Origin: Pirellulales bacterium | GTDB taxonomy: Bacteria > Planctomycetota > Planctomycetia > Pirellulales > Lacipirellulaceae | NCBI GenBank assembly: GCA_022448265.1 | Contig: JAKVCC010000015.1 | Coordinates: 57,375 to 121,374, forward strand | Direction: 5' to 3' | Length of the DNA: 64,000 nt | Shown here: in pieces, positions 1 through 64,000 of the stretch | How the letters are laid out: each line of letters opens with the position of its first letter | Numbering within the stretch: the first letter of the stretch is position 1 | Notes under the pieces: generated by a model | What the model saw: the letters and a program-made list of their open reading frames with translations, nothing else | Told to the model about the DNA's origin: nothing | Database searches by the model: none | Translations under genes and position numbers: made by a program

Positions 1-1148
1 TCCTCTCGGCGAACGAAAGCGCGGCTGGGTCTGGCCTGGCTGGGTCTGGCCTGGCGGGGCGCGGAGCCGGTAGAAAAAAAAGGCGATTGCTTGTGCGCGG
101 TGGCGGTAGCAAAGGGAGTGAAGAGGCGGTCGGTGCAGGGCTTGCGTGGTTGGCACGACACCAGCATCCCGATGGCAGTTGGAACTTTGACCATTCCTCT
201 TACCCGTGTGACGGCCGTTGCGCCAATCCTGGCAGCATGCGCAAAGCGCGCGCCGGTGCGACGGGCCTGGCTTTGCTGGCATTTCTGGGGGCGGGTCATA
301 CACCCGAAGACGGTCGCCATCAACAGGCCGTTTTCAACGGTATCGACGCCCTGAGGAAGCTGATGAAGTTGGACAAAAATGGAGGTTCCTTTTGGGAACC
401 TGAGGGCACAATGTATTCGCACGGCATCGCCGCGATGGCCATTTGTGAGGCGTATGCCATGACCGCCGACCCGGCGCTCCGCGCACCGGCGCAGGCGGCG
501 ATCAATTTCATCTGCTATGCCCAGGATCCGCAGGGGGGTGGTTGGCGATATGGGCCCCGGGAGCGGGGCGACACGTCGGTGATGGGCTGGCAAATTGGAG
601 CTCTCAAGAGTGGCTATTTTTCGAAATTGACGATTCCCTCCCTGGTTTTGCATAGGGCGGGGGAGTTTCTCGACACCGTCATGGTCGATCAGGGAGCTAA
701 ATACGGTTACCACATCTTGAATGAGGGCGATCTTCATACAGGCGGCGTGGCGGTTACCCCCATCGGGCTGCTCTGCAGGATGTACCTGGGCGCCAGCCGC
801 GACGATGCTGGGATCAAGGCAGGTGTCGAAGCCGTATCCCAGCGAGGCCCTTCGCAGGAGGAGGTTTACTTCAATTTTTACGCCGCGCAAGTCCTGTACC
901 ATTACACGGACGGCAGGGGACCTCTCTGGCATAAATGGAACGAGACCATGCGCAATACGCTCGTCGACACGCAGCTAAAAGAAGGCCATGCGATGGGCAG
1001 TTGGACACCTGCCGAAAACGGGAGGGGAGCGAAAGAGGGTGGACGACTCTACACCACGGCGATGTGTACGCTGACGTTGGAAGTTTATTATCGGATGCTA
1101 CCCATTTATCGTACCGAAGTGGTCGCAGAGGGATTTGAGTTTGACTAG
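1..1148 (+). CDS. Prenyltransferase/squalene-oxidase-repeat protein, 5' end outside window
   Basis: The frame is open from base 3 to the stop at 1148. The tracked TTG start at 87 is probably internal, because the frame continues to the window edge and the residues before it read naturally into the domain. The protein shows alpha-alpha toroid repeats of the prenyltransferase/squalene cyclase type: GLAWLARHQHPDGSW near residue 18 of the tracked ORF, then QDPQGGGWRYGP and further helices. I see no DxDD cyclase motif, so terpene cyclisation should not be assumed. Such proteins are common in planctomycetes and their role is unknown to me. Upstream of base 87 the frame encodes a small Gly/Ala-rich repeat. 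Confidence 0.75.
   Translation, partial: LSANESAAGSGLAGSGLAGRGAGRKKRRLLVRGGGSKGSEEAVGAGLAWLARHQHPDGSWNFDHSSYPCDGRCANPGSMRKARAGATGLALLAFLGAGHTPEDGRHQQAVFNGIDALRKLMKLDKNGGSFWEPEGTMYSHGIAAMAICEAYAMTADPALRAPAQAAINFICYAQDPQGGGWRYGPRERGDTSVMGWQIGALKSGYFSKLTIPSLVLHRAGEFLDTVMVDQGAKYGYHILNEGDLHTGGVAVTPIGLLCRMYLGASRDDAGIKAGVEAVSQRGPSQEEVYFNFYAAQVLYHYTDGRGPLWHKWNETMRNTLVDTQLKEGHAMGSWTPAENGRGAKEGGRLYTTAMCTLTLEVYYRMLPIYRTEVVAEGFEFD
24..53 (+). repeat. Two perfect 15-bp tandem copies
   Basis: GCTGGGTCTGGCCTG occurs twice back to back. In the frame of the downstream coding sequence it encodes AGSGL twice, so it is probably a low-complexity linker inside the truncated gene rather than a regulatory element. 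Confidence 0.7.
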
Positions 1149-1472
1149 AAACCGCAATGGACGAGAAGTCTGCAGCGGCGGCTCCAGGGAGGATCCGTGG
1201 CGAATTGGTCTTGTGCCGGGGCCCTCGTGATCTGCCGCCCAAAAGCTATTGGTACGGGGGCCAGTTGATCGCATGGCGGACAATTTTAGGCGGAGAAAAA
1301 GGTTGAGACAGTGACAAACGCACGCCCGAAAATAGAGAACTCTCCAGTTCCTGCCCCATTTTGTTGGGTGTCCTATTCCGGATTCGGCGACTAAAATTGA
1401 GCCCTATGCCGTGCCTGACGTATAGGTTTTTTCAGGACAACACGGGCTTGGCGCTCGATTTGGAAAAATATC
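1149..1472. other. Intergenic stretch, about 320 bp
   Basis: I see no supported gene, RNA or clear terminator hairpin here. It separates the prenyltransferase-repeat gene from a three-gene operon and presumably holds that operon's promoter. Confidence 0.4.
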
Positions 1473-2561
1473 GTGTTCCGATTTCGATCTCATTGTACTT
1501 CGCGAACAAGCGGATTTCCTGTCCTGGTCGCTTCTACACGGGGCCAGCGCTGGCGGATTTGGATGTTGTTGATGGCGCTGGGCCTAGTCGTCGTCGCGAT
1601 GCGGCAGTTGGGGAAAACCGATTCTGCGGTCCAGCTGGGAGTACTGTTTTCGAATTCGTCTGTTACCGATGTTCCGGCGGCACAGGCGCCCGTGTCAGGC
1701 ATAGAGCCGACGGCGCTAGCGACACAAGAGTTGGGCGTTGGGGAGACGATTCGGCTGGATAGCAATTCGCTGGCCTTGAGCGCCGGTGACTACGAAACTG
1801 GCCCAGAACCGTTTCCCCACCCCCAGTTGCCCGTCGCGGATCGAGTACCCGGTTTGTCGCGGGTCAAAGATAAGACTTACTTCCGGCCGGCGGAGCAGGA
1901 GGCGTGGCTGAACCTCTTGGCTCGACTTCAAAAGGCGCAAGCGGAAGGGCTAGTGGAGGCGCTGGCCGCTGAGGTGACCTACGCCCAATTGCTCAAGCAG
2001 CCGGATGTCTACCGGGGGCATAGAGTCACGATACGGGGCACCGTATTGCGGGAAGAGATTCAGCGACTTGGTGAGAATTCGCTTGGTATCGAGGTATATC
2101 ACCGGATTTGGATTCGTCCGCGGGGTGGAGGAAACTCGCCCTTTGTCGTCTACTGTCTTCGACTACCGCAAGAGTTTCCGCGCGGTGACGGTCTGCGAAG
2201 TCCTGTTACGGTGACGGGTTACTTTTTCAAGAACTGGTCGTTTTCCTGGGAACAGGGGCTTGCGCTGGCACCGACCGTTTTAGCGAGCAGTTTTTCCTGG
2301 GCAGGACCCGGTGGGAGCGAGTCGGCGGCATCGGCTCCTTGGACGAACTCCTGGGAACGTTCTCCTGGCACGGTGGTTTTGGCAGTGGTTGGCGTTTGTG
2401 CAGTCGGCCTCGTGTTCGCTTGGGTGGCGATCAGGTCCACTGCCCGCCGACCTTCTGTGTTTGAGCAGTCCGGTGCAGGCCTGCGTTTGCCTGACGATTG
2501 GGCGGTACCCGATTCGGTCCAGCACTCGTTTGCCCCGTCGGCCAAAGATGAGAGGCGTTGA
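1473..2561 (+). CDS. Membrane-anchored planctomycete protein with OB-fold-like domain (paralogue A)
   Basis: Not a named family that I recognise. It has a basic N-terminus and a membrane segment (MLLMALGLVVVAMRQ, near residue 31), a variable linker, and a conserved domain near residues 165-265 (YRGHRVTIRGTVLR ... VTVTGYFFKNWSF) that reads like an OB-fold beta barrel. A second membrane helix lies near residues 300-320 (VVLAVVGVCAVGLVFAWVA). The GTG start at 1473 is the tracked one; ATG 1563, just at the membrane helix, is an alternative. The downstream gene carries the same GYFFK/GVFFK-SW signature, so the two are paralogues. The stop overlaps the next start, which implies co-translation. Confidence 0.7.
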   Translation: MFRFRSHCTSRTSGFPVLVASTRGQRWRIWMLLMALGLVVVAMRQLGKTDSAVQLGVLFSNSSVTDVPAAQAPVSGIEPTALATQELGVGETIRLDSNSLALSAGDYETGPEPFPHPQLPVADRVPGLSRVKDKTYFRPAEQEAWLNLLARLQKAQAEGLVEALAAEVTYAQLLKQPDVYRGHRVTIRGTVLREEIQRLGENSLGIEVYHRIWIRPRGGGNSPFVVYCLRLPQEFPRGDGLRSPVTVTGYFFKNWSFSWEQGLALAPTVLASSFSWAGPGGSESAASAPWTNSWERSPGTVVLAVVGVCAVGLVFAWVAIRSTARRPSVFEQSGAGLRLPDDWAVPDSVQHSFAPSAKDERR

Positions 2562-4120
2562 TGATTTTTGGAGCGACTTTTGGAAAGCCTGGGGTGCATG
2601 GCAAACGTGGACTTCAGTACAGGCGGAGGCGGATTTGGTGGTCGGTCCTGTGCATGTGGCTGATAGCCACCGGGAACCTAGCGGTGCTGGCCGCTGGTAA
2701 GTCAGATTTTCGTAGCGTACTGGAAACGGACGGTATCGGTGTGATCGAGCTCGCTCAGTTTGCGAAGGGGTCACGAGTACACGGAGTCCATTGGGAGGAC
2801 GATTGGGATGTGGACGATTGGCGCTTGGTAACACGCATCCTGCACCGACTACAGCAGTTTCCTGATAATCAGTTGGTTGAGTGGACCCGTCCGGCTGAGC
2901 CACAGAAGTGGTGGGCGGCGCCGGCCGATTATTGCGGTCAGTTATGCAAGATTTCAGCGAGGGTGGAGTCGCTGGAGACTGTGCGAGTGCCGCCGTCACC
3001 CGGCGAGCCGGGCGCAATCGGGCAGGTTTACCGGTGCCGTTTCAGCAGTGGTGCGGTACCGTTTTCTGGCGTGCTTATTACTCGTCAGGTGCCCCGGGCC
3101 TGGCATTCCGGTCACTTTGGTAGTGAGCCGGTGCGCTTGCGCGGGGTGTTGCTCCAGACCGGTGAAGACCAGGGCGAGCCCAGCGCGCTGCTAGTTGCAG
3201 ATCGCTTGGCCTGGTATCCCGCCGCAGGGGTCCGCCCCGGCCTGGCGCTGCTCGCCCAGCACGGGATGGATGTGGCACTCTATGATGAGGTCCTCCATGG
3301 CCAAACGTTTGTTGGACCCGAAAGGAGTCGGGAGGGCGAAGCCTTTTATGCATGCCTAGCCGCGCTGGGCCGTGTAAACCGTCAGGATCTGGTGGCGAGT
3401 TGTCGGGAGACCATCGCGGCGACAGCCGAAAAGTGGCGCAGCGGTCAAGATGGATTGCTTGAGCAATTGGAGATGCTGCGTGGTCAAATTGCCGCTGTAG
3501 ACACGGCCGAGGCGCGGCAAGCACTGGAGAAAGAGGAGGCCGCTTTGCGCCACCGCCGCACTGTGGGCGCAGCGGTGGTACGCATGAGCAAGCAAGGCCA
3601 GTCCTCTCTGGGCCCCATGATTTTGCAGCCGGAATCCGAGGTAGGAGCTCTGGTGCGGATCGAGGGCGTGGCCCGTCGGGCCGTGCGGATTGCTGTGCCG
3701 GAGCACCCGAAAATTGGTGAATACTTTGAGATCGAAGTCTTTGCTCCCGAATCAAAATTGCTGGAGCATCAACCGGTTGTGTGCTGTGTGAATCGTTTGC
3801 CGTCCGGGTTTCCCCAGGGGGATACGTTGCGTGAGCACGTGAGCGTTTCGGGCGTATTTTTCAAGAGCTGGAGATATCGAACCCGACGCGTCCTGGATGC
3901 TCAGGGAACAAAATTGCGGCAGCGCCAAGTGGTGACTCCGCTTCTCCTGGCCGACATGCCGATTTGGATCCAACCGGGCCCGCCCGCGCGGAGCCAATGG
4001 GGCCTGTGGGGCGGCATTGCCTTTTTGGTTTTCTTATTGGCCCTATGGCTGAATGTCGCCCGCATGGCCGGGCGCGACCGCCGTGCGAGGCGGGCGCTGC
4101 GCGGGGCGGACTTGCGATGA
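2561..4120 (+). CDS. Secreted or membrane OB-fold-like protein (paralogue B)
   Basis: About 519 residues. It starts at ATG 2561, overlapping the previous stop (TGATG); the tracked TTG 2558 lies just before. An N-terminal signal or anchor (WWSVLCMWLIATGNLAVLAA) is followed by two related beta-rich regions, one near residues 110-230 and one near 370-470. The second ends in VSVSGVFFKSWRY, matching GYFFKNWSF of the upstream gene. Between them is a charged helical stretch around residues 300-340. A C-terminal transmembrane helix (GGIAFLVFLLALWLNVA) is followed by a basic tail, placing most of the protein outside the cytoplasmic membrane. Function unknown. Confidence 0.75.
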   Translation: MIFGATFGKPGVHGKRGLQYRRRRIWWSVLCMWLIATGNLAVLAAGKSDFRSVLETDGIGVIELAQFAKGSRVHGVHWEDDWDVDDWRLVTRILHRLQQFPDNQLVEWTRPAEPQKWWAAPADYCGQLCKISARVESLETVRVPPSPGEPGAIGQVYRCRFSSGAVPFSGVLITRQVPRAWHSGHFGSEPVRLRGVLLQTGEDQGEPSALLVADRLAWYPAAGVRPGLALLAQHGMDVALYDEVLHGQTFVGPERSREGEAFYACLAALGRVNRQDLVASCRETIAATAEKWRSGQDGLLEQLEMLRGQIAAVDTAEARQALEKEEAALRHRRTVGAAVVRMSKQGQSSLGPMILQPESEVGALVRIEGVARRAVRIAVPEHPKIGEYFEIEVFAPESKLLEHQPVVCCVNRLPSGFPQGDTLREHVSVSGVFFKSWRYRTRRVLDAQGTKLRQRQVVTPLLLADMPIWIQPGPPARSQWGLWGGIAFLVFLLALWLNVARMAGRDRRARRALRGADLR

Positions 4121-5271
4121 GTATGCTTTCCAAACGATTGGCGGCGCCTCGGCGAAAACGGGCGGTGAAAAATCCGATTCCCTGGTACACGCCGCGATTC
4201 TGGCATGGCATGAAACTCTCGACATGGTTGTCGACCGTGGGCAGCCGTGGGTTCCCCATTTCTTTTTCGCGCCTCCATACCGGGGCGAGCATCACTTTTT
4301 GCAGTGCTTTGAATAGCGCTGCGGCCGCTCTCGACAACCTGTGTTATGGTCGTCGCGTGGCTCGGACCAAGTTGACCGCACCGCCAATTTTTATTCTGGG
4401 GCATTGGCGTGCCGGCACCACATTTTTGCATGAACTATTGATTCGCGACGCGGCGCACACGTACGCCACGACGTACCAATGTTTTGTGCCGAACCATTTC
4501 GTATTAACAGACAAATGGTTCACGCCTTGGACAGGCGGGCTGCTGCCCAGACGCCGGCCGATGGATAATATGGCTGCCGGGTGGCAGCGACCCCAGGAAG
4601 ACGAGTTCGCGCTGGCCATCCTGGGTGTGCCGTCGCCCTATCTGTCGATGATGTTTCCGGCGCGCGGGGCTGTGCATCCTGAGTATCTGGACCTGCACGG
4701 CCTTTCGGCCGCCGAGTTGGAGCTGTGGAAGAGCCAGGTATTAAAATTCTTTCAGCGAATTACTTTTTGTGACCCCCGCCGAATCGTGGTTAAGTCGCCG
4801 CCGCACACCGCCCGGGTACGGACGCTTCTGGAATTGTTTCCCGAGGCCAAATTTGTTCACCTTGTGCGTAATCCTTACGACCTGTTTGTCTCGACCGTAA
4901 ACCTTTGGAAGTCGCTTAATGAAGTCCAACGCATGCAGGGGTTGGGCGATCAGCGCTGGGTGGAGGAGTACGTGCTAAGTACCTTGGATCGTATGTACCA
5001 GGCCTTCCGGGCTGATCGCAAATTGATGAATAGCCACCAAATTTACGAGCTGCGCTACGAAGACCTAGTGGAGAACCCATCGGAGCGATTGATGGACGTG
5101 TATCAGCACCTTGATCTAGGTGATTTTTCGTCGTCTGGAAATCAAACGCAGAAATATCTGGCCGACGTGAAGAACTATCGTCGGAACCACTACGAGCTGT
5201 CTGAAGAAAAGCGAGAAATCGTTCGCCATCGCTGGAAAAGTTATTTTGACAGTTATGGGTACCAGATCTAG
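4117..5271 (+). CDS. Sulfotransferase family protein
   Basis: A 384-residue protein predicted to transfer sulfate from PAPS to an unidentified acceptor. The 5'-phosphosulfate loop is HWRAGTTFLHELL near residue 90, and the 3'-phosphate-binding segment includes VHLVRNPYDLF. KSPPH and RYEDL motifs also fit the bacterial sulfotransferase-3 type. I chose ATG 4117 because it overlaps the preceding stop (ATGA) and MSMLSKRL reads as a natural start; the tracked start at 3964 runs inside the upstream gene. Its coupling to two membrane-anchored proteins suggests action on a cell-surface substrate, which is inference. Confidence 0.85.
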   Translation: MSMLSKRLAAPRRKRAVKNPIPWYTPRFWHGMKLSTWLSTVGSRGFPISFSRLHTGASITFCSALNSAAAALDNLCYGRRVARTKLTAPPIFILGHWRAGTTFLHELLIRDAAHTYATTYQCFVPNHFVLTDKWFTPWTGGLLPRRRPMDNMAAGWQRPQEDEFALAILGVPSPYLSMMFPARGAVHPEYLDLHGLSAAELELWKSQVLKFFQRITFCDPRRIVVKSPPHTARVRTLLELFPEAKFVHLVRNPYDLFVSTVNLWKSLNEVQRMQGLGDQRWVEEYVLSTLDRMYQAFRADRKLMNSHQIYELRYEDLVENPSERLMDVYQHLDLGDFSSSGNQTQKYLADVKNYRRNHYELSEEKREIVRHRWKSYFDSYGYQI

Positions 5272-5339
5272 CGCCGACCCAAGTAATTGAGTTGAGCGTA
5301 TTCAGTTGGATTTAGAGTCTGGATCCGATTGGAGATTTC

Positions 5340-5474
5340 ATGTCCGCCTCACCGACGCGGGCGATCCATGGCCGCTTCCAGCCTGAGCAGAACGGGCCGC
5401 TGCTTGAGTGGCACCACGATACCGTGCCCAGCCATTCTGAGTCCAAGGGCCAGGCCAAAAAACCGGCTTTCTAG
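5340..5474 (+). CDS. Possible 44-residue small protein
   Basis: Too short for the ORF track. ATG 5340 follows a plausible GGAG ribosome binding site, and the frame stays open to TAG 5472-5474 (MSASPTRAIHGRFQPEQN...). There is no hydrophobic segment. It lies in the roughly 300-bp space between the sulfotransferase and the convergent flhB. It may be chance; no function can be suggested. Confidence 0.3.
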   Translation: MSASPTRAIHGRFQPEQNGPLLEWHHDTVPSHSESKGQAKKPAF

Positions 5475-5575
5475 GAAGAGTTCCCAATAAATTTGAGAAT
5501 TCCCGGGGGAGGGGTAAGATCGTTTGTTGTCGCGGTAGTCCTTGCTAGACTTACGTTTATGCCGTGCGCGCGGAT

Positions 5576-6658
5576 TCACCCGGCGTTGCCGGCAGTGCGA
5601 ATGGTTACCTTGAGTTGATGGACATACGCCAAGACTTCGGCGACCGCAGTGTAGCTTTGGCCCGGAATGGGATCGCCCGGCTCGATTTCCTTGTAGAGCT
5701 GTTGGGCCAGCGGTTTGCGCTCGACCACCGTGATGTTGTGTTCCAATCCCAGACGGCGGATGCGTTGGGCCAGTACTCCCGCCCCTTTGGCGATGACGAT
5801 CGGGGCAATCATTTTGTTGGGATCGTACCGGATCGCCACAGCCAACTCAGTGGGGTTGGTGACGATGACATCGGCCTGAGGCACCTTGTCGCTCATTCGA
5901 TGTAGTGCCATTTGCCGCTGCACCGCTCGCCGGCGGGCAAGAATCTGGGGATCGCCCTGCATATTTTTCAATTCGTCGCGCACCTCCTGGTTGGTCATCC
6001 GCAAGTCTTGTTCGTGCTTCCATTTTTGGTAGGCAAAGTCGAGCAGTGCCAGCGTGAAGAGCGCGAGGCCTACCCACAGGGCCGTTGAGAGTGCAATGTC
6101 AACAAGAAACGGTGCCAGCTCTCGCGTAGAAATCGTACTTGCCAGGAGTACTTCTTCGCGACGCAAATAGAGTACGGTGGCTGCCACCGCCGCGACAATG
6201 CCGACTTTGAATATGCCAAGGCTCAGTTTTACGGCACCCGTCAAGGAAACGATCCGTTTGAATCCGGCCATTGGGCTCAAGCGTTTGAAATCAGGCTTTA
6301 GTTTTTCGGGAACAAACAAGATGCCGACCTGGAAAATGCTGCTGGCGATGCCCGCAATCGCCAGTAAGCCGACGATCGGCAACAAGGCGCGCCCCAGCGT
6401 TGAGATCAACTGTTGGGACTGCGCGACGATGGCCCCATTATCGACTGAGAGAGGCCCTGGGGTGCTGAGCTGGTATCGCATGAAGCTGCCCGAGGCATTG
6501 ATGATTTTTCCGCCCCAGACTTGCAGCAAAAGTACGCCCGTCACGAGCAAGGCGGCGGAGCTGAGGTCCTGGCTATAGGCAACCTGCCCTTGTTCGCGCG
6601 CCTGCTCGCGCCGATGTTGGGTGGCCTTTTGCGATTTTTCTGCCGACGAATCGGCCAT
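5576..6658 (-). CDS. flhB: Flagellar export gate protein FlhB
   Basis: A 360-residue membrane protein of the flagellar type III export gate, which switches substrate class after self-cleavage of its cytoplasmic tail. It has a basic N-terminus (MADSSAEKSQKATQHRREQ), four membrane segments in residues 30-210, and the cytoplasmic FlhB_C region. The cleavage loop reads VIVTNPTELAVAIRY, with Asn268-Pro269-Thr270-Glu271 where the family has NPTH. The Asn-Pro pair needed for cleavage is present but the His is Glu. It is the last gene of the minus-strand block, 4 bp after fliR. Identity is secure; substrate switching is uncertain. Confidence 0.95.
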   Translation of the reverse strand: MADSSAEKSQKATQHRREQAREQGQVAYSQDLSSAALLVTGVLLLQVWGGKIINASGSFMRYQLSTPGPLSVDNGAIVAQSQQLISTLGRALLPIVGLLAIAGIASSIFQVGILFVPEKLKPDFKRLSPMAGFKRIVSLTGAVKLSLGIFKVGIVAAVAATVLYLRREEVLLASTISTRELAPFLVDIALSTALWVGLALFTLALLDFAYQKWKHEQDLRMTNQEVRDELKNMQGDPQILARRRAVQRQMALHRMSDKVPQADVIVTNPTELAVAIRYDPNKMIAPIVIAKGAGVLAQRIRRLGLEHNITVVERKPLAQQLYKEIEPGDPIPGQSYTAVAEVLAYVHQLKVTIRTAGNAG

Positions 6659-6662
6659 GATA

Positions 6663-7448
6663 TCACTCTAGAGAGTTTCGGAGCGTGCCGCGAAGTAGCT
6701 CAATGGCGGCCGTCATTTGTTGGGGGAAGGCCCAGGCAACCGTACCCAGCGATACAAACAGGCAGCCCATTGTTAGCAGGGAGTTGATACCGAATCCAAC
6801 CGCCAGAATGTTGATTTGGGGCATGGTGCGCCCGATGAGCCCCAGTACCAGCGTGGCTAGCAAGAGCGCGGTCATTGTCGGCGCGGCGGCGCGAATCCCC
6901 AGCAGAAAGCTCTGCGAGAGCAATGTTGTGAGAGCTTCGACGTAGGTATCTCCTAGCGAGGCGCGCCCAGGCGGGATGGAGTGGTAGGTGTCCAGCAGAG
7001 CGTCCATAACCAGCCGATGGCCGTCCAGAAGGACAAACATGGCCAGTGCCAGGAAATAAAAAAGTTGGGAGTAAATCGAAACATTGGAATCCACGGTGGG
7101 ATCAAAGATTTCCGCCACGGCGGAACCCCCCAGTTGACTTATGATTTGTCCCGTCACTTGCACACCGGTCAGAAACAGGGTGATGCCGAAACCCAAAAGC
7201 AAACCTACCAGCGCCTCACTGGCGAGATATTTTCCGCAAATCAAGATGTTAGTCATATCGGCTGGTGGAGAGATCGCCACCAGCGGCGAGACGAGCAGCG
7301 AAATCGCTACGACCAAAAACGCGCGACCGTGCAGAGGTATGACTGACGCGCCAAATAAGGGTGCAGACATGACCAAGGCGCCGACTCGCGCGAGCACTAG
7401 CGTAAAGGTCGCGAACTGGTTGATCAGCAGAGTTTCCAGAAGCGACAT
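6663..7448 (-). CDS. fliR: Flagellar export gate protein FliR
   Basis: A 261-residue integral membrane protein of the FliPQR export gate. It has several hydrophobic helices and the typical FliR N-terminus (FTLVLARVGALVMSAPLFG). Length and spacing to fliQ and flhB are normal for the order fliP-fliQ-fliR-flhB. No disruption is seen. Confidence 0.95.
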   Translation of the reverse strand: MSLLETLLINQFATFTLVLARVGALVMSAPLFGASVIPLHGRAFLVVAISLLVSPLVAISPPADMTNILICGKYLASEALVGLLLGFGITLFLTGVQVTGQIISQLGGSAVAEIFDPTVDSNVSIYSQLFYFLALAMFVLLDGHRLVMDALLDTYHSIPPGRASLGDTYVEALTTLLSQSFLLGIRAAAPTMTALLLATLVLGLIGRTMPQINILAVGFGINSLLTMGCLFVSLGTVAWAFPQQMTAAIELLRGTLRNSLE

Positions 7449-7479
7449 TTCAACGCATTGGGGTGAAAGCGAGTCGTGA

Positions 7480-7746
7480 TCAAAGCGTGTTCGGGATGTT
7501 CGTTATCAGTCCATCTGCGTAGTCCACCAGACGTGACAGGATCCAGGGCATAGCAAAGGCCAGCGCTAAGGCCATCGCCACTAGCTTGGGCACGAACGCC
7601 ACGGTTTGCTCTTGTATTTGTGTGAGTGCCTGAATCAGACCAATAATCAGACCGACGGCCATTCCCGTAAGTAGCACCGGCGCAGCGACGAGCGTGGCGA
7701 TTAACAGTGCCTCACGACCGATGTCTACGGCGTCTTGCGGATCCAT
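7480..7746 (-). CDS. fliQ: Flagellar export gate protein FliQ
   Basis: An 88-residue protein with two membrane helices, the usual FliQ size and layout (LLTGMAVGLIIGLIQALTQI, then KLVAMALALAFAMPWIL). It forms the FliPQR export channel. The frame is intact, between fliP and fliR. Confidence 0.95.
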   Translation of the reverse strand: MDPQDAVDIGREALLIATLVAAPVLLTGMAVGLIIGLIQALTQIQEQTVAFVPKLVAMALALAFAMPWILSRLVDYADGLITNIPNTL

Positions 7747-7763
7747 TTTTTACAAAGCTAAAA

Positions 7764-8612
7764 CTAAGTCAGCACGGAAAAACTGTCGAGGAGCATACCG
7801 ACCACCAGCTTCCATCCGTCCACTAGAACAAATAACAATAATTTGAACGGCAGGGAGATAAGTACGGGGGGCAACATCAACATGCCCATCGAAATAGTCA
7901 CGCTGGCAACCACGATATCGAGAATTACAAAAGGCAAATAAATTTGAAATCCGATCAAGAAGGCCGTCTTCAACTCACTCAGCATGTAGGCGGGCAAGAG
8001 CGCCTGCAGGGGAACATTTTTTTCATGGTTCACGGCATCGTAGTAGACGTAGTCGGGGAATTCTCCTGTTACCGTATCAACTTCTCCCGGCATGTATTTG
8101 AGGAAGAGGTAGACATCTTCGTCGTTCTTGGTGCGGCTAATCTGGGTCCCCATGAATTTGCGTATCGGCAGGGTGCCGCGCTCCCATGCTTGTTCCAGAG
8201 TAATTTCCTTGTCGGTATAGGGCTTCACCCCTTGGTCGTAGACTGCCGTCCAGACCGGGGTCATCAAGAGGATCGTCATGAAAAGGGCAATCGAGGTGAT
8301 CACCTGGCTGGGCGGCAATTGCTGCGTGCCAAGGGCCTGCCGCAGCAATCCCAAGACAACCAGGATGCGAACGAAGCTGGTCGTCATCAACAGGATGGCC
8401 GGGGCTAGGCTGATTACCGTCAGCAGCAGCATCACCTGGAGTGCCGAGCTGAGACCTTCGGGACTTGTCCATTGCTCAGGCCCGCCCAGCGAGTGGGGCA
8501 GTACCGATGTGGGCGATATGGCCGTTTGAGAAAAGGCAATGGCCGGCGCCAGCACCAACAGCATCGCTGGCAAATAGATCAAAACACGGATTGTAGGGCG
8601 CTGGTTGATCAA
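7764..8612 (-). CDS. fliP: Flagellar export gate protein FliP
   Basis: A 282-residue core channel protein of the export gate. Family blocks include [19 protein letters not shown], a periplasmic loop (residues about 130-190) and the C-terminal hydrophobic pair ([20 protein letters not shown] and [15 protein letters not shown]). A cleavable signal sequence is likely at the N-terminus, as usual for FliP. The tracked start is TTG 8612, 4 bp after the fliO stop; an internal ATG ([13 protein letters not shown]) is an alternative. The frame is intact. Confidence 0.95.
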
Positions 8613-8616
8613 GGGG

Positions 8617-9396
8617 TTATCGTTGTTTTGCCTTGGGGTAGGTGGGGCCTGCTTCGCTGCCTAAGAACCCCTCGGCGGGCTCTTTGGAAAGTTGCTGGAG
8701 CACCTGCTGGAATTCGGCTGTGGTACTTTGTTTGTGCGTGCCGTGGCAAATACCAAGTAGCCGGTCGACTTCCTGGGGGTCGGCAACTTCTGTAAGTGGA
8801 GTTATTCCGTCAGGAGTAACCGCGACGAGTACCAGCTTGTTGCCGATGCGGATGAGCTGCGCGAAGTTTCGGTTGGCCAGTGGAAGCCGGCCGAGGACAG
8901 CGACTGCTTCCGCCGGCAGCAACGATGTTGGCTTGGGGCCGCTCCGCCGGACCATTGCCATGCAAACCAGAAATAGTCCTACAACGATTGCCAGCCCGGT
9001 GCCAGCAGTGGTTAAGGATTCGATTTGAGGCAATCCGAAAGAGGTCGTTTTTCTTGGGACCCGCGGCGGTTCGCGGGAGCTCACTACCCGTGGAGGGGCA
9101 GGCTTCGGCGTCAGAAGCCGCGGATTGGCAGGGAGAGGCAGCGACGGTGTTGCGGCCGACTCTTGGTCGAAGGTGGCGCGAACGACGGCACGCTCGGCAG
9201 CAAGCGGCTGGACCGCGGTCGGCTTAGCTTTCGGCGGATACTCGAGCAGCACTTCCGCCCGCGCTTCAACGATGACGCCCAGGCCACCTGCCAGTGCAAG
9301 GCCTCCCCAGACGCAATCGCGGAGAAACGTAGATTTGCAATCCGAAAAGAGCATGAGAGTGGCCAACCGGTGGAGCAGTGGGCGCAGACCCTTCAT
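8617..9396 (-). CDS. fliO: FliO-like flagellar biosynthesis protein
   Basis: About 259 residues. An N-terminal hydrophobic segment, a Pro/Arg-rich periplasmic linker, one membrane helix ([16 protein letters not shown]) and a FliO-type cytoplasmic domain ([23 protein letters not shown] ... DRLLGIC). FliO assists FliP assembly. ATG 9396 is preferred over the tracked TTG 9402. Its place directly before fliP supports the assignment more than the weak sequence signature does. Confidence 0.8.
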
Positions 9397-9501
9397 CGCC
9401 AAAGGGCCGTTAGACGCAGAGCGGCTTATAGAATTTCAGGCGTTTTCAAGCCATAGCAATCGATCGATTGGCCGACCGGACCACGATGCTAGCTTTCCAG
9501 G

Positions 9502-10116
9502 CTAGGCGGCAGCACCGTTGTCGACGATCAATTCGGCAACGCGCACGCAGAAGTTGTCGTTGAATACTAGCACTTCGCCTCTGGCCACTAGTTGACCGTT
9601 GACGTAGATGTCTGTCGGATCACTGGCCAGCTTATCGAGCGGCACGACGGCCCCTTGCTTGAGTTTAAGCACTTCTTCCAGTTCCATGTGCGTACGGCCT
9701 AACTCAATCGTCATGTCGAGCTGAACGTCGTGCATCGGTTCCAAAGTGGCCGTGCTGGTGTTGGCAGGAGTGTTGCCAAACTGCTCGAATTCGAATGTCC
9801 TGACCCCGGTCGGCAACGCCTGAAGAGCCAGATCGCTTGCCTCATTGATCGAAGTGAGGGCCTGTTCGGTCTTGTCCATCAGGAAGTCGATGTCGGATTG
9901 TGATGAAGGCGAATCAGCAGTCGGTTTGGGCGGGACTGTGGGTGTCGGAAGCATGCTGGCGTTTAGAAGGGCCTCCACTTTTGCCTGATCCATGGACGCA
10001 CTGCCCGCCGAGTTCGGGGGCGGCGGCGCTACTGGTGGAGTGCTATCACCGTCGGCCTCCTGCTGTATTGCTTGGTCTATTTCGTCTTGGCCAAGTGGGC
10101 CTTCGTTGTCTGTCAT
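9502..10116 (-). CDS. fliN: Flagellar switch protein FliN with FliM-like N-terminal peptides
   Basis: 204 residues from ATG 10116, which has a good AAAGGGA ribosome binding site; the tracked start at 10218 runs into fliL debris. The C-terminal 80 residues are a SpoA domain ([20 protein letters not shown] ... [18 protein letters not shown]), the C-ring unit that also docks FliH. The longer-than-usual N-terminal half is Pro-rich with three related short segments, [18 protein letters not shown] and SQSDIDFLM, which resemble the CheY-binding peptide of FliM. No fliM gene is present beside it. Confidence 0.9.
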
Positions 10117-10177
10117 AGGAATCCCTTTGCAGCGTGTCCTTCCCATCGCAACCTTCCACAAGTCATGAAAGACCAAT

Positions 10178-10690
10178 TCAGCATTCTTCGAACGAGAACT
10201 AGCTGAAGATGGTTTCACGCAACAGGGGCCGGCCCAATATGCGACTGGTTGTCTCCAATATCTTCTGTTTGATCAAGTCCAACCCGGCGTGGCTCATGTC
10301 GATGGTATTCGCGCTCCGCACGGCAGTCTGGATCCGTTTGAAGATGCGGTGTTTATTGACCTCGAAGAGCAAAAAACTTGGCTTCTTCGTCTGCTAGCAC
10401 GGTGCCAAACATCGCGAAATCGACATTCACGCGGCTACCCGCCTCTGCGTTGAAGTTGAGGACGTGGAAAGTTTCCTTGTTGCCTTTATTCGTGCCGCCC
10501 AATGCTAGAGATTTTGCCTCCTTGCCTGACGCATTGGATGCATCTCCGCTTTCTTTCAGTTATAGGTTTGCATTGTCGGCAGTGATTTTTTTCGCGATGG
10601 CCACCGTTTTCGACGCAGTCGGAATTATCATCGAATCTCTGGTCACTTTCAGAAATACAATGACGGAAACAAAGCCAAGGCTTTAACCAA
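10178..10690 (-). pseudogene. fliL: Broken fliL remnant
   Basis: No ORF covers this, but the minus strand reads as FliL across stops and frameshifts. It shows a membrane segment (GFVSVIVFL), SMIIPTASKTVAIAKK, then TAA at 10560-10562. The same frame continues (ETFHVLNFNAEAGSRVNVDF, FGTVLADEEAKF) to a hexa-A run at 10371-10376, where the frame shifts. It then reads NKHRIFKRIQTAVRSA and [12 protein letters not shown], meets TAG at 10199-10201, and ends FSFEEC-stop. Order and content match FliL, the stator-associated protein. With at least two stops and one frameshift it cannot yield full-length protein. Confidence 0.75.
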
Positions 10691-10699
10691 AGTCATGGT

Positions 10700-10983
10700 G
10701 CTGGGAGCTCTGTTGGGCGCGCTTTCGCCTGATGGTGTAGGGTAGAGGCTTGCATTCCCTCTTGCTGCTGCTTGTAAGAGGGTTCTTCGGACAACACATC
10801 GTGCTTGCCGGTATGCTACTGTTTTGCAATTGCGTGCATGTTGATGTCGTGCAGTAGCGAGACAATTTGAAACATGCAGTCGTCGCCTAGGTTGCCAGAT
10901 CGAGGAAGGCAGCTGTGAACTGCAGATGTCGTGATGACCGTGGCAACTGACAAGTAGCCAACGAGCAGAAACAGTATACGGAT
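10700..10983 (-). pseudogene. Broken motE-like gene downstream of fliJ
   Basis: Directly after the fliJ stop the minus strand reads RILFLLVGYLSVATVITTSA, then FQIVSLLHDINMHAIAKQ and TAG. A shifted frame follows with SEEPSYKQQQEGMQAS. This resembles the membrane-anchored MotE/MgtE-like protein that follows fliJ in planctomycete flagellar operons, as I recall it. There is no usable start codon (ATA ATA ATC where a start is expected) and at least one frameshift. The coiled-coil C-terminal part is missing; the text runs straight into fliL debris near 10690. Confidence 0.6.
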
Positions 10984-10985
10984 TA

Positions 10986-11441
10986 TTATGCCCTTGGCTG
11001 GCCGCCATTTCGCTCACGCGATGCAGTCTCGTCGAGCTGCTTGTTTTCGACTTGCTGTATCTTTTGGCGATGGACGGTTCGTTGACGTTGTTCCAGGTTG
11101 TCTAGGACCTGCACATGGCGATTGGCATCAACTAGCAGTTGGCGTTGCTGGAGGACCTCGGATTCGAGTAGTTTTGCTCGTGCTTCCATGGTCGATTTCT
11201 GAGCGCGGAGTACCGAGTGATATCGCTCAGTTTCCAAGAGCTGATCGACATTGGTGGTGGGCCCACCCAAGGCGTCGCGCCGCTGGTTTTGTAAGTCGCC
11301 GATCTCGTCTCTTAAGCTGACTAATTGATGTCGTAGCGTTGTTTCCGCCTGGGAGGCTTCGCTGAGTTTCATCTGCATCTCGTCACGATGAATCTCGCGG
11401 ATTCGGCGGAGGGTCGTTAAGCGAAAACGAAACGTGGTCAA
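10986..11441 (-). CDS. fliJ: FliJ-like flagellar export coiled-coil protein
   Basis: About 151 residues from TTG 11441 (TTFRFRLTTLRRIRE), which fits the family N-terminus; the tracked GTG 11504 adds a basic leader with no family look. The protein is almost entirely coiled coil (KLSEASQAETTLRHQLVSL and onward). FliJ is the stalk that couples the FliI ATPase to FlhA and carries chaperones. It follows fliI in the expected order and the frame is intact. Confidence 0.8.
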   Translation of the reverse strand: MTTFRFRLTTLRRIREIHRDEMQMKLSEASQAETTLRHQLVSLRDEIGDLQNQRRDALGGPTTNVDQLLETERYHSVLRAQKSTMEARAKLLESEVLQQRQLLVDANRHVQVLDNLEQRQRTVHRQKIQQVENKQLDETASRERNGGQPRA

Positions 11442-11613
11442 TGCTGTCTCTGGGCCTCTGTGTGGGACTGCGTTTTTGACGACCGGTTGACGCCTGAAAT
11501 GCACCCAGGTTCATTGCGGGGCAAATCGGTCCGCACCATTGCGGGCCCGAACATTGTATCCGGAACGAAATCTATTGCGGCGGCCCATTGGCCGCGCAAA
11601 GATCAATCGCTTA

Positions 11614-12975
11614 TTAGCTGTTCTCCTGGGGCAGTGCCGCTGTTGCTGCGGTTGAGCCTTCAAGTTGTCCAGCGCGCTGCTGGGCAAGTTGGGTCATTGC
11701 TGTGTGGACCGTTTCTAGTGGTGCCCGCTGACTGACTCCTTGTTGCAAGAATGCATGGATTTGGCTGCGCATCGCCACAGCAACGTCCAACTCGCGATTG
11801 ATGCCGGGGCGGTAGGCGCCAATCGATAGCAAGTCTTCGTTTTCTTCGAGGGCAGAGATCATCCGACGTACGTCCTGGGCGGCCTGCTGCTGAGAAGGCG
11901 ACGCCACGTCGTTCATCAGTCGGCTGATACTTCGCGGGATGTCGATAGCCGGGTAGTGGCCCTGCTGAGCCAGGCGGCGCGCCAGCCAAATATGACCGTC
12001 AAGCAAGCCTCGCATGGTGTCGGCAATGGGCTCGTTCTCGTCGTCTCCTTCCACCAGTACGGAGTAGAAGGCGGTAATGCTTCCAGCAGCCGTGCGTCCG
12101 GTGCGTTCGACCAATTTGGGGAGCTCCGCGAATGCTGAGGGCGGGAAGCCGCGCGTCGTCGGCGGTTCTCCCGCCGACAAACCAATTTCGCGCTGAGCTA
12201 AGGCGAATCGTGTTACCGAGTCCATTATCATCAAGACATCGTTGCCTGCACTTCGAAAATATTCCGCGATGCTCGTCGCGGCGTGGGCAGCTTGCACGCG
12301 CAGCAGGGCTGGTTCATTACTTGTGGCAACCACCACAACTGTGCGTTCCAGACCTGCGGGGCCCAACTCGCGCTGAATAAACTCGTTGACTTCACGGCCG
12401 CGCTCGCCGATCAGCGCAATGACTGCCACATCGGCGCTCGTGTAACGGCTCATCATTCCCAACAGCACACTCTTGCCGACGCCTGAGCCGGAAAAAATGC
12501 CCAGCCGCTGCCCTTTGCCACAGGTGAGCATTCCGTCGATCGCACGTACACCTGTGGCCAGGGGGGTGTCGATACGCGGTCTCTGCGTGGGTGGCATGGG
12601 CTCGCTTTGAAACGGGACCCGATGGTTGAGCATGGGTTGCGGACGGCCGTCGATGCAACGCCCACGGGCGTCGATCACACGTCCGAGTAAACCTTTGCCG
12701 ACCCGCAAGCTGCGGGAACTGCTCACCAGCTTGACAGGGCAACCGCAGTGGATGCCATCGAGGCGCCCCAGCGGCATGACCAGCGTTTGTTTGTCCCGAA
12801 ATCCGACGACCTCCGCTTCGATACCGGGACCAGACTGGCGCTCAATCGAAACTAGGGCTCCCACGGGCGCGGGAAAATCAGCTACTGCAGCAGTGAGTCC
12901 GACTGTTTGCACGACGCTGCCGGTTAAGCCGGCTAGAATAGCCCCGTCCAGGTGCGGTGGTATTTGCGTATTCAT
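11614..12975 (-). CDS. fliI: Flagellum-specific ATPase FliI
   Basis: A 453-residue hexameric ATPase of the type III export apparatus. It has an N-terminal barrel, Walker A (GIFSGSGVGKSVLLGMM), the GERGREVNEFI block, Walker B region (DVLMIMDSVTRFALAQREIG), GEPPTTRGFPPS, and a C-terminal domain. All catalytic blocks seem intact and the length is normal. It lies between fliH and fliJ. Confidence 0.97.
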   Translation of the reverse strand: MNTQIPPHLDGAILAGLTGSVVQTVGLTAAVADFPAPVGALVSIERQSGPGIEAEVVGFRDKQTLVMPLGRLDGIHCGCPVKLVSSSRSLRVGKGLLGRVIDARGRCIDGRPQPMLNHRVPFQSEPMPPTQRPRIDTPLATGVRAIDGMLTCGKGQRLGIFSGSGVGKSVLLGMMSRYTSADVAVIALIGERGREVNEFIQRELGPAGLERTVVVVATSNEPALLRVQAAHAATSIAEYFRSAGNDVLMIMDSVTRFALAQREIGLSAGEPPTTRGFPPSAFAELPKLVERTGRTAAGSITAFYSVLVEGDDENEPIADTMRGLLDGHIWLARRLAQQGHYPAIDIPRSISRLMNDVASPSQQQAAQDVRRMISALEENEDLLSIGAYRPGINRELDVAVAMRSQIHAFLQQGVSQRAPLETVHTAMTQLAQQRAGQLEGSTAATAALPQENS

Positions 12976-13030
12976 GATCTGTCGGCCTCGGCCGATTGGG
13001 GCGGCTCACGGTGCTTGCGGATGCTTGGTT

Positions 13031-13696
13031 TCAGTTCATTTCTTCGGCCAGACGTGCCAATTGCGTTTCCAGTTGCATGTCTATGGAGCCGAATTCTGTC
13101 GTCACAACACAACCTCCCAAAGAGATTGTTTCGTCAGCGATAATTTTTCCGGGAGCGGCCTGGCCCATGACGGTTGCCAGCTGCTCAACCTGACTGCCAA
13201 GGGTTTGGTAGTCTGTGGGATGCAGCCGCACGGTTACTTCCGCTGCGCCGCCAGCAAGCTGTAGCGATTCGGTAATCCATGTAAGGGTAATATCGGGTTG
13301 CTGCTTGAGTTCCCGCCGGACGATGCGCAATGCGATGGCACTCGCTAGCTGGATAATAGAGGCTTCCCAATGGTGCAGCCACTCTTGGCGTGAGTCTTCG
13401 ATGAGTTGTACGGCGCTTGCTAGCGCGGGAGTGAGTGTTTGCACCTGCCTAGCAACCTTTTCGTCCAGTAGCGACTCGGCAGCGGACTTGGCCGCTTGGT
13501 GGCCCATCCGTTCAGCTTGTTCCCGGATTCGCGCTGACTCCTGTTTCGCTTCTTGGATGATCTTTGCAGCTTCACCGCGCACACCGTCTAAATAGGCTTC
13601 TGCCTGACTGGCCATGTCTGACGGACCATAAGCCACTCCGCGCAGCGCAGTACCCGAGCTAGATATTTGGGATTCGCGTTTGATGATCGTGGCCAT
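13031..13696 (-). CDS. fliH: FliH-like regulator of the flagellar ATPase
   Basis: 221 residues starting at ATG 13696 (MATIIKRESQISS), 20 bp after the fliG stop; the tracked start overlaps fliG. A long Ala/Glu-rich helix near residues 45-100 is followed by the FliH/V-ATPase-E-like C-terminal domain (ITLTWITESLQLAGGAAEVTVRLHP). FliH holds FliI inactive and links it to FliN. Intact and in the normal position. Confidence 0.88.
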   Translation of the reverse strand: MATIIKRESQISSSGTALRGVAYGPSDMASQAEAYLDGVRGEAAKIIQEAKQESARIREQAERMGHQAAKSAAESLLDEKVARQVQTLTPALASAVQLIEDSRQEWLHHWEASIIQLASAIALRIVRRELKQQPDITLTWITESLQLAGGAAEVTVRLHPTDYQTLGSQVEQLATVMGQAAPGKIIADETISLGGCVVTTEFGSIDMQLETQLARLAEEMN

Positions 13697-13716
13697 GGGT
13701 GGGGTGAGGTCCGCTG

Positions 13717-14916
13717 CTACACCTCTCGTACCAGTTGGGCTAAGTGTTGTTGGGCGGCCAGTATCTCGCTGAGGCGCGTCGGTGGAATTGTGCATAGCTG
13801 TTTGCGAAACTGCTTGGCTTGGCGACGGGGCATGCCTTGCAGGATTCGTTTGAGTAGCGATTCGCTTGCGCCAGCCAAGGCGAGCATACTAACGCGTCGG
13901 TCTGCCTGGCTGAGAGCGGCCAGCAGGGTTGCATCGTCGGCGCGCTCCAGTTCGGTCATAACGCTGGCCGACGTCATTTTCGGGTCATAGTCTGCCGAGA
14001 AGTCGCTCCGCGGATTTTCGCTTGGGGCAGGCGATTTCGTGTGCGAGCAGGTTGCCACGGCCGTGATGGTTGGATTGTCTACCTTGGGAGCGGCTACCGG
14101 GCGCAAGTTTTCCTGCAAATTCAGCGGCTGAGCCGACGGGCTGCTGGAGGGTTGGGCCGCGCCTTGGAGACGCCGGGATAACTCGGGTTTGAGATGGGAG
14201 ATTGTTGTGAGGATGCTGTCGCGGTGTGCTTGCGGTGCACTGCTCAAGATACGTTGCACCAGATCTGCACCCACCGCTATTCTTCGTTTTTGTTGCTGCT
14301 GCTGATCGATCCATTGGGCCAGTTGCGATTCGACGACGTGCAGTGTTTGAGGGTCTGCCATGTCGAGATCGGCCATGCGGCTCAGGACCTCGGCCTGTAA
14401 TCGATTGGAGAGTCGTACAAGAATGGCACCTGCACGGTCCTCTGAAAACCGCGAGAGAACTACGGCAATTGTTTGAGGATGTTCTTCCGCCAGCAAGTCG
14501 GCAAGCATGTTTGGGTCGGCTTGGCCGATAGCGTTTGGCAGACGGCAGGCGGTTTGGGGGAGGGATTCAGTGTGTGAATCGGTACTGCCGGATGTGTCGG
14601 CATCAAATTCTTGCGAATCCAGTCGGGCCAAAAGGGATGCGTCGAGTTCAACCCCATGGGTCGTCGCGGTAGGGGCGCTAGGTTGGGCCGTTGGCGCGTT
14701 GCGGGGAAGCAGCTCGTGGGCCATGCTGCGCCGAAATTCCTTGACAACGTTGCGTTGCTCGTCAGGATCCAGGGGCCCCAAATCGAGGGCCGCCTCGGCC
14801 ACAGCTTGGGCGGTACTTGCCGGCAATTCGTCAAGCACGCGGGATGCCCACGGATCGTCGAGGCTGGCGACGAGTACTGCGACTTTGCGTAAAGGGTGTT
14901 GCTCGGGCAAGGCCAT
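13717..14916 (-). CDS. fliG: Flagellar switch protein FliG
   Basis: About 399 residues. The middle domain carries EEHPQTIAVVLSRFS (the conserved EHPQ motif) and the C-terminal domain ends in TRLSEILAAQQHLAQL. In motile flagella FliG joins the MS ring to the C-ring and its C-terminal charges engage the stator. Aligned without gaps to the E. coli C-domain (from memory), K264 is Ala (LALAGA), D288-D289 are Lys-Gln (FRKQL), and R281 and R297 are kept. A Pro/Ala-rich insert separates the N and middle domains. ATG 14916 is preferred to TTG 14919. Confidence 0.92.
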   Translation of the reverse strand: MALPEQHPLRKVAVLVASLDDPWASRVLDELPASTAQAVAEAALDLGPLDPDEQRNVVKEFRRSMAHELLPRNAPTAQPSAPTATTHGVELDASLLARLDSQEFDADTSGSTDSHTESLPQTACRLPNAIGQADPNMLADLLAEEHPQTIAVVLSRFSEDRAGAILVRLSNRLQAEVLSRMADLDMADPQTLHVVESQLAQWIDQQQQQKRRIAVGADLVQRILSSAPQAHRDSILTTISHLKPELSRRLQGAAQPSSSPSAQPLNLQENLRPVAAPKVDNPTITAVATCSHTKSPAPSENPRSDFSADYDPKMTSASVMTELERADDATLLAALSQADRRVSMLALAGASESLLKRILQGMPRRQAKQFRKQLCTIPPTRLSEILAAQQHLAQLVREV

Positions 14917-14936
14917 CAAGGGCTTCCAGGTGGGGG

Positions 14937-16592
14937 TTATCCTGTGCTACCAATCCACGTGCGCAAAATAGCTGCTGCGGCGTCGGGATCCTCTTGCACA
15001 ATGCTTGTTAAATCATCTTTGAGGCTAGCCACTTTTTTCATGTGTAGTTTCAGCCGCTGCTCGTCTTTCGGATCGTCCTGCTCGTCTGCATCGCTTTCGG
15101 TGGCGTCGGTGCCCGCATTGAAGGCTAGCGACGGTTCCGCAAATGCGACGGTCGGTTTGGGCTGGGGAATCGACTTGATCATCGACCGCAGCATCATCAG
15201 GCTTACCATCGCAATGACCGCTATGGTCATTGTATTGAAATGCTGGTTCGCCCAAGCAAGCCCTTGGCTGGCCATGGAAGGCCCTGTGATTTTTTTGGGG
15301 GGCAAGGTGTCAAAAAACTGGACGCTGACCATCGAGAGAGAATCGTGGACACGCTGTTTCGGCAAGAGCGGAGACACCACTTCCTTCACCATTTCTTCGA
15401 TGCCATTTTGGATCGATTTTCGGGTAGGGTTTTCGGGAAACTCTTCCCTCGGATTGTTTCCCGAAGCGTGCTGGCGTTCTCGCCAGATCTCAATGACGTA
15501 ATTCTGGGGAACCGCGACCGCAACTCGGACTGCCGTGGGGACGAGCGGTGCCTGGCGGACGACTTCGTGTTTTTGACCGGGCAAGAAATCACTACTGATC
15601 ACGTTTTTTGTGTCCAAGTTTTTGACGATCTTTCTTGGAGATTCATCGCGCCGATTCCCTCGGGGGCCGTTGGCACTAGGGCCCGGAAGGCTACCGTCGA
15701 CAAACTTCGACGTTTCATCCGCCAGCGAGCTAATCATGGCCGCCTCACCTTCAGACTGGACCGTGCGGGTTGTGCGCTCAATCGTATCGTCGAGCGTGGC
15801 GGATACTTGAATACGGACCCCAGAGATATGGTGCAGCAAATCTTCGATTTTAGATTGCATGAGCCGTTCGAGGGCGATCTTGTGCTGGTAGTACTCGGTT
15901 TCAAAGGTCAAGCTGGATACATCATTGTCGCCGTATGTCGCACCGTCGTTGAGGTCGGTTACCGTGACGTTCTGTAAACTGAGTCCCGCAATCGCGCTGG
16001 CGACCGCCTGCTTGATCATTTGGGCCTGCCGCGGATTGAGCGGCTCTCCCAGACTTGGCCGCACACTCACAGACGCAGTGGCTTTGCCGGATCGCATGAG
16101 ACCGTGCGGCTCGCGAACATCGTAGATCACTTGCGCTTCTTCGATGTCCGCCATGGAACGCACGATCATCGAAAGCCGTTGCTCTTTGGCCGCCTTGAGT
16201 CGTTCCTTGCGAGTGTCTCCGTCGGTAAAAGGCCCCAGGTCAAGGGCTTTCTCCAGTAGGGTGTGATAGTTCGGGGGGAGGGCTCCGTCGTCTGCCACCG
16301 CCGCGAGGTACTTTGCCTTTTGGCCGTTGGGGACTTTAATGCGATTGCCCACGCGCACAGCACCAGTGAGTTGCGCGCGCCCGATTGCCGCTTGTGCCCG
16401 ATCGATGTCGTGCGCTGGCAAGTCTTCGCCTTCAAATAAATACGCATCGGGAGTGGCAGGATGGTGCTGGACCAGATAGCCCAGGCTCACGACGATCACG
16501 CCCAGCAGCAAAAAGGAGATCACACGCGCTGCGGGCGTCATCGACCCAAGCAACTCTCTGATTTGGCCAGTAGCCTGATTCAAAAAATCCAT
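14937..16592 (-). CDS. fliF: Flagellar MS-ring protein FliF
   Basis: 551 residues. The N-terminal membrane helix (VISFLLLGVIVVSLGYLV) is followed by the secretin-like ring domains (MIVRSMADIEEAQVIYDV; ATASVSVRPSLGEPLNPRQA). A second membrane helix lies near residue 450 and an acidic FliG-binding tail ends in DDLTSIVQEDPDAAAAILR. FliF forms the inner-membrane ring that houses the export gate. Intact, between fliE and fliG. Confidence 0.96.
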   Translation of the reverse strand: MDFLNQATGQIRELLGSMTPAARVISFLLLGVIVVSLGYLVQHHPATPDAYLFEGEDLPAHDIDRAQAAIGRAQLTGAVRVGNRIKVPNGQKAKYLAAVADDGALPPNYHTLLEKALDLGPFTDGDTRKERLKAAKEQRLSMIVRSMADIEEAQVIYDVREPHGLMRSGKATASVSVRPSLGEPLNPRQAQMIKQAVASAIAGLSLQNVTVTDLNDGATYGDNDVSSLTFETEYYQHKIALERLMQSKIEDLLHHISGVRIQVSATLDDTIERTTRTVQSEGEAAMISSLADETSKFVDGSLPGPSANGPRGNRRDESPRKIVKNLDTKNVISSDFLPGQKHEVVRQAPLVPTAVRVAVAVPQNYVIEIWRERQHASGNNPREEFPENPTRKSIQNGIEEMVKEVVSPLLPKQRVHDSLSMVSVQFFDTLPPKKITGPSMASQGLAWANQHFNTMTIAVIAMVSLMMLRSMIKSIPQPKPTVAFAEPSLAFNAGTDATESDADEQDDPKDEQRLKLHMKKVASLKDDLTSIVQEDPDAAAAILRTWIGSTG

Positions 16593-16707
16593 CCGTGGAC
16601 CTTTGGGGAACAGTTGTTAGGGCAGAGCAAAGTTGCCAGTTGCTAGGCGTGAATGCATCTGGTCACTAGAAACACCCATCTCTTGTTTAGTAGCTGGTGA
16701 TCATTCT

Positions 16708-17010
16708 TCACACCTTTATTTCTTTGACTTCCTGATAGACTTGCATCATTTTGTTTTGCATTTGCATCATGAGACGAAAGGTCAGGTCGGCTTTTTGGAC
16801 GGAGGTCAGTACTTCGGCTGGGTTCACCTCGCTGTCAGTCATGAGAGATTTCACCGCCTGATTCGCTTGCTGTTGCATTGAATTCACATCTCGAATCGAA
16901 TCGACCAGCATGTCTTTGAAAGACGTAGCGCTCGTTGTGGGTAGCTGGGGGCTTGGCACAGCAGGCAGGCTGATGGGGGTGGCCAGTTGCGAATTGAGAA
17001 TCGGGTTCAT
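16708..17010 (-). CDS. fliE: FliE, MS-ring/rod junction protein
   Basis: 100 residues from ATG 17010, which has an AGGA ribosome binding site; the tracked TTG is at 17028. Family features: SFKDMLVDSIRDVNSMQQQA and the C-terminal block VLTSVQKADLTFRLMMQMQNKMMQVYQEVKEI. FliE joins FliF and the export gate to the rod. It is intact although the rod gene flgC beside it is a scrap. Confidence 0.93.
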   Translation of the reverse strand: MNPILNSQLATPISLPAVPSPQLPTTSATSFKDMLVDSIRDVNSMQQQANQAVKSLMTDSEVNPAEVLTSVQKADLTFRLMMQMQNKMMQVYQEVKEIKV

Positions 17011-17045
17011 CAAATTGTCCTGGGGCAACCGAATTAGGCTAGGGT

Positions 17046-17216
17046 TTACAGCGTTCTTTGACCAAGGTCTTTGGTGATTTTGATGACGCCAATATTGGCT
17101 GTGTAGTCGACGGTGGCTGCCAAGTCATCGACGACCTCGCTGATCATATTGATATTGGGATAAGTCACGTAGCATTGGTCATGGCGTGGATGGTAAGGGT
17201 CACTAGTTTCTTTCCC
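17046..17216 (-). pseudogene. flgC: 3' scrap of flgC (proximal rod protein)
   Basis: On the minus strand just before fliE, a frame with no ORF-track entry reads DPYHPRHDQCYVTYPNIN, then ISEVVDDLAATVDYTANIG and ends KITKDLGQRTL-stop. This is the C-terminal rod signature of FlgC in its usual place before fliE. Upstream the frame closes (TGA within about 30 bp of the Asp), and the N-terminal three quarters of the gene, plus flgB, are absent. Confidence 0.75.
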
Positions 17217-17298
17217 GTGTCACTCTCGCCGCATATCAATGCTGCCTGGTCGTTGACGGCCAACACGTATCCAAGCGGTGCCTTATTGTGTGCATGGT

Positions 17299-18198
17299 TC
17301 ATGCTGCAATTTCTGAGGGACGACGTCGGGGTAATTGAATGGTGAAGGCGGTCCCACCCTCGGGGCAGTTGGCGGCGAGCACACGACCTCCATGGGCGGC
17401 TGCGATGCGCTGAACGATCGCCAGTCCCAGCCCGGCGCCACTTGGCTTGGTCGTGTATGACGGATCGAAGACGCAAAGCAGCTGTTCGCGATCCAGCCCT
17501 GGTCCGCTATCAGCAATTTCCAAATCGAGGCCACTGGGACTGTCGACAGATGTGATGACCAGTTCGCCGCCTGTCTGCATCACGTCGATTGCGTTGAGTA
17601 TCAAATTCAGCACCGCGCGGCGCAACATCTCACGGTCGGCATTGACCTGCGTTTGTGGTGCTACGTCTGTCACTAGTCGGATGGATTGAGCGTCTAGTTG
17701 AGGCCCGATGGCCTCGCACACTTCGTCAATCAGTTCGCGGACAAGAATGGAATTCCATTGTGGCTCGCGGTGCGAAGTAAAAGCTAGGAGATCGTTCACA
17801 GTTGTATCCAGGGGAGTAAACCCTGGCTCCACTTTGGCTAATTTTTCTCGCGTGTTCGGATCCTCCGACAGGCGCCGTTTTAGCGAGCTTAAGTGCGGGG
17901 TGACCGGAACAGGGTTGGGGCTCACCTTGTGGGCTGCGTAGAAAGCCATGCGTCCCAAGTCGGCAGGACGGTTTTTGTGAGTGATCTGACGATTCTTTTT
18001 TTTCAAATCAACAGTCAATCGGCGAACCTTTGCTGGCAATACTTCGTGCGTTTCCTGCAAGGGCACTGTGACATCGTTCCAGGCATTGAGAACGACTTCG
18101 AGGCCGGCATTTTTGGGAAATTGTGCAAGATCGCCAGATGTTGTCCCATTGGTGGTCTTGCACGCTGGTTCTGAGTGGGATTTGAGTAGCTCGGTCAT
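17299..18198 (-). CDS. Flagellar-type sensor histidine kinase with degenerate H-box
   Basis: 299 residues, no membrane segment. The C-terminal ATPase domain is well preserved: N-box LNLILNAIDVM, G1 DSGPG, G2 GAGLGLAIVQRIAAAHGG. The dimerisation/phospho-acceptor helix reads MAFYAAHKVSPNPVPVTPHL; the family has His-Glu-x-Arg-Asn-Pro, so the His stays but Glu, Arg and Asn are replaced. Kinases of this FlrB/FleS type usually precede a sigma-54 regulator and flgB; here the flgC scrap follows instead. It may no longer signal normally. Confidence 0.8.
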   Translation of the reverse strand: MTELLKSHSEPACKTTNGTTSGDLAQFPKNAGLEVVLNAWNDVTVPLQETHEVLPAKVRRLTVDLKKKNRQITHKNRPADLGRMAFYAAHKVSPNPVPVTPHLSSLKRRLSEDPNTREKLAKVEPGFTPLDTTVNDLLAFTSHREPQWNSILVRELIDEVCEAIGPQLDAQSIRLVTDVAPQTQVNADREMLRRAVLNLILNAIDVMQTGGELVITSVDSPSGLDLEIADSGPGLDREQLLCVFDPSYTTKPSGAGLGLAIVQRIAAAHGGRVLAANCPEGGTAFTIQLPRRRPSEIAA

Positions 18199-18218
18199 GC
18201 GTCGGTCTGGATATTGGG

Positions 18219-18704
18219 TTAGGACGTGATGACGCCGTTGTTAGATCGAAGCTCCGCCGCGGCGCGAGAACTGCTTTCGCTCCATGGCTGCTGTTGTGTC
18301 CGGTATGCGGTATGGGCAGCGCTCGTAGCATGGGCTGCTTGGAACTGGCCGGCCAGTGCGTCGCGACGACGGACCATTTTTTTTTCGTTGTCGCGTTCCA
18401 GTTGCATGACTTCTTCAAGGAGCTGGGTAGAAGCCGATACCTGTGTGGCGCAATGGGTCCGCTGCTCAGACGATTCCCACTGCCGGTTTTCCGGTTCGTC
18501 GGCATGGTACGGTGTCAGTTGTTGTTCGACCGCCTGTAGCATCACAAACAATTGATTCTTGGCAGCGATCAGGCGTAGCAAATCACTTATTGCGCCTGCG
18601 GTCACCAGATCGGACTGCTTGCAACCCAAATCGCGCAATTTCGTCAGGCACGAGAGTCGTTTGGCGATTAATGCAGTCAAATTTTCGGTCGTTAGGGCCG
18701 TCAC
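18219..18704 (-). CDS. FlgN/FliT-like helical protein
   Basis: 161 residues, first gene of the minus-strand flagellar block, 20 bp before the kinase. Almost all helix (LRDLGCKQSDLVTAG, QLFVMLQAVEQQL, QLLEEVMQLERDNEKKMVRR). Size, heptad pattern and place fit the FlgN-type export chaperone of hook-filament junction proteins, but similarity is low. The tracked start is GTG. If it is FlgN, its clients are not encoded in this window. Confidence 0.5.
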   Translation of the reverse strand: MTALTTENLTALIAKRLSCLTKLRDLGCKQSDLVTAGAISDLLRLIAAKNQLFVMLQAVEQQLTPYHADEPENRQWESSEQRTHCATQVSASTQLLEEVMQLERDNEKKMVRRRDALAGQFQAAHATSAAHTAYRTQQQPWSESSSRAAAELRSNNGVITS

Positions 18705-19099
18705 AATAATTACCAGTTTCTCATTTTATCCAGCAGGATTTCTATGCCCTCCCGGAAGTTTTGGCGCCGGGCCTTGTGGGGCGTCTACCGGTGTCTCATT
18801 GGGCAAGGGTCTTGCCCATGGGGATTCGAGGGATAGCAGCGGCGAGGCTTTTACCTAAATCGGTAGGTGGGTGTCAATCCACGTTGACAGTTAGCCAGTT
18901 TTTCTCGCCCTATTAGGCTACGAGTCGGCAACTTGTGTGCTCGCAGGAGTGGCGCGGCTGCACCGATGGCTGCCCAGAGGTATTGCACCCATTGATAGAG
19001 GTGCATGCAGCGCCTATTACGCCCAACTCAATTGTCGGGCCTTGAAATGGCCACACCGGAGCGGACAGTGGAAGAGATTGCATCCGGGGTGTGGCGAAG
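18705..19099. other. Intergenic stretch upstream of the flagellar block
   Basis: About 395 bp with no supported gene. It should hold the promoter of the minus-strand flagellar block and the end of the hydrolase transcript. A perfect 8-bp inverted repeat (TGGGCAAG/CTTGCCCA, loop 3) lies at 18800-18818, without a T-run on either strand. Confidence 0.4.
18800..18818. repeat. 8-bp inverted repeat
   Basis: TGGGCAAG-GGT-CTTGCCCA. Possible weak terminator for the hydrolase gene to the right or an operator; no T-run, so neither is established. Confidence 0.35.
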
Positions 19100-19864
19100 C
19101 TAGTCGGAAGCTGTCGTAGTTGTAGGCGACAAGCTCTCCATGACCCAATCGTTGACATCCGAGAGCATGGTGGTTGTTAAGCCGTCGCCCTCGGGATACA
19201 GCCGCAATGAGAGTGAAAATCCGGCATAGTGAAGGAGTTTCAGGTCGTCCAGTACTTCTTCACTAGAATAGTTGTTCGCGTTGGGCGAAACCGCCAGCAG
19301 CAACGGCAGATGGCGAGCTTGGTTGATATTCCGTAAGGGGCAACCACCGCGCGGGACGGGCCCTCCGAGAGAAATAGCACCGGCGAACAAATCGGGATTC
19401 TCCATTCCGATCCGCTGCGCCATCGTTCCCCCTTCGGCGTACCCAGCGATGAAAGTGCGATTCGGGTGTATGGTGTAACGCTGCCGCGCTAATTCGATGC
19501 ATTGCCGAGTTCGCTCGCTAGCTTCTGCCAGTTCATCGGCAGAATCGCCCCAACCGAATCCGCCGCCCAGCCCAGTGCGGTCTTGCGTGCCACGCGGCGC
19601 AACGGCAACGTAATTGCGGACACTTAACTGGGGCATAAGCTGCCAAAGTTCTTCTTCGTGGCTGCCGTCTCCGTGCATCCAGACGATGAGCGGATACTCA
19701 TAGCCGCTTTCGTAGTGGATGGGAGCGAAAAAACAGTGCGCCACACCCGACATGTCGGGTGCGCCTATTGTGGATAGTTCGCGCCGGCCGAGCCAGTCAT
19801 GCTGATCATTTGGACAGAGTAAATCAGACTGGGAGGCGTCTGTTACGGGCAGAGTACGATTCAT
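19100..19864 (-). CDS. Alpha/beta-hydrolase (phospholipase/carboxylesterase-like), nucleophile replaced
   Basis: 254 residues. Fold motifs of the PF02230 esterase group are visible: PLIVWMHGDGSHEEELW (oxyanion region), NYVAVAPRGT, and the nucleophile elbow. The elbow reads FIAGYAEGGTMAQ, so the G-x-S-x-G serine is Ala. The C-terminal end, where the catalytic His is expected, reads YPEGDGLTTTMLSDVNDW with no His. It may be inactive or use other residues. It lies downstream of malate dehydrogenase on the same strand with about 570 bp between. Confidence 0.75.
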   Translation of the reverse strand: MNRTLPVTDASQSDLLCPNDQHDWLGRRELSTIGAPDMSGVAHCFFAPIHYESGYEYPLIVWMHGDGSHEEELWQLMPQLSVRNYVAVAPRGTQDRTGLGGGFGWGDSADELAEASERTRQCIELARQRYTIHPNRTFIAGYAEGGTMAQRIGMENPDLFAGAISLGGPVPRGGCPLRNINQARHLPLLLAVSPNANNYSSEEVLDDLKLLHYAGFSLSLRLYPEGDGLTTTMLSDVNDWVMESLSPTTTTASD

Positions 19865-19924
19865 GGCGGAATGCGGGGAGAATGAGTCGCGGTGGATGAG
19901 ATCAGCTTACGGGTCTAGCAGCAG

Positions 19925-20278
19925 TCAATAACTTTGTGACGACTTTGTCACCTTCCTTGCTATTTCCTTAGCAAGTTGCTTCGCTAGTTCTTCCTTGACT
20001 GCACGTACCTGCGACCAAGCTTCGCGATCAGCCACGGCAATCCATAGCCAGTTCAGTAGGCGACCGTGTGAAGTCGATATTATCAGCGCGCGCCGTGGGT
20101 GCAGCGCGATGGTCAGCAGACTCATGCGGTTTTTAACCGAGCCGGATACGGTTGTCAACGTCAGGTAGTCGCAAGCAGTTGCATAAAGTGGAAGTGCTAG
20201 CACTGGTGGGCGGGCGCGACTATTCAAAAAATTGCAAAAATCGACTTGCAATTTTTGGAATGATACGCTCAACGACAA
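19925..20278 (-). CDS. Hypothetical ORF between mdh and the hydrolase gene
   Basis: 117 residues, not recognised. The C-terminal half (LNWLWIAVADREAWSQ, then KEELAKQLAKEIARKV) looks like a genuine amphipathic helix; the N-terminal half does not look protein-like, so a later start (MSLLTIALHPRR) or a gene fragment is possible. The rest of 19865-20431 shows nothing else. Confidence 0.3.
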   Translation of the reverse strand: MSLSVSFQKLQVDFCNFLNSRARPPVLALPLYATACDYLTLTTVSGSVKNRMSLLTIALHPRRALIISTSHGRLLNWLWIAVADREAWSQVRAVKEELAKQLAKEIARKVTKSSQSY

Positions 20279-20431
20279 ACCGAGGCAGTAACGAAACGGT
20301 TTGCCGAGGATTCCAAGACCGATTTGCGCAAAAGTACCTCATTAGCATCGCTCCCTGGGGACGCCTTCACTGGACGGGCATCGCACCAACCCACGCGTTA
20401 CGGCCAAATAGATGTCGCGCTCGACCAGCCG

Positions 20432-21409
<978 letters not shown>

Positions 21410-21595
21410 TTAGCCCCATCGTGGAGCTTCCAAGTGAGTGAGTATTGCGCCGCCAGGTCAGATACGCAAGTGGTAGCTAGCACCATCTTGATCCCGCGCC
21501 CATTCTGAGCGCCCTGGACACCAGTTGCGGGCTTCTCTAGTATCCGGCCCACTTTTCTATCCCTCTTCTTTTGCCTCGACCGTCGGAGGCCTGTA

Positions 21596-23677
21596 ATGGC
21601 TTCAGAGGACTCGGGTGCGCTGGGCATTGTCCACCGTGCTCAAGATCTCATATTGCCAGTAGCGATTATTGCCAGCGTGCTGGTGATCTTGGTGCCTCTG
21701 CCGCCCGCGTTCATGGACGTGTTGCTGGCGGGAAACATCACGATTGCCGTGATTGTACTGCTGACCACGATATATGTGCGCTCTCCCCTAGAATTCAGCA
21801 TCTTCCCCTCGCTCCTGCTGGCAACGACGCTGGCTCGTCTCGTTCTGAATGTGGCGACAACCCGACTGATTCTCACGCGGGCTGCGACCGACGGCCATCG
21901 CGCGGCAGGTGGCGTGATCACGGCGTTTTCCGACTTCGTCGCTGGTGACGGGAAAATCGTCGTCGGGCTGATTATCTTTATCATCATTGTTGTGATTCAG
22001 TTTGTTGTCATCACCAAGGGTGCCACGCGGATTAGCGAAGTCGCCGCCCGTTTTGCCTTGGATGGTATGCCAGGTAAGCAAATGGCGATCGACGCGGATT
22101 TGAACGCTGGAATTATCGACGAGCACGAAGCCCAGAAGCGTCGCAATGAGATAACTCAGCAAGCCGATTTTTATGGGGCTATGGACGGTGCGAGCAAATT
22201 CGTTCGTGGTGACGCGATTGCCGGAATCGTGATCACGGTGATCAATATTGTTGGCGGCCTGATTATCGGTATGGCGGAATACGGTATGCCGCTCAGCGAG
22301 GCCAGTGCGTTGTTCACTCAGCTCACAATTGGCGACGGTTTGGTCAGCCAAGTACCCGCCTTCTTGATTTCTCTGGCTGCAGGTTTGTTGGTTACGCGAA
22401 GCACCCAAAAAACCAATCTTCCGCAGCAGTTCGTCACACAGCTTTTTTCTCGGCCACAGGCAATGGCTGTGGCGGGAGCCTTCTTGGGGATTTTGGTAGC
22501 TACCGATTTGCCTCGCATGCCTTTGATGATCTTGTGCGCTGCTTGCCTGGGTATGGCCCGCACACTTTCAAATAAGGAATCTGCAAAGTTGGCCGCCGAG
22601 GAGGCCGCCGCTGCGCAGCCGCCACCCGCCGAGGAAGAGTGCATTGAGGACTACCTCACCGTCGATCCAATGGAACTCGAAGTCGGTGTAGGCTTGATCC
22701 GTCTAGCCGATCCCAAGCGGGGTGGCGATTTGCTCGAACGCGTGCAGCATGTGCGGCAAAGCGTTGCTAGTGAAATTGGCATCATCATGCCCAAGGTCCG
22801 TATTCGCGACAATATGCGGCTGGAGCCAAACGAATATCGCATCAAGCTGGCTGACATGCCCATTGCCCAAGACTGCCTAGAACCGGCCCAACTATTGGCA
22901 ATCGATTCGGGTATGACCACCGGATATGTGGACGGCATCGCGACGAAGGATCCGGCCTTTGGTACGGAGGCACGCTGGATTGTGCCCGCCCTGAAGGAGC
23001 AGGCAGAGATTTTCGGATACACTGTGGTAGAGCCCGGCGCTGTGCTAGCCACGCACTTGACCGAGATCTGCCGGCGCCACGCTGATGAGGTGCTCACGCG
23101 GGATGCCACCAAGCATCTGGTCGACCAGTTGAAGACCACTCAGCCTGCAGTCGTTGATGAACTGGTTCCCGACATGATGTCGTTAGCCGAAGTTCAGGCA
23201 GTGCTGCAGTTACTGCTGCGTGAACAGGTGTCGGTCAAACAGTTAGCGCTGGTGTTGGAAACGCTCGGCGACTACGCCGGTCGTACGAAGGATCCAATTT
23301 TGCTCACTGAGCATGTGCGCCATCGCCTGGCCCGACAGATTTGCACGCGGTACCGCGACGACCAGGGCAGGCTCTATGTCTTGGCAATCGATCCGGCCAT
23401 GGAGGACCGCATTGGGGCAGGGTTCGAACACTCCGACCGCGGACTCCTTATCCGCATGTCGCCCCAGGCAGTCGAAGCAACCTGCAACGCCATCGCCGCG
23501 CAGCTGCCCGCACTGGTGAGCGCGCAGCACACTCCCATTCTCTTGGTAAGCCCACAAATTCGAGCTGCCCTGAAACAAATCACCGAAAACCATTTGCCCC
23601 AATTGATCGTTCTGAGTTTTAACGAAGTGACACGCGACACGCAGATTATAACGGCGGGACTAGTAGCCGATGGGTAG
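21596..23677 (+). CDS. flhA: Flagellar export gate protein FlhA
   Basis: 693 residues, full length. Eight hydrophobic segments in the first 320 residues are followed by the cytoplasmic domain, with the family block LEPNEYRIKLADMPIA and the C-terminal SLAEVQAVLQLLLREQV. FHIPEP-type loop blocks (ATTRLILTRA; KGATRISEVAARFALDGMPG) are present. FlhA forms the ring that receives export substrates. It starts the plus-strand flagellar operon and shows no disruption. Confidence 0.97.
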   Translation: MASEDSGALGIVHRAQDLILPVAIIASVLVILVPLPPAFMDVLLAGNITIAVIVLLTTIYVRSPLEFSIFPSLLLATTLARLVLNVATTRLILTRAATDGHRAAGGVITAFSDFVAGDGKIVVGLIIFIIIVVIQFVVITKGATRISEVAARFALDGMPGKQMAIDADLNAGIIDEHEAQKRRNEITQQADFYGAMDGASKFVRGDAIAGIVITVINIVGGLIIGMAEYGMPLSEASALFTQLTIGDGLVSQVPAFLISLAAGLLVTRSTQKTNLPQQFVTQLFSRPQAMAVAGAFLGILVATDLPRMPLMILCAACLGMARTLSNKESAKLAAEEAAAAQPPPAEEECIEDYLTVDPMELEVGVGLIRLADPKRGGDLLERVQHVRQSVASEIGIIMPKVRIRDNMRLEPNEYRIKLADMPIAQDCLEPAQLLAIDSGMTTGYVDGIATKDPAFGTEARWIVPALKEQAEIFGYTVVEPGAVLATHLTEICRRHADEVLTRDATKHLVDQLKTTQPAVVDELVPDMMSLAEVQAVLQLLLREQVSVKQLALVLETLGDYAGRTKDPILLTEHVRHRLARQICTRYRDDQGRLYVLAIDPAMEDRIGAGFEHSDRGLLIRMSPQAVEATCNAIAAQLPALVSAQHTPILLVSPQIRAALKQITENHLPQLIVLSFNEVTRDTQIITAGLVADG

Positions 23678-23958
23678 GGAGGCGCGAGTTGGTTGGCTGT
23701 CGACCATATCGCACGCCTCATAGGCTGATTCCAGTAACACGAACTTTTGACACGGAAAGGCGCGAGTTTCGAGTTTCGAGACGCGAGATACTATTTTTAT
23801 TGGTCATAGCGCCGCTAATGGGCCCACCGCCGCAATCTGTATTTGGCGGGAAGCAGTCTGGTTCCGGCGAAGGCACGGGTTTATTTTCCGCGCAATGATC
23901 AGTCGAAGCGAGGACAATGGGCGACTCGCGCCTCCTAACTGGAAGCTTGAAAACAATC

Positions 23959-25104
23959 ATGCAAATCAAGACGTTTCGTGCGAATTCGTTGCAGCAAGCG
24001 CTCGATATGGTGCGCCGCGATATGGGTATGGAGGCTACCATCTTGCATACGCGTGAACTCCGGCGGGGACTTGTGAGTTGCCTGTGGCGTAGCAAACAGT
24101 ATGAGATAGCTGCCTGTGGCGGAGGGCTAGCTTCGCAGAACGCGTCGCGAGAGGAATCTCGCAGATCTATTATTGAGCCCGTTGCGCCAGCAATTACGGG
24201 CTTTGACTACCGGAATAAATATCGGCAGGATTTTGGCAATCAAGTGGAAGGTCAGGAAGGACTCAATGCATTAGCGGAGCAGCTCCAGCAGGGATCCATG
24301 CAGTTGCCGCAACGGCAAGTGCCGGAAGGGGTGTTTCAGGTCTACACCGACATGATTGAATCAGATATCGACGAAATGATTGCCCAAGAGCTGTTGCAAC
24401 GATTGCAGACGGGCATCGGCCGTGATTCGAACGACCCCACGGAGTTGCAGGCCGAAGTCGCACGCATGCTGGAGGAAGAGATTCGGGTATCAGGTCCAAT
24501 TCAACCGCTGGCGGAGCAGGGCAGGGTGGTTGCCCTCGTTGGGCCGACTGGTGTAGGCAAGACCACGACGATCGCCAAGCTGGCTGCCAATTTTCGTCTG
24601 CGTGAGAACAGACGGGTCGGGTTGATCACGGTCGATACGTACCGAATCGCCGCGGTAGAGCAATTACGCACCTATGCAGACATTATCGACTTGCCGATGG
24701 AAGTGGTGAGTACGCCTCGAGAAATGCGCGAGGCGGTGGCCCGGATGCGCAACTTCGACTTGGTGCTGATGGACACGGCCGGACGGAGCCCGCGTGACGA
24801 GGTTAAGATTCAGGAACTCAAATCCATATTGGCCGAGGCCGATCCCGACGAAGTGCACCTAGTACTGAGTGCAACTGCGGGGATCCGCCCGTTAGTATCC
24901 GCGGCCAAAGAGTTTTCCAGCGTAGGTACCACGGCGATATTGATTACCAAGCTCGACGAGTCGACCTGCCTGGGAAATCTTCTGGGCCTGACCCGTGCTT
25001 GTGGTTTGCCAATCAGTTATCTGACCGACGGCCAGAATGTGCCCGACGACATCCAAGTGGCCGAATCGAGTCAGTTGGCCAAGATGATATTAGGAGTGTG
25101 TTAG
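23959..25104 (+). CDS. flhF: SRP-type GTPase FlhF
   Basis: 381 residues from ATG 23959 (MQIKTFRANSLQQALDMVRR); the tracked start is 14 codons upstream. The B/N region is followed by the G domain: GPTGVGKTTTIAKLA, ITVDTYRIAAVEQL, MDTAGRSPRD and TKLDES. FlhF sets the site and number of flagella and recruits FliF. The GTPase motifs are intact. It lies between flhA and the flhG-like gene. Confidence 0.93.
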   Translation: MQIKTFRANSLQQALDMVRRDMGMEATILHTRELRRGLVSCLWRSKQYEIAACGGGLASQNASREESRRSIIEPVAPAITGFDYRNKYRQDFGNQVEGQEGLNALAEQLQQGSMQLPQRQVPEGVFQVYTDMIESDIDEMIAQELLQRLQTGIGRDSNDPTELQAEVARMLEEEIRVSGPIQPLAEQGRVVALVGPTGVGKTTTIAKLAANFRLRENRRVGLITVDTYRIAAVEQLRTYADIIDLPMEVVSTPREMREAVARMRNFDLVLMDTAGRSPRDEVKIQELKSILAEADPDEVHLVLSATAGIRPLVSAAKEFSSVGTTAILITKLDESTCLGNLLGLTRACGLPISYLTDGQNVPDDIQVAESSQLAKMILGVC

Positions 25105-25190
25105 TGGCGAGTTGGTAGGCTCGCGTCTTGAGGACGTTGCCAACGAGTGCAATTCGTCAAAACATCAAACGTTTAACCGCGCCCCCGACC

Positions 25191-26069
25191 ATGTTTGACC
25201 AAGCCGATCCCTTGCGAAATCTAGTACGCACCACGGTTCAAGCGCATCCGGCGCTGCGGCCGGGTGTGCCGCTGGTGGTGCTGACCGGAGGCCCATCTGT
25301 GGTGGGGACTTCTACGGTTGCCCTTCAACTAACGCGAGAGCTGGCTCAATTAGGAAAACGGGCGGTACTGGTGGACGCGGATCTAGTCCAGACTAAGCTG
25401 ACCCGGCAACTTGGCGTGGCGCGTAGCGGCTGTCTGGCCGATGTACTTGCCGGCAATCGATCTGCTGTTGAAGTACTGGCGCCCGTGTGCGATCAAGTTT
25501 GCTTGTTGCCGGGGCGTTGGGACCCGAGTGCTCCACCTGAGTTGCACCGTTTGGCACTGCAGCGGTTTTTTTCCGAAGTACGCAATTTGCATTCCCGCGC
25601 CGACGTGGTCGTCCTGGACGCCGGCGAGGGGATGAGTCCTTGGGTACAGCAGATGTGGCAGGCCGCGCAGCAGATCCTCATGATCACATCGACCGACTCG
25701 AAAGAGGTAACCGAAACTTATGCCATGATCAAGTTGGCGCCCCGGGACGACGTAGATGGAAAACTACGACTTGTGGTTACCGGTGCGGAAGATCGTGCCG
25801 GAGCAGAACGGGTCGGAGTCAACTTCGCAGCTACCTGCCGCCAGTTTCTTGGTGTTAAGATCGGGCCGCATGTCACGCTGGCCAGGAGCACGGCGCCTGA
25901 TTCTGCCAACGCCTCTACCCGCAGAGTCAGCGACGACCGAGCCTTTACGCAGTCAGTACGCTCATTGGCTGCCGACCTAATGAGTCACTGTCTGGTGCTG
26001 GCAGACTCCGCTTCGCAGCGTGCTGATATAAGGGGCGCTGCTAACCTGGGCGGATTCGTGGAAAAATAA
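25191..26069 (+). CDS. flhG: FlhG/FleN-like MinD-family protein without P-loop lysines
   Basis: 292 residues from ATG 25191 (MFDQADPLRNLV), the natural family N-terminus; the tracked start is 63 bp upstream. The MinD fold is clear: VLTGGPSVVGTSTVALQL, KRAVLVDADL, and DVVVLDAGEG. FlhG normally binds ATP through KGGVGKT and limits flagellar number with FlhF. Here both the signature Lys and the P-loop Lys are replaced (GGPSVVGTST), so ATP hydrolysis is doubtful. Position after flhF supports the identity. Confidence 0.8.
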   Translation: MFDQADPLRNLVRTTVQAHPALRPGVPLVVLTGGPSVVGTSTVALQLTRELAQLGKRAVLVDADLVQTKLTRQLGVARSGCLADVLAGNRSAVEVLAPVCDQVCLLPGRWDPSAPPELHRLALQRFFSEVRNLHSRADVVVLDAGEGMSPWVQQMWQAAQQILMITSTDSKEVTETYAMIKLAPRDDVDGKLRLVVTGAEDRAGAERVGVNFAATCRQFLGVKIGPHVTLARSTAPDSANASTRRVSDDRAFTQSVRSLAADLMSHCLVLADSASQRADIRGAANLGGFVEK

Positions 26070-26200
26070 CTTGCTAACAGCAAAAACAATTCACGCTTGG
26101 ATGACGAATATGCCGATCAGGATTGATAGTCGAGTGGCGTGTCGCCACCTGTTAAAATGGCAGGTTTGCATAAATTTTAAGGCCCATGGGAGTGGGATCG

Positions 26201-26453
26201 ATGGCTCGCATGTACACGGCGGTCATGGCGCTACTAGCAACGGTAGTGGTACTCCTGCAGGGTGTGAAAAATGGCGCGGGCTTCGACGGGACGATGTCCT
26301 TCCGGTATGGCTTGGATGGCCTTGCTGGGTGACATCGGCTGAATTGTCGGGGCTCTGGCGGAGGCCACTGTTGTTGAGTCGGTGTGCACCCGGATGGAAG
26401 CGGAGTTGGCGGCGATCAGAGCGACCTCGTCCGATACGAAAATTAGCGGTTAG
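26201..26453 (+). pseudogene. Broken small membrane-protein gene between flhG and fliA
   Basis: ATG 26201 has a GAGTGGG site and reads MARMYTAVMALLATVVVLLQ, then runs to TGA. In a shifted frame the text continues ALLGDIG, TGA at 26340-26342, then IVGALAEATVVESV and RMEAELAAIRATSSD to TAG 26451-26453. This looks like one small protein (membrane helices and a short helical tail) broken by a frameshift and a stop, possibly TGG to TGA. I recall a conserved planctomycete protein here, function unknown. Confidence 0.55.
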
Positions 26454-26682
26454 TCCGCGTTTGACCAACTGCCTGAAGCGGCGTTGGAATGGGCACGGGA
26501 ACCGGTGGTTCGGAATCGGCAGGTTGGAATTGGTAGCCAAGTGAAAACCTTGGTTTGCTCGCCGACCGTGGGAGCGGACGGACTTGTCACAAACAAACAC
26601 GAGAATGGAATCTCGCTGACCATACTGCTTGCGTTGGGCGGCTATTCGCGCCGCGCAGGTAGAAGCATCATGGAGGAAGCGC

Positions 26683-27468
26683 ATGGCAACGACTGTAGCC
26701 GCACAAGACGAAATTACCGAAGTTTGGCAGCAGTTTAAGAAGGATCCAAGTCGTCGCGATCTGCGTAATAGGCTGGTCGAACGTTATCTTCCACTGGTCA
26801 AGTACAACGGCGAGCGGATCTGGTCGCGCTTGCCCGATGGAGTGGAACTCGACGACCTCATCTCTGCTGGAGTTTTTGGACTTATGGACGCCATCAAGGC
26901 GTTTGATATGTCGCGTGGCGTAAAGTTCGAAACCTATTGTGTGCCGCGTATCCGTGGTGCCATGCTCGATGAACTTCGGAGCATGGACTGGGTGCCGCGT
27001 CTGGTGCGATCTAAGGCGAGTAAGCTCAACGAGGCAGTCAAGCGGTTGGAAGCGAAGCTGGGCCGCGCTCCGTCTGTAGTCGAACTTGCCGAGCGCATGG
27101 AAATGTCGGTTCCTGTACTAGAGAAAATGATTCAGGACGCTAATGCCGTTGGTCTGATCAGCCTCAACAAAAAGTGGTACGAGACAGACAGCTACAAAGA
27201 TGTCCGGGAGATCGACATTCTTGAAGACAAGAAAGGCGAGGATCCGACGCGGCGAATTCAAAAGTCGGATCTCATGCGACTGGTCACCAAGGGCCTCAAC
27301 CGGAATGAGCGGCTCATCATCATTTTGTATTATTACGAAGAGATGACGATGAAAGAAATCGGCTCGACACTCGACCTGAGCGAGAGCCGCGTGAGCCAGA
27401 TGCACAGCGCAATTGTCTCCAGGCTACAGGGCCAATTGAGTCGCCGCCGTCCGGAGTTTGGTACGTAG
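26683..27468 (+). CDS. fliA: Flagellar sigma factor FliA (sigma-28)
   Basis: 261 residues from ATG 26683 with a strong GGAGG site; the tracked start is 18 codons upstream. Region 2 (LVKYNGERIWSRLPDGVELDDL, FDMSRGVKFETYCVPRIRGAML), region 3 (RAPSVVELAERMEM) and region 4 (EEMTMKEIGSTLDLSESRVSQMHS) are all present. It directs late flagellar promoters. Kept intact although no filament, hook or anti-sigma gene is in the window. A strong terminator follows. Confidence 0.95.
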   Translation: MATTVAAQDEITEVWQQFKKDPSRRDLRNRLVERYLPLVKYNGERIWSRLPDGVELDDLISAGVFGLMDAIKAFDMSRGVKFETYCVPRIRGAMLDELRSMDWVPRLVRSKASKLNEAVKRLEAKLGRAPSVVELAERMEMSVPVLEKMIQDANAVGLISLNKKWYETDSYKDVREIDILEDKKGEDPTRRIQKSDLMRLVTKGLNRNERLIIILYYYEEMTMKEIGSTLDLSESRVSQMHSAIVSRLQGQLSRRRPEFGT

Positions 27469-27498
27469 GCCAAATATGCGTATTCCCATGGGGAGAAG

Positions 27499-27534
27499 AA
27501 AACAGACCGGTCGCTTTGGCGGCCGGTCTGTTTT
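27499..27534. terminator. Strong intrinsic terminator after fliA
   Basis: Perfect 12-bp arms AAAACAGACCGG and CCGGTCTGTTTT around a 12-base loop, with a T-run on the plus strand and an A-run mirrored on the minus strand. It lies 30 bp after the fliA stop and ends the plus-strand flagellar operon; it could work in both directions. Confidence 0.85.
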
Positions 27535-27773
27535 GTGCTATTCTGCCGGCCCGTGTTGCAGAATAGGACGCTGATTGAAGCGCATTGGATCCGACTGTCG
27601 CGGATTCGTACAATGCCGTTTTTGTTGGCCCCTATTGACTCGCCCAGTGGCCAATCGCGTCCCATTCTAAGAGTAATGTTTGCTTGACTTTACGGCGTCT
27701 GCGCTGTGCAATGGAGAGAGTCAGCCGGGGCGCAATTCGCCCCCGGCGACTTCACCGCAGCAGCGCAGCGCCT

Positions 27774-29450
27774 ATGTCCAATTCGCTGGCCAGTCATCGA
27801 CCGCCAAACAAGGAATGCGGCAGGATCAATTCTGTCGGGCGCGGCGCTCCCTCCCACAGGAAGCCGTTCCGTGCCTTGACCCTCATCGAAATGCTAGTCG
27901 GCATGGCAATCACGCTGGTGATGATGGCTGCCGTTGTTACTCTTTTTGCCAACATCGGCGAAGGAGTCCGCAACCGCCGGGCGAGCATGGAAATGGGCGG
28001 CCAGTTGCGTGTAGCCCGAGCTCGGCTTTTCAAAGACCTGGCGGGCGCAACGTGTCCGGCCGTCACCTGGCAGGAGCCGGGCAGCGACAATGGGTACATC
28101 GAGTTGATCGAAGGCTCCGCGACGGATTTGGAATCCGGTCTTTTGACGGATGGGATTCCTGAAAATGGCGAGTTGGACTACACCGTCTCATTGGTTCCGG
28201 GAAGCAACTTGTTGCCGCTACCGGCCGGCGCTGTAACCGATGGCCGGGCGCTGGGCGACTACGACGACATTCTGGCACTGACGGTGCGCAGCTCAGGCGA
28301 GCCCTTCACGGGACGGGGGCCGGGCAATGAGGTAATCCAGTCTGATTTGGCGGAGGTCGTTTGGTATTCAGTCGAGAATCCGGCCGATGGTTCTCTCGGC
28401 GAACCGGGGATGCGCACTGTCTATCGTCGGGTGCTGTTAATTGCTCCTTGGATAATGATTCCCGACAACCCAACGCCCAATAATTTTTTTCAGGAATTGG
28501 ATATTTCTGCACACCATGACGGTTTGCGATGGGTTCCCAATAGTCTTGGGGATCTTACCAAAAGGGAATTCCGGTGTTACCGAAGTCGAGATTCCCTGTT
28601 TCCGCACTATCTTGCTTCGGGCGGAATTGGGCACACGTCTCCACCCAACGTGCAATTTATCCGTGCGGCAGGCGACACCTTGACGGTGAACGCTACTGCT
28701 GTGCCCCTGCTTAAGAGCGGCCGGGTCGAAACCTACCAGGTTACCGAGGGAGGCGAGTATGAACGGTTGCCGACCATATTGGTGAACGGTGCAACGGCGA
28801 GGCCGATTATGCGGCAGATTTCCACGGACCCACCCATTTGGGAAGTGGCCCATTTGGTGACCGGCCCCGTTCCGCTTGCGTTCGAACGCGAAGGTGAAGA
28901 CGTGGTACTCAACGATGTGCTGGCCTTCGACGTGCGCGTTTTCGATCCCGGCGCGCCACTATTTCTTTACAATGATGTTCTTGTCGAACCCTTGTCGACC
29001 GCAACTTTTGAAACGGTCATTGAGGACGGGACGTTGTCCGGATTTGGGGCGTTCGTCGATTTGGGCTGGGACCAGTCGGGAGACTATTATTATGGGGACT
29101 ACCCAGCGGCGAGTGTGCCATTATTCCAAGCGGAGCGCCCAGCCGGCTGGCATCCTCGTGCACCATTGAACGGTTTGCCGTCCGTCTATGATACCTGGTC
29201 GTTGCACTATGAAAGTGATGGGGTGGATCAAGACGATGCCAGCGACTCTGGTTCTGGCATCGATCAAGGCACCAACGGCTTAGACGACGACGTTGATGGC
29301 AGTGGCGCCTTCAATGGCACCGATGACATGGGCGAGCGGGAAACATCGCCTCCCTACGATGTGCCCTTACCGGGAATGCAAGTTAAGATCCGCATTTACG
29401 AACGCGATACCCGCCAAATACGCGAAGCGACGGTGACGAAAGATTTTTGA
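27774..29450 (+). CDS. Large prepilin-signal (type IV pilin-like) protein
   Basis: 558 residues from ATG 27774 (MSNSLASHRPPNK); the tracked start is 30 codons upstream. A basic leader ends in FRALTLIEMLVGMAITLVMM, a prepilin peptidase/N-methylation signal followed by the pilin helix. The long C-terminal part is beta-rich and ends in an Asp/Gly-rich stretch (DDASDSGSGIDQGTNGLDDD) that may bind calcium. Proteins of this type resemble GspJ/PulJ minor pseudopilins but are much larger. Secreted-face function is unknown. Confidence 0.8.
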   Translation: MSNSLASHRPPNKECGRINSVGRGAPSHRKPFRALTLIEMLVGMAITLVMMAAVVTLFANIGEGVRNRRASMEMGGQLRVARARLFKDLAGATCPAVTWQEPGSDNGYIELIEGSATDLESGLLTDGIPENGELDYTVSLVPGSNLLPLPAGAVTDGRALGDYDDILALTVRSSGEPFTGRGPGNEVIQSDLAEVVWYSVENPADGSLGEPGMRTVYRRVLLIAPWIMIPDNPTPNNFFQELDISAHHDGLRWVPNSLGDLTKREFRCYRSRDSLFPHYLASGGIGHTSPPNVQFIRAAGDTLTVNATAVPLLKSGRVETYQVTEGGEYERLPTILVNGATARPIMRQISTDPPIWEVAHLVTGPVPLAFEREGEDVVLNDVLAFDVRVFDPGAPLFLYNDVLVEPLSTATFETVIEDGTLSGFGAFVDLGWDQSGDYYYGDYPAASVPLFQAERPAGWHPRAPLNGLPSVYDTWSLHYESDGVDQDDASDSGSGIDQGTNGLDDDVDGSGAFNGTDDMGERETSPPYDVPLPGMQVKIRIYERDTRQIREATVTKDF

Positions 29451-29533
29451 AATCGGCGCTGGTTTCGCGTTTTCCGCCGCGAGTTAATGCCACCTTATTC
29501 AGTACACCTCACGCCTCGCGACGCACCCCTCAC

Positions 29534-29845
29534 ATGCACTCCATTCGCCTTCAACATCCCTGGAAGTGCTGCCCTCAAGGCAACGGCTTTTGCTGGTCGC
29601 GCGCTTTCCATTGGCCAGCGGGGGAGCGACCGAAAGAAAAAACCCGGTTGGTGGTTGCGGAGTTGCCTGTTTCGGCCGTTGTCTCTCTCAACGAAAGGCC
29701 GCTCGCGGCGGATGGAGCGGGACACTTTGATATTACGAGCCTGCTGGGGCCGGACAATCGGATCACCATCGAGCTGGCCGGGAGGGCGCCGGCCAGTCAA
29801 ACGGAGTTTCCGTTCGAGGTGCGCCTGGAAATTTTTGAAGCATAG
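29534..29845 (+). CDS. Small beta-sandwich protein (sugar-binding-like)
   Basis: 103 residues from ATG 29534 (MHSIRLQHPWKC). The core (VSLNERPLAADGAGHFDITSLL ... NRITIELAGRAP) has the look of the jelly-roll sugar-binding domain of beta-galactosidase-type hydrolases, standing alone without a catalytic domain. No signal peptide. It sits 24 bp before the DUF1080 gene, suggesting a shared carbohydrate role. The tracked start at 29447 overlaps the previous gene and adds an unlikely leader. Confidence 0.6.
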   Translation: MHSIRLQHPWKCCPQGNGFCWSRAFHWPAGERPKEKTRLVVAELPVSAVVSLNERPLAADGAGHFDITSLLGPDNRITIELAGRAPASQTEFPFEVRLEIFEA

Positions 29846-29869
29846 CAGCAGCTACAGGAGGGCTCCAAC

Positions 29870-31081
29870 ATGCGTCGCGTTGCCACCGGGTTGATCATAT
29901 TGCTGCTAACTATTAGCAAGGCTGTTGCAGCGCCTAATGCGTTGTCTCGAGCGGAAAATGTCGACGGCTATATCAGGCTTTTCGACGGTGAAACACTCTT
30001 CGGTTGGCAGGCCACCAGCGATGCCAATTGGCAGGTTGAGGATGGCGCGATCCGCGTGACCCAGGGCGAGCCCGGCTGGTTGATGACGACTAGCCAATTT
30101 TCCGACTATGAGCTGGTTGTCGAGTTCAAGGCCCCGGCGACGACTAACAGCGGAATTTTTCTGTCGACGGCGTCCCATCCCCAGGATCCCACCAAAGATT
30201 GCTATGAGTTGAACATCGCTCCGCCAGACAATCTGTTTCCTACCGGTTCCCTTGTAGGCCGAAAACGGACAGGTAAACTGCCCCGGGGGCCAGAATTTCC
30301 GAACGCGGGTTCAGTGGATCTTTGGGATGGCAACTGGCATACGTTTGTAGTGACGTGTGCGGGCACGACGGTGCGTGTTCGTTTCGATGGTTACCCGTGG
30401 TACGAATATCAGGATACCGAACCGCACCGCCGCGGCCATATTGGCCTGCAGTTTCGCGAGGGCGAAGTTGCTTTTCGTAATATTCGCTTGCGTCTGCTGG
30501 AGGCCAAGCCCATTTTTAATGGGCGCGATTTGACGGGATGGAACACTGAGCGGGGCGAAAAGAGCCAGTTTTCAGTTACCCCAAAGGGCGAGCTACGGGT
30601 ACTCGACGGTCGCGGACAGATTGAAACGGATGCCAGCTACGGCGACTTCGTGTTGCAGACGGAATGCTTCGTCGATGGTAACGGTCTCAACTCGGGCCTC
30701 TTTTTCCGCTGCATCCCGCGCGAGTTTTTAATGGGCTACGAGTGCCAGATTCATAATGGCACGGTGGACGGCAATCCGACCAGGCCTCAAGATTGCGGTA
30801 CAGGTGGTATCTTTCGCCGCCAAAACGCGCGTCGCATTGTGGCCCGCGATTACGAGTGGTTCGCCATCACTCTAGTCGCCGATGGGCCCCATATGGCCGC
30901 CTGGGTCAATGGCACCCAAGTGAGCGACTGGACCGACACCCGCTCGCCGCACGAAAATCCCCGCAAGGGTTTGCGGCTTGAGCCCGGGACGATTGCCATC
31001 CAGGGCCATGATCCAACGACCGATCTGCGCTTTCGGGAGCTGCGGATTCAGGAGTTGGCCAAGAGCCTGAAGGACCAATGA
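29870..31081 (+). CDS. Secreted two-domain DUF1080 (3-keto-disaccharide hydrolase-like) protein
   Basis: 403 residues with a perfect AGGAGG site before ATG 29870. A signal peptide (VATGLIILLLTISKAVAA) is followed by two tandem DUF1080 concanavalin-like domains, residues about 32-205 (YIRLFDGETLFGWQ) and 207-395 (KPIFNGRDLTGWN). Some DUF1080 proteins cleave 3-keto sugars; most are untested. The motif NGRDLTGW is the family hallmark. Predicted periplasmic or exported. Confidence 0.9.
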   Translation: MRRVATGLIILLLTISKAVAAPNALSRAENVDGYIRLFDGETLFGWQATSDANWQVEDGAIRVTQGEPGWLMTTSQFSDYELVVEFKAPATTNSGIFLSTASHPQDPTKDCYELNIAPPDNLFPTGSLVGRKRTGKLPRGPEFPNAGSVDLWDGNWHTFVVTCAGTTVRVRFDGYPWYEYQDTEPHRRGHIGLQFREGEVAFRNIRLRLLEAKPIFNGRDLTGWNTERGEKSQFSVTPKGELRVLDGRGQIETDASYGDFVLQTECFVDGNGLNSGLFFRCIPREFLMGYECQIHNGTVDGNPTRPQDCGTGGIFRRQNARRIVARDYEWFAITLVADGPHMAAWVNGTQVSDWTDTRSPHENPRKGLRLEPGTIAIQGHDPTTDLRFRELRIQELAKSLKDQ

Positions 31082-31480
31082 CGAGCGCCATAGTGCTCCA
31101 AATACGATAACCTGGCCCCAATGGCCGAAACACGACGTCCCATGTCGGTATGCGTCGGTTTCTTTGGTTGGGCCAATGCTCATTGGAATTTGGTCGTGAT
31201 GGTTCCCCGCTTGCCAGCGGCGTCGCCGCGAACCACAATAGCCTGTTCGTGTCTAGCCCGCATATTTCATCACCCTCTGCTGCGAGTCCGAAAAGTACAG
31301 CGTCTGCCGCGTTAAACAGTAATTTTGGGTTGCTCACGTATTATTAATACGCTCCGCACCCAGAAAAACCGTTTGCCTTATAGGCGCCGCACTTTTCAGA
31401 CTCTCGCGACGAAGTTGATGAAATGTCCAGGCTGGCTTATTGCAAGCTTTTTTGTTTTTGCAGTTCAACGGATAGATGCT
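31082..31480. other. Intergenic stretch upstream of argG
   Basis: About 400 bp with no supported gene. It contains a near-perfect palindrome, CGTATTA-T-TAATACG, at 31337-31351, about 130 bp before the argG start, which could be an operator. Confidence 0.4.
31337..31351. promoter_or_regulatory. Palindrome upstream of argG
   Basis: CGTATTA-T-TAATACG, 7-bp arms around one base, in the argG upstream region. Operator-like in form; the binding protein is unknown and it may be chance. Confidence 0.3.
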
Positions 31481-32695
31481 ATGCCCAGTTGCGTGTTGGC
31501 GTATTCAGGAGGACTCGACACTTCAGTCATTCTTGGTTGGCTGCAGGACGAAGGTTATGACATCCATGCGGTCTATGTCGATTTAGGACAGCCTTGTGAA
31601 GATCGTGAGGCTATCCTGCAGAAGGCGCGCGACCACGGAGCCAAGTCGTCGCGGCTGGTTGATGCGCGCGAGGAATTGTGCCGGGACTATGCGTTTCCGG
31701 TTTTGCAGTGGCAGGCAAAATACGAGGGCATCTATCTTCTAGGGACTTCCATCGCCCGGCCACTCATCTCCAAGGTTTGCTTGCAAGTTGCTCGGGAGGT
31801 GGGAGCGGAGGCTTATGCCCACGGTGCAACTGGCAAAGGCAATGACCAGTGTCGTTTCCAACTCGCGGCGGAGGCTCTCGACCCCAATGTCAAGATTATT
31901 GCCCCCTGGCGGATCGAGAAGTTTCGCAGCCAGTTTCCTGGCCGGACCGAGATGATCGACTACTGCGACGCGAAGAAAATTCCGGTCAAAGCTTCACTTG
32001 CCAAACCCTACAGTTCCGACGAAAACTGTCTGCATATTAGTTATGAGGCGGGCAGTCTTGAAGACCCCGAAGTCAACGGCCAAGAGGTCGTCGATTTTGG
32101 CATGGGCGTTTCGCCTCAAGAAGCACCGGACGAAATCCAAGAGGTTTCAGTGCGTTTCGAGAGTGGCGCACCGGTCGCTATGAACGGCGAAACCAAGAGC
32201 CCGCTGGCGATAGTCGAGGCGATGAATGCGGTAGCGGGTCGTAACGGAATCGGCCGGATCGACATTGTTGAAAACCGTTTTGTCGGTATGAAGAGCCGCG
32301 GAGTCTACGAGGCCCCGGGAATGACCGCTCTCTACGCGGCCCATTTGGCGTTGGAGCAACTGACGCTTGATCGCGATCTAGTCCATCTGCGCGATCGGCT
32401 TGCGCCAGAGGTTGCCGAGATGGTGTACTACGGATTCTGGTTTGTTCCAAAAATGGATGCACTTATGGCCTTCATCCGCGACGCACAACTGCCTGTCTCT
32501 GGCGAAGTGACGCTCGGCCTCTACAAAGGTAACGTGATGATCCAAAGTCGCACGAGCCCCAATAGCTTGTACGATGCCGAAGTCGCGAGCATGGAAGGCG
32601 GTGGGAGCTACGACCAAACCGACGCTGAAGGATTCTTAAGGTTGCAGGGATTGCCAAGCCGGGTGCTGGGCAGAGTGAGGCCGAGAGATTACTAG
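31481..32695 (+). CDS. argG: Argininosuccinate synthase
   Basis: 404 residues from ATG 31481 (MPSCVLAYSGGLDTSV), the family start; the tracked ORF begins 52 codons earlier. PP-loop AYSGGLDTS, the ATGKGNDQCRFQ block, and SSDENCLHISYE are conserved. It condenses citrulline with aspartate using ATP in arginine synthesis. argH is not next to it. Length is normal. Confidence 0.96.
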   Translation: MPSCVLAYSGGLDTSVILGWLQDEGYDIHAVYVDLGQPCEDREAILQKARDHGAKSSRLVDAREELCRDYAFPVLQWQAKYEGIYLLGTSIARPLISKVCLQVAREVGAEAYAHGATGKGNDQCRFQLAAEALDPNVKIIAPWRIEKFRSQFPGRTEMIDYCDAKKIPVKASLAKPYSSDENCLHISYEAGSLEDPEVNGQEVVDFGMGVSPQEAPDEIQEVSVRFESGAPVAMNGETKSPLAIVEAMNAVAGRNGIGRIDIVENRFVGMKSRGVYEAPGMTALYAAHLALEQLTLDRDLVHLRDRLAPEVAEMVYYGFWFVPKMDALMAFIRDAQLPVSGEVTLGLYKGNVMIQSRTSPNSLYDAEVASMEGGGSYDQTDAEGFLRLQGLPSRVLGRVRPRDY

Positions 32696-32772
32696 TTGTA
32701 GTTGCAAGGCGCGAGCGGCGGGTGCCAAGCTTTGCCGCGGGTGCGATTACGGGAGAGCGAAAAGGGGATTCG

Positions 32773-33503
32773 CAGCGATATTTTCATCCAAGGCACGCTG
32801 ATCCTCGGGCTGGTGATTCAAATCAGTATGATGGTGGCACTCGTCGTGATGGCCCTTTGTCTCTACATCAAACAGTATTTGGCCGCCTAGTATAATTTCC
32901 TACGTGTTGCTTTTCAGCGTACTTGTGGGACCGGTTTTTTCGCGGGTAGCGTGACGAGCGGACGCGAGCGGCAGACCCTCGACTTACTGCTCACGACCCT
33001 GATAACGCCCTGGAAAATGTTATGAGGCAAATTCGTTTCGGGCCTCGGCGTATCAAGTGTGCTGACATCGTTTTTAATGTGGTCTGTGCTCTTGCCGTGT
33101 ATCATGCTGCTGGAATATTGGTACAATCTGCCTGCGATGCAGGCTATTTCCTGGTAGTGGCGCTGACCTATCTGACAACAGCCATGACTGCCCTGTTTTG
33201 TTCAGACCTGTTTCGGAAGATCGCTACAGTTTAATGGCTACCTGTCTGATCATTCTGACTTTGTTGTTTGGTCCTGTGGCAGCACAGACCTTTACTGATA
33301 ATTTCCTCACGAACGCATCGGTTGTGAGTATTGCAGAGCTGATCAGTTACTACAGTCCGTTTGCTGCTGTTTTTAGTCTGCCGTTGCAGATCAGCGATGC
33401 GCTGCCTGGGCGGGGATCGCAGGTCATGGTATTTTGGGGTTTTCTGGGCTTTGTCCTGGTTTACAATTTGGCCCTGTTGTTCGGCATGATGTGGCTGTTT
33501 TGA
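32773..33503 (+). pseudogene. Wrecked ABC-2 type permease gene
   Basis: Fragments in different frames line up as one membrane protein: IQGTLILGLVIQISMMVALV ... QYLAA, TAG (where Trp is likely), SYVLLFSVLVGPVF, then shifted GSVTSGRERQTLDLLLTT, TGA, GKFVSGLGVSSVLTSF, then CDAGYFLVVALTYLTTAMTA and a last frame LISYYSPFAAVF ... MMWLF-stop. The RERQTLDLLLTT block is typical of planctomycete ABC-2 permeases. At least two stops and three frameshifts. The short ORFs at 33022 and 33198 in the track are pieces of it. Confidence 0.7.
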
Positions 33504-33530
33504 GTGCGCTGGCGCGTTACCGGGTAAACT

Positions 33531-34310
33531 ATGCTTCTGCTTATCTCCCCTGCGAAGACGCTCGATTTTTCCTCGCAGGATGTGTGCGCCACCGCTACTA
33601 GGCCAGAGTTGCTTGCCCAATCCAAAAAACTGATCGCGCTGCTTCGCCCATTCTCGCCGAAGCAGATTGGCAAGTTGATGGGCATCAGTGACAAGCTGGC
33701 GGTAGGCGTCCATGATCATGTTCGCCTCTGGAAGAATAAGTACGACGCGGTGGGCGCCAAGCAGGCGTTGCTGGCCTTTGGCGGCGATGTCTATGTAGGG
33801 CTGGCGGCCAACGATTTTTCGCCAGACGACTTCGATTTTTCTCAGCAGCATTTGCGGATTCTTTCCGGGCTCTACGGTGTCCTGCGGCCTCTCGACCTAG
33901 TACAGCCCCATCGGCTGGAAATGGGAACGCGCTTGTCCGGCGATCATGGCGTGTCACTTTACGACTTTTGGCAGGATGGGATTGCCAGGAAGTTGCGCCG
34001 GGCCTTGGCAGAGCAGGGGGACGAAGTTCTCGTAAACCTGGCCTCTCAGGAGTACTTTAAAGCTGCCCGTGCGGGCAGCTTTCCCTGCCGGGTAATTACG
34101 CCTGTCTTTAAGGACCGCAAAGGGGGGCAGTATAAGGTTCTCAGCTTTTTTGCCAAAAAAGCCCGCGGCATGATGACGCGGCATATTATTCGCAATCGGG
34201 TCACCGACGAGCGTGGCATACTCACGTTCCGCGAGGCCGGGTACAAATATCATCGAGGGCTCTCCAGTGCCGATCAACCTGTCTTCGCGCGGGACGAAGC
34301 GCGGGCCTGA
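33531..34310 (+). CDS. yaaA: YaaA/UPF0246 family protein
   Basis: 259 residues. The start MLLLISPAKTLDF and the block LSGLYGVLRPLDLVQPHRLEM are diagnostic of the YaaA family, which in E. coli lowers free iron during peroxide stress. Basic residues near FFAKKARGMMTRHII fit DNA binding described for the family. Normal length. It follows the permease pseudogene closely. Confidence 0.92.
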   Translation: MLLLISPAKTLDFSSQDVCATATRPELLAQSKKLIALLRPFSPKQIGKLMGISDKLAVGVHDHVRLWKNKYDAVGAKQALLAFGGDVYVGLAANDFSPDDFDFSQQHLRILSGLYGVLRPLDLVQPHRLEMGTRLSGDHGVSLYDFWQDGIARKLRRALAEQGDEVLVNLASQEYFKAARAGSFPCRVITPVFKDRKGGQYKVLSFFAKKARGMMTRHIIRNRVTDERGILTFREAGYKYHRGLSSADQPVFARDEARA

Positions 34311-34453
34311 ATCGGAAATCACTATGAGCCCGAGGTGATCTGTAATCTGCACCCTGCATCTCTCAACCTGCCATACGCTTGACCGCCCTTCAGCCTGTAT
34401 GCGACAATAGACGTCGTAGATGCCTCTTTCGCTGCAATCCAAGGACAGGATCC

Positions 34454-35752
34454 ATGTCGAGCCAGCCTGCTGAGAATTGCGAGCTCACTCAGGATGAGCG
34501 AGATTTGCTCTTTTATGAGTCTCGCATTGTTCGTCCGGTGAAGATGAAGGTGCCGGAGTTTAAGCGTAACGAGCACCTGCGTCACGTCATTTTCAGCCGT
34601 CAGTTTTCTGTCGACACGTTGGAATATCTGGCTGAAACGGCTGACAAAGTCCGCATGTTGTCCAAGCAGCGTAGTGGACAAGATTTTCTGATCAATCTGC
34701 TGCATCACAAACGGGCGATGTTGTATTTCACGCAGCCTTCAACGCGTACGTTTTTGTCGTTCATGTCTGCCTGCCAGATTTTGGGAATAACTTGTAACGA
34801 AGTACGGGACCCGTCGACATCTTCCGAAACCAAAGGCGAAACCCGCTTTGATTCGATACGCATGTTTAGCAGCTACTTCGACTTAATCATTATGCGTAGC
34901 AAACTTGCGAAGCTGGCTGAGTCGTGCGCTTACTTAATGAACGATTTGGAAGTGTCGGGAAACCGGAGTGTGCCGATTATCAATGCTGGCTCTGGGGCCG
35001 ATGAGCATCCTACCCAGTCGTTGCTGGACATTTATACGTTGCAGCGGACCTTTCAGTTTACCGAGGCGGGCAGCTCGCCGATGGCTTCGCGTCTGCACGA
35101 GCTTCGCCAGCTGCACCCTGAGCTAACAACCGGTCTGGCAGGAAAGACGTATGGTTTCTGCGGCGATATTGGCCGCGGACGCACGGTCCGCTCTTTGGCC
35201 AGCCTGCTCGCCAAATACGAGGGTGTGAAGCTGATCTTTATTGCTCCGGACGACCCGACACTCGCTCTGCGCGACGACCTGCGCCATCGTCTTCAAGATC
35301 GTGGTATTGCGATCTCCGAGGTCGAGCATTTCGACGAAATCGTTGACGGTGTGCCGGTCATCGAGCAGCTTGACGCCCTCTACATGACAAGGATTCAAAA
35401 AGAACACGACAGTCCAGCCGAAGCGGAAAAGTTTGCACAGATCGATCTTTCGAGATACAAGTTGACGCGAGGGTTGGTGGATCGGATGAAAGTCTATGCG
35501 CCCATACTCCATCCGTTTCCACGCGACCAGCATTTCGGTGAGATTCCGCCGGAGATCGACAACGATCCTCGGGCGATGTACTTCCGGCAGGCGCGAAATG
35601 GAATGTGGATTCGAGCGGCCTTGTTGGCCTCGGTATTCGGGGTCGATCACCAAATATCCCGCTTCTTTGAGCAGCAGTACAGTGAGTGGCATCACTACAA
35701 TGAAGACGACGTGTGGGCGCCGTCACTTCCGAAGGGGCCGCTGAGGCCGTAG
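34454..35752 (+). CDS. pyrB: Aspartate carbamoyltransferase, long form
   Basis: 432 residues from ATG 34454 (MSSQPAENCELTQ), with an AGGA site. Carbamoyl phosphate motif STRT (FTQPSTRTFLSFMS), the HPTQSLLD motif, and HPFPRD are present; the absence of an ornithine-type SMG loop favours aspartate as substrate. It makes carbamoyl aspartate in pyrimidine synthesis. It is about 120 residues longer than E. coli PyrB, with an N-terminal extension of about 55 residues and inserts. No pyrI follows. Confidence 0.85.
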   Translation: MSSQPAENCELTQDERDLLFYESRIVRPVKMKVPEFKRNEHLRHVIFSRQFSVDTLEYLAETADKVRMLSKQRSGQDFLINLLHHKRAMLYFTQPSTRTFLSFMSACQILGITCNEVRDPSTSSETKGETRFDSIRMFSSYFDLIIMRSKLAKLAESCAYLMNDLEVSGNRSVPIINAGSGADEHPTQSLLDIYTLQRTFQFTEAGSSPMASRLHELRQLHPELTTGLAGKTYGFCGDIGRGRTVRSLASLLAKYEGVKLIFIAPDDPTLALRDDLRHRLQDRGIAISEVEHFDEIVDGVPVIEQLDALYMTRIQKEHDSPAEAEKFAQIDLSRYKLTRGLVDRMKVYAPILHPFPRDQHFGEIPPEIDNDPRAMYFRQARNGMWIRAALLASVFGVDHQISRFFEQQYSEWHHYNEDDVWAPSLPKGPLRP

Positions 35753-35760
35753 GTGGCCGT

Positions 35761-36366
35761 ATGGCACTCCTGATCGATGGCTATAATTTGCTCCACGCGA
35801 CGGGTATCTTCGGCGCCGAGCCGGGCAGCTTTCAGCAGTCGCGGGAAGCGCTGTTGAACTTTTTGGCTGTGGCCCTCGAAGACTCTGAACGAAAAGAAGC
35901 AACCGTTGTTTTCGACGCAGCCCACGTTTCTAGCAGTTTGCCGCAGACCGTGTTGCACGAAGCGATTGTGGTTCGTTACGCCCGGAATTATCCCGATGCC
36001 GATACCCTGATTGAGGAACTAATCGAGGGGCACCCTGCTCGCCGATCCTTGTTGGTGGTGTCGAGCGATCATCGTGTCCAACGGGCCGCGAGGCGTGGCG
36101 GCGCGCGCTTTATCGATAGCGAGCGCTGGTACGCCAAGCTCTGGCAACGTCGCCTCCACCGGCGCCGCTTGGGGATGCAGCCGACGCCGGAAAAGCCTGT
36201 GGGAAAAATGAATCCGGAAGAAATTGCCTATTGGGTCCGGGAATTTTCTGTCGACGATACGGCCCCCGGGGCTGGGGCAGAATCCGCCCCTGCTGCTGAA
36301 GGGCCTCAGCAGGTCGATAATCCTTTTCCGCCAGGTTACGGCGAGGACTTGCTGACGGACGACTAG
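35761..36366 (+). CDS. NYN-domain (YacP-like) nuclease-like protein
   Basis: 201 residues from ATG 35761 (MALLIDGYNLLHATG), 8 bp after pyrB. The PIN/NYN fold acidic residues are visible in LLIDGYNLL, VVFDAAH, NYPDADTLIEELI and VVSSDHRVQRAA, as in YacP/Rae1-like RNases. The C-terminal 60 residues are Pro/Ala-rich and probably disordered. Likely an RNA-cleaving or RNA-binding protein; the target is unknown. Confidence 0.85.
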   Translation: MALLIDGYNLLHATGIFGAEPGSFQQSREALLNFLAVALEDSERKEATVVFDAAHVSSSLPQTVLHEAIVVRYARNYPDADTLIEELIEGHPARRSLLVVSSDHRVQRAARRGGARFIDSERWYAKLWQRRLHRRRLGMQPTPEKPVGKMNPEEIAYWVREFSVDDTAPGAGAESAPAAEGPQQVDNPFPPGYGEDLLTDD

Positions 36367-36402
36367 CCTGCCTTAGTATGCAGCGCCTCGGCGATAGTTC
36401 TG

Positions 36403-37194
36403 CTATGGCAGCCTGACTAGCGAGAACTCTCCGGTCGCGCGGAGTTTCAGCTCATAGGTTCCGCCTTTTTTTACAACGATCGATGGCGCATCCGCGTGCG
36501 CGGCGCGAATGCCGATGGTGGCTGCTTCTTCGCGGTCGTTGGCAATGATCCAGAAGTCACGCCAGATCTTCTGTTCGAACTCAGATGTCTTGCCGCCGCG
36601 GGCGTAGGACGTTGGGCTGGAACCTACTTTGTCCAGCGCGAAGCCTTCACGGGGTTTTTGATATTCCCCAAAGATTCGCTGAAACGAGCAAATGGCTGTG
36701 GCTCGGTCGAGGTCAGATTCTTCAATATACTTGTCCTCGAACTTGGCGACCAAGCACTCCACATAGACGCGATCTCCTTCGATTTTAAACTGCTGGCGCT
36801 TTTCATCAACAGGTGCCCCTTCGTCGTTCACCTCGAAAAATGCAATTGTCGATATGAGCTTGTCGGACTCCGGGTCATTTTCTTGCTCAAGAACCTGAAG
36901 GCGTGCCACCCGGTGGTTAACTTTTAGCAAACGGATCGACGTTTGGGCACGCTCGAGTCGGGCCTCTTTCTCTTGCAGGTCGGCGGTAACTACCGCGAGA
37001 CGCTGTTCGCGATTAGAAAGGTCGGCTCGCAAACGATCCAGTTTGCGGTTCTTTTCGGCCAGCAGTTCCCTAGGTTCATTATAGAGCGCATACCCTTTCC
37101 AGACCGCGAGGCCGGCACCGACGACCAGTGCAGCCAGTAGCAACGTACGTATTGCACTAATGACGGTTCGAACGGTTTGGTTGATGGTACCCAT
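36403..37194 (-). CDS. Membrane-anchored coiled-coil protein
   Basis: 263 residues, family not recognised. A membrane helix near residues 17-33 (LLLAALVVGAGLAVW) is followed by a coiled coil (residues about 40-110, LLAEKNRKLDRLRADLSNRE...) and a globular C-terminal domain (FFEVNDEGAPVDEKRQQFKI ... WIIANDREEAATIGIRA) predicted outside the membrane. It is downstream of the kinase/regulator pair on the same strand, about 40 bp away, and converges with the NYN gene. Confidence 0.75.
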   Translation of the reverse strand: MGTINQTVRTVISAIRTLLLAALVVGAGLAVWKGYALYNEPRELLAEKNRKLDRLRADLSNREQRLAVVTADLQEKEARLERAQTSIRLLKVNHRVARLQVLEQENDPESDKLISTIAFFEVNDEGAPVDEKRQQFKIEGDRVYVECLVAKFEDKYIEESDLDRATAICSFQRIFGEYQKPREGFALDKVGSSPTSYARGGKTSEFEQKIWRDFWIIANDREEAATIGIRAAHADAPSIVVKKGGTYELKLRATGEFSLVRLP

Positions 37195-37237
37195 AACTGG
37201 GCGATCGACTCGTGGTGATTGCTAGCAAGGGGGCTTC

Positions 37238-37972
37238 TCAGGATAGTTCCTGGCCAGCATTTTCACAAACGGGTTCTGTGTGCTCGACGGGCAGCCGCAG
37301 CGAAACGATCGTGCCTTCCTCGGGCTCGCTACGAACCGTGATGGTTCCTCCATGGTCTGTGACAATTCGCCACGATTTGGAGAGACCGAAGCCTAGTCCA
37401 CGTCCAGCCTCGCGCCCTGAAAAAAAAGGATCAAATAGATGTTTGCGCACTGTCGCTGATATGCCTGGGCCGGAGTCAGCAACGTCCAGCCAAACCTGCT
37501 GGGGCTCTAGCCTAATTGCGACATCGACCGTTCCGTCGAACCCAATCGCTTCTATGGCATTGGAGCACAAAGCAGAGATCGCAACAGCAAGCTGCTGCCG
37601 GTCGCCTTGGATGATTAGCTGGGTTTCGGGCACCCTCCACTGGCATGCGATTCGGTGCTGCTCCGCTTGCAGGGCAAAGGACTTTGCGAGTTCGCGAAGA
37701 AGCTCGGCTAGGTCAAATGCCTGAATATCGAGTTTTGGCGGGCGGGCGAAAAGCATGAGATCGGAGATCATCTCATGCGCGCGCATCGCCTGACTATGAA
37801 TCGCCTGCAGGGCACTGCGCCGTTCTTGTTGTTGCTCGTCGCGAAGCAGTGTCTGGGCGCGCGCGGCGATGTTGGCGAGCGGATTGTTGATCTCGTGGCT
37901 GGCACCGTAGGCCAGCTCCTTCATCGCGTCGAGCTTTTCCTGCTCAAGCTGCGTTCGTAAATCATCCTGCAT
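37238..37972 (-). CDS. Cytosolic sensor histidine kinase
   Basis: 244 residues with no membrane or sensory domain: a short coiled coil leads straight into the H-box (ELAYGASHEINNPLANI, intact), then N-box (ISALCSNAIEAIG), G1 (DVADSGPGIS) and G2 (GRGLGFGLSKSWRIV). It begins 2 bp after the regulator's stop, so the two form one operon. With no sensor of its own it probably needs a partner protein for input. Confidence 0.92.
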   Translation of the reverse strand: MQDDLRTQLEQEKLDAMKELAYGASHEINNPLANIAARAQTLLRDEQQQERRSALQAIHSQAMRAHEMISDLMLFARPPKLDIQAFDLAELLRELAKSFALQAEQHRIACQWRVPETQLIIQGDRQQLAVAISALCSNAIEAIGFDGTVDVAIRLEPQQVWLDVADSGPGISATVRKHLFDPFFSGREAGRGLGFGLSKSWRIVTDHGGTITVRSEPEEGTIVSLRLPVEHTEPVCENAGQELS

Positions 37973-37974
37973 GC

Positions 37975-38556
37975 CTACTGCGCCTGCGTCGTTTCCATTT
38001 CCAGCAACTGGCAGATGCGGTTTATGAGTTCATCGACGTCAAAAGGCTTTTTCATGAAGTCATTCGCGCCGGCGTCGTGTAGTTCTTGGATCTTGTCGGA
38101 TTCCACCATTCCCGAGATGCAAATAATTCTTACATCGTCCATGTTGGTTTCACTGCGGACGAGCTTGCATACCTCTTTGCCGTTGATGTCGGGCAGCATG
38201 ACATCCAGCACAATTAAGTCGGGCCGAAATTCCTTGATCAGCATCCCCGCGCCAAAGCCGTTGTTGACGCTACGCACTTCCAATCGACCATTGCGTTCCA
38301 GCGCGTCGCAGATCAGTTCGACGAGATCTTCGTCGTCATCGACAACAAGTATCTTCCGCCGGCCGCTATCCAGGGCATCAGTAGGGATGCCGTTGTCGCG
38401 CATGAACGAATACAATTGTTCCCTGGGGATTCGGCGAAATCGGCTGCCGGGCACGCGAAACCCCTTGAGTTGACCTGAGTCAAAGCAACGGATGATCGTT
38501 TGCTGGCTTACCTTGCAGATTTTTGCCGCTTCGCCTGTGGTGAATACGGTCTTCAT
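37975..38556 (-). CDS. Response regulator with N-terminal excisionase-type HTH
   Basis: 193 residues from ATG 38556, behind a strong AAAGAGGTGG site. Residues 1-55 are a MerR/excisionase-like helix-turn-helix (TTGEAAKICKVSQQTIIRCFDSG). Residues about 65-185 are a receiver domain with acidic pocket VVDDDED, phospho-acceptor Asp in LIVLDVMLPD, CISG and Lys in KKPFD. The DNA-binding domain in front of the receiver is the reverse of most regulators. Paired with the kinase downstream. Confidence 0.92.
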   Translation of the reverse strand: MKTVFTTGEAAKICKVSQQTIIRCFDSGQLKGFRVPGSRFRRIPREQLYSFMRDNGIPTDALDSGRRKILVVDDDEDLVELICDALERNGRLEVRSVNNGFGAGMLIKEFRPDLIVLDVMLPDINGKEVCKLVRSETNMDDVRIICISGMVESDKIQELHDAGANDFMKKPFDVDELINRICQLLEMETTQAQ

Positions 38557-39126
38557 GGTTGAAACCACCTCTTTCCTTAGCCGATGGTTGATCAAGCGGA
38601 CTCGTCCAGGATGACCGAATGGTCCGCATTGACTGATGATGGCGGTGACTGATTAAATTGTCCGGAAGGCCTCTATGCCTAGCTTGGAAATGTACGAAAT
38701 CCGGCATCTCCGTAGCGGCAGTCTACGTCTTCGGTGCCCAATTCTTCGCTAATGACTCAGCTGCTGTTGTCGACTCATTCATTCCTGTCGACTCAGCCGC
38801 TGTTATTCACTCATCTATTCGAATCTCTTTAGACGCTATTTCTCTCCATGCCTTCCAATGTCCCCTGGATTGCCAACTGACGGAATTATAGCGGCCTAAA
38901 CCAGTCCGTCAACATTGATCTGTTTTCCGTAAACTGTTTGCATAAAAGGGTTTGCTGATTTCAGTTTGGGCCGGCATGTTTTTATTTAACATACCTTGGC
39001 AGCAGAGGGCATTAGGCGGAAACCAGTATCTTAACCCCCCTTCAAGCCGCCTCGCGCGGGTCCCGCGTTAGCGAACCAAGCTATGGTGCTGGCGAGACTA
39101 ACGGCAACAGTCGTGCATTGGTTGCC
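38557..39126. other. Intergenic region with a repeat
   Basis: 570 bp between mnmG (which ends at 39127) and the regulator start. It holds a pair of 31-nt imperfect repeats and an AT-rich part around 38910-38990. No supported gene. Confidence 0.4.
38754..38820. repeat. Two 31-nt imperfect direct repeats
   Basis: Copies at 38754-38784 and 38790-38820, both starting GACTCAGC(T/C)GCTGTT and ending in ATTC, with a 36-nt period. Located about 200 bp upstream of the response regulator start; they could be regulator sites or a simple duplication. Confidence 0.6.
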
Positions 39127-40992
39127 TCAAGGGCGACTGTCAAAATGCACCATCAGCAGGGCAATGTCTGCTGGAGTGATGCCGCTGATGCGGCCGGCCT
39201 GCGAAAGATCCGAGGGTTGAATCCGCTCGAATTTCTCACGCGCTTCGGCGCGGAGTTGGGGCAGGCGGCGGTAATCGAAGTTGGGGGGAATGCGTTTGGA
39301 AGCTAGCCGCCGCTGACGCTCCACATCCACACTCTGGCGGGCCACGTAGCCAGCGTACTTCAAGTCGAATACGACCTGCTCGGCAACGATCGAATCGACT
39401 TTGGCCAATTCGGGTACGTAGCCGACCAGGTCGCTCCAGCCAATTTCCACCCGCCGGACATAGACGGACAGGGGCGTCCCTTCGTGGCGGATTGTAGTTA
39501 GTAGATCCGTGATGCGGTCGATCTCGGCTTGCTTGTGTTGGACTCGATCGTATCGTTGCCTCTCGACTAGACCCAGCCGATGCGCGAGCGGGGTGAGTCG
39601 GCGGTCGGCGTTGTCCTGCCGCAATAGCAGCCGGAATTCCGCCCGGCTGGTAAACATGCGGTACGGCTCATCAACACCGCAAGTCACCAGATCGTCGATT
39701 AGTACGCCCATATAGGCCTGGTCGCGGGAAAGAACCAGGGGGTCACGACCCTGCAGCGCAAGAGCTGCGTTGGTCCCCGCCAGCAATCCCTGGGCCGCTG
39801 CTTCCTCATAGCCGGTGGTACCGTTGATCTGGCCTGCCAGGTATAGGCTTGTTGCCAGTTTCGATTCGAGGCTTGCGTGCAACTGGTTAGGCGGCGCGTA
39901 ATCATACTCAACTGCGTAGCCATAGCGGATTATCTCGGCCCGCTCCAGCCCTGGAATCCGGCGAAACATTTCGTCCTGCACGTCTCGTGGCAGACTAGTC
40001 GAGATTCCATTGACGTACACTTCTAGGGTGCCGCGCCCCTCCGGCTCCAGGAAGAGTTGGTGCTGCGCCTTATCGGCAAAGCGGACAACCTTATCTTCGA
40101 TGGACGGACAGTACCTGGGACCCTGGGAGTCAATCTGTCCTGAGAACATTGGTGCGCGCTCGAGATTGGAGCGTATCAGCGCATGCACGTGTTCGTTCGT
40201 ATACGCGATATGGCAAGGAACTTGCTCAACTGTTAGCCGATCATGAAGAAAAGAAAACGGCCGTGGATCCTCGTCGCCAGGCTGGCACTCCGTTTTGCTA
40301 TAGTCGATGAGGCGGCCATTCAGACGGGGGGGGGTGCCCGTTTTGAACCGCGCAAGCTTGATGCCCAGGCGTTGTAAGGCGCCGCTAATGCCGCGGGAAG
40401 TTCCCTCGCCAGCTCGGCCACCGGCGGTCTTCGTCTCCCCGGTATGCATTTGTGCTTGCAAGAATGTGCCCGTTGTTAGGACCACGGCTGCGGCCCGATA
40501 TTCAGCGCCGCCCCGAACGCGGACTCCTACAACACGGGCTCGGAGATTGGCGCCGATCTCTTCTGGGGCGCCGGTCTGCCTTGCTGCAGGGTGTGTCTCA
40601 ACGATTAGGTCTTCGACAGCCTCTTGGCGTAGCGAGAGATTTGGCTGACCTTCAACCATCCGCTTGATTTCGTCTTGGTATAGCCGCTTATCGGCTTGCG
40701 CTCTGGGGCTGTGCATCGCAGGGCCCTTGCGACGATTGAGCATACGGAACTGGATTCCGGTCGCGTCGATTGCGCGTCCCATGGCCCCGCCAAGGGCGTC
40801 GATTTCACGAACGATTTGCCCCTTGCCGATGCCGCCGATGGCTGGATTACAGCTCATTTGGCCCACGGTGTCGCAATTGGTTGTCAGCAGCCCTGTTTTG
40901 GCTCCCAGCCGCGCAGCCGCCAGCGCGGCTTCGGTCCCGGCGTGACCGGCGCCGACCACAAGCACGTCATAATGATAGATAACAGGGTTCAT
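39127..40992 (-). CDS. mnmG: tRNA uridine-5-carboxymethylaminomethyl modification enzyme MnmG
   Basis: 621 residues from ATG 40992 ([22 protein letters not shown]); the tracked start is 37 codons upstream. FAD-binding [17 protein letters not shown], the [17 protein letters not shown] block, and the C-terminal [13 protein letters not shown] are typical. With MnmE it modifies U34 of certain tRNAs using FAD and methylene-THF. mnmE is not in the window. Full length. Confidence 0.97.
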
Positions 40993-41464
40993 AAATCGTG
41001 TGTTGCTAATAGAAGCCACCCGAAACGCCGGGTCCATCCCCCTCCCAAAAAAATGGCTAGCCCGCCGGGAAAGGCCTTTTTTATAGCAGAAACGGGGGTG
41101 CAAAATTGAGGCGCCGTGTTAGCACTTCTGAAGTCGCGCTGCGACTGGCCTTGCCACGCGGAAAGTGACTGGATTGAAGCGCGGGCCCCGACTTGAACTA
41201 ATTGCCCTGCCACCAGGTTCACCGAGCTAAATTGTGCAGCCAGTTTGCATTGGTCTCAACCATGGTAAAAGTCGGAATGGCTTAAGCGCAGGATCGCTGG
41301 AAGTAAGCACAATCAAGACGTCGGAACACAAAGAGTGGCGATATCAAAGAAAAGATAAGGATGACGCTCTGGTGTCACGGCGTGGAAAAGCACGTGTTGG
41401 CTTCCTCAAATGACCGCTCCCAATGCCCTAAGCGGGAGAGGTTTTTTAGAGATCTTTCTGACAG

Positions 41465-41506
41465 GGCCAGTCTCAGAAGGCCAGTCTCAAATGGCCAGTC
41501 TCAAAG
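41465..41506. repeat. Three 14-bp tandem copies
   Basis: GGCCAGTCTCAGAA, GGCCAGTCTCAAAT and GGCCAGTCTCAAAG in tandem, inside a non-coding stretch. Minisatellite-like. Confidence 0.65.
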
Positions 41507-42138
41507 GCCCAACCAGGGGTGCCTGAGCGGACGTGCATAATCTGCGGCAGAGGCGTCCGTTTTCTAGCTGTAGAGCTAATTACAGCTTGCTTTTTTTCCG
41601 AGAATGCATGTTGTAGCCGAATGCGGCCTAAAAAAGCATTTGCAGCAACGCTATTTACAGCCGAGATTTTCGCGTATTTGATCGCTGTCCCATGTAGGTA
41701 GCGGGTCGATTGGGCTTGCGATGCTTGCGCGTAGCCCGCCGCTTTTTCTTCCATTGCCGCCCGTTGCGATTTTCTTCGTCTTCTTGCACGTCTTGGTCAA
41801 CTCTCGACCTGGCCGTGTAATCCATGACACACGCCTCCACAAACGAGGATTGGTTCACAGGCCGCCCTCGCACTCCAGCGAAGACACAATGGCCTACGAT
41901 ACTCCCGCCCCGAAACTATTTTTAACCTCCTCATCCCATCCGACAAGACTAATTATTATTTTTAGTTGACAATTTTGTAATGTCTGTAATTTTTTCACCA
42001 AGGAACGCGTCATAAAAACAACAGGCAGCGCGAAATAAAATAGCAGGTCGAATGTGCAGTTTTTTTTTGCGCTTTAGGGCCCGTGCCGAGGGTGGAGGAA
42101 GTTGGACCCAGCGGTCGCGAAATGGCCAGGGTTCAGCT

Positions 42139-42180
42139 GTTCTTTTTAGCCCAGGGCTGGGGACATTGCCCTAAAGAACG
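42139..42180. terminator. Hairpin downstream of the PhoU-like gene
   Basis: GTTCTTT ... AAAGAAC arms with further pairing of TTAGCCC/GGG-type bases inside, about 35 bp past the stop of the minus-strand PhoU-like gene. There is no clean T-run, so intrinsic termination is only possible. Confidence 0.35.
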
Positions 42181-42212
42181 AAATAGAGATCTAGGGAGTA
42201 AGCTGAAGCAAA

Positions 42213-42887
42213 CTATTGGTCGGATTCGGGCCGGCTCTCTGAAAAGTCGATTTTATCGAGCGGTTGGACGATGCTTGTCAGCACATTAAAACTGTGCGAT
42301 GTGACGCGCTTAAAATATCGATAGGCCAGCGCGTACGTCGCGTTAAGCTCTCCGCGATCCTCTTCCAAGATGATTTGGGAAATTTGCTTGTCGCAATGGT
42401 CTTCGATCGATTCCGCTACGGCGATGAGATCCTTGGCAGCCTGTTCGTCTTGTTTGTCGAATACTTTCCGACAAGACGACATAAGATTCGAAATGCGATC
42501 CTTCAATTCCACCAGGTCGTCTCGATGCTTTCCAAAGGGTTGCTTGGGCGTCAATTCGGCCAGATCGAAAATATTTTTGGAATAGTCTCCTACCCGCTCC
42601 GCATCCTTGACGACACTCATGAGTACTAGGCATTGTGGAAAAGAACTGGGGCCGTGCACTGTTGTGTGGACCACGATTTCGCGACGGATTTGCTGTTCCG
42701 ACCGGTTGATCCGTTTGTCGGTCTCAAACAGATCCTTGCGGATGATTTCGACGTCGGTGCCACCCAAGAAAGCATTTGCCGCCGCGTCAAACACATGGCG
42801 TCCTGCATCTAACATTTGACCGAATTCAGCCCGCATTCTTTCCAGGCCGCTCTCGGGATCCGAACCACTGGAAAACCATTTGAACAT
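42213..42887 (-). CDS. PhoU-like (DUF47) protein
   Basis: 224 residues from ATG 42887 (MFKWFSSGSDPE), 10 bp after the transporter's stop. All-helical PhoU fold with repeated blocks (MSVVKDAERVGDYSKNIFDLAEL; YRYFKRVTSHSFNVLTSIVQPLDKIDF) carrying the metal-binding E/D-xx-D pattern. Such proteins partner Na/Pi cotransporters or Pit systems and restrain phosphate uptake. The shared operon with the transporter supports that role. Confidence 0.85.
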   Translation of the reverse strand: MFKWFSSGSDPESGLERMRAEFGQMLDAGRHVFDAAANAFLGGTDVEIIRKDLFETDKRINRSEQQIRREIVVHTTVHGPSSFPQCLVLMSVVKDAERVGDYSKNIFDLAELTPKQPFGKHRDDLVELKDRISNLMSSCRKVFDKQDEQAAKDLIAVAESIEDHCDKQISQIILEEDRGELNATYALAYRYFKRVTSHSFNVLTSIVQPLDKIDFSESRPESDQ

Positions 42888-42897
42888 CGTGTTGGTC

Positions 42898-44043
42898 CTA
42901 CCCGTTGTCGAGGAAACTAAAGATAAATGCTCCCAACGCTGGCAAGAGCACGAAAGCGATCCCAATATAAGCGACGACCCAGAGCCAATTTCGCAGGGCG
43001 GCGTCGGCTAGCGCATTGGCGCAGGCGATAGGAATTGCGCGCATTCGCTTCACGGGGAAAAACATCAGCGTCGCCATTAAATTGAAGTTTAAGTGAACTA
43101 GCGCCACGATCAGGCCGGCCTCGCCAGCGACCAGCGCCGCCATAAGTGCCGTAATCGTGGTGCCAATGTTTGCGCCCATCATAATCGGAAACGCCGATTC
43201 CAGCCGCAAGATCCCTGCGCCGAACATGGGGATCAGAAGCGATGTGGTAATGCTGGAAGATTGCACCGCAGTGGTGATCAGAATTCCAATAAGCAGCCCT
43301 AGTAGGCCGCTACGTCCCAGCACATCGTTCAACATCTTTTCGATATGCTGGGCCATAAGGACCCGCATATTCCTGGTAATGAAAAGGAGTGCCACCACGA
43401 TCAGTACTAAAGCGACAACGAATAATGCTAGTGCCAGCCAGCCGCCATTCAGTCCAACATCTTCCAAAAGATGCTGCAGCCTCTTCGCCACAGACTTGAC
43501 GGCATCCTTCAGTGGGTTTGGGAATTTCCCACCGATTCCGGGTGTGATCCACGTGGCCATCGTCGTTGCTGCACGCTGTAAGAAATTAGTTGCGATCTCC
43601 AGTGGAAACAAAACCAACACGGCCAGGAAATTAAAAAAATCATGGACGGTTGCACCGGCGAACGCGCGACGGAATTCATCTCTCCGAGTGATATGGCCCA
43701 AGGAGACGAGTGTGTTGGTAATTGTCGTGCCTATGTTGGCTCCCATGATCATAGGTACGGCAATTGAGAGAGGTACCTGTCCGGATCCCACAAGGCCCAC
43801 AATCGTAGCGGTGGTTACAGACGAACTTTGCACTAACACGGTTGCTAGAATTCCCACGGCGAGACCTGCGAACGGGCTGGCCACACCTGCGATAAGCTGC
43901 GACGCGCTGTCCCGGCCAATGGTCTTGAACGAAGTGCCCAGTAACTCGATCGCCACGAGAAACAAGAAGAGCAACGAGAGTACGATCAGCAGCCGCAGGT
44001 AAGGTTCCCATGATCGGACAGTACGGGGAGTCAGGCTTGGCAT
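42898..44043 (-). CDS. Na/Pi cotransporter family protein
   Basis: 381 residues with about nine hydrophobic helices and the inverted repeat typical of the NptA/SLC34 family: the QSSS motif appears twice (VLVQSSSVTTATIVGLVGSG and TAVQSSSITTSLLIPMFGAG), each followed by MGANIGTTIT. Sodium-driven phosphate import across the inner membrane is the likely role. Co-transcribed with the PhoU-like regulator, which many homologues carry fused at their C-terminus. Confidence 0.93.
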   Translation of the reverse strand: MPSLTPRTVRSWEPYLRLLIVLSLLFLFLVAIELLGTSFKTIGRDSASQLIAGVASPFAGLAVGILATVLVQSSSVTTATIVGLVGSGQVPLSIAVPMIMGANIGTTITNTLVSLGHITRRDEFRRAFAGATVHDFFNFLAVLVLFPLEIATNFLQRAATTMATWITPGIGGKFPNPLKDAVKSVAKRLQHLLEDVGLNGGWLALALFVVALVLIVVALLFITRNMRVLMAQHIEKMLNDVLGRSGLLGLLIGILITTAVQSSSITTSLLIPMFGAGILRLESAFPIMMGANIGTTITALMAALVAGEAGLIVALVHLNFNLMATLMFFPVKRMRAIPIACANALADAALRNWLWVVAYIGIAFVLLPALGAFIFSFLDNG

Positions 44044-44497
44044 TTCAGCGTGCGTGTTTCTGTTAAGATCAAAATTTTCCGGTAAGTCACCAGGATTTAG
44101 CGAGAGCTGTTCGGCTTTTGTGCCTAGAGAGTGCTACGTGAAGGCTCAATAGGTGATTCCCACCTCCCCAAATTTGCGGGTCATTCTAGTGGAGCGGGTG
44201 CTGCTGGCAATGCCTGCCCCTTCAGATTTTCAAATTTTTTTTCTGCCATCCTGTGGACCCTTGTGCAGCCCCATCCTGTGGACCCTTGTGCAGCCCCATC
44301 CTGTGGACCCTTGTGCAGCCAGTGAGCCACTTCTACAACCATTGTTTTCCTCGGGGAGGTAGCGAGTTTGGAGGTGCAGGGGTTTGTTCGAAGTGGGGGG
44401 ATTAATAGGGCCTGTTTCTAGACCCGGCTGTGGGACGAAGATGTACGCGAAGCATGCCAGCGCCTGAAAATTCCGAAATGGGCTGCAGACCGCTGGG
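44044..44497. other. Intergenic region with a 25-bp triple repeat
   Basis: About 450 bp between the ferredoxin gene end and the transporter start, without a supported gene. Its main content is the perfect triple repeat at 44246-44320. Confidence 0.5.
44246..44320. repeat. Three perfect 25-bp tandem copies
   Basis: Unit begins CCATCCTGTGGACCC and ends TTGTGCAGCC, three identical copies with a 25-bp period and no spacers. Lies upstream of the Na/Pi cotransporter start, about 200 bp away. Identity of the copies suggests a recent expansion. Confidence 0.9.
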
Positions 44498-45607
44498 CTA
44501 CAAGTCCAGCTCGTCGAGTGAATCTATCAGGCGATCGAGGGCGTCTTTAGGCCCGGAATCGTCGCTCGCCACCGTGTGGCGTTTGGGTATGCCCACCTCC
44601 ATGCCCACTGTTTCGCGACCGGCGAGGAGAAGCTGCTCGTCACGCTCGCGGGCAGCAACTTCCACGGCACTCGCGGCGCCCGGAGTACCCGGGTCTGGGG
44701 CCCCAAAGAGTTGCGAGAGATCAATTTTCAGATTGCCCGCCACCTCCGGGCTGCCGGCTATGGTGGGCGTTTTGTGTTGCGGAAAGATAATCGCATTTTC
44801 TGGGCAAACGCGGCTGCAAGCCGGGCAGCCTTGGCGGCAATTATCGGGCTGCTCGACAAGAATTGTCTCCTGCGCATCGATGCCATACACACCAAACAGA
44901 CAAAAATCGATGCACTCCAAGCAGTTCGTACATCGCCCCAGGTCGATGACCGGATACCATCGGCGAGCCGCCTCTTCGTCGATCACGGTGGGAGAGGAGG
45001 CGTTCGGCTCCCGAGGCAGGGGATCCGGGACGCCGCTCTCGACTTGGCGCTCCTCACTTTCCAGATACCGCTGCATTTGTTCGGGCTTTGGATTGCCTCC
45101 GATCCATTGCGCGAGTTCCACCGTCGGCGTCTGTAACTCACCAGCAATGCGTTTAATCTCGTCCCCATAGACGGCCGCGTCGTCATAGGCGCGAAGATCC
45201 AAGCAGTAGATGCGCCGCGGCGGCAAGCCGATTTGATCCAGGACGCGCGCCTTACCCTCGTCCTCGGATTCCTCTTTTGGCTCGTCTTCAATTGGCTCTT
45301 CAGCTTCGTCACTCTCACCCAAGGATCGCAGTAGGGTGGTTCCCTCTTGCCCGAGGATATTGTTGCGGTGCAGCACCCAACGTGCGGCTCGTGGAAAAAG
45401 CCAACTGCATACCACCAAGTCGCCTGAGATTCCCGACATGCAAAGCATCCCGGTACCATCGGCTGCCAGATCGTAAAGATGTGCGACTACCGTTAGGTCC
45501 ACCCCCGGTACGCCGAGTAGATCCGCTACGACCTGTTCTTCCAGGGCGCGCTTCTTAGGATTCGAACTGCGGCTTTGCGAAACGACAACGGAAAGACGGT
45601 GGGACAT
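44498..45607 (-). CDS. Large ferredoxin-like 4Fe-4S protein
   Basis: 369 residues. An N-terminal domain of about 180 residues of unknown fold, with an acidic linker (EEPIEDEPKEESEDEG), leads to a two-cluster ferredoxin domain: CTNCLECIDFC and CRQGCPACSRVCP, the second with an unusual spacing. The C-terminal 80 residues are acidic. It likely passes electrons to a partner; the radical-SAM and lipoyl-carrier genes upstream on the same strand are candidates. Confidence 0.8.
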   Translation of the reverse strand: MSHRLSVVVSQSRSSNPKKRALEEQVVADLLGVPGVDLTVVAHLYDLAADGTGMLCMSGISGDLVVCSWLFPRAARWVLHRNNILGQEGTTLLRSLGESDEAEEPIEDEPKEESEDEGKARVLDQIGLPPRRIYCLDLRAYDDAAVYGDEIKRIAGELQTPTVELAQWIGGNPKPEQMQRYLESEERQVESGVPDPLPREPNASSPTVIDEEAARRWYPVIDLGRCTNCLECIDFCLFGVYGIDAQETILVEQPDNCRQGCPACSRVCPENAIIFPQHKTPTIAGSPEVAGNLKIDLSQLFGAPDPGTPGAASAVEVAARERDEQLLLAGRETVGMEVGIPKRHTVASDDSGPKDALDRLIDSLDELDL

Positions 45608-45901
45608 GGAGTATCAGAAAAATCGGAGTCGGTATGGGGGCGTAACGATCGCCATGGTCAGAATCATTCGTCTGAGTTATTGTCTGAATTCTGCGGGCGA
45701 AATGCAAGTATGCTATCGATTATGGCGAGGCAAACAGACCCGCGCCACCGCTGGCAAGAGGCAGTCTTCTGGCAGAATACCAATGGGGGTGATGGCGCAG
45801 TGGCAGTGCAAAGGTCTATGACGAGAACCCGTTTCAAAACCATCGGTCGGCGACAAGATTCCCGACAATTGTGGCTCCAAACCTGGGGTTTGAAAATGGT
45901 T
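45608..45901. other. Spacer between the GcvH-like and ferredoxin genes
   Basis: About 290 bp; no gene, repeat or terminator that I can support. Confidence 0.35.
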
Positions 45902-46360
45902 TTACTTGTTCATCTGTCCCTTGATGGTGCGCTGGGTGACTTCCCAAACGGCTCCCAGGTGCTCTAAGTACTCGCCAGGCGAGAGTAACTCGTTGCCTTT
46001 ACCTTCGATTTCGAAGAGCCATCCCGCGCCGTACTTATCGACGTTGATTGCCGATGGATCCTTGAGCAGTAATTCGTTAATTGCTGTCAAGGTGCCGGGC
46101 AGGGGCGCGTAAAGGGAGGCTTCGGCTTTTTGACTCTCAATTTGGCCAATCTCCTGTCGGGCCGACAGCGACCGGCCTACAGTCACATCCCAGTCAAGAA
46201 AATAAACGTCTTGCAAAAGCCGCACCGCATAGGCCGCAAATCCACAACGGTAGCAACCAGTGCCCTGAAGCTGTGCCCACATGTGATTGCGCGCGTATTG
46301 TCGATCGGTGGGAAATACGGCTTCGTATTCGCCCATCATGAAAGTTAGGGTGTCCGCCAT
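45902..46360 (-). CDS. GcvH-like lipoyl carrier protein
   Basis: 152 residues. The lipoyl domain is clear, with the attachment Lys in GQIESQKAEASLYAPLPG (ESxKA motif) and the downstream block NVDKYGAGWLFEIEG. The N-terminal part has a CYRCGF pair of cysteines not usual in GcvH. Neither gcvT nor gcvP is in the window. It starts 3 bp after the radical-SAM gene, so the two are translationally coupled; the carrier may serve that enzyme rather than glycine cleavage. Confidence 0.85.
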   Translation of the reverse strand: MADTLTFMMGEYEAVFPTDRQYARNHMWAQLQGTGCYRCGFAAYAVRLLQDVYFLDWDVTVGRSLSARQEIGQIESQKAEASLYAPLPGTLTAINELLLKDPSAINVDKYGAGWLFEIEGKGNELLSPGEYLEHLGAVWEVTQRTIKGQMNK

Positions 46361-46363
46361 TGC

Positions 46364-47665
46364 TCACGTATACCGTACATCCCGGTGTTCAGGTTCAAAG
46401 AATGCAGGCAGTAAGCCGTCGGCCTGCAACAGGCCATTCCGCGTTAGCTCAACACGACCTGTGCCCAGGGTGACAAGTCCGTTGCGCTCGTAATCGGTCC
46501 AGATCGCACTCCAGTGGTCGAGGATATCGATACCAAACTTTTCTTGAAAGTAGGATGTCTCCAGATAGCCCCGTTTGAGTTGTAAAATCAGTTCGCGAAT
46601 CAATCGTTGGTGGGCAGTGGGACGAAAGGCCCTGTTGAGGGGCAACGCGCCGTTTTCCAGTGTCCCGCAATAGTCCGCCCATTCAGTCTTGTTTTGGTAG
46701 TGGACGCCCGAGACGTGACCGAAACTGGCAATGCCCGTCGCCAATAGATCACTGCCGCGCCAGAGATTGTCGCGGTAGCTGAAGTTTACTGCGGTGGGAT
46801 CTTTGACCAGCGTATACGCGCTAGAAATCGCATAGCCGGCCTGAATAAGTTGGTCGAACGCATAACCGACCCAAGCCCGCTTTTGTGGCCAGTCCGCGAC
46901 GGGTGTCTCAATTTTTTCCCCCAAAATGTCTTGGGAATAAACTGTGTTGAAGGGTAGCTCCATCTGGTAGATCGTTACGCTATCCGGCGCCAGGTTGAGA
47001 GTTTGACGAACCGTTTCGCGCCAGGAACTATCCGAGTCGCCGACCATGCCGGCGATCAGGTCGATGTTCACATTCTGAAATCCGGCTGCTTGAATCCAGG
47101 GCCAGGATCTGAAGATTTCCATTGATTCATGGGCTCGCCCATTCTCGCGCAGAATTATATCGTCGAAATGTTCAACACCCAAACTCAGTCGTGTTACGCC
47201 CAATTGGCGGAGCGTGTGAACCTTTGCTTCGCTCAGTGTGCCAGGCTCACACTCGAAGGTGACTTCCTCCGCCTCGTCGAAGCTGATGTGTGTCTGCAGT
47301 CGATCGACGAGCCGGGTCAATTGCTTCGCGCTGAGGAAAGACGGCGTCCCGCCACCAAAATAGACAAATCGAAACGGCCTGTCGCCCATCACCGGCAAGC
47401 GGCTGACTAGTTCAATTTCTCGCGACAATGCCGACAGATAGCGTTCCACTTCCGGCGCATTCTTGTCGGTAAAAACCTTGAAATAGCAAAACTTGCACCG
47501 TTTGCGACAAAAAGGGATATGCAGGTAGAGGCCCAGCGGTACGTTCGGCGCCGGCCCGTCGAGCGCATCGCGGGCCGTGTTCACCTGGTCGGCTGACCAC
47601 TGCGAAAAAGGCGGATAGTTACTAACGAAGTAGCTGCCAACCTGGGTCTTGGTGGAATCAGGCAT
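46364..47665 (-). CDS. HemN/HemW-like radical SAM protein
   Basis: 433 residues from ATG 47665 (MPDSTKTQVGSYF). The radical SAM cluster motif is CRKRCKFCYF (CxxxCxxC), followed by VYFGGGTPSFLS and a HemN-type C-terminal domain (YLETSYFQEKFG). HemN-family members include coproporphyrinogen oxidase, the heme chaperone HemW and methyltransferases. The function of this one is unclear; pairing with a lipoyl carrier is unlike heme synthesis. Confidence 0.85.
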   Translation of the reverse strand: MPDSTKTQVGSYFVSNYPPFSQWSADQVNTARDALDGPAPNVPLGLYLHIPFCRKRCKFCYFKVFTDKNAPEVERYLSALSREIELVSRLPVMGDRPFRFVYFGGGTPSFLSAKQLTRLVDRLQTHISFDEAEEVTFECEPGTLSEAKVHTLRQLGVTRLSLGVEHFDDIILRENGRAHESMEIFRSWPWIQAAGFQNVNIDLIAGMVGDSDSSWRETVRQTLNLAPDSVTIYQMELPFNTVYSQDILGEKIETPVADWPQKRAWVGYAFDQLIQAGYAISSAYTLVKDPTAVNFSYRDNLWRGSDLLATGIASFGHVSGVHYQNKTEWADYCGTLENGALPLNRAFRPTAHQRLIRELILQLKRGYLETSYFQEKFGIDILDHWSAIWTDYERNGLVTLGTGRVELTRNGLLQADGLLPAFFEPEHRDVRYT

Positions 47666-47780
47666 TTTCGATGTGACTATCGTGTGATTCAGAGAGGAAG
47701 TTTCACGGCGTGCGCATCGGGGCGCGGGTTTTCCGGACCGCAACGCGCCTCATAACTTGTGCCTGGCAACGCAGGCATCG

Positions 47781-48899
47781 CTATTCAAAACAATAAAGGG
47801 TCCCATCCGTATTTCCGAGCACCAGGCAGCCATCGGCAATCGCGGGGGAGGCCTGGAATTTTCCGCCTACGGTGGTCTGCCACCTTTCTTCGCCATTCGA
47901 GACATCGACCGCAAAGATGCGACCGCGCGTGGTCGCAAACAGTACCAGATTGCCTGAAATGACCGGGGCGTTGCCAACACGGCTACGTACGGGAAATGTC
48001 CATCGCGGCTCGCCTGTCGCGCGGTCCAGGGCAACGACCCGTTTGCTCTGACCACCATAGACAACGAAGTGTGTGTTGACTGCTGCAGCTGAGCTAATAG
48101 GTTGCCCTTGCTTGGAGTCGTGGTGCTGCCACACGATTTCCATGGGGCTGCAGGCAATCGCGTAGAACGTACCTGCTTGGGTGCCGAAGAACAGGTTGTT
48201 GCTCAGCGCTGCCGGTGTGCAGCCGGTGGGGCCGTCGATGTCGATGCCTTCGACCTCTTGATTTGTTGCGAAATCCACTGCGTGCAATCGTTGGTCGCAG
48301 CCTGCCAAAAAGATCCGCCCGTCGACCACCGTTGGCCAACAGCGCAGTGGGGCTTCAATTTGAAATCGCCATTGCCGCTCACCGGTCTGGGCGTCGAGGG
48401 CCAACAGTTCACCCGATTCGGTCGTCACCAACAGCTTCCCCTCGTGCAGATTGGGAGCGGCGTACAAATCGGAATCAGTCGCAAGCGACCAAATTTCTGC
48501 GCCCGTATCAGCGCGCAAAGCTCGCACAACACCATTGATATCGCCGATATAAATTACGCCGTCTGCCACGGCGGCCGCCGTGGCAAATCCTGCATCTGGG
48601 AAACATTGCTTCCACACTAATTTGCCATCGGCCAGACGCACTGCGTGTAGTGTACCATCTAAGTCACCGATATAAACGAGGCCTCCCACGATGACGGCGG
48701 TGGCCTCCCAGCCGCTGTCAGCGACAGCGTATTCCCAGCGCAGCCGAAGCTTCTGTGACACCACCGTAGTTGCCACGCCTGTCGCTAGGCCATTTCCACG
48801 AACCAACGGCCAATCGGCCTGTACTCGAGCGGAAAGCGGCAGCCAAGAGATTGCCAACAAAGCCAGCGCAAGCTTTCGATAGAATGCGTGGCTAGGCAT
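47781..48899 (-). CDS. Exported PQQ-like beta-propeller protein
   Basis: 372 residues from ATG 48899 (MPSHAFYRKLALALLAISWL), which gives a clean signal peptide ending near ARVQA; the tracked start is 92 codons upstream inside the dehydrogenase. Six or seven repeats of the VYIGDLDGTLHAVRLADGKLVW type form a propeller. No PQQ ligand set can be confirmed, so a BamB-like or structural role is possible. 16 bp after the alcohol dehydrogenase gene. Confidence 0.85.
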   Translation of the reverse strand: MPSHAFYRKLALALLAISWLPLSARVQADWPLVRGNGLATGVATTVVSQKLRLRWEYAVADSGWEATAVIVGGLVYIGDLDGTLHAVRLADGKLVWKQCFPDAGFATAAAVADGVIYIGDINGVVRALRADTGAEIWSLATDSDLYAAPNLHEGKLLVTTESGELLALDAQTGERQWRFQIEAPLRCWPTVVDGRIFLAGCDQRLHAVDFATNQEVEGIDIDGPTGCTPAALSNNLFFGTQAGTFYAIACSPMEIVWQHHDSKQGQPISSAAAVNTHFVVYGGQSKRVVALDRATGEPRWTFPVRSRVGNAPVISGNLVLFATTRGRIFAVDVSNGEERWQTTVGGKFQASPAIADGCLVLGNTDGTLYCFE

Positions 48900-48915
48900 C
48901 GGCCATGTGGAGATC

Positions 48916-50049
48916 CTAATATGCAGATTCATACAGGCCCAATAGTTCGGTGCTCGTGACGGCAATCGGATTGAACGAGGCAGTCCATTGGGAGGCCGCA
49001 TCGGAGGCCAGCTGGGGCAAATGGTCGTGTTCAACCCCGCATTGCTTAAGTGTAGCAGCCAGCCCGGCCGTGGAGGCGACTCTTTGAAGAAAATCGGCCA
49101 AAGCCTCCGCCCCCCCTGCTGGACAATTAGGCTCCCCATCGGTGGACAATAGCAATTCTCGATACCATGAATCACATTTCACGCCATTCAGTCGCACTAC
49201 GTGGGGCAGCATCAGTGCGACTGCTTCTCCGTGGGCGATGCCGTAGGCGGCCGTAAGTGGATTGGCCAGCGCGTGGGCAGCCCCTAACATAGAGTTTTCG
49301 ATTGCCAGCCCAGCCAGACAGGCTCCCAACTGCATTTGACCGCGCACAGCAAGGTCGTGCGGCTCCCTGAGGAGGCCCAGAAAATTTGGCGCAAGCCGCT
49401 GCCATGCTTCGCGGCTAAACCGGCAGGACTGCTCGTTCCGTTTGGTACTGACATAGGTCTCGACCACGTGTGATAAAGCATCGAATCCGGAAAGGGCGGC
49501 CACACGCGGTGGCTGGGTCAGGGTTAGTTCCGGGTCCAGAATCGCGATGCGCGGCGTGGCCCGGCGGTCTCCACACGCCATTTTCACACCTGTCTGGGCA
49601 TCGGAAATAAGCGCGAACGATTGGACTTCGCTGCCAGTTCCAGCCGTCGTCGGCACCCCGATCATCGGTAGTAGAGGCCCGGTAGCCTTTTCAGTGCCCC
49701 AATAATCTTGCATCCGGCCGCCGCAGGCGTACAAAAAATTGATTCCCTTGGCGCAGTCCATCGCACTTCCGCCACCCAGTCCCACAATCAGGTCGGGTCG
49801 AAATGCATCGGCAGCCCGAAGCCCCGCGTCTACGTGTTGGGTGGTTGGGTTTTCTGAGACATCTTCAAAGAGCTGCACCTCCAGATCGGCCTGACGGAGC
49901 GCGTCGAGTCCGTGCTGCGCATGTCCGGCGGCGACGATTCCCGGATCGCTGACCATCAGCACGCGCTTCGCCTCGAGTTCGCGGGAAAACATTCCGAGGG
50001 ATCGAATTTGGCCGGGGCCAAATTCGACGCGAGTTGGAGAATTGGACAT
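48916..50049 (-). CDS. Iron-containing alcohol dehydrogenase
   Basis: 377 residues from ATG 50049 (MSNSPTRVEFGPGQIRSLG). The NAD(P)-binding GGGSAMDCAKGINF, PTTAGTGSEV, and the metal-binding His set (ALSHVVETYV; GAAHALANPLTAAYGIAHGEAVALMLPHVV) place it in the group III family. It interconverts alcohols and aldehydes. It follows an aldehyde dehydrogenase and an acyl-adenylating enzyme, so it probably reduces the aldehyde they make. Confidence 0.92.
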   Translation of the reverse strand: MSNSPTRVEFGPGQIRSLGMFSRELEAKRVLMVSDPGIVAAGHAQHGLDALRQADLEVQLFEDVSENPTTQHVDAGLRAADAFRPDLIVGLGGGSAMDCAKGINFLYACGGRMQDYWGTEKATGPLLPMIGVPTTAGTGSEVQSFALISDAQTGVKMACGDRRATPRIAILDPELTLTQPPRVAALSGFDALSHVVETYVSTKRNEQSCRFSREAWQRLAPNFLGLLREPHDLAVRGQMQLGACLAGLAIENSMLGAAHALANPLTAAYGIAHGEAVALMLPHVVRLNGVKCDSWYRELLLSTDGEPNCPAGGAEALADFLQRVASTAGLAATLKQCGVEHDHLPQLASDAASQWTASFNPIAVTSTELLGLYESAY

Positions 50050-50157
50050 GTTGGAGTCGTCTGGCGGCAGGGTACTGAGGGGGTAGGTCCAAGTTTTCAG
50101 TTTGCGCATACGGCCAAAAAAACTGCTTGGCTGAAAATCAGGCCAGATCCCAATCTC

Positions 50158-51597
50158 CTAATCTGGGTGGGAGTTGGTGTTTTGAATTTGCAGCGCTCGG
50201 CTGCGATAAAGGAACTCAATCAAATTGCCTTCGTGCGGCTGCAGCCAGTCGAGCTGAGGCGTCGGAATGGGGCCGAGGTTTAAGCGATCGATATTTTTGG
50301 CTGCAATGAGCTGGCGCTGGAACTGTTTGTCTTCTGTGACAGCTGTGCATACGAGCGTCGATTCCATCGTCGGCAACATGTCTTCCTGAGGGCACTCGAC
50401 AACATTGACCATGGGGAACATATACTCATTATTTCGCGATGCCGATTCTTGAGACGCATGATGCAGCACAACCGGTCGCAGGTAGGCGACCGGTGGAGCG
50501 CTGACCAACCTAGCGCCATAGGCCTGCGTCATGTCAGTAACGAGTGGGTGCTTTGCGTCGCGCTCGACGACACTGTAGATCGCTTCAGCAGCTCCCGCGG
50601 TTGTCAACGCTGCTAGGCCGGCATCCGGGTCGTCTGGTGGAAGCACTTCGATCGGCCCCAACTGCTCTGCCAGGGCCATCGCGATTTCTTTCGCATGCCG
50701 CGACGCGTAGATGCTGCTGCAATTCACGCAACTGCGGCCGCCATTGCGGAACACGCTATCGACCATCATATCCGTGTGTCGCTCCCAGTTATCCACGCAG
50801 TCGTCGCCAAACACGATCTTACTATTGCCGGGGCCGTGGACCTGCACTCGGGGATTGCCGCTGTATTGCTCCGTCGTCTGTGGCCCGCCAAAGATCATGC
50901 TGCGATTACAACTGGAGAGAATCGCGCTCCCTATGTCGGCCCCCGACCCGGGATACAAACAAAAAGCTTCTTTTGGAATGCCCGCCTCGACCATGGCAGC
51001 GAACACGCGGTACGGCGTCCACGGCTCGCTGCTTCCGGGCTTGAGGACAAGGCCAATTTGCAACGCGATGACCGGAAGCCACAACGTGTGCACACCGGGC
51101 GAATTGTTAGGGAGTACCGCGCCTAGCGCGTCGCACTGGGATTGATAACTGACCGTCACGCCTCGGCCTTCATCACCATAACCTAGCGAGAGGATGTTTA
51201 AGTCAAGTCCCCGCGTGAGGCAACTGATAATTTTGTCGATATTTTGTAGGACGTAAGCGTTCTTGGCGAGATTGGCTCGGCACATGGACGTGGGCATGCC
51301 CGTCGTTGCTGACTGCTGTGCAATAAACGCGTCCGGCGACTGACAAGAATCACCCACTGATAGTGAGCTGCTTTCCAACAATGCACCGGCCGCCTTGCAC
51401 CTGGCTATCAAGTCGGCAGGCGATATCTCCTGAAGGAGTTTCCGCGCATGACCGGCCTTTTTCGCGTCGCGACGAACGATTCCCGCGCCCACCGCGTGTA
51501 GCCGTGCGACCGGCTCGCCCGTGTGGAAGTGGTTGATCGAGTCCACTTCGAGTGACTCATAGGGTTCGCCCCAGCGGATGGCGGGTAAGGTGATCAT
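50158..51597 (-). CDS. Aldehyde dehydrogenase family protein (acyl-reductase-like)
   Basis: 479 residues. The catalytic Cys lies in RNGGRSCVNCSSIYAS and the coenzyme region around VLPNNSPGVHTLWLPVIAL. The general-base Glu of ordinary aldehyde dehydrogenases is not obvious; IFGGPQTTEQYSG occupies that zone, as in LuxC-type acyl reductases. It likely reduces an activated acyl group to an aldehyde, or the reverse. Between the ligase and alcohol dehydrogenase genes. Confidence 0.85.
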   Translation of the reverse strand: MITLPAIRWGEPYESLEVDSINHFHTGEPVARLHAVGAGIVRRDAKKAGHARKLLQEISPADLIARCKAAGALLESSSLSVGDSCQSPDAFIAQQSATTGMPTSMCRANLAKNAYVLQNIDKIISCLTRGLDLNILSLGYGDEGRGVTVSYQSQCDALGAVLPNNSPGVHTLWLPVIALQIGLVLKPGSSEPWTPYRVFAAMVEAGIPKEAFCLYPGSGADIGSAILSSCNRSMIFGGPQTTEQYSGNPRVQVHGPGNSKIVFGDDCVDNWERHTDMMVDSVFRNGGRSCVNCSSIYASRHAKEIAMALAEQLGPIEVLPPDDPDAGLAALTTAGAAEAIYSVVERDAKHPLVTDMTQAYGARLVSAPPVAYLRPVVLHHASQESASRNNEYMFPMVNVVECPQEDMLPTMESTLVCTAVTEDKQFQRQLIAAKNIDRLNLGPIPTPQLDWLQPHEGNLIEFLYRSRALQIQNTNSHPD

Positions 51598-51767
51598 GGG
51601 GGAGCTGCGGGTTGCGAGTTTCTAGAATCGCTTGCGGTTGTCGCGTGAGGGCTTTTGAGGCGTTAGCGCGGGCATGATAAACAGACCCCAGCGCCAGTTT
51701 CAAAACCCGGTTTTGGGGCCACAATTCACGCCGATTTTGCCACCGATTGTTTTTTTGTAATGGGGGG

Positions 51768-53009
51768 CTAATAAACTCCAACTATAGTCGCTTCCGAAAG
51801 TTCGTGAAACGGCCGCACGCCGCTGATGCCGTCCCAAGGAAATTTTTCGCAAGGGCCCTCGCGCTCGCCTTCGTCCCGTTCAAGGAATCCGGGGACAAAG
51901 AACTCCTGAGTGAGGGTCGTCAGTTTTGCCCGACCGGTTTCACCATAGCCGGCCAGTTGGCTGGGGTCTGCGAAGTCAACGACCTCGACCACAGCCCGAG
52001 GCTGCGGGGCGTAGTACGTGATTTTGTAATCATTGGCGGCGTTGCACGGGCCGCTGGCGGCCAGTCCCATCAGTGTGTTGCCGTAGGTCGGAGTCATGAA
52101 GATGCCGCTTTCCTCGGGGGGGCCGCCAAAGAGCTCCTCGACACAAAAGCGGGTCCACTGCGGCGTAAACTCCGTACCCCCCGAAAAAATGCCCGTGATC
52201 CCCATTTCGCCGATACTTGTGCCGCGCTGCTCCAATTCCAAACAAAGCGATTCGATGAGCTTGGGTGTGCCGAACATGCATTTGACGTCGTGTCCGGCGC
52301 TGAGTACGGTTATCGCCTGATCGATACAGTGTTTTTTGTACTCCTCAAGATGCTCCATCCACCCCTTCTTGATCAACTTGATCACCCAGCGAGGATCGAG
52401 GTCGATGCAAAAACAAATTCCCTCACGATGTTGCGCCAGGTGCTCGACCGCCAGACGCAACCGTCGCGGTCCACTCGGACCGAGCATCAACCAGTTGGCC
52501 CCGACGGGGAAGTAGTCGGCCGGTAAGGTGTCGCTGAAAAGTGAATAGTCAGTGCGGAAGTCGTCGATCGCGATGCGGCTCTTAGGAATGCCAGTCGTAC
52601 CCCCCGTTTCAAAAACGTAGACTCGTTTGTCAGCCAGACCGCGAGGCACCCAGCGCCGAACAGGACCACCGCGAAGCCACTGGTCTTCGAAGAGCGGAAA
52701 CTTTTTCAGGTCGTCGTAGCACTGAACTTCGGTGAGCGGGTCGAAGTTCAGCTCCGACCGTTTCTCCAACCAGAAAGGGCACCCCGTCGATTCGTGGAAG
52801 TGCCAGGCTACCACTTCGGCCGTATGGGCATCGAGCTGTTGGCGGGCGGAGTCAAATGCGTGGTGCACTACATCGGTCACGGTCACACACCCAAACAGAA
52901 ACAGTGGACCAGCGATAGTTCGCGCACGATGACGGCACTCTGTTGGCAACGTTAGAGAGTGAACCAAGCTGGCATGAACCCATGGTTCATCGAATCCAGC
53001 GGGCACCAA
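51768..53009 (-). CDS. Acyl-adenylating ligase (LuxE / phenylacetate-CoA ligase-like)
   Basis: Up to 413 residues. The AMP-binding motif ETGGTTGIPKSR near residue 140 and the later block TPTYGNTLMG and GYGETGRAKL identify the adenylate-forming group without a C-terminal CoA-ligase subdomain of full length, as in LuxE acyl-protein synthetases. The N-terminal 40 residues do not look conserved; a GTG near VTDVVHHAF may be the real start. It probably activates a carboxylic acid for the neighbouring reductase. Confidence 0.8.
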   Translation of the reverse strand: MVPAGFDEPWVHASLVHSLTLPTECRHRARTIAGPLFLFGCVTVTDVVHHAFDSARQQLDAHTAEVVAWHFHESTGCPFWLEKRSELNFDPLTEVQCYDDLKKFPLFEDQWLRGGPVRRWVPRGLADKRVYVFETGGTTGIPKSRIAIDDFRTDYSLFSDTLPADYFPVGANWLMLGPSGPRRLRLAVEHLAQHREGICFCIDLDPRWVIKLIKKGWMEHLEEYKKHCIDQAITVLSAGHDVKCMFGTPKLIESLCLELEQRGTSIGEMGITGIFSGGTEFTPQWTRFCVEELFGGPPEESGIFMTPTYGNTLMGLAASGPCNAANDYKITYYAPQPRAVVEVVDFADPSQLAGYGETGRAKLTTLTQEFFVPGFLERDEGEREGPCEKFPWDGISGVRPFHELSEATIVGVY

Positions 53010-53010
53010 T

Positions 53011-53475
53011 TTATTGTAGAGAAGTCGCCGATTCTGGATCGCTGCTTAGTTGGGCCAAAACTTGAATCACTCCGTTGAGGTGTGCCAGTCGCGGACCAAA
53101 ACGATCGACAAACTCGTTTAGCATGAATTCGCCATCTTCCATGCCTTCGGCCGTGTCACAGATTTCCTCGGTGAGGCGTTCCAGGTACTGAAGATGAACC
53201 CTACTCAGTGACTCGGCTGCCTCTCGGCAATTGTCGGCCAGGCCGGGGTTGGCAGTGCGCCAGTGATGCAACTCCTGGGCCCGCTGCTTTTGGCCGGTAG
53301 CCATGACACCGACCAGTTCTTCCAATATTTCATTTGTGCGATCTTGAGCGGCCAATACTTCGCGAAGCAACTCAGAATGTTCGGCATGGGCGTTGCCGGA
53401 GGCCGTGTCGCTGCTTCCTGCGGACACGTCTACCTGAGAAAAAATAGGCGGCGCGGTGGGTTGGCTTTGGGACAT
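53011..53475 (-). CDS. Conserved planctomycete helical protein
   Basis: 154 residues from ATG 53475 (MSQSQPTAPPIFSQ), behind AAAGGAA. After a low-complexity N-terminus it is helical (LREVLAAQDRTNEILEELVGV; LQYLERLTEEICDTAEGMED). I recognise the type from planctomycete genomes but know no function. Its stop is 1 bp from the ligase start, so it heads the ligase/dehydrogenase operon. Confidence 0.75.
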   Translation of the reverse strand: MSQSQPTAPPIFSQVDVSAGSSDTASGNAHAEHSELLREVLAAQDRTNEILEELVGVMATGQKQRAQELHHWRTANPGLADNCREAAESLSRVHLQYLERLTEEICDTAEGMEDGEFMLNEFVDRFGPRLAHLNGVIQVLAQLSSDPESATSLQ

Positions 53476-53790
53476 CGAGAAATCGTTTCCTTTCGCAAGG
53501 AGTGGGTGGGAATGGTGGGAAGGAGCTGGTCGCACTACCGCCAAAATTCGCGTACCAAGAATTGCCTTCCAGTCGCCCAGCGGGGTGCCAGCAGTTTGCA
53601 AGCCGCTCGGTGTCTTCCGCCCATTCTAATGAAAGTTGCGAGAATTTCCAGCTTGACGGTGTATTCGCAGGCCCACGGAGCTAAAGTCCCTCCCCGCCCA
53701 GGTTCGATGAGGGGGTAGGCGACTCATGTTTACGGGGGCTCTTCAACTCAAGATTCGCGCTGTCCCGGTCATTCCCTTGAGACCCAGCCG

Positions 53791-54528
53791 ATGAATGTCA
53801 AATCCTCTAAACCCTTATCAGCCTTTGGCTTTTTGACTGTTCAGGAAGATCCTGACCACGGTTTTTTTGGCGGGTATCTGGTGCTATCAGAATTGGGCCG
53901 ACCGCTTGAATTTCATTGCAGTACCCCTCTATTGCCCAATCAAGCTCAGAAAATCTTATATGGAGCGACGTTGCGGTCGTACGTGTTAGGGGAAGTAATC
54001 GGGCAAACCCTGGTTGAAAAATCTCAGTTGCCTGTGCTGGCAGTGCTGACTGATCAGGCTGAAATGATGAGCATGGCGGACCTGCGTCCCGAACTGCTGC
54101 TCTGCGTGGAGACGATCCCCGAAAAAACCGAGATGATGCCGCACCCCGTCGAACCGACTGGGCTGGCATTAGAAGTCGCTGCCGAGGAGGTACAGGATGG
54201 CACCAACGAGTGCGTCCGCGTCTGCCCTGATGACCAACCTGGACGGCCTACCGATGGGGGGCCCAAGGAGTTGGACGCCCAGACAGGAGAAGCTACGCCG
54301 GCGACAGGCGCAGGCGTCCAGTCCCTGGAGCTGGTACTCGACACCTATCGTTTGTGGGGCAGCCCAGGTTGCATCAGGCGACCTGACGATTTGAACGCGG
54401 CGCTCGAGCGTTTGGCGGTTCACGTTGAACTTACGGAGCCGTTTGAGCGGGTTCGCGAAGCGATTCGCGAAGCGCAGCGTGTCAGCACACCTCCCGGCGA
54501 CGAGTCCCATGAATCTTTCGCAGCCTAA
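53791..54528 (+). CDS. Hypothetical protein upstream of the SNF2 helicase
   Basis: 245 residues, no family recognised. The N-terminal half is beta-rich (FGGYLVLSELGRPLEFHC), the middle is acidic and Pro/Gly-rich, and the C-terminus is helical. The helicase start lies 18 bp inside its 3' end, so the two are translationally coupled and may act together. Confidence 0.7.
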   Translation: MNVKSSKPLSAFGFLTVQEDPDHGFFGGYLVLSELGRPLEFHCSTPLLPNQAQKILYGATLRSYVLGEVIGQTLVEKSQLPVLAVLTDQAEMMSMADLRPELLLCVETIPEKTEMMPHPVEPTGLALEVAAEEVQDGTNECVRVCPDDQPGRPTDGGPKELDAQTGEATPATGAGVQSLELVLDTYRLWGSPGCIRRPDDLNAALERLAVHVELTEPFERVREAIREAQRVSTPPGDESHESFAA

Positions 54529-56248
54529 TTGGTGGTCCAACGTCCTTTCGCATTCGCGCCTGGCGCTCGAAATTCACAGGCCAGATTTTCTGCCTTTGGA
54601 CTGGCAAGCAGAGCAACCGGCCGCAATCACAGTCCCCTTTCAGGCACCCCGCGTTCAAACCGTGGGATGCTTGTTTCCCGAGGGCGGAGCCGCTTTGGTT
54701 GGAAACGGGCCACTGTCTTTTCAGACCCGCGTTGCTCCCCAGCCAACCAAGCCAATGATTTTGCCAGAGCCGTCGGCGCCGCGACTGCTAAGAGCGGGTG
54801 GCAAGAGCCACACGCGCGTGCGGCCTCCCGCCGACGTGGTGAAGCTCGAAGATCGGCTCCTTTATTTGCTGCAGCCCCCTTTGGAGAATCTGTTTGCCAG
54901 CGAAGCGATGGACTTTCCGTTTCGGCCATTTCGCTACCAGTTTGACGGGATCGCGTTTCTTTACCCCCGGCACGAGGCTGTTTTGGCTGACGAAATGGGC
55001 TTGGGCAAGACTATGCAAGCGATCGTAGCTATGCGTTTGCTGGCCCATCAAGGCCATTTGCGCCGCTCGCTGATCGTGTGTCCTAAACCGCTTGTGACGA
55101 ATTGGAAACGGGAAATCGGCCAATGGGCACCCGAACTTCCCGTCACAATTGTGGAAGGCAAGCAGCAGCGTCGTCACTGGCTGTGGGAAAATGTTAACCG
55201 GGGAGTGTTGCTTGTGAACTATGAGTCCTTGGTGCGAGATTCACCTCAAGCCACTGCTACGTGTTCGCCCTTCGACTTGATGATCATTGATGAAGCGCAG
55301 CGGATCAAAAATGGTCTCAGCACGACCAGCGGGGTGGTTTGCTCAGTCCCGAGACGGCGTAGCTGGGCTCTGACCGGGACTCCTATCGAAAATAGCGTGG
55401 AAGATCTGGTTGGCATTTTCCAATTTGTTTCTCCCGGTTGTTTACAGCCCGAGATGAAAATCCCGGCAATACGCCATTCGGTTCGCGACTACGTTCTTCG
55501 GCGTAGCAAAGATCAAGTGGAGATTGATCTACCCCCTAAGCTGTTTCGGGACGCCAACGTGGAACTCACGGTCGAACAACGCGACGCATATCAACTGGCC
55601 GAGGAAGAAGGCATCGTGCAGCTCCACGATATTGGCAGGGAGCTGACCATCCAGCACGTCTTTGAACTAGTCTTGCGACTAAAGCAGATTTGCAACTTTG
55701 ACCCGGTGACTGGCACCAGCTCAAAACTCGACCGGCTCACGGCCGATCTGGAGGAGTGCGCCGCCAGCGGCCGCAAAGCGATTGTCTTCAGTCAATGGGT
55801 GCAAACAATCACGCAATTGCGCGATCAACTTCAATCCTTGGGCCCACTTGAATACCACGGCAAGATCCCCTCCAGACAGCGTGATGGCGTGATCGAAGCC
55901 TTTCGTAATGATCCCGATTGCCACGTATTGCTGATGAGCTACGGCGCGGGAAGCGTCGGTCTGAATTTGCAATTTGCCGGCTATGTGTTTTTGTTTGACC
56001 GCTGGTGGAATCCGGCTGTGGAAGACCAAGCCATTAATCGAGCGCACCGTATTGGCGCGAGTGGTCCAGTGACTGTAACACGATTCCTAGCAATGGGAAC
56101 CATTGAAGAACGCATCAACAACATACTGGAAAAAAAGCGGGAACTATTCAATGCTGTTTTCGATGCGACTGCGCCGGCCGGAAAAATGGGCATGTCGCGC
56201 GAAGAAATCTTTGGCCTGTTCCAACTCAACTTCCCTGAAGTTGCATAG
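54509..56248 (+). CDS. SNF2/Swi2-family helicase-like ATPase
   Basis: 579 residues from ATG 54509 (MNLSQPNWWSNVLSHS), overlapping the preceding stop. Helicase motifs: I DEMGLGKTMQAIVAMRLL, II IIDEAQRIKN (DEAQ form), III SWALTGTPIEN, V DCHVLLMSYGAGSVGLNLQ, VI DQAINRAHRIGA. The RapA/SNF2 type moves along double-stranded DNA to displace proteins. The N-terminal 160 residues carry no known domain. Its last 23 bases overlap rpsT on the opposite strand. Confidence 0.93.
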   Translation: MNLSQPNWWSNVLSHSRLALEIHRPDFLPLDWQAEQPAAITVPFQAPRVQTVGCLFPEGGAALVGNGPLSFQTRVAPQPTKPMILPEPSAPRLLRAGGKSHTRVRPPADVVKLEDRLLYLLQPPLENLFASEAMDFPFRPFRYQFDGIAFLYPRHEAVLADEMGLGKTMQAIVAMRLLAHQGHLRRSLIVCPKPLVTNWKREIGQWAPELPVTIVEGKQQRRHWLWENVNRGVLLVNYESLVRDSPQATATCSPFDLMIIDEAQRIKNGLSTTSGVVCSVPRRRSWALTGTPIENSVEDLVGIFQFVSPGCLQPEMKIPAIRHSVRDYVLRRSKDQVEIDLPPKLFRDANVELTVEQRDAYQLAEEEGIVQLHDIGRELTIQHVFELVLRLKQICNFDPVTGTSSKLDRLTADLEECAASGRKAIVFSQWVQTITQLRDQLQSLGPLEYHGKIPSRQRDGVIEAFRNDPDCHVLLMSYGAGSVGLNLQFAGYVFLFDRWWNPAVEDQAINRAHRIGASGPVTVTRFLAMGTIEERINNILEKKRELFNAVFDATAPAGKMGMSREEIFGLFQLNFPEVA

Positions 56249-56501
56249 CCTTGATTGCTTTGGAGAGACGGCTCTTCGTACGCGCCGCTTTGTTGGCGTG
56301 AATCACCCGCTTGCCAGCTGCCTGATCAAGTTTTTGTGCAGCTGCCTGATAGGCCGTCTCGCTGGCTCCAACATCGCCGGATTCAATCGCGGCGCGAACT
56401 TTGCGGACGAGCCCCCGCATGTTGGTTTTAACCGTGCGGTTTCGGAGCTGCCGCACCTTGTTTTGACGCAAACGTTTTTTGGAACTGGCAGAATTGGGCA
56501 T
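56226..56501 (-). CDS. rpsT: 30S ribosomal protein S20
   Basis: 91 residues from ATG 56501 (MPNSASSKKRLRQNKVRQLRN), basic helical protein with the usual S20 layout ending KSRLSKAIKAM. It binds 16S rRNA early in 30S assembly. The tracked ORF extends upstream through a repeat that is not coding. Convergent overlap of 23 bp with the SNF2 gene. Confidence 0.95.
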   Translation of the reverse strand: MPNSASSKKRLRQNKVRQLRNRTVKTNMRGLVRKVRAAIESGDVGASETAYQAAAQKLDQAAGKRVIHANKAARTKSRLSKAIKAMQLQGS

Positions 56502-56553
56502 CGGGGCGATTTTCTTCAGGGATTTGGGTTGGGGCGTCGGCCTACCCCCAGTG

Positions 56554-56618
56554 AGTCGATCCAGGGAGTCGATCCAGGGAGTCAATCCAGGGAGTCAATC
56601 CAGTGAGTCAATCCAGTG
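56554..56618. repeat. Five 13-bp tandem copies upstream of rpsT
   Basis: AGTC(G/A)ATCCAG(G/T)G repeated five times, with variants ordered GATCCAGGG, GATCCAGGG, AATCCAGGG, AATCCAGTG, AATCCAGTG. It lies 53-117 bp before the rpsT start, in its leader or promoter, and between rpsT and the TPR gene. Confidence 0.85.
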
Positions 56619-56652
56619 TTAACTAGGCTCGACCCTACTCTGCCGACGCAGA

Positions 56653-58143
56653 TCACTCACTATTGCGTAATTGGGTGATCTTGTCCAGCCGCTCGGCGAC
56701 GTCCCGATACCCGTAGTCGAGGCCAGCCAGCTCAGTTAAATGCTGCTCGGCCCGGTCCAATTCCCGCAAACCGGTCGAGAGGACGCCCGCGCGATAGAGG
56801 CTCAGTCGGCCAGTTTCAGAGTCCTGGCCCTCGCAGGCCTCAATCGCTTGCTCGTAGTGCGAGATGGCCAGCTTGTACTGCTCAATTTTCTGGAAACATT
56901 CACCCAGTTCCAACAACACGGTTGCCGCTCGCTTAGGATCGCCGCGCGATGTCTGCAGTAGCGGGATGGCTTCCTTAGTTTTTCCGGCCCGCTTGAGTCG
57001 GAGTCCAAGCTCAAATTTGATTTGCAGGTTCTCCGGGTCGCGGTCGGTGCGCGCGGCATAAATCTCCAACTCGATCTGATTGGCCTGCTGACGCCACTGC
57101 GACACTAACTGCTGACTCTCCTCGCTCGCTTTGAACTGGTGCTGTTGCTCGGCGATCGCCAACTGGTGCCCCGCACGCCGAATCTGGATATTTTCGAGCC
57201 GCTCCAGTAACTCAAGATGCCCCGTGCCAGCGACTTGCTGGCTGCGGCCGAGCGCTTGCTCTGCATCATCAAACCGGTGCTCGTGCAAATAAATATCGGC
57301 CAGGCGGAAATAGTTTTCCACTTTGGTCGGGTCGCTGCGTATCGCTTCGCGGACACGCTCTTCTGGCGTTAGGGTGGTGTCGCTAGGGCCCTGGCCGGGC
57401 GGATGTTGGGAATGCCGTGCAACCGAGTCTCTGCCCGCGTGCTGTTCCGCTCCCTCGTTTGCCGATCGTCTCCCATCGCCTGGCGCGCTCGGGTCGCGCA
57501 GCGTCGATTCGTAGCCCCCTTCTTGAATTGTCTTTTCCACTGACAGCCCGGCAATCGCCTGGCGCGCTTCCTCGTCATGTGGCTGTGCCCGGCGGACTCG
57601 TTGCCAACAGGCGATGGCTTGGTCAAACTGCCCCATCCGCTGAAGTGTCAGGCCTGCCGTGCGATTGACTTCAACGTGTTGCAGGTCGGCATCAAGGGCG
57701 CTGCGCAAGAAAAATAGTTGGCTTTCATCCGCTTGTAATTGTTCGCAAGCGTCGGCCATAGCCAGTAGCGTGGGGACGTCCCAGGGATTCAGCCTGAGAC
57801 CCTTGCATCCCGCTTGTACGGCCGCTTCCCAATTTCCTTTTCCGGCAGCCTTGGACAGTGCCGAGCGATAGCTCTTCGTCTTGAGCCTGGCCAGTTTGGC
57901 CCCTTTTTTATTGTCGTTGTATTTTTTGTAGAGATTGGTGAAAAAACTCTGCAGATAAGTCAAGTTGCCCGGGTCTTCCACGACGCATTGGGTAAATAAT
58001 TGATTGGCGTAGTCGAAATCGTTTTTCTCGGCGCACCGTTGGCCGTGTTCAAAAACCTTTTGCAGCCGCTGGCGGGAGGCGGCCGACAAAGGGACGGGTC
58101 CGGGCCCGGCGGGCACTCCCGGGGATTGGTGTTCGGCTGTCAT
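56653..58143 (-). CDS. TPR-repeat protein
   Basis: 496 residues. Tetratricopeptide repeats run along the whole length (FDYANQLFTQCVVEDPGNLTYL, WEAAVQAGCKGLRLNPWDVP, FDQAIACWQRVRRAQPHDEEA, then a C-terminal set near residues 390-490). A disordered Gly/Pro-rich stretch lies near 210-260. No signal peptide, so cytosolic. TPR proteins are scaffolds for complexes; the partner is unknown. Divergent from the CobA-HemD gene. Confidence 0.85.
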   Translation of the reverse strand: MTAEHQSPGVPAGPGPVPLSAASRQRLQKVFEHGQRCAEKNDFDYANQLFTQCVVEDPGNLTYLQSFFTNLYKKYNDNKKGAKLARLKTKSYRSALSKAAGKGNWEAAVQAGCKGLRLNPWDVPTLLAMADACEQLQADESQLFFLRSALDADLQHVEVNRTAGLTLQRMGQFDQAIACWQRVRRAQPHDEEARQAIAGLSVEKTIQEGGYESTLRDPSAPGDGRRSANEGAEQHAGRDSVARHSQHPPGQGPSDTTLTPEERVREAIRSDPTKVENYFRLADIYLHEHRFDDAEQALGRSQQVAGTGHLELLERLENIQIRRAGHQLAIAEQQHQFKASEESQQLVSQWRQQANQIELEIYAARTDRDPENLQIKFELGLRLKRAGKTKEAIPLLQTSRGDPKRAATVLLELGECFQKIEQYKLAISHYEQAIEACEGQDSETGRLSLYRAGVLSTGLRELDRAEQHLTELAGLDYGYRDVAERLDKITQLRNSE

Positions 58144-58217
58144 GCGATATATTCTAACAGTAGTCCTGCAACGAACAATGTTTCACGGCCGCATCCACCC
58201 CAGGAAGAAAGTCGTTC

Positions 58218-59720
58218 ATGCCACCGTTTCATGGCAAAGTCACCTTTGTGGGAGCGGGTCCCGGCGATCCGGAGTTGCTTACCCTGCGCGGGGCCGAAGT
58301 GCTTGGGCAGGCCGATATTGTTTTTTATGACTACCTCGTCAATCCGCTCCAGCTTCGCCGGGCAGCGCCTGCCGCTCAGAAGGTTTGCCTGGGAAGTCAT
58401 CGTGACGGGCGCATCCTTTCCCAGGCTGAAATCAACAAGCACGTCATTTGCGCGGCCCATAAGGGCCAACAGGTCGTAAGGCTCAAGGGGGGAGACCCCT
58501 CCATCTTTGGCCGCCTCAGCGAGGAGATTGCTGCCTTGGAAGACGCAGGTGTTTCCTACGAGATCATCCCCGGAATTACGGCAGCTCTGGCGGCCAGTAG
58601 TCATGCGGGTATCCCTCTGACCCATCGGCAGCGCGCTTCCTGCGTGGCCTTCGTTACGGGGCAGGAATGTCGCGACAAAGAGGGGGCCGAACTGGATTTT
58701 TCGAAACTGTCTGCCTTTCCAGGTACGTTGGTGTTTTATATGGGTGTGACGACCGCGCCAGTTTGGGCCGTTGAATTAATGGCCCACGGCAAGCCGGCTA
58801 AAACGCCCGTGGTTATTGTGCGTCATTGTTCTCTGCCCGCGCAGTGCACAGTGCGCACAACCCTCGGCCAGTTGCCTGAAGTATTGTCTCCAGGCAAGCT
58901 GCGTCCGCCCGCGATTGTCATCGTCGGAGACGTCGCGGAGGAGTCGTCGTCCCATACATGGTTTACGTCGCGGCCCCTCTTCGGGAGCCGCGCGCTGGTA
59001 ACCCGAGCTGCGCATCAGAGCGGTACCATGGTCGACCAGCTTACCGAACTTGGAGCGTCGGTCCTCATGCAGCCGGCCATCGAGATCACCGCTGCTGCCG
59101 ACCACAGGCCCCTCGACACAGCGATCGATAACCTGGCTCACTACGATTGGCTGGTGTTTTCCAGTGCCAATGGAGTGCAGTATTTCTTGGCACGGTTGAG
59201 GCAGTTGGGCGGCGATTTGCGCCGCCTGGGAAGCTGTCGCATCGCGGCCATAGGCCCTGCCACGGCCGCGGCGTTGGAGGCGTGTTTCCTCCGTACGGAC
59301 CTACAGCCAGACGAAAATCGGGCGGAAGCCCTCGTAGAGAAATTAGTGCCGCTAGCTACAGGAAAACGGGTATTGCTTCTCCGCGGCAGTCGCGGCCGCG
59401 AAGTATTGCAAGAATCCCTTGGCGAGGCGGGCATCGATGTTGAGCAGGTGGTTGTTTACCAAAGTCGTGATATTGAGCAGGCCGAACCGACCATTGCCGC
59501 CGCACTCCATAGCGGAGAGGTCGACTGGATCACCGTCACCAGTTCAGCCATCGCCGGATCGTTGGTGCGCATGTTTGGCGAAGATCTCAAACAGGCGCGT
59601 CTGGCCGCGATTAGCCCGCTCACTGCAAGTGTACTGGAGGAGGCCGGCTTCCCGCCAGCCGTCGTTGCCAAGGAGTATACGACCAGTGGTCTGCTGGAGG
59701 CGATCGTTGGCGAGCAGTGA
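58218..59720 (+). CDS. cobA-hemD: Fused uroporphyrinogen-III C-methyltransferase / uroporphyrinogen-III synthase
   Basis: 500 residues. Residues 1-245 are the SAM-dependent methyltransferase (VGAGPGDPELLTLRGAE, VRLKGGDPSIFGR, PGITAALAA, FYMGV), making precorrin-2. Residues about 255-500 are HemD (ALVTRAAHQSGTMVDQL, WLVFSSANGVQYF, VTSSAIAGSLVRMFG), which closes the tetrapyrrole ring. It makes uroporphyrinogen III and diverts it toward siroheme or cobalamin. An AGGAAG site precedes the ATG. Confidence 0.95.
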   Translation: MPPFHGKVTFVGAGPGDPELLTLRGAEVLGQADIVFYDYLVNPLQLRRAAPAAQKVCLGSHRDGRILSQAEINKHVICAAHKGQQVVRLKGGDPSIFGRLSEEIAALEDAGVSYEIIPGITAALAASSHAGIPLTHRQRASCVAFVTGQECRDKEGAELDFSKLSAFPGTLVFYMGVTTAPVWAVELMAHGKPAKTPVVIVRHCSLPAQCTVRTTLGQLPEVLSPGKLRPPAIVIVGDVAEESSSHTWFTSRPLFGSRALVTRAAHQSGTMVDQLTELGASVLMQPAIEITAAADHRPLDTAIDNLAHYDWLVFSSANGVQYFLARLRQLGGDLRRLGSCRIAAIGPATAAALEACFLRTDLQPDENRAEALVEKLVPLATGKRVLLLRGSRGREVLQESLGEAGIDVEQVVVYQSRDIEQAEPTIAAALHSGEVDWITVTSSAIAGSLVRMFGEDLKQARLAAISPLTASVLEEAGFPPAVVAKEYTTSGLLEAIVGEQ

Positions 59721-60049
59721 GCACTTGGGGGACAGGAATGAGCGACGCGGGCACATCCGTCTGCGGAGTTCGGGGAGCGTGTGGCCGAAAATTTCAACAG
59801 ACCATTGGGCGCACCGTTATTCTGCAAAACGTCGGCCATGAAGCATGGGCTGCGCCTGCTTTCGTGTCAAACTCTGCCGCCTCTTCCGACTACGGCTGTA
59901 CTCCGCATCCTACCGCTTAGACAGACCTTGCGTGGAAACGTCAGACGTTTGATGTAATGTCTGTGAACTGGCCGATCAAAAGGCAAGGGAAACATTTTGC
60001 GGTTTCGGCGCAGAGCCACTACCGCCGGTCTATTTTTAGGGATTCCTTT
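59721..60049. other. Intergenic stretch, about 330 bp
   Basis: No convincing gene or structured RNA seen; probably promoter region of the small ribbon-helix-helix-like gene. Confidence 0.35.
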
Positions 60050-60289
60050 ATGCAACCACGTCAAAACCCCAAGGTGCGCGCTACTATTTACTTGCCACGT
60101 AATGTTCTCGATGAGGCGCGCGACGCGGCCGTCCATTTGGCCGGCTATCCAGCACGGCTCACGCTCACACAATTGGCCGAGAACGCCCTGCGGGCCGAGC
60201 TGCGGCGTCTGAAGATGCTCTACAATGGGGGGCAAGACTTTCCGCCGCGTAACGAAGAACTGCGTGGTGGACGTCCCATCGCCGCCTAA
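60050..60289 (+). CDS. Small ribbon-helix-helix-like protein
   Basis: 79 residues from ATG 60050 (MQPRQNPKVRATIYLP). A short strand (VRATIYLP) is followed by two helices (NVLDEARDAAVHLAG; TLTQLAENALRAELRRLKML), the layout of ribbon-helix-helix DNA-binding proteins, and a conserved tail (YNGGQDFPPRN ... GGRPI). I recall similar small proteins in actinobacteria and planctomycetes. Probably a transcription or partition-type regulator; no toxin partner is visible. Confidence 0.65.
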   Translation: MQPRQNPKVRATIYLPRNVLDEARDAAVHLAGYPARLTLTQLAENALRAELRRLKMLYNGGQDFPPRNEELRGGRPIAA

Positions 60290-60318
60290 CGACAAGGGTA
60301 ATACGGCACAGGTAATCT

Positions 60319-61467
60319 TTGATGCATTTACAATCCTCCTGCTACCGCGTGTTGATGGGCTTAGCTTTATGCGCGGGTAGCGTGGGCCAATCCTACGGTG
60401 CGCCGTCAGGAAATGCGTTTGCCGATCTTACGCGCATTTGGCAAGCAGAGTTTGGTCAGTTGCCGGACGACTTCCCGCTGGCCTCCCTTTCGACTGATTT
60501 GTTGAATTACATGCCCGGTGTTGATCGTCGCCCCAATCAACCGCATCCAGCTGTTGTCCGGGTGATTGTTCCCGAGCAAGGCGCTACTTCCTACGGTAGC
60601 GGCACGCTTGTGGATGTTCGCGAAAATTTTGGCCTAGTGATTACCAATTGGCACGTTGTGCGCGACGCTCGGGGGCCGGTTGAAGTTGTTTTTCCAGGTG
60701 GCTTCACGTCCAAGGCCCGCGCGCTGAAAGTCGATGCCGATTGGGACCTGGCAGCGCTAGTGGTTTGGCGTCCAGATGTGCAACCGGTTAAAATCGCGGC
60801 CCGTGCTCCGCGCCCAGGCGATCCGTTGACCATCTGTGGATATGGTCAGGGTATGTACCGTATGGCTAGCGGTCGGTGTACCCAGTACTATGCCCCGCGG
60901 CAGGATTTTCCCCAGCAGATGGTCGAGTTGGACGTGGAAGCGCGCCAGGGGGACTCCGGAGGGCCGATTTTTAATTCGCAAGGTGAACTAGCGGGCGTCC
61001 TTTTCGGGGCGGGGCAGGGGACCACCCTGGGAAGTTTTGGGGGCCGAGTCGATTCGTTCCTGGCGACCCTTGCCCCGGACATTGGTTTACTGGCGGAGGG
61101 TGCTGCGCTGAGTACCAACCGGGAAACAGACTCTATTGGTGCGCCGCCGGTCGGTGAGGAAAGCCTCGCTACATGTTCCCGGTCCAACTTGCAGCTGAAA
61201 GAGTCTCAGCACCCGGAGTCGCCATCAGTAGTGTCGATACGGCCCGACGGTGAAGATGCGACCTCTGCCGCGGCGTGGAGCAGCACCTGGCCCGAGGATG
61301 TACTGGACACTACGGTCAGTTTACCTGCGGCAGACGAGATGGCCCGTAGCGACGCCGCCGGTTGGCAGCCGGTCGCGAGCGATTCGCTCTTTGAGCAACT
61401 TAAGACCGCACTCGCCGCGGTGGGACTGTTGGCTATTGCAGTCCAGGTGTTGCGAGTGGCCCGCTGA
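60319..61467 (+). CDS. Membrane-anchored trypsin-like serine protease
   Basis: 382 residues. A signal sequence (LMGLALCAGSVGQSYGA) precedes a chymotrypsin-fold domain with all three catalytic residues: His in VITNWHVVRDA, Asp in DADWDLAALV, Ser in RQGDSGGPIFNS. A Ser/Asp-rich stretch (residues about 260-350) and a C-terminal membrane helix (ALAAVGLLAIAVQVLRVA) follow. No PDZ domain, unlike DegP/HtrA. Predicted to cleave proteins outside the cytoplasmic membrane. Confidence 0.88.
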   Translation: MMHLQSSCYRVLMGLALCAGSVGQSYGAPSGNAFADLTRIWQAEFGQLPDDFPLASLSTDLLNYMPGVDRRPNQPHPAVVRVIVPEQGATSYGSGTLVDVRENFGLVITNWHVVRDARGPVEVVFPGGFTSKARALKVDADWDLAALVVWRPDVQPVKIAARAPRPGDPLTICGYGQGMYRMASGRCTQYYAPRQDFPQQMVELDVEARQGDSGGPIFNSQGELAGVLFGAGQGTTLGSFGGRVDSFLATLAPDIGLLAEGAALSTNRETDSIGAPPVGEESLATCSRSNLQLKESQHPESPSVVSIRPDGEDATSAAAWSSTWPEDVLDTTVSLPAADEMARSDAAGWQPVASDSLFEQLKTALAAVGLLAIAVQVLRVAR

Positions 61468-61522
61468 AGTGGCCCGTCCACATTCCGCCTGCTGGTCAAT
61501 TGTACGAGGCCAGATTGCCGCC

Positions 61523-62011
61523 CTAGGGTGCGAGTTTCGCGCGGAGATCAGCGATAATTGTCGCGGGTACAAAGCGGGCCAGTTCCTGGTCGCCTGCCAG
61601 AGGGGTGATCTGTTTAATGAGTGAACTGGAGACGTGCGAAAACTCATCGTCGGCCATGAGAAAAACCGTTTCCACTTCGGGGTCTAATTTCCGATTGGCG
61701 AGTGTCATCGTGAACTCGGTTTCCATGTCGGTGAGGGAGCGTACGCCCCGAATAATCACCCGCGCATCGCACTCGCGCACAAACTGTACCGCCAAGCCCG
61801 CGAACATTTTCACTTCGACGTTCGGCAAATGACGTGTGGTGCGCTCAATCAATTCGACCCGCTGTTCGGCTGAAAACATCGATTGTTTGTCGATATTGCT
61901 GCCCACGCCGACAATCAAAACATCGACAAGCCGGCTACTCCGCTCAATGACGTTGAGGTGTCCCAAGGTCACCGGGTCGAACGAGCCTGTGTAGACAGCA
62001 CGTCGGGACAT
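61523..62011 (-). CDS. coaD: Phosphopantetheine adenylyltransferase
   Basis: 162 residues, full length. The nucleotidyltransferase motif TGSFDPVTLGHLN, the IIRGVRSLTDMETEF block and VSSSLIKQI identify CoaD, which makes dephospho-CoA from 4'-phosphopantetheine and ATP. Convergent with the protease gene. Confidence 0.97.
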   Translation of the reverse strand: MSRRAVYTGSFDPVTLGHLNVIERSSRLVDVLIVGVGSNIDKQSMFSAEQRVELIERTTRHLPNVEVKMFAGLAVQFVRECDARVIIRGVRSLTDMETEFTMTLANRKLDPEVETVFLMADDEFSHVSSSLIKQITPLAGDQELARFVPATIIADLRAKLAP

Positions 62012-62201
62012 GGGGTGGGTCTTTCAGGGGAAGCGATGCTGTAAAAGTGACTCCACCTTAATATAGCAGCAGCCCTCCGATTTAAGAAGCTGGCCGGCGA
62101 TCGATCTGGCGCCGCCCAGCGCCTAGCGCAGCGGCATCCTTCTATATTGACAGGACATAGCGAGTTGCTCTGGCTGCCATAGTTCCGTTGGTAGGCAGGG
62201 G

Positions 62202-63371
62202 TCAATGAAGACGATTTGGTGCATTGCGTAACGCAGCGATCAGCTTGTCCAGATCCTCTTGATTATTGTAGGCGTGGGCACTGATTCGCAGGCGGCCCGC
62301 ACGACAATTGAGGGCAACGCCCTGCTCAAGGCAGTGCGAGCGGACAGTAACCGGATCGTGACCGGGTAGCTCGAACAAAACGATCCCCGAGCTTTCTGCG
62401 GACGAGCGCGGAGAATGAATGACTGCCCCCAGCGCGCTCAGCGTCTCGACTGCGCGATCCGTAAACTCAAGTATTGCGGCGGCGAGGTTCGCGACACCCA
62501 ATTCCAAAAGCAATCGCAGACTTGCCCCCAATGCCAGGAAGCCAGCCATGTTGTACGAACCTCCTTCGTAGCGCTGGGCGCCTGTTTTGAGAGTTAGCTC
62601 GATGCGGCTGAAGTCGGCGGCGTGGACCACACTATTCCACCCGATTCCGGTGGGCTTCAAACGGGCAAGGCAGTCGCGGCTGAGATAAGCAATGCCCGCC
62701 CCTTCGGGGCCAAGTAGCCACTTGTGGCCATCGGCGGCCAGGCAATCCACGTAGGCCTTGCCGACATCCAAAGGAAAAACGCCCAGGCCTTGAATGGCAT
62801 CGACGAAAAACAAAGCGCCGTGCCTGTGCGCGATCTGGGCGATGGCCTCCAGGTCGCGGCGACAGCCGCTTGAATAGGCCACCCAACTCGTGCTGACCAC
62901 CCGGGTGCGCTCATCGCAATGGGCGGCCAACTGATCGAGGTCGATGCGGCCTCTGTCGGTGGGCACCCGACGGGTTTCCACGCCGCGAACCGCCAGATGC
63001 ATCCACGGATAGAGATTCGACGGAAATTCATCGTCGAAGGTCACGACATTGTCACCCGGTTGCCAGGGGAATCCTTCGGCCACCAGATTGATGCCGGCGG
63101 TGGTATTGGGAACCAACGCGATCTCATCCGCGCTTGCGCCGATGAGCTCGGCGGCGACGGCGCGGGTGTCTTGCAACTGGCGGATCCACTCCAGCCAAAT
63201 GGTGTCGCCCTCGTCAGCAGCCTGCTCAAGCCACGTGTGCAGCGCGTGCCTGCCAGGTCCCGAAAGGGGCGCCACGGCCGCATGATCGAAGTAGGCCCAT
63301 TTTCGGGTGACGGTCATCTGCTCACGCAGCAGCCGTCGGGTGGATTCGATCTGACGCTGCTGGCTGGCCAT
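62202..63371 (-). CDS. Class-V aminotransferase (cysteine-desulfurase-like)
   Basis: 389 residues. PLP-dependent fold: FDHAAVAPLSGPG at the N-terminus, VDAIQGLGVFPLDV (Asp), and the Schiff-base Lys in ADGHKWLLGPEG, then RYEGGSYNMAGF. This is the SufS/NifS/isopenicillin-epimerase group. No Cys in the usual desulfurase loop is obvious, so sulfur mobilisation cannot be asserted. The substrate is unknown. Confidence 0.85.
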   Translation of the reverse strand: MASQQRQIESTRRLLREQMTVTRKWAYFDHAAVAPLSGPGRHALHTWLEQAADEGDTIWLEWIRQLQDTRAVAAELIGASADEIALVPNTTAGINLVAEGFPWQPGDNVVTFDDEFPSNLYPWMHLAVRGVETRRVPTDRGRIDLDQLAAHCDERTRVVSTSWVAYSSGCRRDLEAIAQIAHRHGALFFVDAIQGLGVFPLDVGKAYVDCLAADGHKWLLGPEGAGIAYLSRDCLARLKPTGIGWNSVVHAADFSRIELTLKTGAQRYEGGSYNMAGFLALGASLRLLLELGVANLAAAILEFTDRAVETLSALGAVIHSPRSSAESSGIVLFELPGHDPVTVRSHCLEQGVALNCRAGRLRISAHAYNNQEDLDKLIAALRNAPNRLH

Positions 63372-63551
63372 GGCAACTCGCGGTGGTCAAAGTTGGGCGC
63401 TGCTCGCATAATAATAGCCTATTGATCTTTGTGCTGCTAATGAACCATCGCCCCAATCGATAATTGGTCCGCAGGTAGCCAGTTGTAGCAGTAGGTGGTT
63501 GGCTGCGAGGCGTTTCACAAGTTCACGGTGGGAGAATCTCCATTGCACGGC

Positions 63552-64000
63552 ATGCAACGACATGGCTATCTGTGGTACGCGTTGGTGTTCGCCCTGTGGG
63601 CGAGCCAGGCTGTTGCCGCGGACTATCCAGCGCTTCGCGAGAGGATGGTAGTCGAGGAGATTGAAGCGGCTGGGGTGTCGCATCCCGGTGTGTTGCGGTC
63701 GATGCGCGCGACTGCTCGGCACGCATTTGTGCCGGGTAAGTTTCGGCCACAGGCCTATTTCGACGCGGCCTTGCCCATCGGCGACCAGCAGACGATCTCT
63801 CCCCCATTTGTTGTAGCCTATATGACCGAGCAACTCGACCCGCGTCCGGAAGATCGCGTGCTCGAGATCGGCACCGGCAGCGGTTATCAGGCTGCAGTGC
63901 TCAGTCCATTGGTGGCGGAGGTCTATACGATCGAAATCGTAGCGCGCCTGGGTCGCCGGGCCCAGCGCACGCTCGAACGCTTACGCTACAAAAATGTCCA
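63552..64000 (+). CDS. Protein-L-isoaspartate methyltransferase-like protein, 3' end outside window
   Basis: Not in the ORF track because it runs off the end. ATG 63552 (TTG 63543 is in frame with a better-placed GGGAG) begins [18 protein letters not shown], a signal peptide, then [50 protein letters not shown] and the SAM site [16 protein letters not shown]. These are Pcm motifs. The signal peptide implies an exported form, unlike cytosolic E. coli Pcm. Confidence 0.88.

Follow-up and report, generated by a model that had tools for sequence, protein, structure and literature searches.

In a 64,000-nucleotide stretch of DNA (the window) from a Bythopirellula MAG (G000), we have identified a flagellar locus that keeps the genes of the export apparatus and has lost those of the rod, hook and stator. 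On balance we favour the view that this exporter is maintained as an inner-membrane machine, whose putative function would be the export of a presumed substrate, probably to the periplasm. According to this reading, the rod, hook, filament, P-ring and stator would have been lost recently, leaving the export half of the machine, and the FliPQR-FlhBA gate, FliHIJ, FliO, the MS ring, the C ring, FlhF/FlhG and sigma-28 would be kept by purifying selection.

The retained genes lie in two operons on opposite strands (Table 1). A preliminary description, made from the sequence alone, was correct in reporting intact frames for flhB, fliR, fliQ, fliP, fliO, fliN, fliJ, fliI, fliH, fliG, fliF, fliE, flhA and flhF, each of which has Pfam support, and for flhG and fliA, which are borne out by orthology to congeners. 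The fossils of flgC, a motE-like gene and fliL that it listed do carry stops and frameshifts when examined by tblastn, and flgB, fliK, flgD, flgE, motA and motB are absent from the positions at which congeners carry them; fliM, whose place it had also sought in these gaps, was not found in the congener operon either. The mdh segment between the operons had been called unrelated, but gene-order comparison places mdh-est there in congeners too, and an insertion is thereby rejected. A flgN gene, a FlgS-like sensor kinase gene (hk) and a fourth stump, the counterpart of which in G001 is a 111-aa protein encoded between flhG and fliA, had been missed.

Table 1. Retained genes, gene stumps and intervening genes of the flagellar locus, in window positions.
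Feature	Position	Strand	Basis and remarks
flhB, export gate	5576..6658	-	Pfam PF01312 (1.6e-113); full length
fliR, export gate	6663..7448	-	Pfam PF01311
fliQ, export gate	7480..7746	-	Pfam PF01313
fliP, export gate	7764..8612	-	Pfam PF00813
fliO	8617..9402	-	Pfam PF04347
fliN, C-ring	9502..10218	-	Pfam PF01052; true start probably internal
fliL stump	10184..10756 (about)	-	tblastn with congener FliL; 2 stops and frameshifts
motE-like stump	10723..10992	-	tblastn; first 91 codons, 1 stop
fliJ	10986..11504	-	Pfam PF02050; true start probably internal
fliI, ATPase	11614..12975	-	Pfam PF00006, PF18269; Walker A intact (alignment)
fliH	13031..13795	-	Pfam PF02108
fliG, rotor	13717..14919	-	Pfam FliG_N/M/C
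fliF, MS ring	14937..16592	-	Pfam PF01514
fliE	16708..17028	-	Pfam PF02049
flgC stump	17037..17201	-	tblastn; last 55 codons, 1 stop
hk, FlgS-like sensor kinase	17299..18198	-	Pfam HATPase_c; ATPase domain kept
flgN-like chaperone	18219..18704	-	Pfam PF05130 below cut-off; congener orthologues
est, esterase-like	19100..19864	-	congener synteny; non-flagellar
mdh	20432..21388	-	congener synteny; local control
flhA, export gate	21596..23677	+	Pfam FHIPEP (1.2e-248)
flhF, polar GTPase	23917..25104	+	Pfam SRP54; congener orthologues
flhG, MinD-like	25128..26069	+	congener orthologues at 40-55%
Small membrane protein gene stump	26150..26414	+	tblastn; 3 stops and 1 frameshift
fliA, sigma-28	26629..27468	+	congener orthologues 85-90% identical

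The losses in the locus reduce to about three large deletions. One of ~7.4 kb, the content of which was read from the gene coordinates and annotation of G001, fused the remains of the motE-like gene to those of fliL and removed fliK, flgD, flgE, motA and motB; another, of ~2.3 kb, took flgR, flgB and the 5' part of flgC; and the third, of 2.4 kb, lies between flgN and est. The case for a non-random pattern of loss is less strong than originally put, given so few events and the retention of rotor and axial-side genes (fliG, fliM, fliN, fliE and flgN).

The preliminary description had proposed looking for the missing genes throughout the genome. No protein of the rod/hook N-terminal family PF00460 and none matching Flagellin_N was found in G000, both families being present in 13 of 13 congeners. 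A true P-ring FlgI is likewise lacking from G000 and present in congeners; the FlgI-like protein of G000 (569 aa) is of a second type, which congeners carry as well. The syntenic motAB are deleted, and a MotA elsewhere in the genome was rejected since the remaining MotA_ExbB matches stand in ExbB/TolQ-type gene contexts. The proposed loss of fliM is refuted by an intact copy (363 aa) that lies unlinked to the window locus on a separate contig, as in congeners (G000:C14; L152, 3726-4817, minus strand); its product is 66-76% identical to congener FliM, and proA adjoins the gene, as in G001. It is formally conceivable that a complete flagellum is encoded and that the missing genes fall within the unassembled 2.7% of this MAG, which is in 87 contigs and an estimated 97.3% complete; that rod genes can be missed where flagellins are found is illustrated by G332, which has four flagellins and was removed from the rodless set described below. 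We regard this as very improbable, because motA, motB, fliK, flgD, flgE, flgB and flgC have been excised from their syntenic places on one contig, with decayed stumps left, and because the unlinked fliC, flgKL, flgFG and flgI are absent as well.

The 5,929 retained codons contain no stop, against ~96 expected at the rate at which the stumps have decayed. The same calibration gives ~138 expected disabling changes, and even at one tenth of the stump rate some 10-14 would be expected; thus selection has acted on the retained genes ever since the deletions occurred. The ratio of window-congener to congener-congener pN is 0.9-1.4 for retained genes, which show no excess of amino-acid change over the adjacent housekeeping gene mdh (1.44), and 2.78 for the flgC stump, with no excess change in FliP, FliH, FliQ and FliA, less change than mdh in FlhA and FliI, and slightly raised rates for fliN, hk, flgN, fliM and fliJ. 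Direct dN/dS between window genes and congeners, the check originally envisaged, is uninformative at a saturated pS of about 0.7-0.8, and stump-calibrated decay and dN/dS within pairs of rodless sister species were used in its place. The latter is mostly 0.04-0.25 (G388-G428: FlhA 0.077, FliI 0.047, FliH 0.090, FliG 0.138, FliF 0.169; G164-G145: FlhA 0.044; G134-G180: FlhA 0.20).

These values bear on the simplest alternative, plain early decay, in which the flagellum has become useless and disabling mutations have yet to accumulate in the genes that remain. Such a history would fit deletions that are few and large, stumps that are still recognisable, a kinase phosphoacceptor box that is already altered (HEVRN to HKVSP by alignment, the partner gene flgR being deleted) and rates of fliN, hk, fliJ and fliE up to 1.8-2.2 times those of congeners. 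We nonetheless consider it quite improbable in view of the missing stops, which a tenfold slower decay would not explain, the conservation of FliP, FliH, FliQ, FliA, FlhA and FliI, and dN/dS values well under 1 in other rodless lineages that persist. The observations of the preliminary description stand in large part, fliM excepted, and of its two interpretations the one that invoked selection on the pore without a flagellum is supported as far as retention is concerned, by the absence of stops, by the lack of excess amino-acid change relative to mdh and by the recurrence of the rodless state under purifying selection.

This recurrence emerged from a survey of 394 Planctomycetota genomes (≥90% complete), in which a rodless export system was defined by the presence of FlhA and the absence of the rod family PF00460 and of flagellin. 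Such systems were found in 39 of the 394 genomes, from 14 families, and the window system is of this kind. In G054, which belongs to a different family, the arrangement est-hk-fliF-G-H-I-J-N-O-P-Q-R-flhB plus flhA-F-G, with no rod genes, reflects a gene loss nearly matching that of the window locus. Well-supported branches of the FlhA tree force at least seven changes of rod state, although the long-branched genes of the rodless Pirellulales may not be correctly placed; a single ancient rodless lineage behind all cases is unsupported by this tree. In another tree the rod-bearing label of G048 and G059 is a default assignment. FliF is fused to FliG in several of the older rodless systems. A FliG_M match is absent from 24 of the 41 genomes classed as rodless or as candidates for that state, which makes one common mechanism uncertain. 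No new neighbour that might be a candidate substrate is conserved beside rodless clusters in five or more genomes, flagellar genes aside. The recurrence of the rodless state suggests that the machine serves some purpose other than swimming.

A non-flagellar T3SS, that is an injectisome, would possess the same export core and would also be devoid of rod, hook and filament. This identification is highly improbable, since the window FlhA is nested within the host genus as sister to that of the rod-bearing G003 (in a tree built without injectisome SctV), since fliG, fliM, fliN, flhF, flhG and fliA are retained, and since the locus has no gene for a secretin, a needle or an SctD-type ring.

The FlhB autocleavage site is lost in 17 of the 17 other rodless systems examined and in none of 20 rod-bearing ones, and the cytoplasmic domain of FlhB, which controls substrate switching (PMC7911332), is wholly or partly lost in most of the older rodless lineages. 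This weighs against a maintained exporter: classical substrate handling must differ in these lineages, unless a function other than export has been retained. Motif alignment indicates that the window FlhB retains its NPTE site and, accordingly, we read the window locus as an early stage; it looks like the youngest stage of the rodless systems.

If export is not what is retained, the MS ring, gate and FlhF/FlhG could instead serve as a polar landmark, for example in budding or division, or as a checkpoint sensed by a regulator. Of the genome labels compared, 22 have FlhF and 13 have FlhG, a kinase remnant adjoins fliF in G054, G056, G217 and G038, and FlgS of Campylobacter directly senses the MS ring-rotor-export core (PMC7064773). 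However, a landmark would have no need of conserved FliP, FliQ, FliR and FliI with its Walker A motif, and the known output of the checkpoint is gone, as the response regulator is deleted in the window and all five of the rodless kinases that were examined have an altered phosphoacceptor region or none. We therefore hold this explanation to be unlikely.

Returning to a maintained exporter, its most likely use would be the proton-driven export of one or a few proteins across the inner membrane, with the large planctomycete periplasm as the probable destination. The machine may be positioned by FlhF/FlhG, the roles of which, like that of FliA, are putative. The window would represent an early stage of this process, the FlhB switch being further lost in older rodless lineages. 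More tentatively, we suggest that Planctomycetota have repeatedly converted the flagellum into a type III machine of a third kind, distinct from both flagellum and injectisome. It would be an exporter of the inner membrane that serves the periplasm and has no rod, P-ring or filament; in older lineages it would also have given up the FlhB switch and have FliF and FliG fused. The window would show this conversion shortly after rod loss.

The origin of a secretion machine from a flagellum has so far been argued from one ancient event, that of the injectisome. Here the opening steps, in which rod, hook and stator disappear while the export core stays, are seen many times and at differing ages in one phylum, in some cases within genera that have rod-bearing sister species, so that the order of losses becomes readable and testable. 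The correlation of rod loss with loss of the FlhB switch provides direct sequence evidence on the purpose of that switch. Where non-motile planctomycetes have been noted to possess few flagellar genes, this has been taken solely as consistent with non-motility (PMC5352709); our results indicate that these remnants are selected. In the open-access literature we found nothing specific about planctomycetes that keep genes for flagellar export.

The window system has its genes, their order and the mdh-est neighbourhood in common with the flagellar type III export apparatus (F-T3SS) found in motile Bythopirellula and in other polar flagellates; it differs in being devoid of the rod, hook, hook-associated, filament, P-ring and stator genes and of the response regulator, which is deleted. 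The hook-basal bodies of Buchnera (cited in PMC13063649) are a partly reduced flagellum and a proposed secretion device, but Buchnera has lost the filament and keeps the rod and hook that are missing here. Lysobacter enzymogenes OH11 is non-flagellated and keeps FT3SS-like genes, the apparatus still exporting flagellin and several of the genes affecting twitching motility (PMC7277350, PMC9927559). That is a single organism of another phylum, whereas the planctomycete rodless state is recurrent. We know of no test of the FlhB switch in Lysobacter enzymogenes OH11. In chlamydiae, whose phylum belongs to the same superphylum, FliI, FlhA and FliF are flagellar export and MS-ring orthologues without a flagellum, but these few remaining genes interact with a true injectisome (PMC2830194). 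The 'Myxo' T3SS of Myxococcales has a conserved, vertically kept export core without FlgBCDEK, MotAB, FlgH, secretin or needle; FliE and FliG are missing there too, and the system emerges at the base of the injectisomes (PMC3459982). The window system, by contrast, retains fliE together with a complete C ring, and its FlhA falls inside the flagellar FlhA of its genus.

Neither PF00460 (rod, hook and FlgK) nor Flagellin_N, our proxies for rod and filament, has a match in G000, the MAG that carries the window at C7:57375-121374 (3.64 Mb, 87 contigs, estimated completeness 97.3%) and that its neighbours assign to Bythopirellula, family Lacipirellulaceae, and both are present in 13 of 13 congeners searched. 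True FlgI is absent from this genome, which has only a second FlgI-like protein of 569 aa that also occurs in congeners. In this genome MotA_ExbB has four matches, all of them away from the motA position, and ExbD adjoins the match on contig C26. The loss of rod, hook and stator proposed in the preliminary description therefore holds genome-wide, and filament and P-ring are absent too; fliM, counted there among the losses, is intact on contig C14 beside proA, as in the reference congener G001, so the C ring is complete and persists with the MS ring and export apparatus. By membership the system is not a flagellum, since rod, hook, filament, P-ring and stator were tested and are absent, and its FlhA appears flagellar from its position within its genus in the FlhA tree. 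Daughter cells in Bythopirellula have been described as motile (PMC7717034). Forms of 560-790 aa of the second FlgI-like protein occur in most Planctomycetia and f77 genomes searched, with rods or not.

Pfam matches in the window support flhB, fliR, fliQ, fliP, fliO, fliN, fliJ, fliI, fliH, fliG, fliF, fliE, an FlgS-like kinase, flgN (below the cut-off), flhA and flhF, and flhG and fliA were assigned through orthology, confirming that the export apparatus was kept whole. The order in G001 is flhB-fliR-Q-P-O-fliN-fliL-motB-motA-flgE-flgD-fliK-motE-fliJ-I-H-G-F-E-flgC-flgB-flgR-kinase-flgN-TPR gene-esterase-mdh, followed by flhA-flhF-flhG-small gene-fliA, and that of the window is the same minus three deletions. 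The first, ~7.4 kb, fused motE at codon 91 with the front part of fliL; another, ~2.3 kb, took out flgR and flgB along with the first part of flgC; the third, ~2.4 kb, took out the TPR gene. The fossils of flgC, a motE-like gene and fliL noticed earlier are genuine: together with the stump of the small gene that separates flhG from fliA, they have accumulated 7 stops and 3 frameshifts over ~431 codons. The esterase-like gene and mdh adjoin the flagellar operon, a synteny that holds even in G054 and G038, two rodless genomes (FlhA present, PF00460 and flagellin absent). The large protein after fliA has, from its translation, a type IV pilin-like N-terminal segment (LTLIEMLVGMAITLVMMAAVVTLF).

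With the stumps taken as a local clock, ~96 stops and ~138 disabling changes would be expected in the 5,929 retained codons, and none was observed. Gene by gene, intactness is significant for FlhA (P ~1e-7), FliF (3e-6) and FliI (3e-5), and non-significant or weakly significant for FliQ, FliE and FlgN singly. Synonymous sites are saturated in pairwise comparisons of the window genes, which leaves their dN/dS uninformative. When non-synonymous divergence between the window and its congeners is divided by that among congeners, retained genes score 0.9-1.4 and the local control mdh 1.44; the stumps score 2.78 (flgC), 1.32 (fliL) and 1.12 (motE). Amino-acid branch lengths agree, with FliA, FliP, FliH, FliQ and FliG at or below the congener mean, the kinase, fliN, fliJ and fliE at 1.8-2.2 times and mdh at 1.9 times that mean.

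Where both sister species are rodless, synonymous sites are unsaturated and dN/dS can be tested. For G388-G428 it is 0.077 in FlhA, 0.047 in FliI, 0.090 in FliH, 0.138 in FliG and 0.169 in FliF; FlhA gives 0.044 for G164-G145 and 0.20 for G134-G180, and the G405-G286 pair is looser (0.30-0.71). FliA is conserved much more strongly than the other flagellar genes, being nearly invariant between G388 and G415 (dN 0.003 over 265 codons, dS ~2.1), which suggests a regulon extending beyond flagella.

Among 394 Planctomycetota genomes with completeness of 90% or more, most of the genomes compared being MAGs, PF00460 occurs in 267 and FlhA in 301. Comparison of the two lists by eye gave 41 genomes with FlhA and without PF00460; dropping G172 (marginal FlhA match) and G332 (flagellins present) leaves 39, which span 14 families and all lack flagellin. 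G054 belongs to a different family within the order and has mdh-esterase-kinase-fliF-G-H-I-J-N-O-P-Q-R-flhB and flhA-F-G, approximately the window set, with fliE and flgN missing from the cluster. Further reduction is seen in G190 (fliF-H-I-J-O-P-Q-R-flhB-flhA-flhF-flhG-fliA) and G369 and G433 (fliP-Q-R-flhB-flhA-flhF, then fliA); as the stretches read in rodless genomes were those around FlhA or FliG, genes absent there may lie elsewhere.

FlhB normally cleaves itself at NPTH, switching substrates from rod and hook to filament (PMC7911332). An NP(T/E)x site is kept in all 20 rod-bearing or flagellar-type FlhB examined (9 from Lacipirellulaceae, 11 from elsewhere) and in none of the 17 FlhB examined from other rodless systems, most of which have wholly or partly lost the cytoplasmic domain. 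The window FlhB still has NPTE, and the window thus looks like an early stage, with the rod lost and the switch still present. G048, whose FlhB (stretch L180) is truncated to 286 aa without the autocleavage domain, is predicted to be rodless. FliF and FliG are naturally fused in one frame in four rodless genomes, a fusion not seen among rod-bearing congeners. The H-box of the window kinase has changed from HEVRN to HKVSP, its ATPase domain being intact; in the kinase adjoining fliF elsewhere, the phosphoacceptor histidine is gone in G054 and the whole region in G056, G217 and G038, and the C-terminal part persists in all four.

Coordinates of features discussed in the text
Feature	Genome or stretch	Positions	Strand	Basis
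FlgS-like kinase	window	17299-18198		Pfam
Esterase-like gene and mdh	window	19100-21388		
FliA	window	26629-27468		orthology
Large protein after fliA	window	27684-29450		translation
Second FlgI-like protein	G000:C56	183383-184069		
FliF::FliG fusion	G056, L186	7444-9900	+	Pfam (YscJ_FliF, FliG)
FliF::FliG fusion	G217, L190	9131-11614	-	Pfam (YscJ_FliF, FliG)
FliF::FliG fusion	G038, L191	8865-10763	+	Pfam (YscJ_FliF, FliG)
FliF::FliG fusion	G330, L184	9477-11609	-	Pfam (YscJ_FliF, FliG)

In the FlhA tree the window groups with the rod-bearing congener G003 (100/98), and at least seven state changes are needed on well-supported branches. Because some rodless Pirellulales fall outside the rod-bearing ones on long branches, the tree fixes neither the exact number of losses nor the share of transfer. 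G411 and G415, both with flagellin genes, each carry two full-length genes for FlhA (stretches L233 and L234, L235 and L236). One clusters with those of rodless systems and its partner with another flagellar lineage (adjoining motA/motB in G415), a pattern that resembles the gain of a second flagellum alongside an old export core.

With rod, P-ring and hook gone, and with no secretin or needle gene seen in the locus, the window system has no apparent way through the outer membrane, and we infer that the retained apparatus would export to the periplasm. FlhF and FlhG would position the complex, and FliA may control genes that are not necessarily flagellar. Loss of the FlhB switch is compatible with a machine handling a single substrate class, and also with a role other than export; the main rival is that the apparatus serves as a landmark or checkpoint. 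Such a role leaves the conserved FliPQR and FliI ATPase unexplained, and the window has lost by deletion FlgR, the output of the known checkpoint (PMC7064773). The systems closest in behaviour to this putative periplasmic exporter are those of Myxococcales (PMC3459982), chlamydial FliI, FlhA and FliF (PMC2830194), and the export genes of Lysobacter enzymogenes, where flagellin is still exported and the genes influence twitching (PMC7277350). Chlamydiota are listed among partial sets in a 2025 survey of how flagellar genes have been lost, whose text does not mention planctomycetes (PMC12199754).
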